Source: Buxus sempervirens
Lineage: Eukaryota; Streptophyta; Magnoliopsida; Buxales; Buxaceae
DNA length: 64,000 nt
Direction: 5' to 3'
Assembly: GCA_947561395.2 (NCBI GenBank)
Contig: OX387184.1
Location: forward strand, 42,584,766 to 42,648,765
Positions 1 through 64,000 of this stretch are shown one piece after another; position 1 is the stretch's first letter; each line of letters starts with the position of its first letter. The position numbers and the translations under genes are program-made. The notes beneath the pieces were generated by a model. The model made no database searches, was not told where the DNA came from, and was given only the letters and a program-made list of their open reading frames with translations.

Positions 1-1155
1 TTTCTTTTATGTGTCCCATTGCCTTCTACTCCTCTGTCATCTACTATCAGTTTATCCTCTTTTGTGGAAATACTGAAAGAATCAACTTCACATGAATCCA
101 GCTCTACTTTCTACCCTACCAAGTATTAACTACTTTTCCTTCTTTAGGAACAAGAGATGAGCCATTTGTGCATTTTCTCAAGACAATACGTAACCATTCT
201 TCTTACTTTTTGGGATTGGCAGCATGAATCTTATTTAACCATCCCAGTTTTTAAATGATTCTGAAAAGCAGGTCCAAGAAGCCAGTCTCTATAAAAATGT
301 CTGAAAACAAAGTGAGAAGACCTGGGCAAGTTCCATGAATCGATATGGAGTGATCCTTGATACGCTAGCCATGTCCATTACACGAGTGTCCTCCCGTTAC
401 ATGCATCCGATCTTGGAAGTTACTAATAACTGCCAAGATCTTCCCCCTCGGTCAATTTAGAACCACAAAGGAAGGCAGTTCAATGGGGTTCGCAAGTCCA
501 AGTCTAATCCCACATTGAAGAAAAGAACAATAAAACTAACACTTTATAAGACCTCATCAGGAGTCTTTCAATTGCCGAGCTCGGTTGCGCGGGCTTGTAA
601 CCCAAGTGGGGGCATTAGGGTCGGCTGGACATAGGCTTGGTTCCTCTGGTCGGGTTTGATGGGGGCATCTACTGGCTTGTCCAATCCAAGTGAAGAGATG
701 AACCATGTGATCCGAGCGAAGGCTTGGATCCCTTGGTTCCTAGAGAGGAGGGCACTGCGTCAGGCTGGCTTCACAGAGCAGCGATGACCTCCCGCTCTTT
801 ACAGTGGAAGGATAACGAGCCGGTTCCCCACAGCCCAGCATGGCCTGATGAGCCGATACCGAACTGGACAGCCACCCTTTTGACCAAACCGATCCCTTAC
901 CTAATCTTGAAGCAGCTGAATTGGATGAACCTCACTGCCTTACTGCACAAGCGGTCTGATCTTTAAAAAACCATCGGTTCGTCCATAATTCTAGTATTTT
1001 ACAAGAAATTTATTCTACTAAGAAACTAGTGGGATGCCGGACATGTGCTTTAAAAACTGAAAGAAACCATTATAGTATCACTCTGCCCAAAATCCCACCA
1101 GATCATTGGACTTCCGAATCCTACAAATGCAAGGGTTTCTTATGGACATTACAGT
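1..1155. repeat. Left copy of a long direct repeat (partner 62171-64000)
   Basis: Base 1 corresponds to base 62171, and the two copies stay collinear and nearly identical up to about 1155, which matches the last base of the window. Relative to the right copy, this copy lacks about 324 bp after position 218, has one instead of two copies of a 278-bp module, and lacks about 42 bp near 880. Short open frames exist on both strands, but none is kept open in both copies; a minus-strand frame open at 62748-62933 has a TAG here. I treat it as non-coding repeat or segmental duplication. The left limit is the window edge, so true extent is unknown. Confidence 0.85.
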
Positions 1156-1169
1156 AGTTTTTCTGCAAA

Positions 1170-1343
1170 GACCAAAAGCTATGGTTGTTTTCACATTTAT
1201 ATGTTTTGCCATTAAAAAAAAAGTTTAACTGTCTTCTTAACATTACAAAAGATCTATATATTTTTTCCTTTGTAATGTGAAGAAGACAGTTATTTTTTCT
1301 ATGGCAAAACATATAAATGTGAAAACAACCATAGCACTTGGTC
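1170..1343. repeat. Long near-perfect inverted repeat (hairpin; MITE-like or small-RNA precursor-like)
   Basis: Arms of about 80 nt (1170-1251 and 1268-1343) are complementary with few mismatches around a 16-nt AT-rich loop. The outer stem includes GCTATGGTTGTTTTCACA and its complement. It begins just past the end of the duplicated segment. No target-site duplication was identified, so a MITE is not proved, and an inverted-duplication source of small RNA is equally possible. A 63-codon minus-strand frame across it is a by-product of the palindrome. Confidence 0.7.
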
Positions 1344-2317
1344 CTTGATGAAACTTGACGACAAGCATAAGAACAACTATAATGTCCATATGTGCCTTTT
1401 AATTTCTTTCTTCACAAGCTGTGTCATGAGTAAGCCTTGCAATTGTAGGATTCACAAGTCCAATGATCTGAGTGGGATGTTGGGTATGGTGACAATACAC
1501 TATTTCATAGTTGTATTGTCTCATTTACGACTTAATCATCCTACAAAGTAATTAAAATGTACTACAATATAAAAGAAGGGGAAATTGAGAACAAGCAATG
1601 GCATAAAACATTTTACAAGCCACCAAACCCATTCTTTAAATTCTCTCATTGTTTTTTATGACAACGCATGATCTTCTCTATCGTCAAGATTATTATCAAT
1701 TATAGCTTGAAGAGAATTTATCATAGTTGCATAGAAATTCATTTGAAATGAAGATATTACGAACCTTCAAATGCAGTATTTTCTTTCACATGATCATTTC
1801 TCCTTTTATCATTCTCCATGGCAATCTAACTAGGTCACAAATAAAGTAAATGCAGCAATTGCTTTAATGTTAGATGCATATATATATATATATATATAAA
1901 CAAATTCACATCATTATCATAAAAATATAAAAGAAATAAAGTATAAAATAAAATCACAAAATGTGCCTCTTTGAATGCAAGCATAGTATCATTAATGAGT
2001 ACTAAGAAATGAAATGAAGAAAGTTAATACAAATTTAGAACAGCATGAAAGCTGAATGACGACAAAACTCAACTTGTATTGCAATAAGCAACCTAAAAGA
2101 CATAACAAAGATGCATTCATATATAGGAACAGCAAGCCAGAATATCAAAAAGAATGGATTTTGATTGCCTCAAACATTAATTCTTCCGCCAAATAAAGAC
2201 TATTTGTATTTATAGAGATTATAGGTAAGTCATAAATTAGGTTGGCATCAAATGTAACTTTAGATTGACTCAAACATACTATGCATTAAAAGAAAGCCTA
2301 AACCATTTCATTGCTAT
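1344..2317. other. AT-rich spacer, no gene seen
   Basis: This is AT-rich sequence with a short (AT)n run at about 1879-1898 and no convincing coding frame. A 68-codon frame at 1345-1551 has no recognisable motif and no splice or codon-usage support. Confidence 0.6.
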
Positions 2318-2347
2318 TTATTAACTTAATTTTTTTTATCTTTTATC

Positions 2348-2396
<49 letters not shown>

Positions 2397-4330
2397 TTTT
2401 ATTATCACATGTGTACAAACATTGGAGGAATGGGAGTTGCTGTGCTACATCCTATACCAAATATAATACATATGTAAAAAAAATCCAAATCAAATATTCT
2501 AACATGGAGCAATGTACTTGGTTTCTTAAAAAATAAAAATATTTATTTATATTTATATTTTTTTTATTTAACCTAGCCACATCATTTTATTTTTTTATTG
2601 CTTTCTTACGCCTTTTTTAAATGATAATTTATTTGCACAATGCATGTGTCAAAAAAAAACTCAATCATATTTGATCATTGAAGATTACACTTTATTTTCC
2701 ATATTTTTTTTATTCTTATTTCTAAGAATTTGGAGAAAAGGAGAAGTGATATAAGAAATTAATTAAAGTTAGAAATGCTTAAGCCTATGATCTAAAAAAA
2801 TAATTAAGAAATTAGAAATTAAATATATTAGTTAAGCTTATTATCTAGAGAATTAAGAGAAGAATTAAAAAATTCTGGTTGTTATAGTTAAGTATGTTGT
2901 TATTTGTTTGAAAAGAAATAACAAATGAAGGCCTAGGGGTTATTTAAAAAAGGTTTTAAAGAAGAGGTAAAACATAAAATAAAAGAAGTTCTTTTAAATC
3001 CTTCAACTTTTTAGAATAACAAATTAGGCATAATAGTTTATCAAATTCTCAAAAATCAACCCCCAAAACCATTCGTTCAACAGATTTTTTTTTTTTTTTT
3101 TGTCTTGGCTTTCCCCATCTTCCCATTTCTCCCCTTTATTTCACTCCAACTTCTCTAAATTCCTTTCTAAGTCTCAAACACAAAAGAAGAAGAATTAAGA
3201 GAAGAATTAAAAATTAAAGTTACAAATAAAAAATTGTGGCCATGGCCATAACAGTGACATGCTTTATTTAACAACACTAACATGAAATAACACATTCGGC
3301 CATAACAATAACATGCTTTGTATTATTTTCACTTTGACAATTTAACAATACTAAAAAAATACTTGATTAAAGAATCAACAAATAAAATTAAAAAAAAAAA
3401 CCTAGTATGGAGTCAATTTCCCGGAAACTGGTGAGCACAATTTCGGATGTTTCCCTTGTTTTTCTTGCACAAACTCCTTCCACCTCTTTTTCCCACTTCC
3501 CTCTTTGATTTTTTCAAAGAACTCTCTTCTTTCCTCTCCTCTCCCTTTTGCTCTCAACTTCTATCCTTTTTATAGAGAATTCCCACCCCTTCAACTTCTT
3601 AACCTCTAACATTTCCTCTTCCTCTCCTAGACTTCTCCTCTCCCTAACTTCTCCTCTTCCTCTCTTAAACACCTAAACCCCTAACTCCTCATCTTCCTCT
3701 CTTAAACCCTAACTCCTCATCTTCCTCTCTTAAACACCTAAACCCCTAACTCCTCCTCTTCCTCTCTTTAAACACCATCATTCATTTAGATTTGGTCAAA
3801 GTCTATTTTGTCCCATATTTTTTAGGCTTATATATATTTTTTAAAGTTAGTCTCAATATCTCAAGAGAACATGAGTTGGACCAATTCGTCCAACTCATTT
3901 CTCTTTGTTTATACATTTTTTTTATTTTCTTTTAATCTTAAAACTTTTATTAACTTTGTTATTAAATTTTTTATTTATTTGCATAACAAACCCCATTAGG
4001 AAACTTATCTTATTTACTAAAAGAACCCCAAAATTTTTAATTTATCATTGGTCACATGGCAGCTACCATGGCATACACGTGGCACCCAATTTCGTTTTTA
4101 TCAAAAATCCCCAAACTACCCTTTATTTCTTTTATCCATAACTTAGCCATTTGAGATACGATTTGAGCACGGTTTGGTGCATCAGAATCGGCTCAGAATT
4201 CTCTGTATTATGGGTTTGTTATTTCAAAAAGATGAGTCCACTATAAGAACCTCAACTTACGTGCCCACATATATGCTAGTTTAAGATATGCTTCTTGGTT
4301 AATTTTATGGTGCAAAAATGGGTGCTGACA
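2318..4330 (-). mobile_element. Left arm of an inverted pair of LTR-like sequences
   Basis: Read on the minus strand it starts with TGTCAGCACC at 4330. It runs through a segment matching 4469-4986 in inverted orientation and a TATA box (TATAAAAAG, about 3566-3575). A CT-rich tandem tract follows (3610-3790). It then has a stretch around 2394-2530 that matches the reverse complement of 58040-58240. Homology to the right arm fades near 2318. The interior (about 2550-3400) aligns poorly. It includes a 42-bp (TA)n microsatellite at 2351-2392 and a T16 run near 3086. The TG start and TATA box support an old, degraded LTR. Confidence 0.6.
3610..3790. repeat. CT-rich tandem repeat in the left arm
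   Basis: Imperfect units built on CTCTTCCTCTCTTAAACACC and CTAAACCCCTAACTCCTC repeat about four times. The inverse-complement tract (TTTAAGAGAGGAAGAGG units) occupies 54507-54720 in the right arm. Confidence 0.7.
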
Positions 4331-4468
4331 CCTGCACTTCCACATTTTTTTGAAAACATTAAAGGACCTAACTCATCGGTTATGTTGACAAAATGCAAAG
4401 TACAAAAACAGGGTTCTTTTTATTATTTGTCGTTCATCAACAAGGTGACTTTGACAAAAAGGGGCAGC
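4331..4468. other. Core between the head-to-head LTR arms, with polypurine tract
   Basis: This 138-bp core separates two inverted LTR 5' ends. Its right end is AAAAAGGGGCAGC (4456-4468) immediately before TGTCAGCACC, which is the layout of a polypurine tract next to a 3' LTR. On the other strand, a weaker purine-rich run (near 4331-4350) precedes the left LTR start. It is probably all that remains of an internal region. Confidence 0.5.
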
Positions 4469-4986
4469 TGTCAGCACCCCATTTTTGCACCATAGAATTA
4501 CCCAAGATGCATATCTTGAACCGGCACATATGTGGGCATGTAAATCAAGGTTTTTTTTTTATAGTGGACCCATCATTTTGAAATAATAAGCCTATAATAA
4601 AGAGAATTCTGAGCCGATTTTGATGCACCAAACCGTGCTCAAATCGGATCGCAAACGGCTAAGTTATGGATAAAAGAAATAAAGGGTAGTTTGGGGATTT
4701 CTGATAAAACCAGAATGGGGTGCCACATGTACGCCATGGTGGCTGCCATGTAACCAATGTTAATTAAAAATTTTGGGTTTCTTTTAGTAAATAAGATAAG
4801 TTTCCTAATGGGGTTTGTTATGCAAATAAATAAATATTTAATAACAAAGTTAATAAAAGCTTTGATATTTAAAGAAAAAAATAAACAAACAGAAATGAGT
4901 TGGACGAATTGGTCCAACTCATGTTCTCTTGGGATTTTGAGACTAAGCCTAAAAAATATATTGGACAAATTGGTCCAACTAATGAG
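4469..4986 (+). mobile_element. Right arm of the inverted LTR pair, first piece (interrupted by element A)
   Basis: It starts TGTCAGCACCCC and is the inverted counterpart of 3840-4330. It stops at 4986 where element A begins and resumes at 54475, as shown by the matching order of motifs in the left arm. The last five bases (ATGAG) are the duplicated target site. Confidence 0.65.
4982..4986. repeat. Target site duplication of element A, left
   Basis: ATGAG directly precedes the LTR start at 4987 and recurs at 54470-54474 directly after the other LTR. A 5-bp duplication is the usual size for Ty3/gypsy integration. Confidence 0.9.
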
Positions 4987-7295
4987 TGTGAGACATGGGA
5001 AAAATCACCGGAGTGATTCCCCCTCCGTCGGCACACGGGCTCAATGCAAAAATGGGAGAGTCGCCACCATCCAGAATTTTGGGGTGTGAATGGACACCAA
5101 AAAGTTCAAAAATATGCAAAAATAGCTAAAAGACAAATTCTCGAGTAAAAATAACCCTACTTGAAAATCAAATCCAGAGATGGGTAAGGGGATTAGATTA
5201 TGAACGGGGGAAGGTGTTAGGCACCCCCATTCATCCACACAAGGTGATTGCCAAGTGTTTGTTCATGCAAAAAAGATAAGAAAGCTTGCTAAAAATCATT
5301 AAAAACATTGGAAAAGAATTAAGCCAATGTGCGATATTTTCACATGAGGAATCCAATTGGATTCTAGATCCTCTTTTATGTCAATATTACTTCTGGAATA
5401 TCACAAAAAGATGGAAGTCAAAGCAAAAGTTGCACAAAACCAAGTTGAGGCAAATCCGGGAAATTTGGTAAAAAGCAATGCCTTTTGTCTTGAAATCATT
5501 CAAAATCAATTTTAAATTGAATCAAACCAAATCCAATTGAAAGATCATGGTAAATAAGAGACTCATGCAAAATTTTAAGTAAATCCGGTTGAGATCCTAG
5601 GAGTTATGCTCCTTTAAAGTTGCTGCTGGGGAAAATCAAAAGTGATAAGCATGCAAGTTTGGAAAATCACCTAGAAACATCCACTCCATAAAAATCCACG
5701 AAATTTGGTGTGATTGAAGTCTGTATGGCCATCTTTTGAACGAAACTAGCCTCATATAAAAATTCATTCAGATGTGCCTTGGGTGGTCTCCCGAACAGGC
5801 CCCGAAGATCACAAATTTACCCAGAAAAGTACTGATAAGCAGCTCTGGGTAAATCTGTTACCAATAATACAAATGGAGTCCAAAAATTATGAAACCAACT
5901 GGATTTGAAAATAGACTCATAGAGGAGTGACCAGAAATAAAAATCACTCGAATCGGACTTAAAACGAACACATGGAGCTCCGTCGAAGTGACAAGTTCCG
6001 TATTTAAACCTGAACTGTCCAATCAACTTCGACTGAGAGGTGTCAAAAATCCACTTGATCGAAATTAATGAAATTTGGTAAGCATAACCTAGACAGCCTC
6101 ACCTTTCCCATGGTTCTGGAATCACTCCAAAATTCATCCGGACGATAAAGTTATGAGTGTCCGAAGTCGGGATACAGTTGCTGTCAAGTTAGGCCTTATT
6201 TGGAGAAAAACAATTCAAAACTGTGACAAAGTGTGTGCAATTCGTGCAAGATGAATACAAATCCTTTAAAAATCATTTAAAGACATTCCAGAATTGATTG
6301 GGGCTATTTATTTCAGATTTATCACAATAAATGCAATAAACCCGAAATGTGAGCCTATCCCGCCAAAATCGTGCTATGTATGTGCAAGTGTGAAAAATCA
6401 TACAAGAACAATATAGCAACATAGCATGCATTCATCTTCATCAAAATAAGGTTCTAAAACAACCTAGGGTTCCGTTCCATTATCGTTTCCCTTAGTTCTC
6501 TCTCCCCGTTAAATACGGTTCTTCAAGATAATCTTGGGGTACTTTGAATATGAAACGGTTTTCAATCATTCAAAAGGCTTATGCAAGATAGGTTCTAGCA
6601 CTAGGATCAATCCCCAGTCTCATTTCTCCTAGATCCTGCCTTCACGTTTTACGGCTAGGGGGAGTCTTGAGATACTTTGAGCCAAGGAAGGGTTTTCATA
6701 CACATAGAAGGCATTATTCTACAGAAAGGTAGAAGAAGAGATCTAGATCTAGGAATGTAAATACAGAAAATAAAGAAGAGGTTTGAAGCTTACCTGGGGT
6801 TCTGGAAGCAATCCGGCGGCGGTTCCCTTCTTCACTCGGAGCTCTTGGATCTCCAACTTATTGGCCATTTGCTTGAGGAGGAGCCTCCTATTTATAAGCA
6901 AAGGCTAGGGTTGATGGTAGACACAACCTAATGTCTAGAGCCCACCAACCTTAACCCTAAGGCTGTTTTCGAGATTTCCCCTCATTTAATGAGAGACATG
7001 ATGGTAAAAAGTGAAATCACTCGGAAAACCCTAATTTTGAGCAAAACTTATGTATCCGGCATATCAGGCCAGATACACAAGGGCCTTAACGTATCTGGCA
7101 TATAATACCGGATACACTAAAGCTTTCTTGTATCCGGTATTTTCCATCGGATACAAAGAAGAGTACTTGTATCCGGCCTGAGTTGCCCGATACAAGTAAA
7201 AACATACTTTCTTCAATTTTTGTGCTGGCTTTCAAGGAGATAATGATTTTTGATGATTATTGATCATTTTGACAGTGCAATTTGGGGTGTCTACA
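4987..7295 (-). repeat. Element A 3' LTR
   Basis: This 2309-bp LTR runs on the minus strand from TGTAGACACC (ending at 7295) to the CA end at 4987. It contains four 27-nt palindromic units (7051-7194), a TATA box (TATAAATA, 6889-6896), telomere-like CCCTAA repeats just upstream, and a 5' splice donor (CAG|GTAAGC) near 6794. It differs from its partner LTR at clearly more sites than the element B LTRs differ from each other, which agrees with A being older. Confidence 0.92.
7051..7194. promoter_or_regulatory. Four 27-nt palindromic units, LTR U3 (element A 3' LTR)
   Basis: Four copies of the TGTATCCGG...CCGGATACA palindrome are spaced about 39 bp apart, the outer ones at 7051-7077 and 7168-7194. 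Several arms here have mutated (for example CCAGATAC and TATCTGG) compared with 54226-54369. Confidence 0.85.
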
Positions 7296-7309
7296 ACTGC
7301 CCCTCTTTG
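7296..7309 (-). other. Element A polypurine tract
   Basis: On the minus strand the sequence CAAAGAGGGGCAGT directly abuts the 3' LTR start. It is identical in type to the tract at 48303-48316 in element B, and primes plus-strand DNA synthesis in this class. Confidence 0.85.
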
Positions 7310-9200
7310 CGGGAGCTGCGAAGCAGTGAGCTGCAAAGATTAGACAAGCCCAAATTGCACTCCCTTAAGCATGATTTGCTTGGTTCAATTCAATTTTGTA
7401 AAAAACAATTTTTGGGTGAAGATTTGCCTAAAAGCCCTAACTTTAAGGGGGCATCTCTCCAAGAGTTCTTAAATTCCACTGAGCTCTTGTGGCTATAAAG
7501 TGGATTTTAAGCCCAAAAATATGATTTTTTGAAAACTAATTTTTTATCAAACCGAGTTGAAAATTGAGTGGGTATCTTCCTTTTTGACCAACACATTTCC
7601 CAAAGTTGTCCTAAATTCCATTGAGCTCTCGTGGCTGTGAGGTGGATTTTAAGGCAAAAATAGGATTTTGTAAGAAAATAGCTAACTTTGCAGTGCATTT
7701 TTGCTCTTTCTTTTTTTTTTTTTTTTCTCTCTTTCTTTTTTTTTCTTTTTCTTTTCTTTTTTCCTTTTTTTTTCTTTTTTTTCTGTTTTTTTCCTTTTGT
7801 ATCCGGTATGTTTATTTGGATAAGAGTGAGCTTGTGTGTATCCGACCTAATTCACCGGATACACATGCTTTTATTTAAGTCGCGCGCGACCGCGACTTTT
7901 CATTTCTTCTCTTCCTTCTCCGATTACTCAGACCGGCTACAGACCTTCGTCCCCGACGATCCTTCCCTTTTTTTTCGGCAACGGCTACTCAGATTCCGGC
8001 GACTCCTATTGTTGCCGGCGGTAGCCTGTAACTCTGGCCATTCTGGTGATCGCCCATTCACGAGCCCTAGCTCGGTTTCTTACTGATTTTTCTGATTTCC
8101 GGCGATTTTCTCAACTCGGCATGGGGTGTCTACTCCGGCGACTTGACTCAGCTTCCAAGACTCATCCGAAGATCATCTCTCCCTTGTAATCCGACCAAAT
8201 CAGTGAGCATCCGATCATTCCTCCTCTATTTTTTTTTCTGTTGTGTTGATTTGCTGCATGCTTAGAGCATTGGACGAATGGCATGACTTTCAGATTTGGC
8301 ATTTCGGATGCTTCTGATTCTTCATGAATTGCTGATACTATTGTTTGCTTTGGTTTCACAATTTGTCTGGCCAGATTTTTAATTCGACTGATTGCCTGTT
8401 GGTGATACTTTCTCCCAAATTATTGATTGCATGATTTTTTTTCTGTGATAATCTCCAATTGATGGCAGAAACCATTGCATTACTCGAAACCTGTCCATTG
8501 CTTGAAAACACTAAGCTGAGTTCCATGATCCCATGCTTCTGATATATTGCCCACTGACTTTCCGCGATGAGAATATGCTTATTTTTAGGTATGATGCTTA
8601 GGACTATAATTCTTCCTTTTCTGCATGTCACCTGATACTCTTAATTTCTGATTGATGCTCTGTTGTTCTGTACTTTGATTTGCCTTGCTAATTCTTGGCC
8701 AGCGATTCCTTTGAGGTGGATCGACATTTTCCACTGAGTTATATAACTTCCCACTGTTTTGGAATCACTAGTAGTGCAAACTTTCCAAATACCATGTTAT
8801 GATTGATTTTTCCTTGATCTGATTTTAGCATGCCTTTGACCAAAATGATGCTTCGACTGCCAAGACTTTTCCTTGATTGGCCCCCCGGGTTCCCCAGTTT
8901 ATTCCGATCCTTGATTTGCTTTTACAACACTGTCCAGCTCTCCTGTAGGGATCCTGAGGAAATTTAGCAAATATTAGTCCTTGTAAATGTCCTTAGAACA
9001 AAAAGTTCTAAAATCAGGATTTCACCAAATAGCAATACTCATCATTTTAGAAAACTTTGAACTGAAATAGACAAAATACCCTCGAGACACAATTTGGGAA
9101 ACAATCATGTAAATGTGAACTGCAACCTAAACCGAAAGCAAAGTAAAACTTCTGATGAATTTAAACTGTAATTCATAAAACACTTCCCTGTTGCTTTTAG
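7310..9200 (+). promoter_or_regulatory. Promoter and leader region of element A's antisense PMD gene
   Basis: From left to right it holds a 90-nt T-rich polypyrimidine run (about 7706-7797), two 27-nt palindromic units (7798-7863), a degenerate TATA (TTATTTAAG, 7871-7879), the palindrome GTCGCGCGCGAC (7879-7890) and a GC-rich leader to about 8160. AT-rich, probably intronic sequence follows, ending in TTGCTTTTAG at 9200 just before the ATG. The same order is seen on the minus strand at 46288-48300. The leader intron is inferred; its donor in A is not clear. Confidence 0.6.
7798..7863. promoter_or_regulatory. Two 27-nt palindromic units upstream of the antisense PMD gene (A)
   Basis: The units are 7798-7824 and 7837-7863, just upstream of the TATA-like element. 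The first is partly decayed in its right arm. They are equivalent to 47711-47776 in element B. Confidence 0.8.
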
Positions 9201-11779
9201 ATGGCTAGGAGTCGCTCCCGTGTGCAAGATGAGGTTGACCCAGCTGATCGGCCCTCTTCGTCTCGAGCTCGGATCGAGACGAGTTCTAGTGCTACCCTTT
9301 CAGAGCCTCTAGATGATTCCAGAGAGAGCTCTGCTGAGGGTTCTGCTGAGGTAGGCTTCTAAATCCTTCTTTTCTTCATTCCATTCTCTTTCCCACCCAA
9401 CCTTCACAATTCTCCTTTGAATTTTAGCACGTTGTTGCTCCGGCTCGAGGTCGGGGCAGAGGTCGAGGCCAAATTCAGGATCATGCCCCTGAGGGTGAGG
9501 AGGCCGTGGCAGAGGCCGAGGCTGAGGCAGAGCTAGAGGTGCAGCTCAGGATGGTGTTGCGGTAGCTTTGTCAGGGGTTTCTGCGGAGCTGAGAGCATCT
9601 GTTCATGATACAGAGCTCCTCAGTGGCTTGGATAGCCACCCCTCTATGTGTATCAGGGTCGACGTGCCTCTTCCATACCATTCTTCCCATTTGCGAGGCA
9701 GTTGGGGGAGATTTAGCGAGTTAGCTCAGTCGCTTTCTTCGGCACTCAGACGTGAGTTTGGGAGGTGCCACTTGGATCATTTCCTTAGCATCCCATCGTT
9801 CAGAGCCGACCGTCCACTCATCTTCGCCATGATGGAGAGATATTTTCCGGAGACTCAGTCATTCCATCTGCCGGACGTGGAACTGGGGATCCGCCCTTCC
9901 GACTTTGTGATGATTACTGGTATTCCTTTGACGGGGCGGACCATCGTCTTGGATCGGCCTTCTGCGGAGGACATCGGCCTCCTTCTGGGATATCAGGACC
10001 TGCCACCTGCTACTTGGGATGGGCAGAGTGGTCGTCTCTCCATTAGTTGGTTGCGGGAGAGCCTGGCTCGTCATTACGGGGGGAGACATACGACCGTCGC
10101 TGTGGAGGATGCCGCCTTTGTTCCCATCTTCCGACACGTTTTCCTGCTGATGCTCGGGAGTTGCTTCTTCCCGGAGGATATGACCAGTGTCAGCCCGCTT
10201 TTTTTGGATGCATTGCGAGATTTCCATCAGTCCCGCCAGCTAGCATGGGGTCGGCTCATCTATGGGACCATCCTGGCCGGGTTGTGCCGAGCGGTTCGAG
10301 GCCTGGCATCCCCGAAAGGTGATGGAGTCAGCTGCCGGTTTTTCTGGCAGATCCTGCAGGTATTAAGTTGTCTTGTCTCATTCCTTGGGCTTCATCTTCC
10401 TTTATTTCTGACTGATTTTTCTTTTGCCAGGTGTTTATGTACACCTATATGACCTTCTTCCGCCCATCCCCTGTATCTGGCGTTGCGGCGTTCCCTGTGG
10501 CTTTGAGGTGGTCGGCCCAAGTCCGAGATGCTGATAGGAGTCAGCCTCGCACTGCTCGGGTGCATTTGGACCGTGCCCGCCGATCCGATGTAAATCTTTT
10601 CTCCTTCTTCCTTTTATTTCTTTTTCTGCATCTTGACTGTATCTGACCATTTCTCTTTTTGCAGCTCATCCTGTCCCGCTTTGACGACGTGGATGTCGGA
10701 GTGGCCCGTGAGATGGCAGTACAGGACGCCTTTGATAGAGATCGGCGACGTCAGCCCTACCAGTGCTTCCTTGGGAGGCTTGGTAGGGTGATGTACTTGG
10801 GAGAGCGCCTGTACTATCAGCACACCGGCGCACTTCGTATCCCCGTTCCTCCTCCTCCTGTGGGTCCCGACACGCTCCTGCCGGGTTTCGATGCTGATCA
10901 GTTTGATCATTTCCAGGATGCGGAGGGGCTCACAGTAGCTGGGGATTACGACGAGTGGATCCAGAGAGTATCCATTGGGTGCTTGATGGATCGACCCACT
11001 CGTGCTGGGGTGACCGCGATTGGCGGGATCTGTATCCTGATCCATGAGGACACGGTGAGTCTTGTAATCTTCATATTGTAGCGCCCCAGATCCAGGTCTG
11101 CCCTATCACAACACCAACCCGCACCCGAGACCTACTTATGGGCCCAATAGAACCTGATAAACACAATTTCCTGGGCAATTACAATGTAATTATCAGAGTG
11201 CATGACTAAAGAAGCATGGAATAAAAATTTTCCATATAATCAAAAGATCATCTGTACTATAATCTCCAAAACATGATATACATGTGAACAAAATACAACT
11301 AAGGCAACTAACCATTCACAATGATCTCCCCAAAGTATACAGATAAGTACAAAAGATTCTTCCAAGAGTATAAGTCCAAAAATATTATTTACATCCCATA
11401 TACAATCCCCAAGAAAAAATACATCATCATAATAAGAACCCTACTACGAGTAGAAATGGTAGCCCTTTAGCCTTTACTCAAGCCCACCCTCAATAACTGC
11501 CCCGGTACGCAGCTCACCAAGCGGATCTGAAAACAAATCCGATAAAACAAAACACGCGTGAGACTTCAAGTCCCAGTAAGCAGCAAACATGCATGCAGAG
11601 AAATAGTTTATGCAATTTTGTAACATCATGATAATATTCACAAGTATAAGATACCAAATGTAAACTAAAACATCTCAAACAAATATAAAGTGTAATTCCA
11701 AGTCAAATATCTCAATCGGGTAATTCATGAAATCCAATCAACAATTCCAAGTCAAATGTCCAAATCAAATTAATGATCG

Positions 11780-12010
11780 CTGTCCAAGATTAAGGCCAAG
11801 CGTAGTATTTCAACACTGCCGACGAATCAAGGCCCAGTGGAGTACTTCTACACTGCTGACGGAATCAAGGCCAAGTGGAGTACTTCTACACCGCCAACGC
11901 ATCAAAGCCAAGTGGAATACTTCTACGTTGCCCGATGACTCAAGGCCAAGTGGAGTACTTCTACGCTGCCCGATGAATCAAGGCCGAGCGGAGTACTTCT
12001 ACACTGCCCC
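11780..12010. repeat. Short tandem array, about 37-bp unit, inside the solo LTR
   Basis: Six or seven copies of a unit containing AAGGCCAAGTGGAGTACTTC and CACTGCC follow one another with substitutions. The 107-codon frame across it (11727-12050) is a product of the periodicity, not a gene. Confidence 0.75.
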
Positions 12011-13439
12011 GGTTTATGAAATCCAAAGTCAATCAAAACAGGTACCATAAAATCCTCAAAACACATTTCGGGCGAGTTGAGTAGTCTTAGAATTCTCAAA
12101 TAAGTCATCTTACCAAAAATCAATGGATTCCGAGACAAAAAGTTTTGGACCTCGAAAATATTCTAAGTCTGGATAAAAACATTGACTTTTCGGTGTAGAA
12201 TTTTTCTAGACAGGTCTACAAGGAGTTTGGGGCTCAAATTCTGGTTGTAATCTATTGGAGGGTATACAAATCATCTAGAATTTTCTGGGCTTCTGAATCA
12301 CTCGTTTGGATATCAAACTCAAAAAGTGGCCATTTTTGAAAATCAGGAAATCTGGAAATTTAGGCACAAACTGAAAATTTGACTTTTTATTGGTTGGGAA
12401 TTGGGCCTTGAGAGTATTTTTATTGGTTCCAAATGGGGGGTAAAACCTTATTTACATGTAAAGACTTAAGTAAATGGAGCAATAAATACACAGGACATTT
12501 ACTTAAGTGTCTTTCATGGAAATAAGGGTGCTCTACCGAAGCCTTGGGTTGTTTGGAAGAGGGTTGAGGAGAAAAAGGGTGATGAGTTCTCAAAAATAGG
12601 CTTCAACGCGCAGACGTTGAGGTTTGGACGTTCGGGCGTTGAGGTTAAAACAAAGGCAGCGCGCGCGCGTTAAGGAAATAAACGAGGCAACGTGCGCACG
12701 CTGAGGGTTGACGTTCGCGCGTTCGCGCGCTAAGGCAATGGATGTGCGCGCGCTGAGGTTTAGAGTGCGTGTGCTAAGGCTCTGGATTAATCGCCCAAGT
12801 TAATCCTAAGCCGCGATTTAAAATAACAGAGACTAGTTTTTAGGGTTTTGGCTCAGGATTAATCGTCAAATTTCAGGATTAATCGCAAGGTCGGGATTCT
12901 GAAATATTTTGACTATTTTCAACACAAAACTCATGGAAATCATTTCCAACACTTCCAACATCAAATAGGATTATCATAAAACATCCCAACATGCTTTAAA
13001 ACACTTTCCAAACCAAAGATTCATCTCAAATCTCAAACCCTAATCTGAAATATAATCAATAGAGCTGGAAATCCATGGCAAATCAATAGAAGATTAAGCA
13101 AGAGTATCATATCATCAAAACCCACGAATTTTAGAAGCAAATAGCAACATGCAAGATCATTTCTTCAAATAAATCAAACCCTAGAGAGAGAATACGAATT
13201 TTAGTAATTCATTTTGTTTTGAAGGGTTTGCTACTTACTTGCTAATGGAGAAGCTCAACTTCTCTTCAAGCTCTTTTCTCCTTCTTCTTCTTCCTCTTGA
13301 AGCTTCAAGCAAACTCCCACAACTCTCTCTCTCTTGTTCTATACGATCAAGACAAGAGGAAGTGTTCTCAAACACTTAATTAGAAATTAGGGCATCCTTT
13401 TATATGCCCAAGTTTTGGGTCTTTCAAATCTGCCCCTAA

Positions 13440-14540
13440 ACAAGGCTTTTATTTAACTAAACCCTTGGGTGTACCTAAGGCATACCAGGGGTACCTTAGT
13501 GTTATTCGAGTGGGGTACCTTGGTATTAAGTGGGGTTCCTTAGTGTTAAATGGGGTGTTTGCCTTAGCCACTTCAAAAGGCATGCTTTTGGAGTGCTTAG
13601 GAAGTGTACCTCAAGTATATTGAAGAGGGGTACTTAGCTATAGAAGAGGTGTACCTTAGTTATACGAGGAGGTACATTTAAGTAATACAAGGAGGGTGTA
13701 CCTTAGGTAATATAAGGGATATACCTTAGGTATGTTGGAGGTACTTTAGTGATATAAAGGGGGTACCTTAGCTGTATAAGGGGTTATACCTTAGGCAAAA
13801 CAGTGGGGGGTTTACTTTACTTATATAAGGGTTACTTTAGTTAGACAAAAGGGGGTACTTTAGCTATATAGGGGGTGTACCCTAAGTAAAACAGTGGGGG
13901 TACCTTACTTATATGAGAGGAGTGCCTCTAGGAAATACAAGGGTGTACCCTAGGTAATGTAAGGGATGTACCTTAGAAATGTAAGGGGATACTCTAGCTA
14001 TACAAAGGGGGTACCCTAACTATATAAGGGAATGTACCTTAGGTAAACAAGGGGTACTTCAAGTAAAACAGTAGCGTACCTTAGTTAAAATAAAGGGTTA
14101 CCTTAGGCAATACAAGTGAGGTATCTTAGGTATAATTAGGGGGTACTTTAGGTATTCATGTGGGGATACCTTAGGTAAACACAGGGGTACCTTAAGTATA
14201 ATTGAGGGGTACTTTAAGTAACACTTGGGTGGTACCTTGGGTAATACTTGAGCATACCTTGGGCACTCAATGGGGGTACCTTAGGAAATACTTGGGTGTA
14301 CCTTGGGTATAGAAGTAGGGTACCTAGGGTATACTTGAGAGGTTATTTGGGTATTCTTGGGAGATACTTAAGGTACACTTGAGAGGTACCTTGGGCATTC
14401 TTAAGAGTTACTTTGAGTATTCTTGGGAGTATTTTGGGGTATACATGGGTATACACTAGTGTTATTTTAGAGGGTACCTGGGGTAAACTTTGGGGTACTA
14501 TGGGTATACTTGGGAATTACTCTAGGTACACATAAGTCTA
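13440..14540. repeat. Degenerate GGTACCTTAGGTATA-type short repeat array inside the solo LTR
   Basis: About 1.1 kb is filled with variants of GGGTACCTTAGGTAATAC at spacings of roughly 16-25 bp, many keeping the GGTACC palindrome. Units are too diverged for a fixed period. No coding potential is seen. Confidence 0.75.
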
Positions 14541-16048
14541 ATGTTTCAGAATTTGATTTCCAATTCATTTAAGCTAATTGCAGAGTATCTTAGACAATTG
14601 GAATTTAGAGATAACATTAATTAAACTTACCTCACTAACCTTCATAAAGTTCAATTGATTTCTCTAAATCCTCAAGAATAATCCACATTTGCCTCATCTT
14701 CATAACACAATTACTTAATAAATCTAATAATCACACTTTAGATAATTAATCTTAATAATTAAGATATAATCCGGGTCGGGGTTTTACAATATTTTCATCC
14801 ACTTTTCTTCCCTTCTGTATTTCTGACCCCAATTCTGTTCTTATTGGCAGGTACACGAGTTGAATACTATTCGGGACCGGTTCGAGAGCCAGCGGGCCAC
14901 GATCGATGATATGATCGCTGAGCATGATGCGGTCGTGGCCCAGAGGGATGCCCAGATCAGGGAGCTGGAGGCCCTGGTTGCTGAGCTCCAGGCTAGACAG
15001 GTATCTGGTCTTCTTATAATTTCATTTCTTTCATGTTTCTGCTATTCTGCTATTCTGATATGCCGGTTTGACTTTTGTAGGGCCCGGTCCCGGATCATGA
15101 CGCTGCCTTTGAGCATGATTTCCTCATTCCTGACCCGTCTCCCGCTCGGGCTACTGATCCTGTGGACGTCCCAGCTGCTGATCCGGTGGTAGCTGCTTCT
15201 ACAGATCTCATGGCCGACACCCCTGGTAAGTTTAGCTTTACTTCTTTGGCTCATCTTCATATCTCAATTTCTGACTTTTTCTATTGATCCAGATATTTCA
15301 GTTCCTAGTCTTTCTGCAGCTGCTGCCGAGCCTTCTGGGGCTGCAGGAGTTGAGACTGCTGTGACCGAGGATTCGGCTGCACCTGAGGTAGCTCCCCTAC
15401 CTACCGAGTCTGTTCCTGTTGGTCCTTCATCCCCTGCGACGGCTCTTGCTCCTGAGGTCCTTGGTACATTTTAGTTTTATCTCCTTGGTTTATTTGGGAT
15501 ACCTCAATTTCTGATTTTTCTTCTGTTGGCCTAGATACTTTTGCTCCTGGCCCTTCTTCTGCTACTGCTGGGCCTTCTGGAGCTGTGGGAGCGGATACCA
15601 CTACGGCTGAGGGTCCAGTTGAGCCCGTTCTTGCTGAGCCCGGGGCTTCCTCCCCAAATTTTGCTCCTGATCCGCCTCCCAACATTTCAGAGTATTGCTT
15701 GGAGTATCAGATCCAGCAAGTTGTGGGTCGGCTTCCTCGTCACGCTGCCGAGCGTATTCTGGCATACTCTAGGCACCGATCACCTCGAGGGAGAGGTCGT
15801 AGAGGAGGACGGGGCAGAGGACGCCGAGGAGATCCTGCACAGGAGTAGTGGATTAGGATTTTCCTGTTTTTTTTCATTATCATTGTACAAAATGACTTGT
15901 TTATATATGAAAAAAACTTTTTTTATTTATTCTCTCTGTTCCAGCTCTTTTTATTTTCAATTTCATGCAATTATGACTTGTACACAGGTTAAACAGGTAA
16001 AAATTTCGGATTTTTCTCCATTCCCTCTTTTTTTTTGCATTTTTTCTT

Positions 16049-16192
16049 TGTATCCGGCATATCAGACCGAATACATTGATTGTTCTTTGTATCTGGCATA
16101 ACATGCCGAATACACATGGTCACCTTTGTATCCGGCATACTTAACCGGATATGAATAGAACCTTTTGTATCCAATCTGAGTTGCCGGATACA
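16049..16192. promoter_or_regulatory. Four 27-nt palindromic units between the two antisense genes (A)
   Basis: The outer units are 16049-16075 and 16166-16192. The array ends 11 bp before the TATA box of the DUF7745 gene. The order of centre types (ATATCAG first, CTGAGTT last) is the reverse of the plus-strand order in the element B LTRs (AACTCAG first, CTGATAT last). Confidence 0.85.
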
Positions 16193-16203
16193 TTAAAAGA
16201 TGC

Positions 16204-16210
16204 TATAAAT
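16204..16210 (+). promoter_or_regulatory. TATA box of the antisense DUF7745 gene (A)
   Basis: GCTATAAATGC lies about 112 nt upstream of the ATG at 16322 and is conserved in element B (43215-43221 on minus), although flanking sequence differs. Confidence 0.65.
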
Positions 16211-16321
16211 GCAACCAGCCTCGGGATTTGCGAATTTTTTTACGAGTTTTTGAGTTTAGAAAACTCCTTTTTCACCTTTTTCTTTCTCCCATTGAGTTCT
16301 AGCTTGCTCCCATCATCTCCA

Positions 16322-18054
16322 ATGGATTCCGGATCATCTTCTGCCTTGCCATTGTCTATCCACACAGCCTCCCCTGCAAAACAACCTTTTAGATCAAAAC
16401 CCCCTAATCTTACTAGGTAAAACCCTGTAGATCCCTTTTACACTAGATGGGTTAACTCTATGACCCTGGATGAGGAGAGGAGATGGGATTCCAACCATCT
16501 TGGCCACCTTTTGCTTATCCCGAAGGTTCCCTTCAAATGGGAGATTATTGAAGCCATGATTGGCCATTGGGTACCCGACCTTAACCTTTTTTGTTTTGGG
16601 GACCATAAGATGACCCCAACCATTGAGGAGGTGGAAACCATCCTGGGCTTGAGGTTTGATGAGAAGGTAGTGAATCCACCCCTTAAGCCCAGCTACAAGA
16701 AGGAGGCTTCTACTTTCCTAGGCATAGGGAAGAAGGATTTAGGGGATTCTGACACCCTATTGACTTTGTCAAAGGCTTTTTTGACTGAGAAGCTCTTGAG
16801 GGGGGAAAATAAGGAAGCCCAGTTCAACGCCTTGACCCTGATAGTGGTCAACCAGCTACTTTTCCCACGAGATGATGATGAGGTGGACTTGGCCCTAATC
16901 TCCGTGGTATGGCAGGTTAGGGAGCGGGAGAGGTTGGCCCCTATGATTTTGGCTGAGATGTACCAGGCACTGACTGACTGCTACAATAGGAAGTCGAAAC
17001 GCTTCTTAGCATGTGCCCCGCTCCTGCAGGTAATTTTTTCCCTTTTTTTCTTTTTTTGCTTTTTTGCTTTCTTTTTGCCTTTTTTGCTTTCTTTTTGCCT
17101 TTTTTGCTTTTTTTGCTTTTTTTTTTTTTACAATGCTGATATATCTCTCTTCCTTTGCAGCTTTGGCTACTTGATCATTTGAGTCAGATTGAGGAGATCA
17201 ATCGACACTTCTTCCCCAGCTTGAAGGTTCCTATCTTGATGAGCAACCGGGGGTGTCCTAACATTCCAGGGGGTAAACAGGGCTGGTTCACCTTCTTGGG
17301 TTCACTCCAGGATGATCAGGTGAGATGGCCTGGTACTTATCAACCCAATGCAGAGACCATGATTAGCTTCCGAGACCGCAACTTTCTGGTTCTAGCTGAC
17401 CTGAGGCATGCAGTGCTTTACTTTCCTTTGCGGGTCCTTCGTCAGTTCAGAGCGACTCAGGGGATTATCATCCCAAGTGGGTATGAGGATCATCTTGGGC
17501 CCCTTACTCCAGCTACCATGAAGCTGAATGCCTGGTTGATAAGGGAGTGGTCCTATGTTCACTTCATGCGTAGCCCCGTCTTCTCAGAAGCCCATGTGAA
17601 GGATTATCTCTTCTGGATCAAGGAGCGGATACAGAGTCAGGCCCCAGTACCCGAAGATCCTCCTGCAGTCTTGGCTCCTACTTATGAGAATATTTTAGAG
17701 TCTGAGAGAGCTTCCCACAAGCGACTTCAGCAGTAATGGGTATGGGAGGCCCAGGAGCTCAGGATACGGGGCCTTGACATGGAAAGGCAACTTGCAGAGC
17801 AGGTATCTCACCATCTGGCTATGGAGAAGCAACTTGAAGAGCATAGGCAGGCCCGCTGTCTTGAAGTCCGAGCACTGAGGCAGAAGCACCAGGATGCTTT
17901 AGCTGACCTTAGGAGCATGCGGATTCGGCAGACTCTTTCAGATGAGGTCATTTCCTTCTTGAGTGATCCCGCTGCAGAGGGGGCTTCTGGAGTTATTGCA
18001 GCTCAGGCAGCTCGAATTCGGGAGCTTGAGGAGCGGCTAGGAGACAGAGATTAG
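16322..18054 (+). pseudogene. Antisense DUF7745-like gene of element A, 2 exons, decayed
   Basis: Exons 16322-17029 and 17161-18054 flank an intron with a very T-rich 3' part. The undamaged gene would encode about 533 residues. Exon 1 holds the motif block RRWDSNHLGH...GHWVPDLNLF...MTPTIEEVETILGLR, typical of plant DUF7745 proteins, which are related to PMD proteins and common in Tat elements. Exon 2 includes VLYFPLRVLRQFRATQGI and a C-terminal coiled coil with many Glu, Arg and Gln. In-frame stops are TAA at 16418-16420 and TAA at 17734-17736; element B has sense codons at both places. Function is unknown. The gene ends tail-to-tail with pol. Confidence 0.75.
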
Positions 18055-18997
18055 CCTTATTTCCTGCACACATTTTTTTTTCTTTTTTCCTACCTTTGTA
18101 CAAAAGCAAACTCCAATAGTGGAAAGACAAAGGATTTAATTCAAAATAAAATTTTTATATTATTGGCCTCAGAATGCTCAGATGCTTGTACAAACAAAGG
18201 TTTTATGAAAAGTATTTGATTTATCATCACTGGCCAAAGTATAGTTTTTCCTTTTTATGTTTTTTTTTTATTTTTTGAAATTTGGTCATGCACTTAATCA
18301 CCTATAATTAAAGGAATTAGGACCAGGTTAAATAATGAAAAGGGTAGCCCAAAAAATAATGAGGGATCAGAACCGTCCATCTTAGGACCTTTAGAGTCAT
18401 CCCCAAATGCCAAAACTGACCCCATTCTGCTTATGCCGTTTTTGCTTCAAGCTTAGATCTCTATGATCAACTCAACCTCTGATTTTTCTTCATTTTTTTT
18501 TATTTTTTCTTTTTGCCTTTTTGCCAATATTGCCCCTAGCGCCAGTTACAGTTTTCACTAGGGCCGACTTCTGCATTCCGTCATCACCAATCTTACTCTA
18601 ACATTTGAATGAATAAACTAAGATCATCGAGGGCTTAAAAATAGGACGAAATAAAGGCTAGGCTCGGTTTATGAAAGAAAGGGTATTAAAGGCCCAAAAA
18701 TTTTCAAGTGTGGAAATAGGTCAACCGGACTTACAGTCATGATGAATTTAACCCTTTTTCCCCAAATTGCCTTCTTTGCGTCTTTTTTCACACTTGGCTT
18801 TCATTTGCCATTTTTCATTGCTTTTCCTTTGTTTTTTTTTTCTCAACTTTGCCCCAATTGATTTTGCCCCAATTTGACTGTAAATCCGGTTTGGGTTTAT
18901 CAAAGAAACGAACCGGCTCAATTTGGCTAGACTAGGGATTCAAATTTTGAAGGAAATAAAGAAAAATGGCCTCGAATCATTTCCTAGAAATATTCAC
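18055..18997. other. Spacer between convergent DUF7745 gene and pol (A)
   Basis: No gene is seen. It contains 3' untranslated sequence of two convergent transcription units and T-rich tracts, and is collinear with 40508-41450 of element B. Confidence 0.7.
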
Positions 18998-21900
18998 TCA
19001 AGGAAAATACTTTTTTAGTGCATCGGAGTTAATTGGCTCAGGAAAATCTGACCCATCCATTTCTGCTAAGATGAGTGCACCCCCTGATAGGACTTTCTTG
19101 ACGACATACAGCCCTTCCCAATTAGGCTTGAACTTACCACGAGGATCTTCCAAAAATTGTAAGATTTTCTTTAGCACCAAGTTCCCTTCTTGGAAAGTTC
19201 TGGGCCTCACTTTCTTATTGCAGGCCCGGGCCATTCTCTTCTGGTACAACTGTCCATGACAAAGCGCTTTCAACCGCTTTTCTTCTATCAGGTTGAGTTG
19301 ATCATGTCTTGACTGTATCCATTCGGCTTCTTCCAGTTCTGCTTCCATGAGCACTCTGAGTGATGGGATCTCTACTTCCACGGGCAAGACTGCTTTCATC
19401 CCACAGACTAGGGAGTACGGGGTCGCCCCAGTTGAAGTCCGGATCGAGGTTCTGTAAGCATGTAGAGCAAGCGGTAGCATTTCGTGCCAATCCTTGTAAC
19501 TCACTACCATCTTCTGAATGATTTTCTTTATATTTTTGTTTGCTGCTTCTACTGCCCCATTCATCTTTGGCCTGTACGGAGCTGACTTGTGGTGGGTGAT
19601 CTGAAACTGCTCACACATCTTCTTCATGTCCTTGTTCTTAATATTTGAAGCATTGTCTGATACTATGGCACTTGGCAATCCATAGCGACAAATGATATTG
19701 TGCTTCAAAAACTTAATAACATGGTTGCTTGTGATGTTTGCATATGATGCTGCTTCTACCCATTTAGTGAAGTAATCAATCGCCACCAGGATGAATCTGT
19801 GCCCGTTCGATGCCTTAGGTGAAATCATACCAATGACGTCTATGCCCCACATAGAGAAGGGCCATGGTGATGTCATGTTGTGCAACTCACCTGGGGGTGC
19901 ATGCTTGTTATCTGCATATATTTGACATTGGTGGCACCTCCTGACATGTACACAGCAATCATGTTCCATGGTCGACCAGTAATAGCCCAACCTCAAGATC
20001 TTCTTTGCCAGCATGTGCCCGCTCATATGGGGTCCGCAAATTCCTCCATGTACAGTCTCAATCAGCCTTTCCGATTCAGCCTTGGCTACACATCTGAGCA
20101 GAATATCGTTATGTGACCTCTTGTACAAATGTCCACCACTTAGTAGAAATTGACCTGCCAATCTCTGTATTTTCCTCTTCTCAGTAGCAGTGGCATTTTC
20201 TGGCAGACTCCGATTGTCCAAGAAATTTTTGATATCTTGAAACCATGGTGTTTCTTTTTCTGGTGCTCCCTCTAGAACAAGACAGTAAGCTGGCTCATCT
20301 CGGACCTCAATTTCCAGTGGTCTGATGTCTACCCCTTCTGGTATGCTGACCATTGAAGCCAATGCTGCTAAAGCATCCGCAAACTGATTCTTGGCCCTTG
20401 GCATATAATTGAAGGAAATTCAAGTAAAATTTGCGCTTATTTCTTCCAAATACTGGTGATAGGGGATCAATTTGTGATCCTTGGTTTTCCACTCACCAGT
20501 TGTTTGGAAGATGATAAGACTCGAATCCCCGTATACGTCAAGTTCCTCCACTTCATAATCTATAGCGGCTTGCAACCCAATTATACATGCTTCATATTCC
20601 GCATTATTATTGGTGCACTGGAATCTCAGCTTCACTGCGATCGGGATGTGTGAACCATCTGGTTTGACCAAGACTACCCCTATTCCGTTCCCATTCATGT
20701 TGGCGGCCCCATCGAAGAACATCTGCCAAGAACTCTCACTTTCCTCCTCTTCAGTGTACAGAATTGCCTCATCTGGAAAGTTGGTCTTCAAGGGTTGGTA
20801 TTCTGGCAGAGGATGTGCAGCCAAGTGATCAGCTATGGCTTGACCCTTGATCGCCTTCTAGGTGATGTATGTGAGGTCAAACTCGGACAGTAGTAGTTGC
20901 CACTTTGCCGTCCTGCCAGTCAGTGCCGGTTTCTCAAATAAATATTTCAGCGGGTCCATCCGAGATATCAATAGTGTGGAGTGACTAAAGAAGTAATGCC
21001 TTAGCCTCTGAGTTGCCCACACTAGAGCACAACAAGTCTTTTCCAATGGTGAGTACTTGGTTTCATATTCTGTGAATTTTTTACTCAGATAGTAAATTGC
21101 CCTTTCTTTTCTACCAGTCTCATCATGCTACCCCAAGACGCATCCCATCGATGTTTCCAACACTGACAAGTACAGGATCAGTGGTCTTCCTGGAGTTGGT
21201 GGCACTAGCACAGGTGGGTTCAATAAATATTCCTTGATCGTATCGAAGGCCTGCTGGCAATCCTCATTCCAAACCGTCGGGTTATCTTTCCTCAGAAGCT
21301 TGAAAATTGGTTCACAGATAGCAGTGAGCTGTGCTATGAACCGACTTATGTATTGAATTCTTCCAAGAAAGCCCCTGACCTCCTTCTCTGTTCTGGGTGA
21401 TGACATTTCGATTATGGCCTTGGCTTTAGCCAGGTCAATTTCAATTCCTCTTCGGCTCACAATAAATCCCAGCAACTTCCCTGATGTAGCCCCAAAGACA
21501 CATTTAGCCGAGTTAAGCCGTATACTGTACTTCCTGAGCCGATCAAACACTTTCTTCAGATTGATCAAGTGGTCCTCCTCTTTGCATGATTTGGCAATCA
21601 TATCGTCCACATAGACCTCCATCTCCTTGTGGATCATGTCATGGAATAGTGCTGTCATCGCCCGCAGATATGTTGCCCCGGCATTTTTGAGCCCAAACGG
21701 CATGACCGTGTAGTGGAATGTGCCCCAAGGTGTGATAAATGCTGTTTTTTCTTGATCTTCCTTAGCCATTTTGATCTGATTATATCCAGAGAACCCATCC
21801 AGGAACGAAAATAGGCTATGTACCGCAGTGTTGTCCACCAAGATGTCTATGTGTGGAAGCGAAAAATCATCCTTTGGGCTTGCCTTGTTCAGATCTCTGT

Positions 21901-24238
21901 AGTCCACGCACATTCGGACTTTCCCATCATTCTTTGGTACCGGCACTATGTTTGCGAGCCACTCTGGGTACGTAGAGACTGCCAAAAATCCGGCTTGAAA
22001 TTGTTTGACCACTTCGTCCTTGACCTTTAAGGTCCATTCCGGCTTCAATCTTCTCAGCTTCTACTTAATCGGCTTAACCCCTGGCAAAATTGGCAACTTA
22101 TGCACCACCATGTCAGTGTCCAACCCCGGCATGTCCCAATATGACCAAGCGAACACATCTTTGTAGTCTGCCAAGAACTGTGTCATTTCATTTTGCTGCA
22201 CATTAGACAAGCATGACCCGATTTTCACAATTTTTGGGTCATCTTCGGTCCCAAGATTTATGGATATGGTCTCCTCAATATTAGGTTGGACCCCCTTTTC
22301 ATGACGTTCCAATTGGTATTCAATTTCTTTTGGAATGTCTTCTTCTTCGACCTCGGTCTCTTCTTCAATCCCCATGTGATCAAAGTCGAGCTCAAGGTCG
22401 AAGTTATATTCAACCTGGTCTAATTCGGTTTGATTATATGGTTCATAAGTGGTTTTGACCCTTTTGAAAAAATTAAATTTCCTTGAAAAAAAAGAAAAAT
22501 CTTTTTGGGTTTTTTGTGGGCCCTCTAAACATAATCCCCCTGAAGATGAAGGCCCATTAAAACCTTCAGGGAAATGGCAATCCACTATTGGAGTTTTTTT
22601 TTTGGAAGCCGCGTTAGTTTGCCGAACAAACGCTGCTTCAAAAGTAAGGGGAGTTTCCTCCCAATTATTTAAAAAAAGTTTTTCGGAAGTGGGGGAAATT
22701 GTGCAAGCCCGCTCCTTAAGCCCAGAATCTGATGTCATCATCACCGGGTGGGTACTGCCCTTTTCTGCTACGGGGCTCAGTCCAGATATAACCTCATCCA
22801 GAATCTTCACTGCTGCCCAATCAATAAATGGTAGCTCTTTGTCACCACCAGTCTTTTCGCCTTCAGTCATGGCGAAGAAAGCCCCAACATCCTCAGAGAA
22901 GTCTGTCCGCTGCTCTGGTTGTGGTTCAGGCCCGTGTGCTGCTCCCAGTATTGGAAATGGGTTGTATGGTTGCAAGGCCGAAACAAAAGGCTTTTGAAAT
23001 GGGTTGATGTTGCGGTAGAGAGGCTTGGACTGGTTCATAAGAGGAGATATTTGGATTGTAAAGGAGGGTTTAGGGAAGCTTTCCCTTAAATGAGGGAGTT
23101 TTCCTTTACTTCTTTTCTCTCCTTCTTCATGCTTCATCCTTCTCCAACCTCTGGGCTTGAAGCCCAACCCTACTTTAGGGATCAGTTTCTTGGCCATGAT
23201 TGGCTCCACCATTCCCTGCAAATTGATTCCCAGGCCTTTCCCTGGGTGAAAGTGGTATTTTTCCACCACTTTCTTCACCATTTTCTCTGCAGTCATCCCC
23301 TTATTTTCTTTTTCCTCACACCCCCCAGGTATGAAATTAACCGTTTCGAATTGAAACGAGTGAAACTCAATCTTGTCAACAATCAAGTCTACATTTATTA
23401 AGGGTACATCAGGTGACACGATGGGAGGCACCAAATTCTCGGCTAGGACTGTTATCACCCTTTGCCCTCTTATGTATTTCACCCTCTGGTGGAGCGTGGA
23501 TAGTATTGCCCTAGCCGAATGCATCCACGGCCTCCCTAGAAGCAGATTGAAGGCTGCAGGTATATCCATCACCTCAAATGTGATGTTGAAGATATTCGGC
23601 CCAATTGTGACCGGAAGTTTAATATCCCCTAGGGAGTGGGTCTTGGAGCTATCAAAAGCCCTCACTATTCTCCCATTCTGTTTAATCTTTAACTGGTCCA
23701 GACCCAGCTTGACAAAAGTGATTATTGGGCAGACATTTAATGCCGACCCGTTGTCAATCAAAACGCGTGCAATCATGCTGCCCTTACAAAGCACTGTGAT
23801 GTGCAAAGGGTCAACGTGATAGCACCCACCTGGGCTGATCTCACCCTCTGAGAAACTTATCACATTATGTGACAAGATTTGACCAACCATTTTACCAAGC
23901 TGGTCTGGATCAATGGTCTGGGATACATGTGCACTCTGTAGCACCCTTAACAATGCGTCCCTATGCTTTTCCGAATTCAGCAAAATGCCCAATATTGAGA
24001 TCTGGGCCGGGACCTTGTTCAGCTGATCCACAAGATTGAATTCACTTTTCTTAATTATTTTTATGAGGTCTGCTGACTCATTTTCTGCACCCTGGGGGGT
24101 GTCTTCTCCTATTTTTGTCTTTCCTTTTTGTTTTCTTTTTTCTTCATTTTCTTTTTTCTCTTTCTCTGCCTCTGTCTCCTTTTCTTTCTCCTCACCCCCT
24201 GCACATCTCCCCGACCTCGTCATGAGGTTCACCTCCTC
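18998..24238 (-). pseudogene. pol: Element A pol (PR, RT, RNase H, archaeal-type RNase H, IN), broken by stops
   Basis: Consecutive open pieces on the minus strand are 22061-24232 (charged linker, protease with IDNGSALN, G-patch-like segment, start of RT), 21128-22048 (RT with YVDD), 20858-21046 (gypsy RNase H end), 20420-20824 (archaeal-type RNase H) and 18998-20404 (integrase with HHCC zinc-binding residues and a D,D35E core). The breaks are TAG at 22061-22063, 21128-21130 and 20858-20860, where B has CAG, and TGA at 20420-20422, where B has CGA. All four are single C-to-T changes on the coding strand. The domain series is otherwise complete. Confidence 0.92.
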
Positions 24239-26290
24239 CTAGTTCTGGTTCCTAACCACTAGAACCGTAGCCATGATTCCCTCGCTGTAATTCCATGGTA
24301 CAGCGGCCTCAGAATAGGCTAGTTTGGGGATATTAACCACTAATGGCTGCAGTTTGGACCGGGATGTATGGCCCGGTTTAGGGATAGTGTGGGATGGCTG
24401 AACATTTACAACCAAGGGCTGAAGTTTGGATTTTGTGGGGACTGAAGAAGTAATGGAAGCAGTGGTGGGGTCAAATTTGATGACCAGTGGAGCCTTGGAT
24501 GGCTTGGATGGTGAACAAATGGGTGGACTGCAATTGAAGACCAATGGAGGCCTTGCAGTATTCATCTGAGCCATAAGAGAGGAGACCCGGTTTAAAGAGA
24601 AGCTTATGTCCTCAGCAGCAGGATTATTTTTCTGGGAGACCATGTTGATCTCCTCTTCTTCCTTTTCTTGGAAAAATCAGACCTGGACCGTGGTCCCTAC
24701 TGGAGCTATGAGCTGAGATGGGTCAAAGGCCCTTCTGGTAGTGGATATGGCAGTGATGGAGTTGGATGGGCCTGCCCCATTGTGGTAAGGCAGAGGGTTC
24801 TGCCCAATATCATTCCCAGACGGGGCGGGTGCAGCAGTGTTGAACACCAAGGCCTTCTGGTCCAACAAGTCCTGGACCATGTGCTTCAACACCCAGCAAG
24901 CATCTGTAGAGTGTTCCGGTGCACCCATGTGGAAGTCACAGGTGACCGCTGGGTCAAAATTCCTTCCCTTTGTGGCATTTGGGCTGGGCTCTTTCAGAGT
25001 CACATATTCCCCTTCCAACAGAGTTGGCAGTAGTTGGGAAAGAGATACGGGAAGGGGAGTAAAGACTCGGTTCCTCCTTGCTGCCAACCAGGCCTCCCTC
25101 TCTTCCTTGGAAAAAGTCCTCCTTGGGTTTGCGGGCACGGAGGGGGAGAAGTTGACATTGAGTGGGGTCTGATACGACTGCTGGGCCTGCTGGGCTTGTT
25201 GGGGTGCAGGGATATTCACGTAGAGCGGCTTCTTAGCTGGAGGAGCCTGGACCAGGTTCACTTCTCCTTCTTTTCGGGCCCCGGTCTTTTTGAACCCAGC
25301 CCCCTTCTTCTGGGCCATGGAGGCAGAGGAATCAGACTGCCCAGTCAGAGTAGAGTAGTCAATAAGCCTCCCTGACTTGACCCCTTCTTCGATCCGGTCT
25401 GCCACCTGTACCAGGGCTGCAAAATTGGTGGTGATCTGCCCCACCAAATGGTTGTAGAAAGGCTGCCCCAGTGTGCCCATGAACGTTGAGATCATTTCCG
25501 GTTCCTGCATAGGCGGCCTGACCTGGGAGGCGGCCTCTCTCCACCTCTTGGCGTACTGCCGTACAGGCTCATCTTTCCCTTTGCTCATTCTCATCATGTC
25601 GTACCAGTCTGGCACGATCTCAGAGTTAAACTTATATTGGTCCAAAAAGGCGTCGGCCAAGTCCTTCCACCTCCTGATCCTTCCATGGTCCACTGTAGCG
25701 AACCACCTAAGAGTTGACCCGATCAAACTCCTCTGGAAGAGTTGGATTAGTATGCCGTCATCCCGGCCAAATTGGCATAGGGCCCCGCAGTATAGTTTCA
25801 GGTGACTCATAGGGCAGCCTGTGCCGTCGAATTTGTCAAAGTCCGGGCACTTGAATTTGGCCGGTAGACATACATCAGGGTACATGCAGAGATCATCAAA
25901 AGTGGTACCCCCGTAGATGTTTCCCCCTTTTACCTCCTTCAACTCTTCCTGTATACTTTCTATCCTGAGCAGCATTTTCCTTTCAATTTCTTCCCTGGCT
26001 TTTTCCTTCTCCAGTTCTTTCTCAGATTCTGCTATATTTTCCCTAATCAGAATGGGTTCAGGGACCGGTTCAGAAATGGGCTCAGGCATGGGTTGAGCCG
26101 GAGGCGGGATGTAGGCCTGAGGTGGTGGTGCCTGATGGGAAGTCGATGCTTGATTTTGGGCCTGACCCTATTGGGCCTGAGCCGCCAGTAAGTCCCCCAG
26201 CATCTTGGCCAGACCAACCACTTGCTCCTGCAGCTGAGCAAAGTCTTGAGCGGGTACGGTGGCTTGGGCTTGGTTCTCTTCAGTGTTCAT
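24239..26290 (-). pseudogene. gag: Element A gag, broken by stops
   Basis: The first ATG at 26290 lies about 48 nt after a conserved 3' splice site (26338-26339). The protein has an acidic, Gln/Pro-rich N-terminus, a charged coiled coil, a Retrotrans_gag capsid-like core and an unusual C/H cluster (CDFHMGAPEHSTDACW). In-frame stops are TAG at 26168-26170, TGA at 24677-24679 (CGA in B) and TAG at 24239-24241 (CAG in B). Gag and pol are in the same frame, separated only by the last stop, which suggests an ancestral single polyprotein. Confidence 0.88.
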
Positions 26291-26469
26291 GGTGCGGGCT
26301 TTAGATCTGGTTACTGGAGCAATGATTGCAAGTGTACCTGGGAAAAGATGTAAAGAGACACGTCAGATTCCATTTAACTTGGGTCACACCCTTATATATG
26401 TAGACAAGTAGGTTAGGTGAACACAAGTTCGGATTTGTTTTTATATTTTTTATTTTTTATTATTTTTTT

Positions 26470-26960
26470 ATTTGATTGATAAAAATAACCAACCAAAGGT
26501 TTCTTGGAATATTTTAGGGCTTCCAAGTGTCCCACAAATGTTTTGATTTGATTGATAAAAATAACCAACCAAAGGCTTCTTGGAATATTCTAGGGCTTCC
26601 AAGTGTCCCACAAATGATTTGATTTAATTGATAAAAATAACCAACCAAGGTTTTCATGGAATATTTTAGGGCTTTCAGAGGTCCCACAAGTTTTGATTTG
26701 ATTGATAAAAATAACCAACCAAGGGTTTCATGGAATATTTTGGGGCTTCCAGAAGTCCCACAATTTTTTGATTTGATTGATAAAAATAACCAACCAAGGG
26801 TTTCATGGAATATTTTAGGGCTTCCAGAGGTCCCACAATTTTTTATTTGATTGATAAAAATAACCAACCAAGGGTTTCATGGAATATTTTAGGGCTTCCA
26901 GAGGTCCCACAATTTTTGATTTGATTGATAAAAATAACCAACCAAGGTTTTTTTTTTTTT
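26470..26960 (-). repeat. Leader tandem repeat, about 73-bp unit, 7 copies (A)
   Basis: Seven units containing TTGATAAAAATAACCAACCA and GGAATATTTTAGGGCTTCC are arrayed head to tail. They are homologous to the 74-bp array at 32030-32990 in B, which has about 13 copies. The 117-codon minus-strand frame is an artefact of the array. Confidence 0.85.
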
Positions 26961-27237
26961 TTTGAAATTTGCTGAATTTTCTAAGTTTTCAAGATCCAAA
27001 GCTCGATTGAAATATGTTTGAATTGAATTGGTATCAAAAAATATGACACCTTGGCTTGCTCTTTGAGTTTCAAAATTAGGTTAAATCCTGAAAGAAATAT
27101 ATATATATATATATTTTTTTTTTCTTTTTTTTAGACATTTTTATATTCTCTTTGGGGTGCCTAAGGATCAACCACATTGTTTAGACATTTTAATCTGGAA
27201 ATTCGGGCTGAAAAAGCCAATTTACACATTTTCTGCA

Positions 27238-27381
27238 TGTATCCGGCATTAAGGGCCGGATAAGGATATGTCTTATTGTATCCGGTAATAATGACCGGAT
27301 ACACGCATATACCTTTGTAACCGGCAATTTATACCGGATATGAATGGAATTGTTCTTAACTGGCCTGAGTTGCCGGTTAAT
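27238..27381. promoter_or_regulatory. Four 27-nt palindromic units in the leader (A)
   Basis: The outer units are 27238-27264 and 27355-27381. The last has the variant arms TTAACTGG and CCGGTTAA around the CTGAGTT centre, matching the first unit of the B leader array at 31608-31634 in inverse orientation. Confidence 0.8.
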
Positions 27382-27556
27382 GCCGAAATGGCCCTTTTTG
27401 ACTCATTTTTTCACCAGATTAGGTTATTTTCATTCCCACTTGCTGTTCACCTTAACTTGGCCTCTAAAAATTGCCCCAAATTGGGCTTGGACATCATTCT
27501 TGCAATATTCACAAATTTATAAAAAGAACGCGGTTTTACCTTGCCACCTTATATTA

Positions 27557-27561
27557 CCTTC
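27557..27561. repeat. Target site duplication of element B, left
   Basis: CCTTC precedes the B 5' LTR and recurs at 50654-50658 after the 3' LTR. Rejoining the flanks at one copy restores the leader sequence found intact in B near 31210. Confidence 0.92.
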
Positions 27562-27649
27562 TGTAGACACCCCAAATTGCACAATAATCATCAAAAATCA
27601 TTATCTCCTTGAAAGCCAGCACAAAAATTGAAGAAAATAAGTTTTTACC

Positions 27650-27793
27650 TGTATCCGGCAACTCAGGCTGGATACAAGTACTCCTCTTTGTATCCGGTGG
27701 AACATACCGAATACAAGAGAGCTTTAGCGTATCCGGCATAGAATGCCGGATACCTTAAGGCACTTGTGTATCCGGCCTGATATGCCGGATACA
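27650..27793. promoter_or_regulatory. Four 27-nt palindromic units, LTR U3 (element B 5' LTR)
   Basis: The units are 27650-27676, 27689-27715, 27728-27754 and 27767-27793. The last is a perfect 10-bp inverted repeat with a 7-nt centre (CTGATAT). The array ends about 165 bp upstream of the TATA box. Confidence 0.88.
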
Positions 27794-27937
27794 TAAGTTT
27801 TGCTCAAAATTAGGGTTTTCCAAGAGCTTTTCACTTTTACCATCATATCCCTCATTAAATGAGTGGAAATCTCGGAAATGGCCTTAGGGTTAAGGTTGGT
27901 GGGCTATAGACATTATGTTGTGTCTACCATTCTTACC

Positions 27938-27967
27938 AACCCTAACCCTAACCTTTGCCTATAAATA
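27938..27967 (+). promoter_or_regulatory. LTR core promoter: telomere-like repeats plus TATA box (B 5' LTR)
   Basis: CCAACCCTAACCCTAACC precedes CCTATAAATAGG. The TATA box is 27960-27967, and the expected start of transcription is about 30 nt further on. AACCCTAA-type telo-boxes are known in plant promoters. The same pair occurs in the B 3' LTR (TATA 48715-48722) and, with changes, in both A LTRs (6889-6896 and 54064-54071). Confidence 0.7.
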
Positions 27968-28085
27968 GGAGGCTCCTCCTTAAGCAAAAGGCCATTAATT
28001 CTCTTGCCAATAATTCTTGCCAAGAATCTCTGCCAAGAAGAGCTCCGAGTGAAGAGGAAAACCGCTGCGGAATTGCTTCCAGAAC

Positions 28086-28095
28086 TCAGGTAAGC
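28086..28095 (+). other. Predicted 5' splice donor in the LTR leader (B)
   Basis: TCAG|GTAAGC closely fits the plant donor consensus. With the acceptor at 33146-33147 it would remove a 5.06 kb leader intron containing the PBS and both tandem arrays. The donor is conserved in all four A and B LTRs, but splicing is inferred. Confidence 0.5.
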
Positions 28096-29899
28096 CTCAA
28101 ACCTATCTTTTATTTTCTGTTTTACATTTCTAGATCTAGATCTCTTCTTCTACCTTTCTGTAGAATAAGGCCTTTTTGTGTGTATGAAAATCCTTCCCCG
28201 GCTCAAAGTATCTCAAGACTCCCCCTAGCCGTAAAACGTGAAGGCGGGATCTAGGAGAAACGAGACTGGGGATTGACCCTAGTACTAGAACCTATTTAGA
28301 ATAAATCCTTTTGAATGATTGAAGCCCGTTTCATATTCAAAGTACCCCATGATTATCTTGAAGAACCGTGTTTAACGGGGAGAGAGAACAAAGGGAAACG
28401 ATAATGGAACGGAACCCTAGGTTGCTTTTAGAACCCTATTTTAAATGAATGAGAATGCATGCTATGTTGTTATATTGCTCTTGAATGATTTTCACTTACA
28501 CATACATTCCACCTACTTTGGCGGGATAGGCTCATATTTTGGGTTTATTGCATTTATTGTGATAAATCTGAAATAAATAGCCCCAATCAATTCTGGAATG
28601 TCTTTAAATGATTTTTAAAGGATTTGTATTCATCTTGCACGAATTGCACACACTTTGTCACAGTTTTGAATTGTTTTTCTCCAAATAAGGCCTAACTTCA
28701 CAGCAACTGTACCCCGACTTCGGACACTCATAACTTCATCGTCCGGATGAATTTTGGAGTGATTCCAGAACCATGGGAAAGGTGAGGCTGTCTAATTTAT
28801 GCCTACCAAATTTCATTAATTTCTATCAAGTGTATTTTTGACACCTCTCTGTCGAAGTTGATTGGACAGTTCAGGTTTAAATACGGAACTTGTCACTTCG
28901 ACGGAGCGCCATGTGTTCGTTTTAAGTCCGATTTGAGTGATGTTTGTTTCTGGGCACTCCTTTATGAGTCTATTTTCAAATCCAGTTGGTTTCATAATTT
29001 TTGGACTCCATTTGTATTATTGGTAACAGATTTACTCAGAACTGCTCATCAGTACTTTTCTGGGTAAATCTGTGATCTTCGGGGCCTGTTCGAGAGACCA
29101 CCCAAGGCACATCCGAATGAATTTTTTTATGAGGCTAGTTTCATTCGAAAGATAGACATACAGACTTCACCCACACCAAACTTTATGGATATCTATGGAG
29201 CCGAGTTTTCTAGGTGAGTTTCCAAACTTGCACACTTGCCACTTTTAATCATCCCCAGCAGCAACTTTAAAGGAGCATAACTCCTAGGATTTCAACCGGA
29301 TTGACTTGAAATTTTGCATGAGTCTCTTATTTACCATGATCTTTCAAATGGATTTGGTTTGATTCAATTAAAATTGATTTTGAATGATTTCAAGACAAAA
29401 GGCATTGCTTTTTACCAAATTTCCCGGATTTGCCTCAACTTGGTTTTGTGCAACTTTTGCTTTGACTTCCATCTTTTTGTGATATTCCAGAAGTGATATT
29501 GACATAAAAGAGGATCTAGAATCCATTTGGATTCCTCATGTGAAAATATCACATATTGGCTTAATTCTTTTCCAATGTTTTTAATGATTTTTAGCAAGCT
29601 TTCTTATTTTTTTTGCATGAACAAACATTTGGCAACCACCTTGTGTGGGTGAATGGGGGTGCCTAACACCTTCCCCTGTTCATAATCTAATCCCCTTACC
29701 CATCTCTGGATTTGATTTTCAAGTAGGGTTATTTTTACCCTAGAATATGTCTTTTAGCTATTTTTGCTTATTGATTGAATCTTTTGGTGTCCATTCACAC
29801 CTCAAAATTCTGAATGGTGGCGACTCTCCCAATTTTGCGTTGAACCCGTGTGCTGACGGAGGGGAAATCATCCCGGTGATTTTTCCCGTGTCTCACAAC

Positions 29900-29917
29900 T
29901 GGCGACTCTGCTGGGGA
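29900..29917 (+). other. Element B primer binding site
   Basis: TGGCGACTCTGCTGGGGA lies two bases after the 5' LTR. Ogre-type Tat elements use a similar site complementary to the 3' end of tRNA-Arg. Element A has TGGCGACTCCACTGGGGA at the same place, so B differs at two positions. The tRNA assignment is from family knowledge, not checked here. Confidence 0.8.
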
Positions 29918-30159
29918 CTTGTGGATTTAAGCCATTTTTTGTATTTGCTCATGCTTTTCTATACTTTTGGATGCTTGCTATTTTGATTACTTTATTTGTG
30001 CATATTGTTACATTTCAAATCAGATTGGGATGCTTTGGATAAAGGCATGGGCATGTTGCTTGATTTTTGTTTAAAGGAAAACCCATATTGTGATATGACT
30101 TGGCTATGTTGTAATATCTGTTGTTTTGGGGTTTCAATGCCATGAGTTGAAAAAAAATA

Positions 30160-30680
30160 CATATTTGAAATCTGGAAATGTTGTGTTAATTTTGGGTATT
30201 CAAGCATGTTTCCCATGAATAATGCTTTTTCGTGCTTAATGTTTGTTTTGTGCCATGCTTTTGACCTAGGCGTATGAAATGACATGATTTGAGCATGAAA
30301 ACAATGAGCAATAAAAATCTGGAAATTCAGTGGGCATTGTTGGGATTTTCAAGCATGTTTCCCTAGCTAAAAGGCTTTTTGTACCATGTTGTTAGGTGCT
30401 GATTTTTAGGCTTGGATTTGGGCGTAAAACAATGTCACTTGAGCATAAAAATGAAGAACATGAAATCTGGAAATTTAGTGTATATTTTGGGGGTTTTCAA
30501 GCATGTTTCAACCATCAAAACCTCTCTTATATCATGTCAAGTAGTGCTGAAGTTTTAGGCCTCAATTTGGGTAGAAATGGTACACTTTGAGCATGAGAAA
30601 AAGCATGAAAATCTGGAAATTTGGAGTAATACTTTTGGGGTTTCAAGCATGCCTTCCATGTTTTAATTGGTTTGTACAAT
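30160..30680 (+). repeat. Leader repeat family, about 146-bp unit, 4 copies (B)
   Basis: Units begin near 30169, 30317, 30463 and 30608 with AAATCTGGAAATT followed by TTTTCAAGCATGTTT. Similarity between units is moderate. Element A carries about five units on the minus strand at 51230-51870. Confidence 0.75.
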
Positions 30681-31607
30681 AACATGTTTTGGGTGTCACT
30701 TTTGGTCATGAGCATGTTTGGGTGTTTACCATCTTGATTGGCTTGTATGTTGCTTTCAATATGATAATTGTATATGCCTTGGCTTGCAATTATATGCATG
30801 GCTACGAAAAAGAGTGGCAAGGGGCTGGGACGTTGTGAATGTACCTCAATTTTAAATGCACTTGAGCACAATAAATACTTTGCACAACCTACCCTTTTAC
30901 CTATAGGAAGTTAAACCATGAATGTGGGTAGCTTGGCGCACCGAGGTCGTGACTTCGGAAAGCGAAAGTGAAAACATTCACCTTAGAATTTGAGTCAATG
31001 ATGTGATGACAATGGGATCTGTGATTCGATTCCGGGCATCACTAGACTTGAGTTCTAAGTTGCCAATTAAGCCAAAACCCAAAAGACCATACGCTTGAAG
31101 GTGGAGAAACATGTTTTCAGCTAAAAGTACACAATTGCGTTTGGGGAATTGGGTGTAAATGTGGGAAGGCCGTTTGCATGTTTTACAGGCCAAGGTATAA
31201 TGAATACCATATTGAAGGTAATACAAGGTGGCAAGGTAAAGCCATGTTCTTTTTCATCATCTTCATGTAAGTTAAAAGCCATGGTGTCCATATGCTTGGG
31301 ATGAAATTTTTCCCAAAAAAATGTTTACAACCTAAGGTTGGTGTAACCCATAGGATGAGTTTCCAACTCAATTTAATGGTCATCCTACCCAAAGTTCAAG
31401 CAAGAGGCAACCAAGTGTATCAAGTCCAACAATGGGTGCATAACTTTGGAGGGTACAAGCACCCTCATGGATGTATGAATTGTAGCAAGAATGATGTCAA
31501 AACCCAATTTGGGGCAAGTTTTAAAAACCAAGTTAAGGTGAACATCAAGTGGGAATGAAAAAAAACCTAATCTGGTGAAAAAATGAGTCAAAAAGGGCCA
31601 TTTCGGC

Positions 31608-31751
31608 ATTAACCGGCAACTCAGACCGGTTAAGAACAACTTTATTCATATCCGGTATACATTACCGGTTACAAAGGTATATGCGTGTATCCGGTCATTA
31701 TTGCCGGATACAATAAGACATATCCTTATCCGGCACTTAATACCGGATACA
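31608..31751. promoter_or_regulatory. Four 27-nt palindromic units in the leader (B)
   Basis: The outer units are 31608-31634 (arms TTAACCGG and CCGGTTAA, centre AACTCAG) and 31725-31751. Changes from TATCCGG to TTAACCGG in one arm are matched in the other. No TATA box was recognised nearby. Confidence 0.82.
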
Positions 31752-32029
31752 TGCAGAAAATGTGTAAATTGGCTTTTTCAGCCCGAATTTCCAGAATAAA
31801 ATGCCTAAAATACTGTGGATAATCCTTAGGCACCCCAAAGAAAATATAAAAATGTTTCAAAATAAAATAAAATAAATAAAATAAAATATTCTTTCAAGAT
31901 TCAACCTAATTTTGAAACTCAAAGAAGGAACCAAGGTGTCATATTTTTTTATACCAATTCAATTCAAACATGTTTCAATCAAGCTTTTGCATTTGAAAAC
32001 TGAGAAAATTCAGAAGAAAGAAACCTTTG

Positions 32030-32990
32030 GTTGGTTATTTTTATCAATCAAAGTCAAAATTTTTAGGACATTTGGAAGCCTCATAATATTCCAAGAACCT
32101 TTGTTTGGTCACGAGAACCACTCAAAGTCAAAATTTTTAGGACATTTGGAAGCCTCAGAATATTCCAAAAACCTTTGTTCGGTCACGAGAACCACTCAAA
32201 GTCAAAATTTTTATGACATTTGGAAGCCTCAGAATATTCCAAAAACCTTTGTTTGGTCACGAGAACCACTCAAAGTCAAAATTTTTATGACATTTGGAAG
32301 CCTCAGAATATTCCAAAAACCTTTGTTTGGTCACGAGAACCACTCAAAGTCAAAATTTTTAGGACATTTGGAAGCCTCAGAATATTCCAAAAACCTTTGT
32401 TTGGTCACGAGAACCACTCAAATTCAAAATTTTTAGGACATTTGGAAGCCTCAGAATATTCTAAAAACCTTTGTTTGGTCACGAGAACCACTCAAAGTCA
32501 AAACATTTTTAGGACATTTGGAAGCCTCAGAATATTCCAAAAACCTTTGTTTGGTCACGAAAACCACTCAAAGTCAAAATTTTTAGGACATTTGGAAGCC
32601 TCAGAATATTCCAAGAACCTTTGTTTGGTCACGAGAACCACTCAAAGTCAAAATTTTTAGGACATTTGGAAGCCTCAGAATATTCCAAAAACCTTTGTTT
32701 GGTCACGAGAACCACTCAAAGTCAAAATTTTTAGGACATTTGGAAGCCTCAGAATATTCCAAAAACCTTTGCTTGGTCACGAGAACCACTCAAAGTCAAA
32801 ATTTTTAGGACATTTGGAAGCCTCAGAATATTCCAAAACCTTTGTTTGGTCACGAGAACCACTCAAAGTCAAAAAAATTTTAGGACATTTGGAAGCCTCA
32901 GAATATTCCAAAAACCTTTGTTTGGTCACGAGAACCAATCAAAAACAAAAATTTGTGGGACACTTGGAAGCCCCAAAATATTCCAAGCAA
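32030..32990 (+). repeat. Leader tandem repeat, 74-bp unit, about 13 copies (B)
   Basis: Unit starts (TTTGGAAGCCTC) fall at 32071, 32145, 32219, 32293 and onward with a constant 74-bp step, except one 3-bp-longer unit. Units are almost identical, so the array was recently homogenised or expanded. Three frames of up to 174 codons exist only because 74 is not a multiple of three and no unit has a stop in those frames. Confidence 0.93.
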
Positions 32991-33145
32991 GAAAAAAATA
33001 ATAATAAAATAAAAAAAATAAAAAAATAAAAAATAAAAAAACAAATAAGTCCGGACTTGTGTTCACCTAATCCACTTGTCTACATTTATAGGGGTGTGTC
33101 TCAAATTAAATAGAAGCTGACTTGTCTCCTTGTTTTTCTTAAATC

Positions 33146-33147
33146 AG
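33146..33147 (+). other. Predicted 3' splice acceptor before gag (B)
   Basis: A pyrimidine-rich run ends in TTCTTAAATCAG, 51 nt before the gag ATG. Element A keeps TTTTCCCAG at the same place (26338-26339) despite differences upstream, which suggests selection on the acceptor. Confidence 0.5.
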
Positions 33148-33198
33148 GTACACTTATTTGCAATCATTGCTCCCGTGACCAGATCCAAAGCCAGAGCC

Positions 33199-35253
33199 AT
33201 GAACACTGAAGAGAACCAAGCACAAGCTACTGTCCCCGCGCAAGACTTTGCTCAGCTGCAGGAGCAAGTGGCTGGTCTGGCCAAGATGCTGAGGCATTTA
33301 CTAGCGGCTCAGGCCCAAGCCCAAAATCAAGCATCGACTTCCCATCAAGCACCGCCACCTCAGGCCTATATTCCGCCTCCAACTCAACCCATGCCTGAGC
33401 CCATTTCTGAACCAGTCCCTGAACCCATCCTGATCAGGGAAAATACAGCAAAATCCGAGAAAGAACTGGAGAAGGAAAAAGCCAGGGAAGAAACTGAAAG
33501 GAAAATGTTACTCAGGATAGAGAGAATCCAGGAAGAACTGAAAGAGGTAAAAGGGGGAAATAGCTATGGAGGCACCACTTTTGATGAGCTCTGCATGTAC
33601 CCGGATGTATGTCTACCGGCCAAATTCAAGTGCCCGGACTTTGACAAATTTGACGGCACAGGCTGCCCTATGAGCCACTTGAAATTATACTACGGGGCCC
33701 TATGCCAATTTGGCCGGGATGACGGCATATTGATCCAACTCTACCAGAGGAGTTTGACCGGGGCAGCTCTCAGGTGGTTCGCCACAGTGGACCACGGCAG
33801 AATTAGGAGGTGGAAGGACTTGGCCGACGCCTTCTTAGATCAATACAAGTTCAACGTTGAGATCGTGCCAGACCGGTATGACATGATGAGGATGAGTAAG
33901 GGGAAGGATGAGTCTATATGGCAGTATGCCAAGAGGTGGAGAGAGGCCGCCTCCCAGGTCAGGCCGCCCATGCTGGAACCAGAAATGATATCAACATTTA
34001 TGGGCACACTGGGGCAGCCTTTCTACAACCATCTGGTGGGTCAGATCACCACCAATTTTGCAGCCCTGGTCCAAGTGGCAGACAGAATCGAAGAAGGGAT
34101 CAGATCAGGAAGACTTATTGACTACTCTACTCTGACTGGGCATTCTGATTCCGCCGCTTCCTTGGCACAAAATAAGGGGGCTAGATTCAAAAAGAACGAA
34201 ACCAGAAAAGAGGGGGAAGTAAACCTAGTACAAGCTCCTCCTGCCAAGAAGCCACTCCATGTCAACATATCCGTACCTCAACAAGCCCAGCAAACCCAGC
34301 AGGCCCAGTCAGCCCAGCAGTTGTATCAGACCCCGCACAATGTCAGTTTCTCTCCTTCTGTGCCCGCAAATTAGAGGAGGACCTTTACTAAGGAGGAGAG
34401 GGAGGCCTGGATGGCAGCAAGGAGGAATAGAGTCTTTACTCCTCTCCCGATATCGCTGTCCCAACTGCTGCCAACCCTGCTGAAGGGGGAATATTTGACT
34501 CTGAAAGAGCCCAACCCAAATGCCCCAAAGGGAAGGAATTTTGATCCAGCCATCACATGCGATTATCACATGGGTGCACCGGGGCACTCTACTGACACTT
34601 GCTGGATGCTGAAGCATACGGTCCAAGACCTGCTGGACCAGAAGGCCTTGGTGTTCAACACTGCTGCACCCGCCTCGTCGGGAAATGATATTGGGCAGAA
34701 CCCTCTGCCGTACCACAATAGGGCAGGCCCATCCTACTCTATCACAGCCATATCCACTACCAGAAGGGCCTTTGACCCATCTCAGCTCATAGCTCCAGTA
34801 GGGACCACGGTCCAGGTCCGATTTTTCCAAGAAAAGGAAGAAGAGGAGATCAACATGATCTCCCAGAAAAATAATCCTGCTGCTGAGGACATAAGCTCCT
34901 CTTTAAACCAGGTCTCCTCTCTGATGGCCCAAATAAACACTGCAAGGCCTCCATTAGTCTTTAATTACAGTCCACCCATTTGTTCACCATCCAAGCCATC
35001 CAAGGCTCCACTGGTCATCAACCTTGACCCCACCACTGCTTCCATCACTTCTTCTGTCCCCACAAAATCCAAGCTCCAGCCCTTGGTTGTAAATATTCAG
35101 CCATCCCACAGTATCCCTCAACCGACCCATACATCCCGGTCCAAACTCCAGCCGTTGGTGGTTAACGTCCCTAAATTAGCCTATTCTGAGGCCGCTGTAC
35201 CATGGAATTACAGCGAGGGAATCACGGCTACGGTTCTAGTGGTTAGGAACTAG
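33199..35253 (+). pseudogene. gag: Element B gag, two in-frame stops
   Basis: The start at 33199 (MNTEENQAQ) is the first ATG after the predicted acceptor and matches A's start. Rough residues: 1-90 Gln/Pro-rich, 90-140 charged coiled coil, about 155-320 Retrotrans_gag capsid-like core (LRWFATVDHGRIRRWKDLAD, GTLGQPFYNHLVG). A C-x2-H-x5-H-x4-C cluster follows (CDYHMGAPGHSTDTC) in place of the usual CCHC knuckle. Gag packages the RNA into virus-like particles. TAG at 34372-34374 cuts the protein, and TAG at 35251-35253 ends the frame just before the protease region. A reads through both of these positions but is stopped elsewhere. Confidence 0.88.
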
Positions 35254-37064
35254 AACCAGGAGGAGGTGAACCTCATGACGAGGTCGGGAAGATGTGCAGG
35301 GGTGAGGAGAAAGAAAAGGAGACAGAGGCAAAGAAAGAGAAAAAAGAAAATGAAGAAAAAAGAAAACAAAAAGGAAAGACAAAAATAGGAGAAGACACCC
35401 CCCCCCCCCAGGGTGCAGAAAATGAGGCAGCCGACCTCATAAAAATAATCAAAAAGAGTGAATTCAATCTTGTGGATCAGTTAAACAAGGTCCCGGCCCA
35501 AATTTCAATACTGGGCCTTTTGCTGAATTCCAAAAAGCATAGGGATGCATTGTTAAGAGTGCTACAGAGTGCACATGTATCCCAGACCATTGATCCAGAC
35601 CAGCTAGGCAAAATGGTTGGTCAAATCTTGTCACATAATGTGATAAGTTTCTCAGAAGGTGAGATCATCCCAGGTGGGTGCTATCACGTTGACCCTTTGC
35701 ACATCACAGTGCTTTGTAAGGGCAGCATGATTGCACGGGTTTTGATTGACAACGGGTCGGCATTAAATGTCTGCCCGTTAATCACTTTTGTCAAGCTGGG
35801 TCTGGACCAGTCGAAAATTAAACAGAATGGGCGGATAGTGAGGGCTTTTGATAGCTCCAAGACCCACTCCCTATGGGAGATTGAACTGCCAGTCACAATT
35901 GGGCCGAATATCTTTAACATCACATTTGAGGTGATGGATATACCCGCAGCTTTCAATCTGCTCCTAGGGAGGCCGTGGATACATTCGTCTAGGGCAATAC
36001 CATCCACGCTCCACCAGAGGGTGAAATATGTAAAAAGGCAAAGGGTGATAACAGTCCTAGCCGAAAACTTGGTGCCTTCCATTGTGTCACCTGACATACC
36101 CTTGATAAATGTGGACTTAACTGTCGACAAGATTGCGTTTCACTCGTTTCAATTCGAAACGGTCAATTTCATACCTGGGGGGTGTGAGAAAAAAGAAAAT
36201 AAGGGGACCACTACTGCAGAAAAAATGGTGAAGAAAGTGATGGAGAAATACTACTTTCACCAGGGGAAAGGCCTGAGAATAAATTTGCAGGGAATGGTGG
36301 AGCCAATCACGGCCAAGAAACTGATCCCTAAAGTAGGGTTGGGCTTCAAGCCCAGAGGTTGGAGAAGGATGAAGCATGAAGAAGGAGAGAAAAGAAGTAA
36401 AGGAAAATTCCCTCACTTAAGGGAAAGTTTTCCAAGACCCTCATGTATAATACAACTGTCTCCTCCTACGGACCAATCCAAGCCTCCTTACCGAAACATC
36501 AACCCATTTCAAAAGCCTTTTGTTTCGGCCTTGCAACCATACAACCCATCTCCAATACTGGGAGCAGTAGATGGGCCTAGGCCACAACCAGAGCAGCGGA
36601 CAGACTTCTTTGAGGATGTTGGGGCATTCTTCGCCATGACTGAAGGCGAAAAGACTGGTAGTGACAACGAGCTACCGTTCATTGACTGGGCCGCAGTAAA
36701 GATTCCAGAGGAGGTCATATCTGGACTGGGCCCCGTAGCAGAAAAGGGCAGTACCCACCCAGTGATGATGGCTTCGGATGCTGGGCTTGAGGAGCGGGCT
36801 TGCACAATTTCCCCCGCTCCCGAAAAACATTTTTTAAATAATTGGGAGGAAACTACCCTTACTTTTGAAGCAGCGTTTGTTCGGCAAACTAACGCGGCTT
36901 CCAAAAAAAACTCCAATAGTGGATTGCCATTTCCCTGAAGGTTTTAATGGGCCTTCGTCTTCAGGGGGATTATGTTTAGAGGGCCCACAAAAAACCCAAA
37001 AAGATTTTTCTATTTTTTCTAGAGAATTTAATTTTTTTCAAAAAGGTCCAAACCACTTATGAAC
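35254..37064 (+). pseudogene. pol: Element B protease / G-patch-like region, frameshifted
   Basis: The main frame is 35292-36938. It has a Lys/Glu-rich linker, then an aspartic protease with LIDNGSALN (nt 35742-35768), where DNG replaces the usual DTG/DSG, and LLGRPW (about 35965). A G-patch-like segment (HQGKGLRINLQG...VGLGFKPRGW) covers about 36255-36365. One G fewer than A in the run near 35300 puts this frame out of register with gag. Two fewer A residues in the homopolymer near 36903-36910 ends the frame, which continues in another register to 37062. Proteolytic activity cannot be judged from sequence. Confidence 0.8.
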
Positions 37065-37129
37065 CATATAATCAAACCGAATTAGACCAGGCTGAATATG
37101 ACTTCGACCTTGAGCTCGACTTTGACCTC

Positions 37130-40100
37130 ATGGGGATCGAAGAAGAGACCGAGGTCGAAGAAGAAGACATTCCAAAAGAAATTGAATACCAATTGGAACG
37201 TCATGAAAAGGGGGTCCAACCTAATATTGAGGAGACCATATCCATATATCTTGGGACCGAAAAGGACCCAAAAATTGTGAAAATCAGGTCATGCTTGTCT
37301 AATGTGCAGCAAAATGAAATGTCACAGTTCTTGGCAGATTACAAAGATGTGTTCGCTTGGTCATATCGGGACATGCCGGGGTTGGACACTGACATGGTGG
37401 TGCATAAGTTGCCAATTTTGCCAGGGGTTAAGCCGATTAAGCAGAAGCTGAGAAAATTGAAGCCGAAAAGGACCTTGAAGGTCAAGGACGAAGTGGTCAA
37501 ACAATTTCAAGCTGAATTTTTGGCAGTCTCTACGTACCCTGAGTGGCTCGCAAACATAGTGCCAATACCAAAAAAGGACGGGAAAGTCCGAATGTGCGTG
37601 GACTACAGAGACTTGAACAAGGCAAGCCCAAAGGACGATTTTCCGCTTCCACACATCGACATTCTGGTCGATAATACTGCGGTACATAGCCTATTTTCGT
37701 TCATGGATGGGTTCTCTGGATATAATCAGATCAAGATGGCTGAGGAAGTTCAAGAGAAAACAGCATTTATCACACCTTGGGGCACATTCCACTACACAGT
37801 CATGCCATTTGGGCTCAAAAATGCCGGAGCAACATACCAGCGGGCCATGACAGCACTATTCCATGACATGATCCACAAAGAGATGGAGGTCTACGTGGAC
37901 GATATGATTGCCAAATCATGCAAAGAAGAGGACCACTTGATCAATCTGAAGAAAGTGTTTGATCGACTCAGAAAGTACAGTCTACGGCTTAACCCGGCTA
38001 AATGCGTCTTTGGGGCTACATCAGGGAAGTTGCTGGGATTTATTGTGAGCCGAAGAGGAATTGAAATTGACCCAGCTAAAGCCAAGGCCATAATTGAAAT
38101 GCCCGCACCCAGAACCGAGAAGGAGGTTCGTGGTTTTCTCGGAAGAATTCAGTACATAAGCCAGTTCATAGCGCAGCTCACTGCTATCTGTGAACCAATT
38201 TTCAAGCTTCTGAGGAAGGATAACCCGACAATCTGGAATGAGGATTGCCAGCAGGCATTTGATACAATTAAGAGGTATTTGCTGAACCCACCTGTGCTAG
38301 TGCCACCAACTCCAGGAAGACCACTCATCCTGTACTTGTCAGTGTTGGAAACGTCGATGGAATGTGTCTTGGGGCAGCATGATGAGACTGGTAGAAAAGA
38401 AAGGACCATTTACTATCTGAGTAAAAAATTCACAGAATATGAAGCCAAGTACTCACCATTGGAAAAGACTTGTTGTGCTCTAGTGTGGGCAACTCAGAGG
38501 CTAAGGCATTACTTCCTTAGTCACTCCACACTATTGATATCTCGGATGGACCCGCTGAAGTATTTATTTGAGAAACTGGCACTGACTGGCAGGACGGCAA
38601 AGTGGCAACTACTACTGTCCGAGTTTGACCTCACATACATCACCCAGAAGGCGATCAAGGGTCAAGCCATAGCTGATCACCTGGCTGCACATCCTCTGCT
38701 AGAATATCAACCCTTGAAGACCAACTTTCCCGATGAGGCAATTCTGTACACTGAAGAGGAGGAAAGTGAGAGTTCTTGGCAGATGTTCTTCGATGGGGCC
38801 GCCAACATGAATGGGAACGGAATAGGGGCAATCTTGGTCAAACCAGATGGTTCGCACATCCCGATCGCAGTAAAGCTAAGATTCCAGTGCACCAATAATA
38901 TCGCAGAATATGAAGCATGCATAATTGGGTTGCAAGCCGCCATGGATTATGAAGTGGAGGAACTTGACGTATACGGGGATTCGAGTCTTATCATATTCCA
39001 AACAACTGGTGAATGGAAAACCAAGGATCACAAATGGATCCCCTATCACCAGTATTTGGAAGAAATAAGCACAAATTTTACTCGAATTTCCTTCAATTAT
39101 ATGCCAAGGGCCAAGAATCAATTCGCGGATGCTCTAGTAACATTGGCTTCAATGGTCAGCATACCAGAAGGAGTAGACATCAGACCACTGGAAATTGAAG
39201 TCAGAGACGAACCGGCTTACTGTCTCGTTCTAGAGGGAGCACCAGAAGAAGAAACACCATGGTTTCAAGATATCAAAAATTTCTTGAACAATCGGAGTTT
39301 ACCAGAAAATGCCACGTCTACTGAGAAGAGGACAATACAGAGGTTGGCGGGTCAGTTTCTGCTAAGTGGTGGACATCTGTACAAGAGGTCACATAACGAT
39401 ATTATGCTCAGATGTGTAGCCAAGACTGAATCGGAAAGACTGATTGAAACTGTACATGGAGGAATTTGTGGGCCCCACATGAGCGGACACATGCTGGCAA
39501 AGAAGATCTTGAGGTTGGGCTACTACTGGTCGACCATGGAACATGATTGCTGTATACATGTCAGGAGGTGCCATCAATGTCAAATTTATGCAGATAATAA
39601 GCATGCACCCCCAAGTGAGTTGTACAACATGACGTCCCCATGGCCCTTTTCCATGTGGGGCATAGATGTCATCGGCATGATTTCCCCTAAGGCATCGAAC
39701 GGACACAGATTTATCTTGGTGGCAATTGATTATTTCACTAAGTGGGTAGAAGCAGCCTCATATGCGAATATCACAAGCAACCATGTTATTAAATTTTTGA
39801 AGCACAACATTATTTGTCGCTATGGACTGCCAAGTGCCATAGTTTCAGACAACGCTTCAAATATTAAGAACAAGGACATGAAGAAAATGTGTGAGCAGTT
39901 TCAGATCACCCACCACAGGTCAGCTCCATACAGGCCAAAGATGAATGGGGCAGTGGAAGCTGCAAATAAGAATATAAAGAAAATCATTCAAAAGATGGTA
40001 GTAAGCTACAAGGATTGGCACGAAATGCTGCCACTTGCTGTACATGCCTACAGAACCTCAATCCGGACTTCAACTGGGGCAACCCCGTATTCCCTAGTCT

Positions 40101-40507
40101 ATGGAATGGAAGCAGTCTTGCCAGTGGAAGTAGAAATCCCATCACTCAGAGTGCTCATGGAAGCAGAACTGGAAGAAGCCGAATGGGTACAGTCAAGACA
40201 TGATCAACTCAACCTAATAGAAGAGAAGCGATTGAAAGCACTATGTCATGGCCAAATGTACCAGAGGAGAATGGCCCGGGCCTACAATAAGAAAGTGAGG
40301 CCCAGAACTTTCCAAGAAGGAAACCTAGTTCTAAAGAAAATCTTACCAATTTTGGAAGACCCTCGTGATAAGTTCAAGCCGAATTGGGAGGGGCTATATG
40401 TCGTCAAGAAGGTCCTGTCAGGGGGTGCACTCATCTTGACAGAAATGGATGGAACAGATTTTCCTGAGCCAATTAACTCCGATGCAGTAAAAAGGTATTT
40501 TCCTTGA
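37130..40507 (+). CDS. pol: Element B RT - RNase H - archaeal-type RNase H - integrase, 1125 codons open
   Basis: Approximate residues: RT 140-310 (CVDYRDLNKASPKDD; MDGFSGYNQI with D193; YVDD 255-258). The gypsy RNase H spans 385-510 and lacks the usual first acidic residue (LYLSVLETSM). A second, archaeal-type RNase H spans 550-670 with D555, E593, D617 and D667. Integrase has a zinc-binding H/C set at 776-817 and catalytic D846, D907, E943 (D,D35E), then a GPY/F-like module (PNWEGLYVV) and the end KRYFP. Two RNase H domains are the hallmark of Tat elements. No stop or frameshift is present, so these enzymes could be made if translated. The upstream frame is broken, so the listed start is only the first ATG of the open piece. 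Confidence 0.93.
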   Translation: MGIEEETEVEEEDIPKEIEYQLERHEKGVQPNIEETISIYLGTEKDPKIVKIRSCLSNVQQNEMSQFLADYKDVFAWSYRDMPGLDTDMVVHKLPILPGVKPIKQKLRKLKPKRTLKVKDEVVKQFQAEFLAVSTYPEWLANIVPIPKKDGKVRMCVDYRDLNKASPKDDFPLPHIDILVDNTAVHSLFSFMDGFSGYNQIKMAEEVQEKTAFITPWGTFHYTVMPFGLKNAGATYQRAMTALFHDMIHKEMEVYVDDMIAKSCKEEDHLINLKKVFDRLRKYSLRLNPAKCVFGATSGKLLGFIVSRRGIEIDPAKAKAIIEMPAPRTEKEVRGFLGRIQYISQFIAQLTAICEPIFKLLRKDNPTIWNEDCQQAFDTIKRYLLNPPVLVPPTPGRPLILYLSVLETSMECVLGQHDETGRKERTIYYLSKKFTEYEAKYSPLEKTCCALVWATQRLRHYFLSHSTLLISRMDPLKYLFEKLALTGRTAKWQLLLSEFDLTYITQKAIKGQAIADHLAAHPLLEYQPLKTNFPDEAILYTEEEESESSWQMFFDGAANMNGNGIGAILVKPDGSHIPIAVKLRFQCTNNIAEYEACIIGLQAAMDYEVEELDVYGDSSLIIFQTTGEWKTKDHKWIPYHQYLEEISTNFTRISFNYMPRAKNQFADALVTLASMVSIPEGVDIRPLEIEVRDEPAYCLVLEGAPEEETPWFQDIKNFLNNRSLPENATSTEKRTIQRLAGQFLLSGGHLYKRSHNDIMLRCVAKTESERLIETVHGGICGPHMSGHMLAKKILRLGYYWSTMEHDCCIHVRRCHQCQIYADNKHAPPSELYNMTSPWPFSMWGIDVIGMISPKASNGHRFILVAIDYFTKWVEAASYANITSNHVIKFLKHNIICRYGLPSAIVSDNASNIKNKDMKKMCEQFQITHHRSAPYRPKMNGAVEAANKNIKKIIQKMVVSYKDWHEMLPLAVHAYRTSIRTSTGATPYSLVYGMEAVLPVEVEIPSLRVLMEAELEEAEWVQSRHDQLNLIEEKRLKALCHGQMYQRRMARAYNKKVRPRTFQEGNLVLKKILPILEDPRDKFKPNWEGLYVVKKVLSGGALILTEMDGTDFPEPINSDAVKRYFP

Positions 40508-41450
40508 GTGAATATTTCTAGGAAATGATCCGAGGCCATTTTTCTTTATTTCCTTCAAAATTTGAATCCCTAGTATAGCCAAATTGAGCCGGTTCGTTTC
40601 TTTGATAAACCCAAACCAGATTTACAGTCAAATTGGGGCAAAATCAATTGGGGCAAAGTTGAGAAAAAAAAAAAGAAAGAGGAAAAGCAAAGAAAAATGG
40701 CAAATGAAAGCCAAGTGTGAAAAGAGATGCAAAGAATGCAATTTGGGGAAATGAGGTTAAATTCATCAAGACTGTAAGTCCGGTCAACCTATTTCCACAT
40801 TTGAAAAATTTTGAGCCTTTAATACCTTTTCTTTCATAAACCAAGCCTAGCCTTTATTTCGTCCTATTTCTAAGCCCTCGGTGATCTTAGTATGTTCGTT
40901 CAAATTTCAGAGTGAAATTGGTGATGACGAAATGTAGAAACCGGCCCTAGTGAAAACCGTAACTGGCACTAGGGGCAATATTGGCAAAAAGGCAAAAATA
41001 AAAAAAATAAAAAAATAAAAATATGAAGAAAAATCAGAGGTTGAGTTGATCATGGAAATCTGAGATTGAAGCAAAATCGGCATGAGCAGAATGGGGTCAG
41101 TTTTGGCATTTGGGGATGACTCTAAAGGTCCTAAGATGGACGGTTTTGATCCCTTATTATTACTTGGACTACCCTCTTCATTATTTAACCTGGTTTTAAT
41201 TCATTTAATTATGGGTGATTAAGTGTATGGACCAAATTTCAAAAAAAAATATAAAAAGAAAAACTATACTTTGGCCAGTGATGATAAATCAAATACTTTT
41301 CATAAAACCTTTGTTTTTACAAGCATCTGAGCATTCTGAGGCCAATAATATAAAAATTTTATTTTGAATTAAAACCTTTGTCTTTCCACTATTGGAGTTT
41401 GCTTTTGTACAAAGGTAGGAAAAAAGAAAAAAATGTGTGCAGGAATAAGG
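40508..41450. other. Spacer between pol and the convergent DUF7745 gene (B)
   Basis: This non-coding stretch has A-rich runs near 40660 and 41000. It is collinear with 18055-18997 of element A. The antisense gene's 3' untranslated region and terminator should lie here. Confidence 0.7.
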
Positions 41451-43105
41451 CTAATCTCTGTCTCCTAGCCGCTCCTCAAGCTCCCGAATCCGAGCTGCCT
41501 GAGCTGCGATAACTCCAGAAGCCCCCTCTGCAGCGGGATCACTCAAGAAGGAAATGACCTCATCTGAAAGAGTCTGCTTAATCCGCATGCTCCTAAGGTC
41601 GACTAAAGCATCCTGGTGCTTCTACCTCAGTGCTCGGACTTCAAGACAGCGGGCCTGCCTATGTTCCTCAAGTTGCTTCTCCATAGCCAGACGGCGAGAT
41701 ACCTGCTCTGCAAGTTGCCTTTCCCTGTCAAGGCCCCGTATCCTAAGCTCCTGGGCCTCCCGTACCCATATCTGCTGAAGTCGCTTGTGAGAAGCTCTCT
41801 CAGACTCTAAAATATCCTCATAAGTAGGAGTCAAGACTGCAGGAGGATCTTCGGGTACTAGAGCCTGACTCTGTATCTGTTCCCTGATACAGAAGAGATA
41901 GTCCTTCACATGGGACTCTGAGAAGACGGGGCCCCGCATGAAGCGAACATATGACCACTCCCTCATCAACCAGGCATTCAGCTTCATGGTAGCTGGAGAA
42001 AGGGGCCCAAGATGATCCTCATACCCACCTGGGATTATAATCCCCTGGGTCGCTCTGAACTGACGAAGGACCCGCAAAGGAAGGTAGAGCACCGCATGTC
42101 TTAGGCCAACCAGAATCAGAAAATTACGGTCTCGGAAGCTGATCACGGTCTCTGCATTGAGTTGATAAGTACCAGGCCATCTCACCTGATCATCCTGGAG
42201 TGAACCCAAGAAGGTGAACCAGCCCTATTTACCCCCTGGAATGTCAGGACACCCCTGGTTGCTCATCAAGATAGGAACCTTCAAGCTGGGGAAGAAGTGT
42301 CGATTGATCTCCTCAATCTGACTCAAATGATCAAGTAGCCAAAGCTGCAAAGAAAAAGAGATATATCAGCATTGAAAAAAAAAAGCAGAAAAAATTACCT
42401 GCAGGATCTGGGCACATGCTAAGAAGCGTTTCGACTTCCTATTGTAGCAGTCAGTCAGTGCCTGATACATCTCTGCCAAAATCATAGGGGCCAACCACTC
42501 CCGCTCCCTAACCTAGCATATCACTGAGATTAGAGCCAAGTCTACCTCATCATCATCTCGTGGGAAAAGTAGCTGGTTGACCACCATCAGAGTCAAGGCA
42601 TTAAACCTAGCTTCCTTATTTTCCCCTCTCAAGAGCTTCTCAGTCAAAAAAGACTTAGACAATGTCAAAAGGGTGTCAGAATCCCCTAAGTCCTTCTTCC
42701 CTATGCCCAAGAAAGTAGAAGCCTCCTTCTTGTAGCTGGGCCTAAGAGGCAGGTTCACTACCTTCTCAACAAACCTCAAACCCAAGATGGTTTCAACCTC
42801 CTCAATGGTTGGGGTCATCTCATGGGTCCCAAAATGGAAAAGGTTGAGGTCGGTACCCAATGGCCAATCATGGCTTCAATAATCTCCCATTTGAAGGAAA
42901 CCTTTGGGATAAGCCGAATGTGGCCTAGGTGGTTGGAATCCCATCTCCTCTCCTCATCCAAGGTCATAGAATTAACCCACCTATTATATAAAGAGTCCAT
43001 GGGATTGTACCTAGTAAGATTAGGTGGTTTTGATCTAAAAGGCTGTTTTGCAGGGGAGGCTGTGTGGACAGACAATCGCAAAGCAGAAGATGATCCGGAT
43101 TCCAT
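41451..43105 (-). pseudogene. Antisense DUF7745-like gene of element B, 2 exons, decayed
   Basis: Exon 1 is 42399-43105 (ATG at 43105) and exon 2 is 41451-42344, both with GT-AG borders equivalent to A. Exon 2 is 894 nt in both copies; exon 1 is 707 nt against 708 in A. The missing base (around 42855) shifts frame after GHWVP. Further in-frame stops are TAG at 42513-42515, 42225-42227 and 41622-41624, all at CAG codons in A. Recognisable parts are the DUF7745 core, VLYLPLRVLRQFRATQGI and a coiled-coil tail. Its own TATA box (43215-43221) and palindromic array lie upstream. Function is unknown. Confidence 0.78.
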
Positions 43106-43214
43106 TAGATATGATGGAAGCAAGCTAGAACTCAAGGGGAGGAAGAAAAAGGCGAAAAAGGGGGTTTCTAAACTCAAAAACTCGTAAAAATACGCAAATC
43201 CCGAGGCTGGTTGC

Positions 43215-43221
43215 ATTTATA
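43215..43221 (-). promoter_or_regulatory. TATA box of the antisense DUF7745 gene (B)
   Basis: On the minus strand GCTATAAATGC lies about 110 nt upstream of the ATG and 12 bp downstream of the palindromic array. It matches A at 16204-16210. Confidence 0.65.
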
Positions 43222-43232
43222 GCATCTTTTAA

Positions 43233-43376
43233 TGTATCCGGTAACTCAGACCGGATATAAAAGGTTCTATTCATATCCGGTTAAGTATGCCGGATACAAA
43301 GGGGACCATGTGTATCCGGCATGTTATACCGGATACAAAGAACAATCAATGTATCCGATCTGATATGCCGGATACA
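43233..43376. promoter_or_regulatory. Four 27-nt palindromic units between the two antisense genes (B)
   Basis: The outer units are 43233-43259 (centre AACTCAG) and 43350-43376 (centre CTGATAT). The spacing of about 39 bp and the order of centres are the same as in the LTR arrays. Confidence 0.87.
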
Positions 43377-43575
43377 AAGAAAAAATGCAAAAAAAAGAGT
43401 AAAGGGAGGAAAATCCGAATTTTTTACCTGTTTTACCTGCTTATATGTTATATTTGCAAGAAATTGAAAACAAAATATGGGCAATACAAGAGAGAATGAA
43501 TAAAAAAATTTTTCTTATATATATGCAAGTTTTCTGTACAAAGAGGTCAAAATACATAAAAATCCTAATCTCCTA

Positions 43576-46287
43576 CTACTGTGCAGGATCATCCCCGCGT
43601 CCTCGGCCGCGTCCGCCTCTACGGCCTCTCCCTCAAAGTGATAGGCCCTTAGAGTATGCCAGAATATGCTCGGCATCGTGACGAGGAAGCCGACCCACCA
43701 CTTGCTGGATCTGATACTTCATGCAATACTCCCCGAGGTCTGGGGGCGGAGCAGGAGCAGAATCTGGAGAGGATGCCTCGGGCTCAGCACGAGCAGGCTC
43801 GACGGGACCCGCAGATCCAGAAGGCCCAGCAGCATCAGAGGAAGGGCCAGGAGCAGAAATATCTGTGCCAAATGGAGATAAAGTCAGAAATAAAAATGTC
43901 AAAATGAACCAAAAAGGGAAAATTAAAGAAAACATACCAGGGATATCTACAGCAGAGACTGGGGGATCCGACTCCACTGGGTCAGCAGCAGGGATGTCCT
44001 CCGGCTCAGGAACCATCACTGGAGATGAAGGAGCTGCCAGGGCATCCGCAGCAGCAGCTGGGACGTCCACAGGATCAGTAGCCCGAGCGGGAGACAGGTC
44101 AGGAATGAGGAAATCATGCTCAAAGGCAGCGCCATGATCCGGGACCGGGCCCTGCAAAAGTCAAACCGGCATATCAGAATAGCAGAATAGTAGAAACATG
44201 AAAGAAATGAAATTATAAGAAGACCAGATACCTGTCTAGCCCGGAGCTCAGCAACTAGGGCCTCCAGCTCCCTGATCCGGGCATCCCTCTGGGCCATGAC
44301 CGCATCATACTCGGCGATCATATCATCAATCGCGGCCCGCTGGCTCTCGAACCGATCCCGAATAGTATTCAGCTCGTGTACTTGCCAATAAGAACAGAAT
44401 TGGGGTCAGAAATACAGAAGGGAAGAAAAGTGGATGAAAATATGAAGATTACAAGACTCACCGTGTCCTCATGGATCCGGATACAGATCCCGCCAATCTC
44501 GGTCACCCCGGCACGAATGGGTCGATCCATCAAGCACCCAATGGATACTCTCTGGATCCACTCGTCGTAATCCCCAGCTACTGTGAGCCCCTCCGCATCC
44601 TAGAAATGATCAAACTGATCAACATCAAAACCCGGCAGGAGCATGTCGGGACCGACAAGAGGAGGAGGAACGGGGATACGAAGTGCGCCGGTGTGCTGAT
44701 AGTACAGGCGCTCTCCCAAGTACATCACCCTACCAAGCCTCCCAAGAAAGCACTGGTAGGGCTGACGGCGCCGATCTCTATCAAAGGCGTCTTGTACTAC
44801 CATCTCACGGGCCACTCCGACATCCACGTCATCAAAGAGGGCCAGGATAAGCTGCAAAGAAGAAAAATGGTCAGATACAGTTAAGATGCAGAAAAAGAAA
44901 TAAAGGGAAAAAGGAAAGGGGGTTTACATCAGATCGGCGGGCACGGTCCAAGTGCACCCGAGCAGTGCGAGGCTGACTCCTATCAGCATCTCTGACCTGG
45001 GCCGACCAGCGTAAAGCAACAGGGAAATCCACGACCCCAGGTACCGGGGATGGGCAGAAGAAGGTCATATAGGTGTAAATAAACACCTATCAAAAGAAAA
45101 ATCAGTCAGAAATAAAGGAAGATGAAGCCCAAGGAATGAAACAAGACAACTTAATACCTGTAGGATCTGCCAGAAGAACCGACAGCTGACTCCATCACCT
45201 CTCGGGGATGCCAGGCCTCGAACCGCTCGGCACAACCCAGCTAGGATGGTCCCATAGATGAGTCGACCCCATGCTAGCTGGCGAGTCTGATGGAAATCTC
45301 GCAAAGCATCCAAGAAAAGCGGGCTGACGCTGGTCATATCCTCCGGGAAGAAGCAGCTCCCGAGCATCAGCAGGAAAACATGCTGGAAGATGGGAACAAA
45401 GGCTGCGTCCTCCACAGCGACGGTCGCATGTCTCCCCCCGTAATGACGAGCCAGGCTCTCCCTCAACCAACTAATAGAAAGGTGACCACTCCGCCCATCC
45501 CAAGCAGCATGAGGCAGGTCCAGATACCCCAGGAGGAGGCCAACATCCTCCGTAGAAGGCCGATCCAAGACGATGGTCCGCCCCGTCAAAGGAATACCAA
45601 TGATCATCACAAAATCGGAGGGGCGGATCCCCAACTCCACGTCCGGCAGATGGAATGACTGAGTCTCCGGAAAATATCTTTCCATCATGGCGAAGATGAG
45701 TGGATGGTCGGCTCTGAACGATGGGATGCTAAGGAAATGATCCAAGTGGCACCTCCCAAACTCACGTCTAAGTGCTGGGGAAAGCGACTGTGCCAATTCA
45801 CTGAATCTCCCCCAACTGCCTCGCAGATGGGAAGAATGATATGGAAGAGGCACATCGGCCCTGATACACATAGAGGGGTGGCTATCCAAGCCACTGAGGA
45901 GCTCTGTATCATGAACAGATGCTCTCAGCTCCTCAGAGACCCTTGACAGAGCTACAGCAGCACCATCCTGAGCCACACCTCTGGCTCTGCCACGGCCTCC
46001 CTCACCCTCAGGGGCCTGATCCTGAACTCTGCCTCGGCCTCTACCTCGACCTCGAGCAGGAGCAACCACGGGCTAAAATTCAAAAGAGACGTGTGAAGGT
46101 GGTGTGGGAAAGAGAATAGAAGGAGGAAAAGAAGAACTTGAAAGCCTACCTCAGCAGAGCTCTCTCTGGAGTCATCTAATGGCTCAGACAAAGTGGCGCT
46201 AGAACTCGCCTCTGTCCGAGCCCGCGAGGTGGAAGGCTGGTCAGCAGGGTCAACCTCCTCCCGCACACGAGAACGACTCCTAGCCAT
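43576..46287 (-). pseudogene. Antisense plant mobile domain (PMD) gene of element B, 7 exons, decayed
   Basis: Exons on the minus strand are 46150-46287, 45158-46072, 44928-45086, 44462-44851, 44232-44380, 43938-44151 and 43576-43862. Exon 1 encodes an Arg/Ser-rich N-terminus. Exon 2 (305 codons, open) encodes an RG-rich stretch and the PMD core (FAMMERYFPETQSFHLPDVE). Exon 5 is a coiled coil, and exons 6-7 are Pro/Ala-rich. Exon 7 ends early at a TGA (43633-43635), losing the RG-rich tail seen in A. TAG at 44600-44602 interrupts exon 4 (CAG in A), and the acceptor of exon 5 reads GGCAAG instead of GGCAGG, shifting frame by one. PMD proteins are nuclear; a role in counter-silencing is only a hypothesis. 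Confidence 0.82.
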
Positions 46288-47384
46288 CTACATGCAACAG
46301 GGAAGTGTCCTATGAGTTTCAGTTCAAATTTATCCGGAATCCTACTTTGCTTTTGATCTAGGTTCAGTTCAAATTTATCAAGAATTTCACCTTGCTCTAG
46401 ATTTCAGTTCAAATTACCTTGCTTTAGCCTAGATGTCAGAGGACTTTCTTTCAAATTATCATTTTACTTTTGCTGTTTCAGTTCGAAGTTTTTGATGTTT
46501 CTGGCTAATCAACAATTGCATGTTCATCAGAAATTTTGGTTCTACAGTATTTTCATATGGTCCTAAGTGTCTCTGCAAAGCCTAATATTTCTTAATTTTC
46601 AGGTGCCCTGGAAAGCAGAACAAAAGGGGCAGAATAAAGGTCAATATTGGTAAGCATACTCCAAGGGCTACCAAGGCGCCAAGTTCGGGGTAGTCATGCA
46701 AAAAATCTATAGAACCATGTCTGTTCAAGAATAGATCATAGGCAAGTTTGGATAATTAAAGCCCTGCCTTGATCTAAAGCATGTGGGGATCAGATGGGGA
46801 AAAATACATCATAGCATGATATTTGAAAATTGGAGAATAGGCAATTCCCCACCATCGGCAATTCAGAAACAATGGGAGATCATGCCACTCAGTGGGAAAA
46901 TGTCACCAACAATTAGTCTCAAGGAGTTGACAAATTAAAAGCAAGTCACAAGAGCAAAGTGTGGAATTGCATGCAAATCAAGTATAGAAATGAATGAAAT
47001 TGCACGCATCAGAAGGCAAGCTTACATCGGCAATCATCAAAGAATAGCAGAAAAGAGGCAGACAAGGATTATCTGCAAATGACATTGCATGCAATGTCCG
47101 GTGAAGTATGTCAACCAGAATTCTTGGTCACCAAAAACATTCAAATTCAAGCATGGCAAGAGTTCAAGAATGAGGGACAAACACACCACTCAATGTCAAA
47201 TTCGGCAGGGACATTGGGGAAATGGGCAGCTGATCACAATGGTCAAGCAACAACAATTAAGGCACGACAAAATTACTTATGGCAAATTAGGTAAAGCGCA
47301 TTGCAAGAAAAATAGCAAGATCATTCGTCCACTTTGGCATGAACTAGATTGCAAGCAAAAAATTTAGAAAGGATCTCACTAACC
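46288..47384 (-). other. Probable leader intron of the antisense PMD gene (B)
   Basis: On the minus strand a donor CTTCCAG|GTTAGTG at 47384/47383 and an acceptor TGCATGTAG at 46288, directly before the ATG, would define a 1.1 kb intron in the 5' untranslated region. No coding frame with support lies within it. Confidence 0.5.
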
Positions 47385-47710
47385 TGGAAGAACAGTGAAT
47401 TGAGTGGCTGATTACAAGTGGGAACTAAAGGGCGAGTCGCCGGAGCAGACACTCCAATACCACGCAGAGAAATCGCGAAAAATCAGAAGGAACGAGCTAG
47501 GGCTCGATCGCGGCCTTGAATGGACGACCAATGGAATGTCGCCGGAATCTCAGGAGGTCGCCGGAAACAAGAGGCTCGTCGGAAATGGCCAGAGAAGAAA
47601 GGAAGATCATTGGGAGACGAAGAAGAGAGGAGATGTAGCCGGTTTGAGTAATCGGAGAAGGAAGAAAGAATAGGGAAAGTCGCGGTCGCGCGCGACTTTA
47701 TAAAACCCTG
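47385..47710 (-). promoter_or_regulatory. Promoter and first non-coding exon of the antisense PMD gene (B)
   Basis: On the minus strand TTTTATAAA (47697-47705) is followed directly by the perfect palindrome GTCGCGCGCGAC (47685-47696) and a GC-rich leader. The palindrome and its position are conserved in A (7879-7890). The start of transcription should lie near 47670. Confidence 0.6.
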
Positions 47711-47776
47711 TGTATCCGGTAAATCAGACCGGATACACACAAGGTCATTCGTATCCGGTATATTATACCGGATACA
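47711..47776. promoter_or_regulatory. Two 27-nt palindromic units upstream of the antisense PMD gene (B)
   Basis: Units 47711-47737 and 47750-47776 are both near-perfect palindromes. They end 6 bp upstream of the TATA box when read on the minus strand. Confidence 0.87.
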
Positions 47777-47912
47777 AAAGAAAAAGAAAAAAAAAAGAAA
47801 AAAAGGAAAAAAGAGAAAAAGAAATGAAAAAAGGAAAAAAGAAAAGGAAAAAAGAAAAAAAAAGGAAAAAATGAAAAAGAAAAAAAAAGAAGAAAGAAAA
47901 AAAGATAGCAAA
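47777..47912. repeat. Polypurine run (plus strand) upstream of the antisense PMD promoter
   Basis: About 130 nt of almost pure A and G, mostly AAAAAG-type units, mirrors the T/C run at 7706-7797 in element A. Homopurine-homopyrimidine tracts can adopt triplex structures. Long Phe-rich open frames on the minus strand come from this tract and are not genes. Confidence 0.8.
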
Positions 47913-48302
47913 AAATGCGCTGCAAAGTTCACTATTTTCTCACAAAATCCTATTTTTGTCTTGAAATTCACCCCACAACCACGAGAGCTCAGTGGAATTT
48001 AGGACAACTTCAGGAAATGTGTTGGTCAAAAAAGGAAGATATCCACTCAATTTTCAACTCGGTTTAATAAAAAATCAGTTTTCAAAAATCCTATTTTTGG
48101 GCTTAAAATCCACTTCATAGCCATGAGAGCTCAGTGGAATTTAAGAATTCTTGGAGAAATGCCCCCTTAAAGTTAGGGCTTTTTGGCAAATCTTCACCCA
48201 AAAATTATTTTTACAAAATTGAATTGAACCAAGCAAATCAAGGTTAAGGGAGTGCAATTTGGGCTTGTCTAATCTTTGCAGCTCACTGCTTCGCAGCTCC
48301 CA

Positions 48303-48316
48303 CAAAGAGGGGCAGT
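48303..48316 (+). other. Element B polypurine tract
   Basis: CAAAGAGGGGCAGT directly precedes the 3' LTR start at 48317 and is the plus-strand primer site expected in this class. Confidence 0.88.
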
Positions 48317-50653
48317 TGTAGACACCCCAAATTGCACAATAATCATCAAAAATCATTATCTCCTTGAAAGCCAGCACAAAAATTGAAGAAAATAAGTTTT
48401 TACCTGTATCCGGCAACTCAGGCCAGATACAAGTACTCCTCTTTGTATCCGGTGGAACATACCGAATACAAGAGAGCTTTAGCGTATCCGGCATTCTACG
48501 CCAGATACCTTAAGGCCCTTGTGTATCCGGCCTGATATGCCGGATACATAAGTTTTGCTCAAAATTAGGGTTTTCCGAGAGCTTTTCACTTTTACCATCA
48601 TATCCCTCATTAAATGAGTGGAAATCTCGGAAATGGCCTTAGGGTTAAGGTTGGTGGGCTATAGACATTATGTTGTGTCTACCATTCTTACCAACCCTAA
48701 CCCTAACCTTTGCCTATAAATAGGAGGCTCCTCCTTAAGCAAAAGGCCATTAATTCTCTTGCCAATAATTCTTGCCAAGAATCTCTGCCAAGAAGAGCTC
48801 CGAGTGAAGAGGAAAACCGCTGCGGAATTGCTTCCAGAACTCAGGTAAGCCTCAAACCTATCTTTTATTTTCTGTTTTACATTTCTAGATCTAGATCTCT
48901 TCTTCTACCTTTCTGTAGAATAAAGCCTTTTTGTGTGTATGAAAATCCTTCCCCGGCTCAAAGTATCTCAAGACTCCCCCTAGCCGTAAAACGTGAAGGC
49001 GGGATCTAGGAGAAACGAGACTGGGGATTGACCCTAGTACTAGAACCTATTTAGAATAAAGCCTTTTGAATGATTGAAGCCCGTTTCATATTCAAAGTAC
49101 CCCATGATTATCTTGAAGAACCGTGTTTAACGAGGAGAGAGAACAAAGGGAAACGATAATGGAACGGAACCCTAGGTTGCTTTTAGAACCCTATTTTAAA
49201 TGAATGAGAATGCATGCTATGTTGTTATATTGCTCTTGAATGATTTTCACTTACACATACATTCCACCTACTTTGGCGGGATAGGCTCAAATTTTGGGTT
49301 TATTGCATTTATTGTGATAAATCTGAAATAAATAGCCCCAATCAATTCTGGAATGTCTTTAAATGATTTTTAAAGGATTTGTATTCATCTTGCACGAATT
49401 GCACACACTTTGTCACAGTTTTGAATTGTTTTTCTCCAAATAAGGCCTAACTTCACAGCAACTGTACCCCGACTTCGGACACTCATAACTTCATCGTCCG
49501 GATGAATTTTTGAGTGATTCCAGAACCATGGGAAAGGTGAGGCTGTCTAGTTTATGCCTACCAAATTTCATTAATTTCTATCAAGTGTATTTTTGACACC
49601 TCTCTGTCGAAGTTGATTGGACAGTTCAGGTTTAAATACGGAACTTGTCACTTCGACGGAGCGCCATGTGTTCGTTTTAAGTCCGATTCGAGTGATGTTT
49701 GTTTCTGGGCACTCCTTTATGAGTCTATTTTCAAATCCAGTTGGTTTCATAATTTTTGGACTCCATTTGTATTATTGGTAACAGATTTACTCAGAACTGC
49801 TCATCAGTACTTTTCTGGGTAAATCTGTGATCTTCGGGGCCTGTTCGAGAGACCACCCAAGGCACATCCGAATGAATTTTTTTATGAGGCTAGTTTCATT
49901 CGAAAGATAGACATACAGACTTCACCCACACCAAATTTTATGGATTTCTATGGAGCCGAGTTTTCTAGGTGAGTTTCCAAACTTGCACACTTGCCACTTT
50001 TAATCATCCCCAGCAGCAACTTTAAAGGAGCATAACTCCTAGGATTTCAACCGGATTGACTTGAAATTTTGCATGAGTCTCTTATTTACCATGATCTTTC
50101 AAATGGATTTGGTTTGATTCAATTTAAAATTGATTTTGAATGATTTCAAGACAAAAGGCATTGCTTTTTACCAAATTTCCCGGATTTGCCTCAACTTGGT
50201 TTTGTGCAACTTTTGCTTTGACTTCCATCTTTTTGTGATATTCCAGAAGTGATATTGACATAAAAGAGGATCTAGAATCCATTTGGATTCCTCATGTGAA
50301 AATATCACACATTGGCTTAATTCTTTTCCAATGTTTTTAATGATTTTTAGCAAGCTTTCTTATTTTTTTTGCATGAACAAACACTTGGCAACCACCTTGT
50401 GTGAGTGAATGGGGGTGCCTAACACCTTCCCCCGTTCATAATCTAATCCCCTTACCCATCTCTGGATTTGATTTTCAAGTAGGGTTATTTTTACCCTAGA
50501 ATATGTCTTTTAGCTATTTTTGCTTATTGATTGAATCTTTTGGTGTCCATTCACACCTCAAAATTCTGAATGGTGGTGACTCTCCCAATTTTGTGTTGAG
50601 CCCGTGTGCTGACGGAGGGGAAATCATCCCGGTGATTTTTCCCGTGTCTCATA
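48317..50653 (+). repeat. Element B 3' LTR
   Basis: This 2337-bp LTR is nearly identical to 27562-29897. It holds four palindromic units (48405-48548) and a TATA box (48715-48722). Its last two bases are TA instead of CA, a single change compared with the 5' LTR; the following CCTTC confirms the border. Confidence 0.95.
48405..48548. promoter_or_regulatory. Four 27-nt palindromic units, LTR U3 (element B 3' LTR)
   Basis: Units lie at the same LTR offsets as in the 5' LTR, for example 48405-48431 and 48522-48548. Several arm and centre bases differ from the 5' LTR array (such as CCAGATAC at the first and third units), so this is one of the more variable parts of an otherwise near-identical LTR pair. 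Confidence 0.85.
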
Positions 50654-50658
50654 CCTTC
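50654..50658. repeat. Target site duplication of element B, right
   Basis: CCTTC matches 27557-27561. Confidence 0.92.
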
Positions 50659-52144
50659 AATACGGTATTCATAGTATACCTTGGCCTGTAAAACTTGCAA
50701 ACGGCCTTCCCACATTTACACCTAGTTCCCCAAACGCAATTGTGTGCTTTTAGCTGAAAACGTGTTTCTCCACCTTCAAGCGTATGGTTTTTGGGTTTTG
50801 GCTTAATTGGCAACTTAAAACTCAAGTTTAGTGATGCCCGGAATCGAATCACAGATCCCATTGTCATCACATTATTGACTCAAATTCTAAGGTGAATGTT
50901 CACTTTCGCTTTCCGAAGTCACGACCTCGGTGCGCCAAGCTACCCACATTCATGGTTCAACTTCCTATAGGTAATGGGTAGGCTGTGCAAAGTGTTTAAA
51001 GTGCTCAAGTGTATTTAAAATTGAGGTACATTCACAACGTCCCAGCCCCTTGCCACTCTTTTTCGTAGCCATGCATACAATTTCAAGCCAAGGCATATGA
51101 CATTATATTGAAAGTAAAACATAAGCAAGCAAGAAAGCCCAAAGCAACCCAATATGCACACAAGCATTACATGCCCAAAAAGTAGTGTACAAACATGTTA
51201 TTTGTGCAAACAACAATTAAACCATGGAAGCATGCTTGAAACCCAAAAGCATTCCCTAAAATTCCAGATTTTCATGCTCTTTTTCATGCTCAAAGTGTAC
51301 CATTTCTACCCAAATTGAAGCCTAAAAAATTTAGCACTACTTGCCATGATATAAGAAAGGTTTTGATAATTTAAACATGCTTGAAAACCCCCAAAATATA
51401 CACTAAAATTTCCAGATTTTTTTTTATTGCTTTCATGCTCAAAGTGTGTCACTTATACTCTAAATTGATGCCTAAAAATTCAGCAACTACTTGACATGGT
51501 ATAAGAAGAGTTTCATTGGTGAAAACATGCTTAAAAAATCCCACAATGTACACCAAAATTCCAGATTTCATGCTCTCCATTTTTATGCTCAAGTGACATT
51601 GTTTTATGCCCAAATCCAAGCCTAAAAATACAGCACCTAAATGCATTGCCCAAGAGGTGTTTTGTTTGAGGAAAATATGCTTGACAACCTCCAAAAATGA
51701 CTACTGAATTTACAGATTTTATGCTCACAATTTTTCTTGATTAACATGGTATTGGAACCCAATTTAGAGCCTAAAAATACAGCATTAATCACATGGCCTA
51801 AAAGAGCTTTTATTTAGGGAAAACATGCTAGAAGGCACCCAAAATATCCATTAAACTCCAGATTTCATGCTTTCATATTTCATGTTCAACTCATGGCATA
51901 AAAAATTCAAATTGGATCATGTTATCACCAAATGCATCAAAATCATGCTTCAAGATAGGCTTCTCTTAAATCAATCTTTAGGCAACATCAAGCAAAACAT
52001 ATATGTTTTGATCCATATAAAATTCAAAAGCATCCCAATCTGATTTGAAATACCACAATATGCACAAATAAAGTAAACGAAATAGCAAGCATCCAAAAGT
52101 AAAGAAAAAGCATGAATATACACAAAATGGCTTAAATCCACAAG
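50659..52144 (-). other. Element A 5' leader, PBS-proximal part
   Basis: This is the non-coding continuation of 26340-27561, read on the minus strand from the PBS. About five units of the 146-149-bp leader repeat (CCAGATTTCATGCTC motif) occupy 51230-51870. Confidence 0.85.
51230..51870 (-). repeat. Leader repeat family, about 149-bp unit, 5 copies (A)
   Basis: TCCAGATTT-type unit starts fall near 51263, 51413, 51562, 51712 and 51858. It is homologous to 30160-30680. Confidence 0.75.
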
Positions 52145-52162
52145 TCCCCAGTGGAGTCGCCA
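52145..52162 (-). other. Element A primer binding site
   Basis: Read on minus: TGGCGACTCCACTGGGGA, two bases after the 5' LTR end. It is an Arg-type site as reported for Ogre-like Tat elements. Confidence 0.8.
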
Positions 52163-52164
52163 GT

Positions 52165-54469
52165 TGTGAGACATGGGAAAAATCACCAGGGTGATTCCCC
52201 CTCCGTCGGCACATGGGCTCAACGCAAAAATGGGAGAGTCGCCACCATTCAGAATTTTGCGGTGTGAATGGACACCAAAAAGTTCAAAAATATGCAAAAA
52301 TAGCTAAAAGACAAATTCTCGGGTAAAAATAACCCTACTTGAAAATCAAATCCAGAGATGGGTAAGGGGATTAGATTATGAACAGGGGAAGGTATTAGAC
52401 ACCCCCATTCATCCACACAAGGTGGTTGCCAAGTGTTTGTTCATGCAAAAAAGATAAGAAAGCTTGCTAAAAATCATTAAAAACATTGGAAAAGAATTAA
52501 GCCAATGTGTGATATTTATACATGAGGAATCCAAATGGATTCTAGATCCTCTTTTATGTCAATATCACTTCTAGAATATCACAAAAAGATGGAAGTCAAA
52601 GCAAAAGTTGCACAAAACCAAGTTGAGGCAAATCCGGGAAATTTGGTAAAAAGCAATGCCTTTTGTCTTGAAATCATTCAAAATCAATTTTAATTGAATC
52701 AAACCAAATCCATTTGAAAGATCATGGTAAATAAGAGACTCATGCAAAATTTCAAGTCAATCCGGTTGAAATCCTAGGAGTTATGCTCCTTTAAAGTTGC
52801 TGCTGGGGATGATTAAAAGTGGCAAGTGTGCAAGTTTGGAAACTCACCTAGAAAACTCGGCTCCATAGAAATCCATAAAATTTGGTGTGGGTGAAGTCTG
52901 TATGTCTATCTTTCGAATGAAACTAGCCTCATAAAAAAATTCATTCGGATGTGCCTTGGGTGGTCTCTCGAACAGGCCCCGAAGATCACAGATTTACCCA
53001 GAAAAGTACTGATGAGCAGTTCTGAGTAAATCTGTTACCAATAATACAAATGGAGTCCAAAAATTATGAAGCCAACTGGATTTGAAAATAGACTCATAAA
53101 GGAGTGCCCAGAAACAAACATCACTCGAATCAGACTTAAAATGAACACATGGCGCTCCGCCGAAAAGACAAGTTCCGTATTTAAACCTGAACTGTCCAAT
53201 CAACTTCGACAGAGAGGTGTCAAAAATCCACTTGATAGAAATTAATGAAATTTGGTAGGCATAAACTAGACAGCCTCACCTTTCCCATGGTTCTAGAATC
53301 ACTCCAAAATTCATCCGGACGATGAAGTTATGAGTGTCCGAAGTCGGGGTACAGTTGCTGTGAAGTTAGGCCTTATTTGGAGAAAAACAATTCAAAACTG
53401 ACAAAGTGTGTGCAATTCGTGCAAGATGAATACAGATCCTTTAAAAATCATTTAAAGACATTCCAGAATTGATTGGGGCTATTTATTTCAGATTTATCAC
53501 AATAAATGCAATAAACCCGAAATGTGAGCCTATCCCACCAAAATCGTGCTATGTATGTGCAAGTGTGAAAAATCATACAAGAACAATATAGCAACATAGC
53601 ATGCATTCATCTTCATCAAAATAAGGTTCTAAAACAACCTAGGGTTCCGTTCCATTATCGTTTCCCTTAGTTCTCTCTCCCCGTTAAACACGGTTCTTCA
53701 AGATAATCTTAGGGTACTTTGAATATGAAACGGTTTTCAATCATTCAAAAGGCTTATGCAAGATAGGTTCTAGCACTAGGATCAATCCCCAGTCTCGTTT
53801 CTCCTAGATCCCGCCTTCACATTTTACGACTAGGGGGAGTCTTGAGATACTTTGAGCCAGGGAATGGTTTTCATACACATAAAAGGCCTTATTCTATAGA
53901 AAGGTAGAAGAAGAGATCTAGATCTAGGAATGTAAATACAAAAAATAAAGAAGAAGTTTGAGGCTTACCTGGGGTTCTGGAAGCAATCCGGCGGCGGTTC
54001 CCTTCTTCACTCGGAGCTCTTGGATCTCCAACTTATTGGCCATTTGCTTGAGGAGGAGCCTCCTATTTATAGGCAAAGGCTAGGGTTGATGGTAGACACA
54101 ACCTAATGTCTAGAGCCCACCAACCTTAACCCTAAGGCTGTTTCCGAGATTTCCCCTCATTTAATGAGGGACATGATGGTCAAAAGTGAAATCACTCGGA
54201 AAACCCTAATTTTGAGCAAAACTTATGTATCCGGCATATCAGGCCGGATACACAAGGGCCTTAACGTATCCGGCATATAATACCGGATACACTAAAGCTT
54301 CCTTGTATCCGGTATGTTCCACCGGATACAAAGAGGAGTACTTGTATCCGGCCTGAGTTGCCGGATACAAGTAAAAAGTTACTTTCTTCAATTTTGTGCT
54401 GGCTTTCAAGGAGATAATGATTTTTTATGATTATTGATCATTTTGACAGTGCAATTTGGGGTGTCTACA
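52165..54469 (-). repeat. Element A 5' LTR
   Basis: This 2305-bp LTR runs on minus from TGTAGACACC (54469) to CTCACA (52165). It contains four palindromic units (54226-54369), a TATA box (54064-54071) and a splice donor (CAG|GTAAGC, about 53969). Its palindromes are better preserved than those in the A 3' LTR. Confidence 0.93.
54226..54369. promoter_or_regulatory. Four 27-nt palindromic units, LTR U3 (element A 5' LTR)
   Basis: The outer units are 54226-54252 (ATATCAG centre) and 54343-54369 (CTGAGTT centre). Both have perfect 10-bp arms. Confidence 0.88.
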
Positions 54470-54474
54470 ATGAG
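54470..54474. repeat. Target site duplication of element A, right
   Basis: ATGAG matches 4982-4986. Confidence 0.9.
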
Positions 54475-54904
54475 ACTTTGAGACCAAGTCTAAATATGTA
54501 ATGGTGTGTTTAAGAGAGGAAGAGGAGAGGTCTAGGTGTTTAAGAGAGGAAAAGGAGAGGTTAGGGAGATAAGAGGTCTAGGTGTTTAAAAGAGGAAGAG
54601 GAGAGATTAGGGAGATGAGAGATCTAGGTGTTTAAGAGAGGAAGATGAGAGGTCTAGGTGTTTAAGAGAGGAAGAGGAGAAGTTTGGGAGATGAGAGGTT
54701 TAGGAGTTTAAGAGAGGAAGAGGAAAGGTTAGAGATTAAGAAGTTGAAGGGGTGGGAACTCTCTTATAAAAAGGATTGGAGTCTTAGAAGTAAGGGGGCA
54801 GCAAGAAAGGAGAGTCTCTAAAGAAAAAAGAGGAGAAGTGAAGGAGGGGGAGGACGTTCACTACCAAAGGTCGAGCATCTTAGAAGAAGAAGAGCTGCTC
54901 TCCA
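54475..54904 (+). mobile_element. Right arm of the inverted LTR pair, second piece
   Basis: It continues 4469-4986 after element A. A GA-rich tandem tract (54507-54720) and a TATA box (TTATAAAAA, about 54764-54772) match the left arm in inverted order. It is interrupted at 54905 by a solo LTR. Confidence 0.6.
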
Positions 54905-55439
54905 TGTAAGACATGGAAAATCAATTTACTGACTTCCTATCATCACACGGGATTAAGACAAAGGAGGAGTCGCCACTATTCAATTTTAGGTGTGAATGGA
55001 CACCAAAATCATCTAATAAAATACAAAAGGGCAGAACTAGAGTAAAAATAACTCTACTTTAAAATAATAACCAGAGATGGGTAAAGGGATTAGATTATGA
55101 ATAGGGGAAGGTATTAGGCACCCCTATTCATCCACACAAAGTGGTTGCCAAGTATTGCTCACGCTTGAAAAGAGCTTGCTAATAAAATATACAAAAAGTG
55201 TTTGAAGAAAAGGACAAAGACATGTGAGATTTTTCATGTGGGTAACCTAATTGAATTTAGGCTCTCCTTATGAATACATCTCTTCCTGGACTCAATAATC
55301 AGATAAAAATGAGAAGAAAATTTGGGTAAAATCCAACTAAATCAGATTTGAAGAGTTTAACCTAAAGATAATCCATGTTGAAAACCAAGAGCAAAACCTA
55401 GCTTAAACCATGAGTATGTGCACTTGATTAAATGGATAT

Positions 55440-56110
55440 GAATTCAAATCTTCTAAAGACAGTCAGAAAATACACAAGAAAGATTTAGGGTAAGAATCTG
55501 GTTCATAAATCTCATTGATGGAAGAGAATGAACCGAATATACCCGTATTGAGACAAAAACCCCAACTTGAGAGATTAGACAATGAAAGTCTCCTCTCAAA
55601 GATGAGATCATTAATCTTCTAAACAAAACAATTAGAAAATACTCAAGAAAGATTTAGGGTAAGGATCCGGTTCATAAATCTCATTGATTCAAAAGAATGA
55701 ACCGAATAGACCTGTATTGTAACAAAAACCCCAACTTGAGAGATTAGACAATGAAAGTCTCCTCTCGAAGATGAGAGCATTAATCTTCTAAAAAAACAGT
55801 TAGAAAATACTCAAGAAAGATTTAGGGTAAGGATCAGGTTCATAAATCTCATTGATTCAAGAGAATGAACCGAATATACCCATATTGAGACAAAAACCCC
55901 AACTTGAAAGATTAGACAATGAAAGTCTCCTCTCGAAGATGAGAGTATTAATCTTCTAAAAAACAGTTAGAAAATACTCAAGAAAGATTTAGGGTAAGGA
56001 TCTGATTCATAAATCTCATTGATTCAAGATAATGAACCGAATATACCCGTATTGAGACAAAAACCCCAACCTTGAGTGATTAGACAATGAAAGTCCCCTC
56101 TCGAAGATGA
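55440..56110. repeat. Tandem repeat inside the solo LTR, about 180-bp unit, 4 copies
   Basis: Units containing CAAGAAAGATTTAGGGTAAG, AATCTCATTGATTCAAGA and ACAAAAACCCCAACTTGAGA recur near 55470, 55640, 55815 and 55980. The A and B LTRs have no such expansion. Confidence 0.8.
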
Positions 56111-56879
56111 GATCACTTGAAATCAGTTCAAGGAATTCTAAAGGATTGATCTAAGGCTATTAATCTCAGATCTTTCATAATGAACATGATAGATCCAAAA
56201 TATAAGCCTATATTACACCGAAACAAGTGAGATGTGTGTTTGTGTAAAAAAATAGATTTTTAGGGGAGAATAGAAATCCAATGCTATAAAGAACATGGAT
56301 CTTGGTATTATCTCCAGAAAATGAAATCAAACTCACGACATTAATCAACACACATGAATCTCAATGTATATCATTCAAAAAGGGGTTCTATACCTAGAGT
56401 TCCATTCCTATTCTCGTTTCCCCTAGCTCTCTCTTCACGTTTTATGACTAGAGAGAGTCTTGAGGTACTTTGAGATGGGTTTGGGGTTTCAAATACACAC
56501 AGGCTTTACAATACATAAATGTAGAAGAAAAGACTAACCCTAGAATTTAAAAACAGAAAAGAAAAAGGGTTAGAGGCTTACCTAGATTTCTGAATGCAGA
56601 GGTAGGGGTTCCCTTCTTCACTTGGCACTCTTCAATCTCCAATTTCTGGCCATTTGCAAAAGGGGAGGCCCTCTATTTATAAGCAAGAGCTAGGGCAATA
56701 AAGTCACAAGGGTAGACACAAAAGTGTGTCTAGAACCTTCCAACTTAACCTTAAAGCATTAGTTCCAAGGCATTTGGCTAATCTCGGAGGCTAAATTCAG
56801 GAATTCCCACTTCTTAGACAGAGGTATAGACGTAAATAAGTGAAAACTCTCGGGATTTTTTCATATGGAATAAAACATT

Positions 56880-57023
56880 AGTATCTGACAACTCAGGTCA
56901 GATACAAATAATAATCTTTGTATCCGAAATTATATTTCGGATACATTGAACATTGTTTGTATCCGAAAATAGTTTTCGGATACAGAGAAATGAGCTTTTA
57001 TCCGAATTCTAATTTCGGCTACA
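56880..57023. promoter_or_regulatory. Four diverged 27-nt palindromic units (solo LTR)
   Basis: Units are 56880-56906, 56919-56945, 56958-56984 and 56997-57023. The middle two have arms TGTATCCGAAA and TTTCGGATACA, so G-to-A changes in one arm are matched by C-to-T in the other, and unit length stays 27. Confidence 0.82.
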
Positions 57024-57095
57024 AAAGAAAAACTGTTTTTTATGCTTTTGGCCAATTATTCATCATTTTTCAAAGTACAATTTGGGGTGTCTACC

Positions 57096-58250
57096 GTCCA
57101 ACAACACCAAAACTTTGATCACCTGTTCCAGTTTAGAGAAACAAGTATTTTTCTTGCTTAAACTATTGTGTGAAGTTATATTTTCTTTTTAAAGTCTGAG
57201 ATTCTTTTGTAATGTGATCAATGAGGATTTTGAGATGCTTTTAAAGTGGATTTGAACAAGGATAATCAATAAAAAATAAAAAAAACAAAGACAAAGATGT
57301 AAAGTTATGAGTTTTTTCTGCATTAGGCTTGCACCTGTTTTCCAGATAAACCAATTTTTTTACCCTAGTTCTAGTTCGATTCAAGTCTGGAGTCCTTCAT
57401 GAGATTTGTGTTATTTTTATTTTAGTTTAATGTAAAAATATGTTCGAGACCCTACACTATGAGTAGCTATTTTATTTTTAATTTTTCTTTGGTTCAGATT
57501 TTCACAGGGAAATGTCTAACAATAAACTTTGCAGCTTCAGATATCTTAAACGAAAATGAATTTTTAAAAACTGCTATAAGTTATTTTAGTGCTTAAAGTT
57601 ATGATTCTAAGGAATCAGATTTTGCACAATTATGTTAAGAATTGAGGGAGATATGAATCTTTGAATGCGGATAGCGCAGTAGTTCAGGTTGTTTCATTTT
57701 TTTGGTTCCTTTGTTTATTGTGATTTTCTTACTTACATTTGTTCTTGTTTTGTTTTATTTTTTGTTATTTTACTACATGAGATGTAACAAAGTGGCCCTC
57801 CATTCTCCCGATGTAGATATGTTATTATAAATGAAAGTCTAAAACATTTTATTGGAAGTGGTCGAATCAGCCCCATTTCTTATTCTTTTTAATTTGGGTT
57901 TCTTTGCTTTAGAATTCTTATGTGCATGTAGGATGTAGCATAGCAATCCCCCACTCCTCCCTTGTATATATGAGAAAGATAAAATTAAAAAGAAAATGGA
58001 AAAAGAAAAGAAGAATAAAAAATAATAAATAAATAAATATTTTTTGGAGTAGCCGAGTACATTGCTCCATGTTGGAAGCTTTGATTTAGATTTCTTTATT
58101 TTGGATTTTTTATACATAAGTATTATGGGATGTAGCATAGCAACACCACCCCCCCCCCCCCCCCCCCCCCCCATTCTTCCAATGTTTGTACACATGTGAT
58201 CATAAATAAATATATATATAAAAGATAAAAAAAAAAATTAAGTGACAATA
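57096..58250 (+). other. Right arm of the inverted LTR pair, last piece; no gene
   Basis: The AT-rich sequence near 58040-58240 is the inverse of 2394-2530. A related shorter segment occurs at 57900-57970 (GGATGTAGCATAGCAA shared). It holds a run of 24 C at 58149-58172. No coding region is seen; the Gly-containing minus-strand frame at 57839-58195 is read from the C run. Confidence 0.5.
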
Positions 58251-59262
58251 AATCAGCCCCAAATATGATCCAATTGATTTAAGGGAACCCATTTTGGTGG
58301 GACAACTCAGGGTGTTCAAGGACTTCCCTGGGTTGTAATCGGGTCACTTATCCGGAATCATTCGTGCAGACCAAAAATCAACAAAGTGTTTACCTGCACC
58401 ATTTCAGGTAGTGGCGACTCTATTAAACATATAACATGCTTTTTCAGCGCGCCCAAGGTACACACACTTATCTAATGGGATTAATTAACGATATATATGT
58501 TATTTTATTAATTTATATAAATTTAGTAAGACTTTAATCAATATTTATTAATGTCTCTCTTATTAGTTTTTTAATATACAACTAATTTTTAAATTATTTA
58601 TTTAATTAAATAAAATAAAATATTTAGATAGAATTCTATTAAAGTAATTTTGCTTTAGATTGTCAATATAACATGAATCTATAGGATAAATATCTTTAAT
58701 TTAATAAAAATAATAATTTTGCTTTAGCTTTGTCAAACCCTAGAATGGAAATAAAACTAAGTAGAGACTCTAAAACAAAACTATAAACAACAAAATTTAT
58801 AGTCTAAACCCTATATATAATAGTAAATATAAATAATTAAAATAAACTATTTAAACTGAATAAAAGGAAGGAATTGTTCGTCTAAGTAGAAATTCTAAAA
58901 TATTAATGATTAATGATATATATATTATCATATTTTATATGCATGTTATCCAATTTTAGTTACTAATTTAAATAGACGTCTCTCTTGTTTAGTTAACATC
59001 TCACTTCGTAATGTACTTTTATATTGTTTTTTAAAAACCTTTTTAAATAGAAGATTATGTGGAATTAAAGACTATAGGGAAGGATATTTTAGGTATGTGA
59101 AAATAAAAAAAACATTTAAGGTAATTCGTGCTTTTAATAGTAGTATAGATATAGATATAGATATGTGCATTTGATTTAGGGTTTTGAACCTTATTAAGCT
59201 TGCTTTTTGGCATTCCTACATGTTGAATCTTCTATGTATAGTTGCTCTCTTATTTATATATA
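58251..59262. other. AT-rich spacer; second Helitron-like 5' end
   Basis: No gene is seen. At 58412 TGGCGACTCTATTAAAC resembles the first 10 bases of the Tat PBS and may mark an old LTR border, but this is weak. On minus, ATCTATACTACTATTAAAAGC (5' T at 59149) resembles the Helitron-like 5' end at 61207. About 100 bp next to it (59049-59147) is also shared with 61105-61202. Confidence 0.4.
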
Positions 59263-59799
59263 CTAGTAATAGTGAACGTGCGGTGCACGTTGTGAATGAT
59301 TCTCATAGTTTGTGTGGATAAAATCAAATTAGAGCTTAAGTAGCATGGATATTACAATAGTCAAAGTTTTGATTTATTCATATTTCTATATGAAATGCCC
59401 TAGAATTGTAGCAAACTCTAGAAGGCATAGACCTAACTAAAGATTAGAGTGAGTTTATTATAAATTTTCAAGTATAGTATATTTCAAAAATTAAAAAGTT
59501 CAACATTTAAATCTACCAATTTTATAAATTTGGCGTTTAAAGGTTTTTATTATATTTATAATAAATAAATTGCATATCCTTAAATTTAATTAAATTATCT
59601 AAATTACTGTATCCTAAAAAAAACAACTGGATGACTTATCACCGATCAAACATTAAAAAAAAAGAATATTCACTGGTTAAGAAAGGTTAAGAAATCGATT
59701 TGAAAACCAGTAAACATTAAGAGGGTATGGAATGGATTTGCCTACCTGATACTATGATCATTAGTTGCTGACTTCACTTATTCTCTTGAATTCACAGGC

Positions 59800-59844
59800 T
59801 TTGGAGGGTTATGGCACAGTCCATGTTATTAAAAGACTTCCGGT
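59800..59844 (+). pseudogene. Exon-like fragment, 45 bp
   Basis: TTGAATTCACAG precedes and GTGAGTGC follows a 45-bp open segment encoding ALEGYGTVHVIKRLP, so both splice sites fit consensus. I do not recognise the protein. It may be a captured exon in the Helitron, or chance. Confidence 0.25.
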
Positions 59845-60359
59845 GAGTGCTGACCAATGCTTATCATGAAATGGATAATTTTAGATGTTTGAGGGTAAAC
59901 ATTGTTCATAAAATTAGTTTAGTAGTCTTTGTCAGAGTGGTAAGTATTTCATGCCATCGTGTTGCAAATTACTAACTAGATGTGCTTTTATTTACGTATA
60001 AGTTTTTAAAATCTTTTCTCGTCTCAAAAGTGAATCAAAGCTATCTATTTTATTCTAGGAACATTTGATTTTAATCTTATTTTCAAAACAGTGTGTTATA
60101 TACAAATTCTAGAGGAAGTTAGAGTGGATGTACAATGTTGTTTTGCAGTTTAGTTAATTTTGTATTGCAGCGACTATAACTGGGAGACACATACGACCTG
60201 TGAATAGTTCTTAAGAGGAAAAAGGAACTAAAAGATAGACTGAGAAAATAGAAGAAAATTGATGTGCTATGTTCAATGTTAATCAAATCGATCCAAAACT
60301 CCCAAAAGAAGCGATTCCTAACAAAGTCTTAGACAAATAAAACAAACAAGTAAATACCT

Positions 60360-60516
60360 GCATTGATCGGAACTCACAGTCTCGAAATTGTGAAAATAAC
60401 TTCTTCCAATTGATCACTTCACCGCTTCGAGTAGAAACAGAGGCCCAGAGACTAACTTTCTTGAAAATACCCATCTCCATTGAAAATCCCAGATCCCAGT
60501 AACACCCTAGAATCAA
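60360..60516 (-). pseudogene. First-exon-like fragment of an unknown gene
   Basis: On the minus strand an ATG at 60516 (or 60480) opens a frame of up to 52 codons to a good donor, CAATGCAG|GTATTTAC (near 60360). The peptide includes MEMGIFKKVSLWASVSTRSG and KKLFSQFRDCEF; I do not recognise a family. No matching downstream exon was found. Its GC content is higher than its surroundings, as expected for a captured gene piece. Confidence 0.35.
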
Positions 60517-61207
60517 AAGCCCAAACTCTCTTTTGTTCTTTTGTACGAGTGAAAATTTATCCCTAAAGGTATTATCAGATTAATTAAATAAAATATTTTT
60601 TTACCAAAATATGAGGAAAACAAAAATACGTGAATCTATTAAATATTTTAATAGATTAAAATAAAATGTTCCAATCTAACGATTGGAAATTTATCCCTAA
60701 AGAATTAGGTATGGTCGTTTTGTTCTATAAATATTTTAATTTTTGATAATCTGAATATTTAATTTGAATCCTTCTCCACGTTAATAAAAAGAGTGTCCCA
60801 ATCCAACGATTAATTAAAAAGTAAAAATAAAAAAAGAGTGTCCCAATCTGAATTCTCTATTCTAACGATTAATTAAAATAATAAAAATAAAAGGATGCAG
60901 ATGAAAGAAAGACTACCTTTATCCAGAGTCTCTCTTCTAGCCATATTTTACCTAAAATTATCTGTGAATATTTTAATTTTCATAATCTGAATATCTTAAT
61001 TTGAATCCTTCTCCACGTTAAATAAAAAGAGTGTCCCAATCTAACAGTTAATTAAAACGTAAAAATAAATCCTCTCTTCGTTTTTTAATTGTTGGATTTT
61101 ATTAGAATTAAAACAAAATATGGAATTAAAGATATAGAGAAGGACATTTTAGGTCTATGAAAACTAAAAACACTCAAGGTAGTTCGTGCTTTTAATAGTA
61201 GTATATA

Positions 61208-62170
61208 TATATATTTTATAATTTTAAAACAATATATTTTATTATTGGAAAAGGCAGGTTGGCAGTCTCGTGCTTTGTATTGCCTCTTAATGCTTGGGTA
61301 TAGTTCTACGGCCCAACCTTGGGCCCAGCAAGCTTGGACAAAGACCATATATTTTATATATAACCTCTAGCCCAACCTGAGCCTACCTACTTGCCTGGCG
61401 CCTAGTCATACTCAAAACCCTTTTGAAATCATAGTAGAGCAAAAATTCAAAACAATAACTTAAATTATTTCAGACCGATTAATCCATGCAGCCTTTGCTT
61501 GTTTATTACTTATAATCTATATTAATATATAAAGGGAATAGGGGGAAATTCGGGCTTGACAATCCATACCAAATCGCCCTTCATATTTTCCCTATTTTAC
61601 AAGTTTGCTATGTCATATCAACATAACTAACAAAAACATGCACTCTATTTTAACATGGAGTATTTTCTAAGTGGACCCCAAGAATTTTGTTATTTGCTAT
61701 GCAATCGCCTAGTATTATATAAAAGGAAGACAAGGGATTTTGGCTACACATTTGATCTAAAATTCCCTCCAGAAAATTATAAGAACTCCCCACCCACCAA
61801 AAGCTACCCATAGCTTATTTATATGTACATGTGGTGTCAATGCACAATCCACTAAACAATTTGTGAATATGTATTATTGCACGTGTCACCGCTAGTCACA
61901 AATAAAATATGTTATAATAAGTTAATTCTAGAAAATTTCCTAGCATAAGATTAAGATAATAGTTCAAGATTCAAATAATAATTAATTTATTAAAAAAAAC
62001 TTTATGTTAACTTGTAAACTAGCAGGCCCCTACACCTAGGATTGGGACCAAACAATGCCCAAGTATACATAATTTCTCCCTTTGTTTTTATTATTGTATA
62101 TTTTTGAACTAAAACTCTCTTTAATACAGAAGTGTTATATATTGTGGTTTTATTGAGAGGTAGTCTAAAT
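61208..62170. other. AT-rich spacer, no gene seen
   Basis: Low-complexity A/T stretches with no recognisable coding, RNA or mobile-element signal. Confidence 0.6.
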
Positions 62171-64000
62171 TTTCTTTTATGTGTCCCATTGCCTTCTACT
62201 CCTCTGTCATCTACTATTAGTTTATCCTCTTTTGTGGAAATACTGAAAGAATCAACTTCACATGAATCCAGCTCTACTTTCTACCCTACCAAGTATGAAC
62301 TACTTTTCCTTCTTTAGGAACAAGAGATGAGCCATTTGTGCATTTTCTCAAGACAATGCGTAACCATTCTTCTTACTTCTACAGTAAAATAAGGAAATAT
62401 GCATCAGTGGATGCTTCAAGGGTATATAGATGTCACCAACACTTTTTCCTCCCATTAGAAGATCCCGTCCAGAGAAGAATCAGAGATGACCTTCCCTCAT
62501 ACCAGCTAAAGTGATCTTGGATCTCTAGATAAGCACCCATTATTGAAGGAAGTGAGTTTTTTCATTCTCTAATTGTCACTAGCTAACCCAATATTACCTA
62601 AAAAAACTGTCTTCCAAGAACAGCTGATGTACTATATGTTGATTCTTTTATGGGGGTTGTGAAATTTTTCAAAATGTTAAACAAGCATGTAATTAAATTC
62701 AACTTTTTGGGATTGGCAGCATGAATCTTATTTAACCATCCCAGTTTTTAAATGATTCTGGGAAGCAGGTCCAAGAAGCCAGTCTCTGTAAAAATGTCTG
62801 AAAACAAAGTGAGAAGACCTGGGCAAGTTCCATGAATCAATATGGAGTGATCCTTGATACGCTGGCCATGTCCATTACACGAGTGTCCTCCCGTTATATG
62901 CATCCGATCTTGGAAGTTACTAATAACTGCCAAGATCTTCCCCCTCGGTCAATTTAGAACCACAAAGGAAGGCAGTTCAATGGGGTTCGTAAGTCCAAGT
63001 CTAATCCCACATTGAAGAAAAGAACAATAAAACTAACACTTTATAACACCTCATCAGGAGTCTTTCAATTGCCGAGCTCGGTTGCGCGGGCTTGTAACCC
63101 AAGTGGGGGCATTAGGGTCGGCTGGACATAGGCTTGGTTCCTCTGGTCGGGTTTGATGGGGGCAACTACTGGCTTGTCCAATCCAAGTGAAGAGATGAAC
63201 CATGTGATCCGAGCGAAGGCTTGGATCCCTTGGCTCCTAGAGAGGAGGGCACTGCGTCAGGCTGGCTTCACAGAGCAGCGATGACCTCCCGCTCTTTACA
63301 GTGGAAGGATAACGAGCCGGTTCCCCACAGCCCAGCATGGCCCGATGAGCCGATACCAAACTGGACAGCCACCCTTTTGGCTGCAAATCAGCCATCTTGG
63401 GTCGCTTTATCGGTTTTCACCAAACCGATCCCTTCCATAATCTTGAAGCAGCTGAACCAAGTGATCCGAGCGATGAACCATGTGATCCGAGCAAAGGCTT
63501 GGATCCCTTGGCCCCTAGAGAGGGCACTGCGTCAGGCTGGTTTCACAGAGCAGCGATGACCTCCCGCTCTTTACAGTGGAAGGATAACAAGCCGGTTCCC
63601 CACAGCCCAGCATGGCCCGATGAGCCGATACCAAACTGGACAGCCACCCTTTTGGCTGCAAATCAGCCATCTTGGGTCGCTTTATCGGTTTTCACCAAAC
63701 CGATCCCTTCCATAATCTTGAAGCAGCTGAACTGGATGAACCTCACTGGCTAGTAGTACAAGCGGTCTGATCTTTTAAAAACCATCGGTTCGTCCATAAC
63801 CCGTTGCAGTTTTGAGTATACGATGATTCTGAGCATTTTACAAGAAATTTATACTATTAAGAAACTTGTGAGATGCCGGACATGTGCTTTAAAAACTGAA
63901 AGAAACCATTATTTGTTACAAGTTGAGCCGAAAATCCCACCCTGATCATTGGACTTCCGAATCCTACAAATGCAAGGCTTTCTTATGGACATTACAGTAG
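62171..64000. repeat. Right copy of the long direct repeat (partner 1-1155)
   Basis: It matches the left copy to the last base of the window. It contains about 324 bp (62378-62701) missing from the left copy, where the left junction is at a shared ACTT. It also has a tandem duplication of a 278-bp module. The minus-strand frame 62748-62933 is open here but stopped in the left copy; its product is not recognised. Confidence 0.85.
63194..63746. repeat. Tandem duplication, 278-bp unit, 2 copies
   Basis: GATGAACCATGTGATCCGAGC starts both units (63194 and 63472), which are almost identical, so duplication is recent. The left copy of the direct repeat has one unit. Frames of 112 and 118 codons across it are not supported as genes. 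Confidence 0.85.

Follow-up and report, generated by a model that had tools for sequence, protein, structure and literature searches.

Two nested retrotransposons with one shared array

Why would the LTRs and the antisense genes of a retrotransposon be preceded by the same palindromic array, and what might read it? The question arises from a window of 64,000 nt (the full stretch analysed, with positions counted from its first letter) that holds two large nested retrotransposons, with element B inserted within the leader of element A (Table 1). The 5-bp repeat CTCAT lies on both outer sides of element A, and element B is flanked by the repeat CCTTC provided that its LTR end is TA, not CA. The pol ORF of B encodes, in order, RT, RT_RNaseH (395-499), RVT_3 (554-672) and integrase (839-936). 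Its polyprotein thus contains the second RNase H domain (aRH) that defines the Tat clade of Ty3/gypsy (OTA) elements, according to the available part of PMC6317226, and the aRH sits between RH and integrase as in the Ogre/Retand subclade. Extra ORFs of the Ogre type with a plant mobile domain (PMD) occur in antisense in both A and B, a trait that is frequent in Ogre and does not define it. Among the subset of window ORFs that was scanned, no Pfam match was found to TRP28 (PF04195), a mark of the Retand antisense ORF.

Table 1. Coordinates of clusters, predicted TATA-like boxes, LTRs and ORFs in the window
Feature	Position	Strand	Detail
Element A 3' LTR	4987..7295	-	95.6% identity to its 5' LTR; edges TGTAGACACC..GTCTCACA
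Element A 5' LTR	52165..54469	-	paired with A 3' LTR
Element B 5' LTR	27562..29897	+	98.9% identity to its 3' LTR
Element B 3' LTR	48317..50653	+	paired with B 5' LTR
4-unit cluster, A 3' LTR (U3)	7051..7194	-	arm scan
2-unit cluster upstream of A antisense PMD gene	7798..7863	-	one unit 14/20 arm positions
4-unit cluster upstream of A antisense DUF7745 gene	16049..16192	-	arm scan
4-unit cluster, leader of A	27238..27381	-	first unit arms ATTAACCGGC / GCCAGTTAAG
4-unit cluster, A 5' LTR	54226..54369	-	arm scan
4-unit cluster, B 5' LTR	27650..27793	+	arm scan
4-unit cluster, leader of B	31608..31751	+	unit comparison
4-unit cluster upstream of B antisense DUF7745 gene	43233..43376	+	arm scan
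2-unit cluster upstream of B antisense PMD gene	47711..47776	+	arm scan
4-unit cluster, B 3' LTR	48405..48548	+	arm scan
4-unit cluster, diverged LTR-like copy	56880..57023	-	two perfect units, arms TGTATCCGAA / TTCGGATACA
TATAAATA box, A 3' LTR	6889..6896	-	154 bp off cluster
TATAAATA box, A 5' LTR	54064..54071	-	154 bp off cluster
TATAAATA box, B 5' LTR	27960..27967	+	166 bp off cluster
TATAAATA box, B 3' LTR	48715..48722	+	166 bp off cluster
TATAAATA box, diverged LTR	56674..56681	-	198 bp off cluster
TATTTAAG box, A antisense PMD gene	7872..7879	+	8 bp off cluster
TATAAAGT box, B antisense PMD gene	47695..47702	-	8 bp off cluster
TATAAATG box, A antisense DUF7745 gene	16204..16211	+	11 bp off cluster
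TATAAATG box, B antisense DUF7745 gene	43214..43221	-	11 bp off cluster
PMD-domain ORF, antisense gene of A	9568..10452	+	PF10536 E 2.2e-14; dN/dS 0.11 vs B
PMD-domain ORF, antisense gene of B	45065..46069	-	PF10536 E 1.6e-14
DUF7745 ORF, antisense gene of A	16460..17182	+	PF24924 E 8.1e-23, PMD E 2.4e-12
Further DUF7745 frame of A, stop to stop	17140..17736	+	weak PF24924 E 0.13, profile 214-340 (C-terminal part)
B counterpart of A frame 17140..17736, stop to stop	41622..42224	-	weak PMD match E 0.15; dN/dS 0.29 vs A
Pol ORF of B	37130..40507	+	RT, RNase H, second RNase H-like domain (RVT_3), integrase

The unit and its arrays

The repeated unit is a 27-nt double half-site, approximately tGTATCCGGY, 7 bp and the inverted tGTATCCGGY. 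Scanning bore out an initial annotation of 40 such units in 11 clusters, nine of four units and two of two. Four-unit clusters are 144 bp long and two-unit clusters 66 bp, with a fixed linker of 12 bp, and the pitch, earlier put at about 39 bp, is exactly 39 bp in 29/29 within-cluster steps (best register within 6 bp on either side). Scanned without gaps for the consensus arms (20 positions, at most 6 mismatches), the window yielded 45 sites, of which 38 lie in the 11 clusters and 7 are scattered singles. The remaining two cluster units, the first leader units at 27355-27381 (A) and 31608-31634 (B), match at just 13/20 arm positions each, since both arms are TTAACCGGY in B and A departs from this by one change in the right arm. 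An IUPAC pattern with at most 3 mismatches matched 33 times in the window and 0 times in 100 dinucleotide shuffles. Half-sites with at most 1 mismatch number 31 + 31 in the two orientations within clusters and 7 + 8 elsewhere in the window, compared with a mean of 4.3 and a maximum of 19 per window for 200 scrambled motifs. A periodic-dyad scan open to whatever sequence (8 or more matches in arms of 10, spacer 2-25, period 20-89, 3 units or more) recovered 7/11 clusters, and all its other rows were a 74-bp tandem repeat of the leader; the two 2-unit clusters fall under its minimum, and clusters 16049 and 27238 failed its cut-offs.

Predicted promoters beside the arrays

All promoters named here were predicted from TATA-like boxes. 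In the LTRs the cluster precedes the TATA box by 154-198 bp; at the antisense PMD and DUF7745 genes it precedes a TATA-like box by 8-11 bp, in 4/4 cases (two related elements, each with two site types). The same array therefore stands at the LTR promoter and at both predicted antisense promoters, in agreement with the common cis module first proposed. The stronger claim that a cluster stands upstream of every predicted promoter is not borne out in the leader: for clusters 27238 and 31608, the adjoining 130 bp in the antisense direction contain no TATA-like box, and in the sense direction the nearest is TATAAAAA, 92-93 bp downstream. The promoter link thus covers the LTRs and both antisense genes but does not extend to the leader.

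Conservation and symmetry of the arms

Comparison between site types (LTR, leader, DUF7745, PMD and diverged LTR) gives 77% arm identity (1961/2560) in the B set, against 42% for spacers (372/896) and 36% for linkers (286/792). Alignments of A with B contain 0 gap events in 498 cluster bp vs 24 in 1995 flank bp (p 0.008). The left arm agrees with the right at 157/180 positions in the B set, vs 140.8 when arms are dealt across units (p 0.0002), and at 150/180 vs 136.8 in the A set (p 0.0008). Left-right pairing inside clusters is not significant (p 0.11 and 0.16), so the symmetry belongs to the cluster and not to the single unit. Substitutions between A and B are no rarer in the arms (25/280) than in the flanks (307/3777, p 0.65), in spacers (11/98) or in linkers (9/120). 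Use of the 3' LTRs likewise reveals no better conservation of arms than of flanks (28/280 vs 341/3781, p 0.59), and CpG retention is not significantly higher (23/31 vs 58/95, p 0.20; with 3' LTRs 20/31 vs 59/98, p 0.83).

The diverged LTR in the same window extends the comparison. Relative to A it keeps 58/64 outer half-site bases, vs 193/286 flank bases (p 1e-4) and 26/64 spacer and linker bases (p 2e-9). The inner two bases are changed symmetrically on both arms, with 2/16 kept. Half-site position 9 is A in 8/8 diverged-LTR half-sites vs 5/72 in A and B; the associated p of 4e-8 is too small because half-sites of the same array are not independent and the 72 count both LTRs of each element. 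It is the one diverged relative available, and a single homogenising event in the array could explain several of its matching changes. The alignments, between site types as well as with the diverged LTR, support a constraint on dyad geometry. Half-sites and spacing kept amid drifted linkers and spacers, together with the symmetric switch, favour a dimeric DNA-binding protein over an RNA hairpin.

The antisense proteins

The PMD and DUF7745 proteins have dN/dS well below 1 in both cases. Values between A and B, given as estimates without a significance test, are 0.11 and 0.33 for PMD (two exon pieces) and 0.13 and 0.29 for DUF7745, with 0.06 for pol and 0.08 for gag. The analogy with VANC proteins suggested at the outset gains a sequence link, in that 26/52 members of a PMD alignment have a DUF1985 hit with E<=1 (best 1.8e-5); PMD relatives scanned singly had a DUF1985 match in 6/10, on the same stretch in those 6. 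That link does not extend to the exons of the window itself, since four pieces of its PMD and DUF7745 had no DUF1985 match (max_evalue 10, with HMMER filters dropping most matches above 0.1). No solved structure resembles the PMD model, which counts against this protein as binder, and a DNA-binding fold is therefore putative only.

What may read the arrays

The explanation that we favour, at a confidence slightly short of even, is that the array is a platform for a dimeric element-encoded regulator in a feedback loop. Each 144- or 66-bp platform would be bound by a dimeric, sequence-specific DNA-binding protein, and the fixed 39-bp pitch would be needed by neighbouring protein copies. The binder would most likely be one of the element's own antisense products, PMD or DUF7745, and its targets would be the LTR promoter and the promoters that drive its own genes. 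By such a loop the element may recognise all its transcription units and switch them on or keep them open. We infer the binding, the element origin of the binder and its activating or anti-silencing effect from the features described above. A self-recognition array that works like VANC or foamy-virus Tas would be the best reading by analogy.

The array could also be an enhancer for a dimeric host transcription factor, such as a MYB-related or GARP factor reading TATCC or GGATA, from a site that was borrowed and then copied to other promoters. Plant MYB-related factors read TATCC/GGATA cores, which suits the half-site, and a promoter-proximal position suits any activator. We nevertheless consider this reading rather unlikely: a rigid 4 x 39 bp array is in our judgement unusual for a host enhancer, and a symmetric inner-base switch that alters position 9 in all 8 diverged half-sites would be easier to explain by an element factor that co-evolves than by a host factor that is conserved. 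It is improbable that the array marks a site of silencing, insulation or nucleosome placement and is recognised by a repressor or boundary factor of the host, although the CCGG of the consensus half-site offers CG and CHG methylation sites, a four-unit cluster of 144 bp approximates one nucleosome core, and leader clusters without an adjacent TATA-like box suit a boundary better than a promoter site. The two-unit PMD site (66 bp) means that the one-nucleosome length is not general, and an element would, we judge, gain nothing from keeping a host silencing target constrained.

Every unit is also able to fold as a hairpin with a 10-bp stem and a 7-nt loop, and genomic RNA would include the copies in the leader and in the U3 of the 3' LTR; units might then have a part in the packaging, processing or translation of the genomic and antisense RNA. 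That is very improbable, as the 320 arm pairs of 32 units comprise 270 Watson-Crick, 16 G-U (sense strand), 22 A-C and 12 other pairs and hence show no G-U bias, the antisense transcripts are predicted to start downstream of their clusters, and hairpins should need no fixed 12-bp linker. Least probable of all is that the arrays are functionless relics of tandem duplication. The arms of A and B do drift like their flanks, and the unit-1 spacer AACTCAG is common to the LTR, leader and DUF7745 sites, which therefore share descent; yet from one site type to another linkers and spacers have fallen to 36-42% identity, whereas arms and spacing are kept, and the diverged LTR retains 58/64 of its outer bases.

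Relation to known systems and significance

The element-encoded regulator that we favour has partial counterparts elsewhere. DUF1985 is a domain of VANC proteins, one of which, VANC21, binds a short motif repeated within its own element (available part of PMC5735166). In the Arabidopsis VANDAL elements short motifs are likewise clustered in non-coding parts of the element; they are family-specific and change in step within a family (PMC5735166, PMC10398659, in part), a pattern that the present arrays would share, and the protein family is encoded by the transposable element, its DUF1985 domain being weakly matched by PMD proteins. The passages available from the same two papers describe the VANC21 motif YAGTATTAY as present in one orientation, at high density and in dynamic tandem repeats (PMC5735166, PMC10398659). 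Here, unlike that motif, the array is an inverted pair at an exact 39-bp pitch beside promoters of an LTR retrotransposon. For VANC, the parts of that work available demonstrate both binding and the loss of silent marks; for the present arrays both would be predictions. Membership in the VANC system itself, which belongs to VANDAL, a Mutator-like DNA transposon, was rejected, as the elements have LTRs, gag and a pol with RT and integrase.

The foamy virus comparison concerns outline. The internal promoter of foamy viruses runs in genome sense; in the present elements, the module likewise lies at LTR and internal predicted promoters, the latter antisense, as Tas targets both kinds. Tas is a retroelement regulator that dimerises and binds the LTR promoter and the internal promoter of its own gene (PMC4929722, in part). 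It comes from an animal retrovirus, is unrelated as far as known, and no homology is claimed.

Closer relatives have been described in part in PMC11963269, PMC7264820 and PMC6317226: Retand and Grande have antisense ORFs between pol and the 3' LTR and Ogre has extra ORFs, Grande gene23 is under a promoter of its own and its protein is nuclear, 57% of Ogre elements contain a plant mobile domain, and TRP28 is predicted to bind DNA, with a suggested regulatory role. A and B resemble them in carrying antisense ORFs, including PMD; the available passages of these papers contain no mention of a palindromic module common to LTR and antisense promoters. Another promoter motif tied to PMD proteins is the DOWN motif of genes that need the host PMD proteins MAIN and MAIL1; in the MORC1 promoter it is CATGCAGTTT, unlike the 27-nt unit, and direct binding was not demonstrated there (available parts of PMC7156037 and PMC9899485). 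Among the papers searched, none names both 'DUF1985' and 'plant mobile domain', and none names 'DUF7745'.

A wider proposal is possible, though doubtful: PMD and DUF7745 of Ogre/Tat elements would be VANC-related dimeric DNA-binding regulators, each family would have a private palindromic array at its LTR and at the regulators' antisense promoters, array and protein would co-evolve in self-recognising feedback (or anti-silencing), and host MAIN and MAIL1 would be domesticated descendants. The link between PMD and DUF1985 may help to trace the host silencing factors MAIN/MAIL1 back to transposon regulators. Reviews, in the parts available, say that antisense genes of large plant retrotransposons are of unknown function and cover antisense ORFs and TRP28 rather than PMD or DUF7745 in particular (PMC7264820, PMC11963269). 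A defined candidate cis target at antisense and LTR promoters would make that question of function testable.

Element structure and the palindromic arrays

Element B, one of two related Tat-type LTR retrotransposons, is inserted in the leader of the other, element A. The flanking repeat of A (CTCAT) is legible in the flanks, and that of B is CCTTC, provided that the B 3' LTR ends in TA. The B pol ORF encodes RT, RNase H, a second RNase H-like domain and integrase in this order, which is the Ogre and Retand arrangement in the available text of PMC6317226. Each element carries two antisense genes between pol and the 3' LTR, a plant mobile domain (PMD) gene and a DUF7745 gene. PMD is detected in antisense ORFs of both elements, DUF7745 in an A antisense ORF that also matches PMD, and the B DUF7745 gene is identified through alignment to A; its first exon is split over two reading frames and the A counterpart is open. 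PMD is present in 57% of Ogre elements, according to the same available text (PMC6317226). The 74-bp tandem repeats of the two leaders are mostly 73–77% alike where repeat aligns to repeat. The nested retrotransposons sit between both copies of a duplication that bears plant SRP RNA genes in ~98% identical stretches; Rfam at gathering thresholds reports nothing else in the whole window.

Positions of features in the nested elements and their surroundings
Feature	Position	Strand	Remark
Element A LTRs	4987-7295 and 52165-54469	minus	95.6% identical
Element B LTRs	27562-29897 and 48317-50653	plus	98.9% identical
Leader TATAAAAA	31845-31852 and 27138-27145	plus and minus, respectively	A/T-rich DNA, 92-93 bp downstream of leader cluster in sense direction
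First DUF7745 exon of B	42513-43216		antisense gene
Four-unit clusters (examples)	54226-54369 and 43233-43376		144 bp
Diverged LTR-like copy	starts at about 57095, lower edge about 54950		low edge approximate
Cluster of diverged copy	56880-57023		
74-bp tandem repeat, leader upstream of gag	26465-26951 (A) and 32048-32986 (B)		6.5 copies (A), 12.6 copies (B)
168-bp tandem repeat	55447-56112		four copies, within diverged LTR-like copy
Plant SRP RNA genes (Rfam RF01855)	574-879 and 63071-63376		two genes

The palindromic unit TGTATCCGGY-N7-RCCGGATACA stands as the initial annotation gave it, as does its count of 40 units in 11 clusters, nine with four units and two with two. Scanning with up to six mismatches over the 20 arm positions yields 45 sites in the window, 38 within the clusters and 7 scattered; the remaining two cluster units open the two leader clusters and match at 13/20 arm positions; their arms are TTAACCGGY left and right in B, and in A the right arm carries one change. 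Unit spacing, originally described as about 39 bp, is exactly 39 bp in all 29 steps, with the best register searched within 6 bp. When three mismatches are allowed, the pattern has 33 hits in the window compared to 0 in 100 shuffles. A search for periodic dyad arrays with no motif preset recovers the module at 7 of the 11 clusters, and all of its other rows are the 74-bp leader repeat. Few half-sites stand alone outside clusters, 7 in one orientation and 8 in the other (200 scrambled motifs: mean 4.3, largest 19). Four-unit clusters are close in length to one nucleosome core, and the first and last spacers of LTR and DUF7745 clusters are mirror images (TCAG / CTGA).

Placement beside predicted promoters

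A and B have the same layout: each LTR holds a cluster, the leader another, and DUF7745 and PMD each have one upstream; the eleventh cluster belongs to the diverged LTR-like copy. The LTR TATAAATA box lies 166 bp from the cluster in both B LTRs, where about 165 bp had been estimated, 154 bp in both A LTRs and 198 bp in the diverged copy. On the antisense side, a TATA-like box follows the DUF7745 cluster after 11 bp (TATAAATG, A and B) and the PMD cluster after 8 bp (TATAAAGT in B, TATTTAAG in A). The expectation for TATAWA in 20 bp is 0.03, and the strict motif is present in 3 of the 4 antisense cases; these four come from two kinds of site in a pair of related elements and are not independent. 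The earlier proposal that the module precedes every predicted promoter holds for the LTRs, PMD and DUF7745 with their TATA-like boxes and is not borne out for the leader, where no TATA-like motif occurs within 130 bp of the clusters in the antisense direction. Both leaders have a TATAAAAA downstream in the sense direction, which is a possible internal sense promoter.

Constraint on half-sites

Arms are more alike between site types (identity 0.77 for B plus the diverged copy; 0.75 for A plus the diverged copy) than spacers (0.42; 0.39) or linkers (0.36 in both sets), and half-site positions 3–4 (TA) are invariant over all 80 half-sites. Spacing has not moved by even one base despite linker drift, and A–B alignments contain 0 gap events in 498 bp of clusters versus 24 in 1995 bp of flanks (p 0.008). 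Left and right arms match in 157/180 pairs, and shuffling the right arms over all units gives 140.8 (p 0.0002; A set 150/180, p 0.0008); the excess is not significant when they are shuffled within clusters (p 0.11; A set p 0.16). The clusters share descent, as indicated by a common first-unit spacer in element orientation (AACTCAG in LTR, leader and DUF7745 clusters; variants AAATCAG and GAATTAG in PMD clusters) and a common last-unit spacer in LTR and DUF7745 clusters (CTGATAT); the last-unit spacer of the diverged copy in its own LTR orientation is CTGAGTT.

Comparison of A with B gives no sign of arm-specific selection, with substitutions at 25/280 arm and 307/3777 flank positions (p 0.65), or 28/280 and 341/3781 (p 0.59) when the 3' LTRs are substituted for the 5' LTRs. 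Spacers differ at 11/98 positions and linkers at 9/120. CpGs are kept at 23/31 versus 58/95 (p 0.20; 3' LTR variant 20/31 versus 59/98, p 0.83). Many of these differences may reflect decay after insertion, which leaves the comparison low in power; it still lends no support to constraint on arms. An RNA hairpin is considered very unlikely from the pair counts. Leaving aside the arrays of both 3' LTRs, the 320 arm pairs of 32 units comprise 270 Watson-Crick, 16 G-U, 22 A-C and 12 other pairs; a sense-strand stem under selection should accept G-U more readily than A-C, and G-U is not the commoner. The favoured reading is that the unit acts as DNA.

The diverged LTR provides the best evidence, from sequence comparison, that half-sites would be read by a symmetric protein with family-shifted specificity, although it is one relative and a small sample. 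Relative to A, its cluster retains 58/64 of the outer eight half-site positions and 2/16 of the inner two, with 12/28 spacer and 14/36 linker positions kept, while 193/286 aligned bases are kept in a 330-bp flank with 88 gap columns (outer half-site p 1e-4 against flank and p 2e-9 against spacer plus linker). Relative to B, the corresponding values are 55/64, 2/16, 14/28 and 13/36. Half-site position 9 is A in 8/8 cases compared to 5/72 in A and B; the p of 4e-8 is too low, since both LTRs of each element contribute to the 72 and half-sites within an array are interdependent. Six of the eight half-sites have A at position 10, a base that cytosine deamination would not yield from C or T. A single homogenising event inside the diverged array could also lie behind the inner-base switch, but spacers and linkers differ among its units. 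Arm pairs of the diverged copy remain symmetric at 37/40.

Candidate binding proteins

The PMD and DUF7745 antisense proteins look conserved between A and B, with pairwise dN/dS values, calculated without a significance test, of 0.11 (260 codons) and 0.33 (89 codons) for PMD exon pieces and 0.13 (111 codons) and 0.29 (151 codons) for DUF7745 pieces, the two-frame first exon of B being represented by one piece; pol and gag give 0.06 and 0.08 for comparison. The B PMD ORF has an N-terminal tail with many RG repeats, as does the protein P0001, and such repeats are frequent in nucleic-acid-binding proteins. Other antisense frames have weak coiled-coil family matches (best E 0.0081), which would fit dimers without proving them. 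The predicted PMD fold (pLDDT 78) has no match among the solved structures searched.

Of 7991 candidates scored in a search with the window PMD, one proved to be a relative, and a search from that relative gave 52 proteins including itself; for DUF7745 no relative was found at E<=0.01. Alignment A2 combines 49 of the 52 PMD relatives (without P0017, P0051 and P0052), which are 19–25% identical to the window PMD, with two PMD exons and a single DUF7745 exon from the window. DUF1985 is matched by 26 of its 52 members at E<=1 (best 1.8e-5, below the Pfam cut-off of 35.1 bits), DUF7745 by four and every remaining tabulated family by one. Six of ten PMD relatives scanned singly match DUF1985, always inside its positions 79–139 and, judging from the ranges, with the same part of PMD; P0031 is among the matching PMD proteins. 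No DUF1985 match is reported for the window's own PMD and DUF7745 exons. These matches connect PMD proteins in sequence to DUF1985, a domain borne by VANC anti-silencing proteins; one of these, VANC21, binds to arrayed copies of a 9-base motif in the element that encodes it, as described in the accessible part of PMC5735166.

The exact palindrome pattern has 0 matches in viral contigs and occurs in four prokaryote genome stretches (L001-L004; two Paenibacillus, two Peptococcaceae); an RT fragment has no match in viral contigs, and none of 7 stretches matching a PMD pattern encodes a relative. Literature searches on PMD in Tat retrotransposons, antisense extra ORFs and DUF7745, and on DUF1985 with PMD and palindromic U3 elements of plant LTR retrotransposons, found no description of such a palindromic module among the papers listed, in a literature that included few subscription papers; among the matches listed for half-site strings, none concerns retrotransposons by title. 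Antisense-ORF studies describe antisense genes, the Grande gene23 promoter, tandem repeats and a TRP28 domain for which DNA binding is predicted, and the available portions of their text contain no palindromic promoter module (PMC11963269, PMC7264820). A paper on nesting and palindromes concerns, in its accessible part, palindromes at insertion sites, which is a different topic (PMC6911290).

A possible promoter platform for an element-encoded regulator

The strongest competing explanation, which we consider rather unlikely, is that a host factor binds the arrays. Analogues of an element-encoded regulator include foamy virus Tas, a retroelement regulator that dimerises and binds both the LTR and the internal promoter of its own gene (available text of PMC4929722), and VANC, a plant transposon protein that lifts silencing through clustered motifs in its own DNA (available text of PMC5735166); neither is a proven homologue of the system here. 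We tentatively favour, at close to an even chance, the reading that the arrays would serve as promoter platforms on which a dimeric regulator assembles; this regulator, in all likelihood a product of the element itself, would act on the LTR promoter and on its own antisense promoters.
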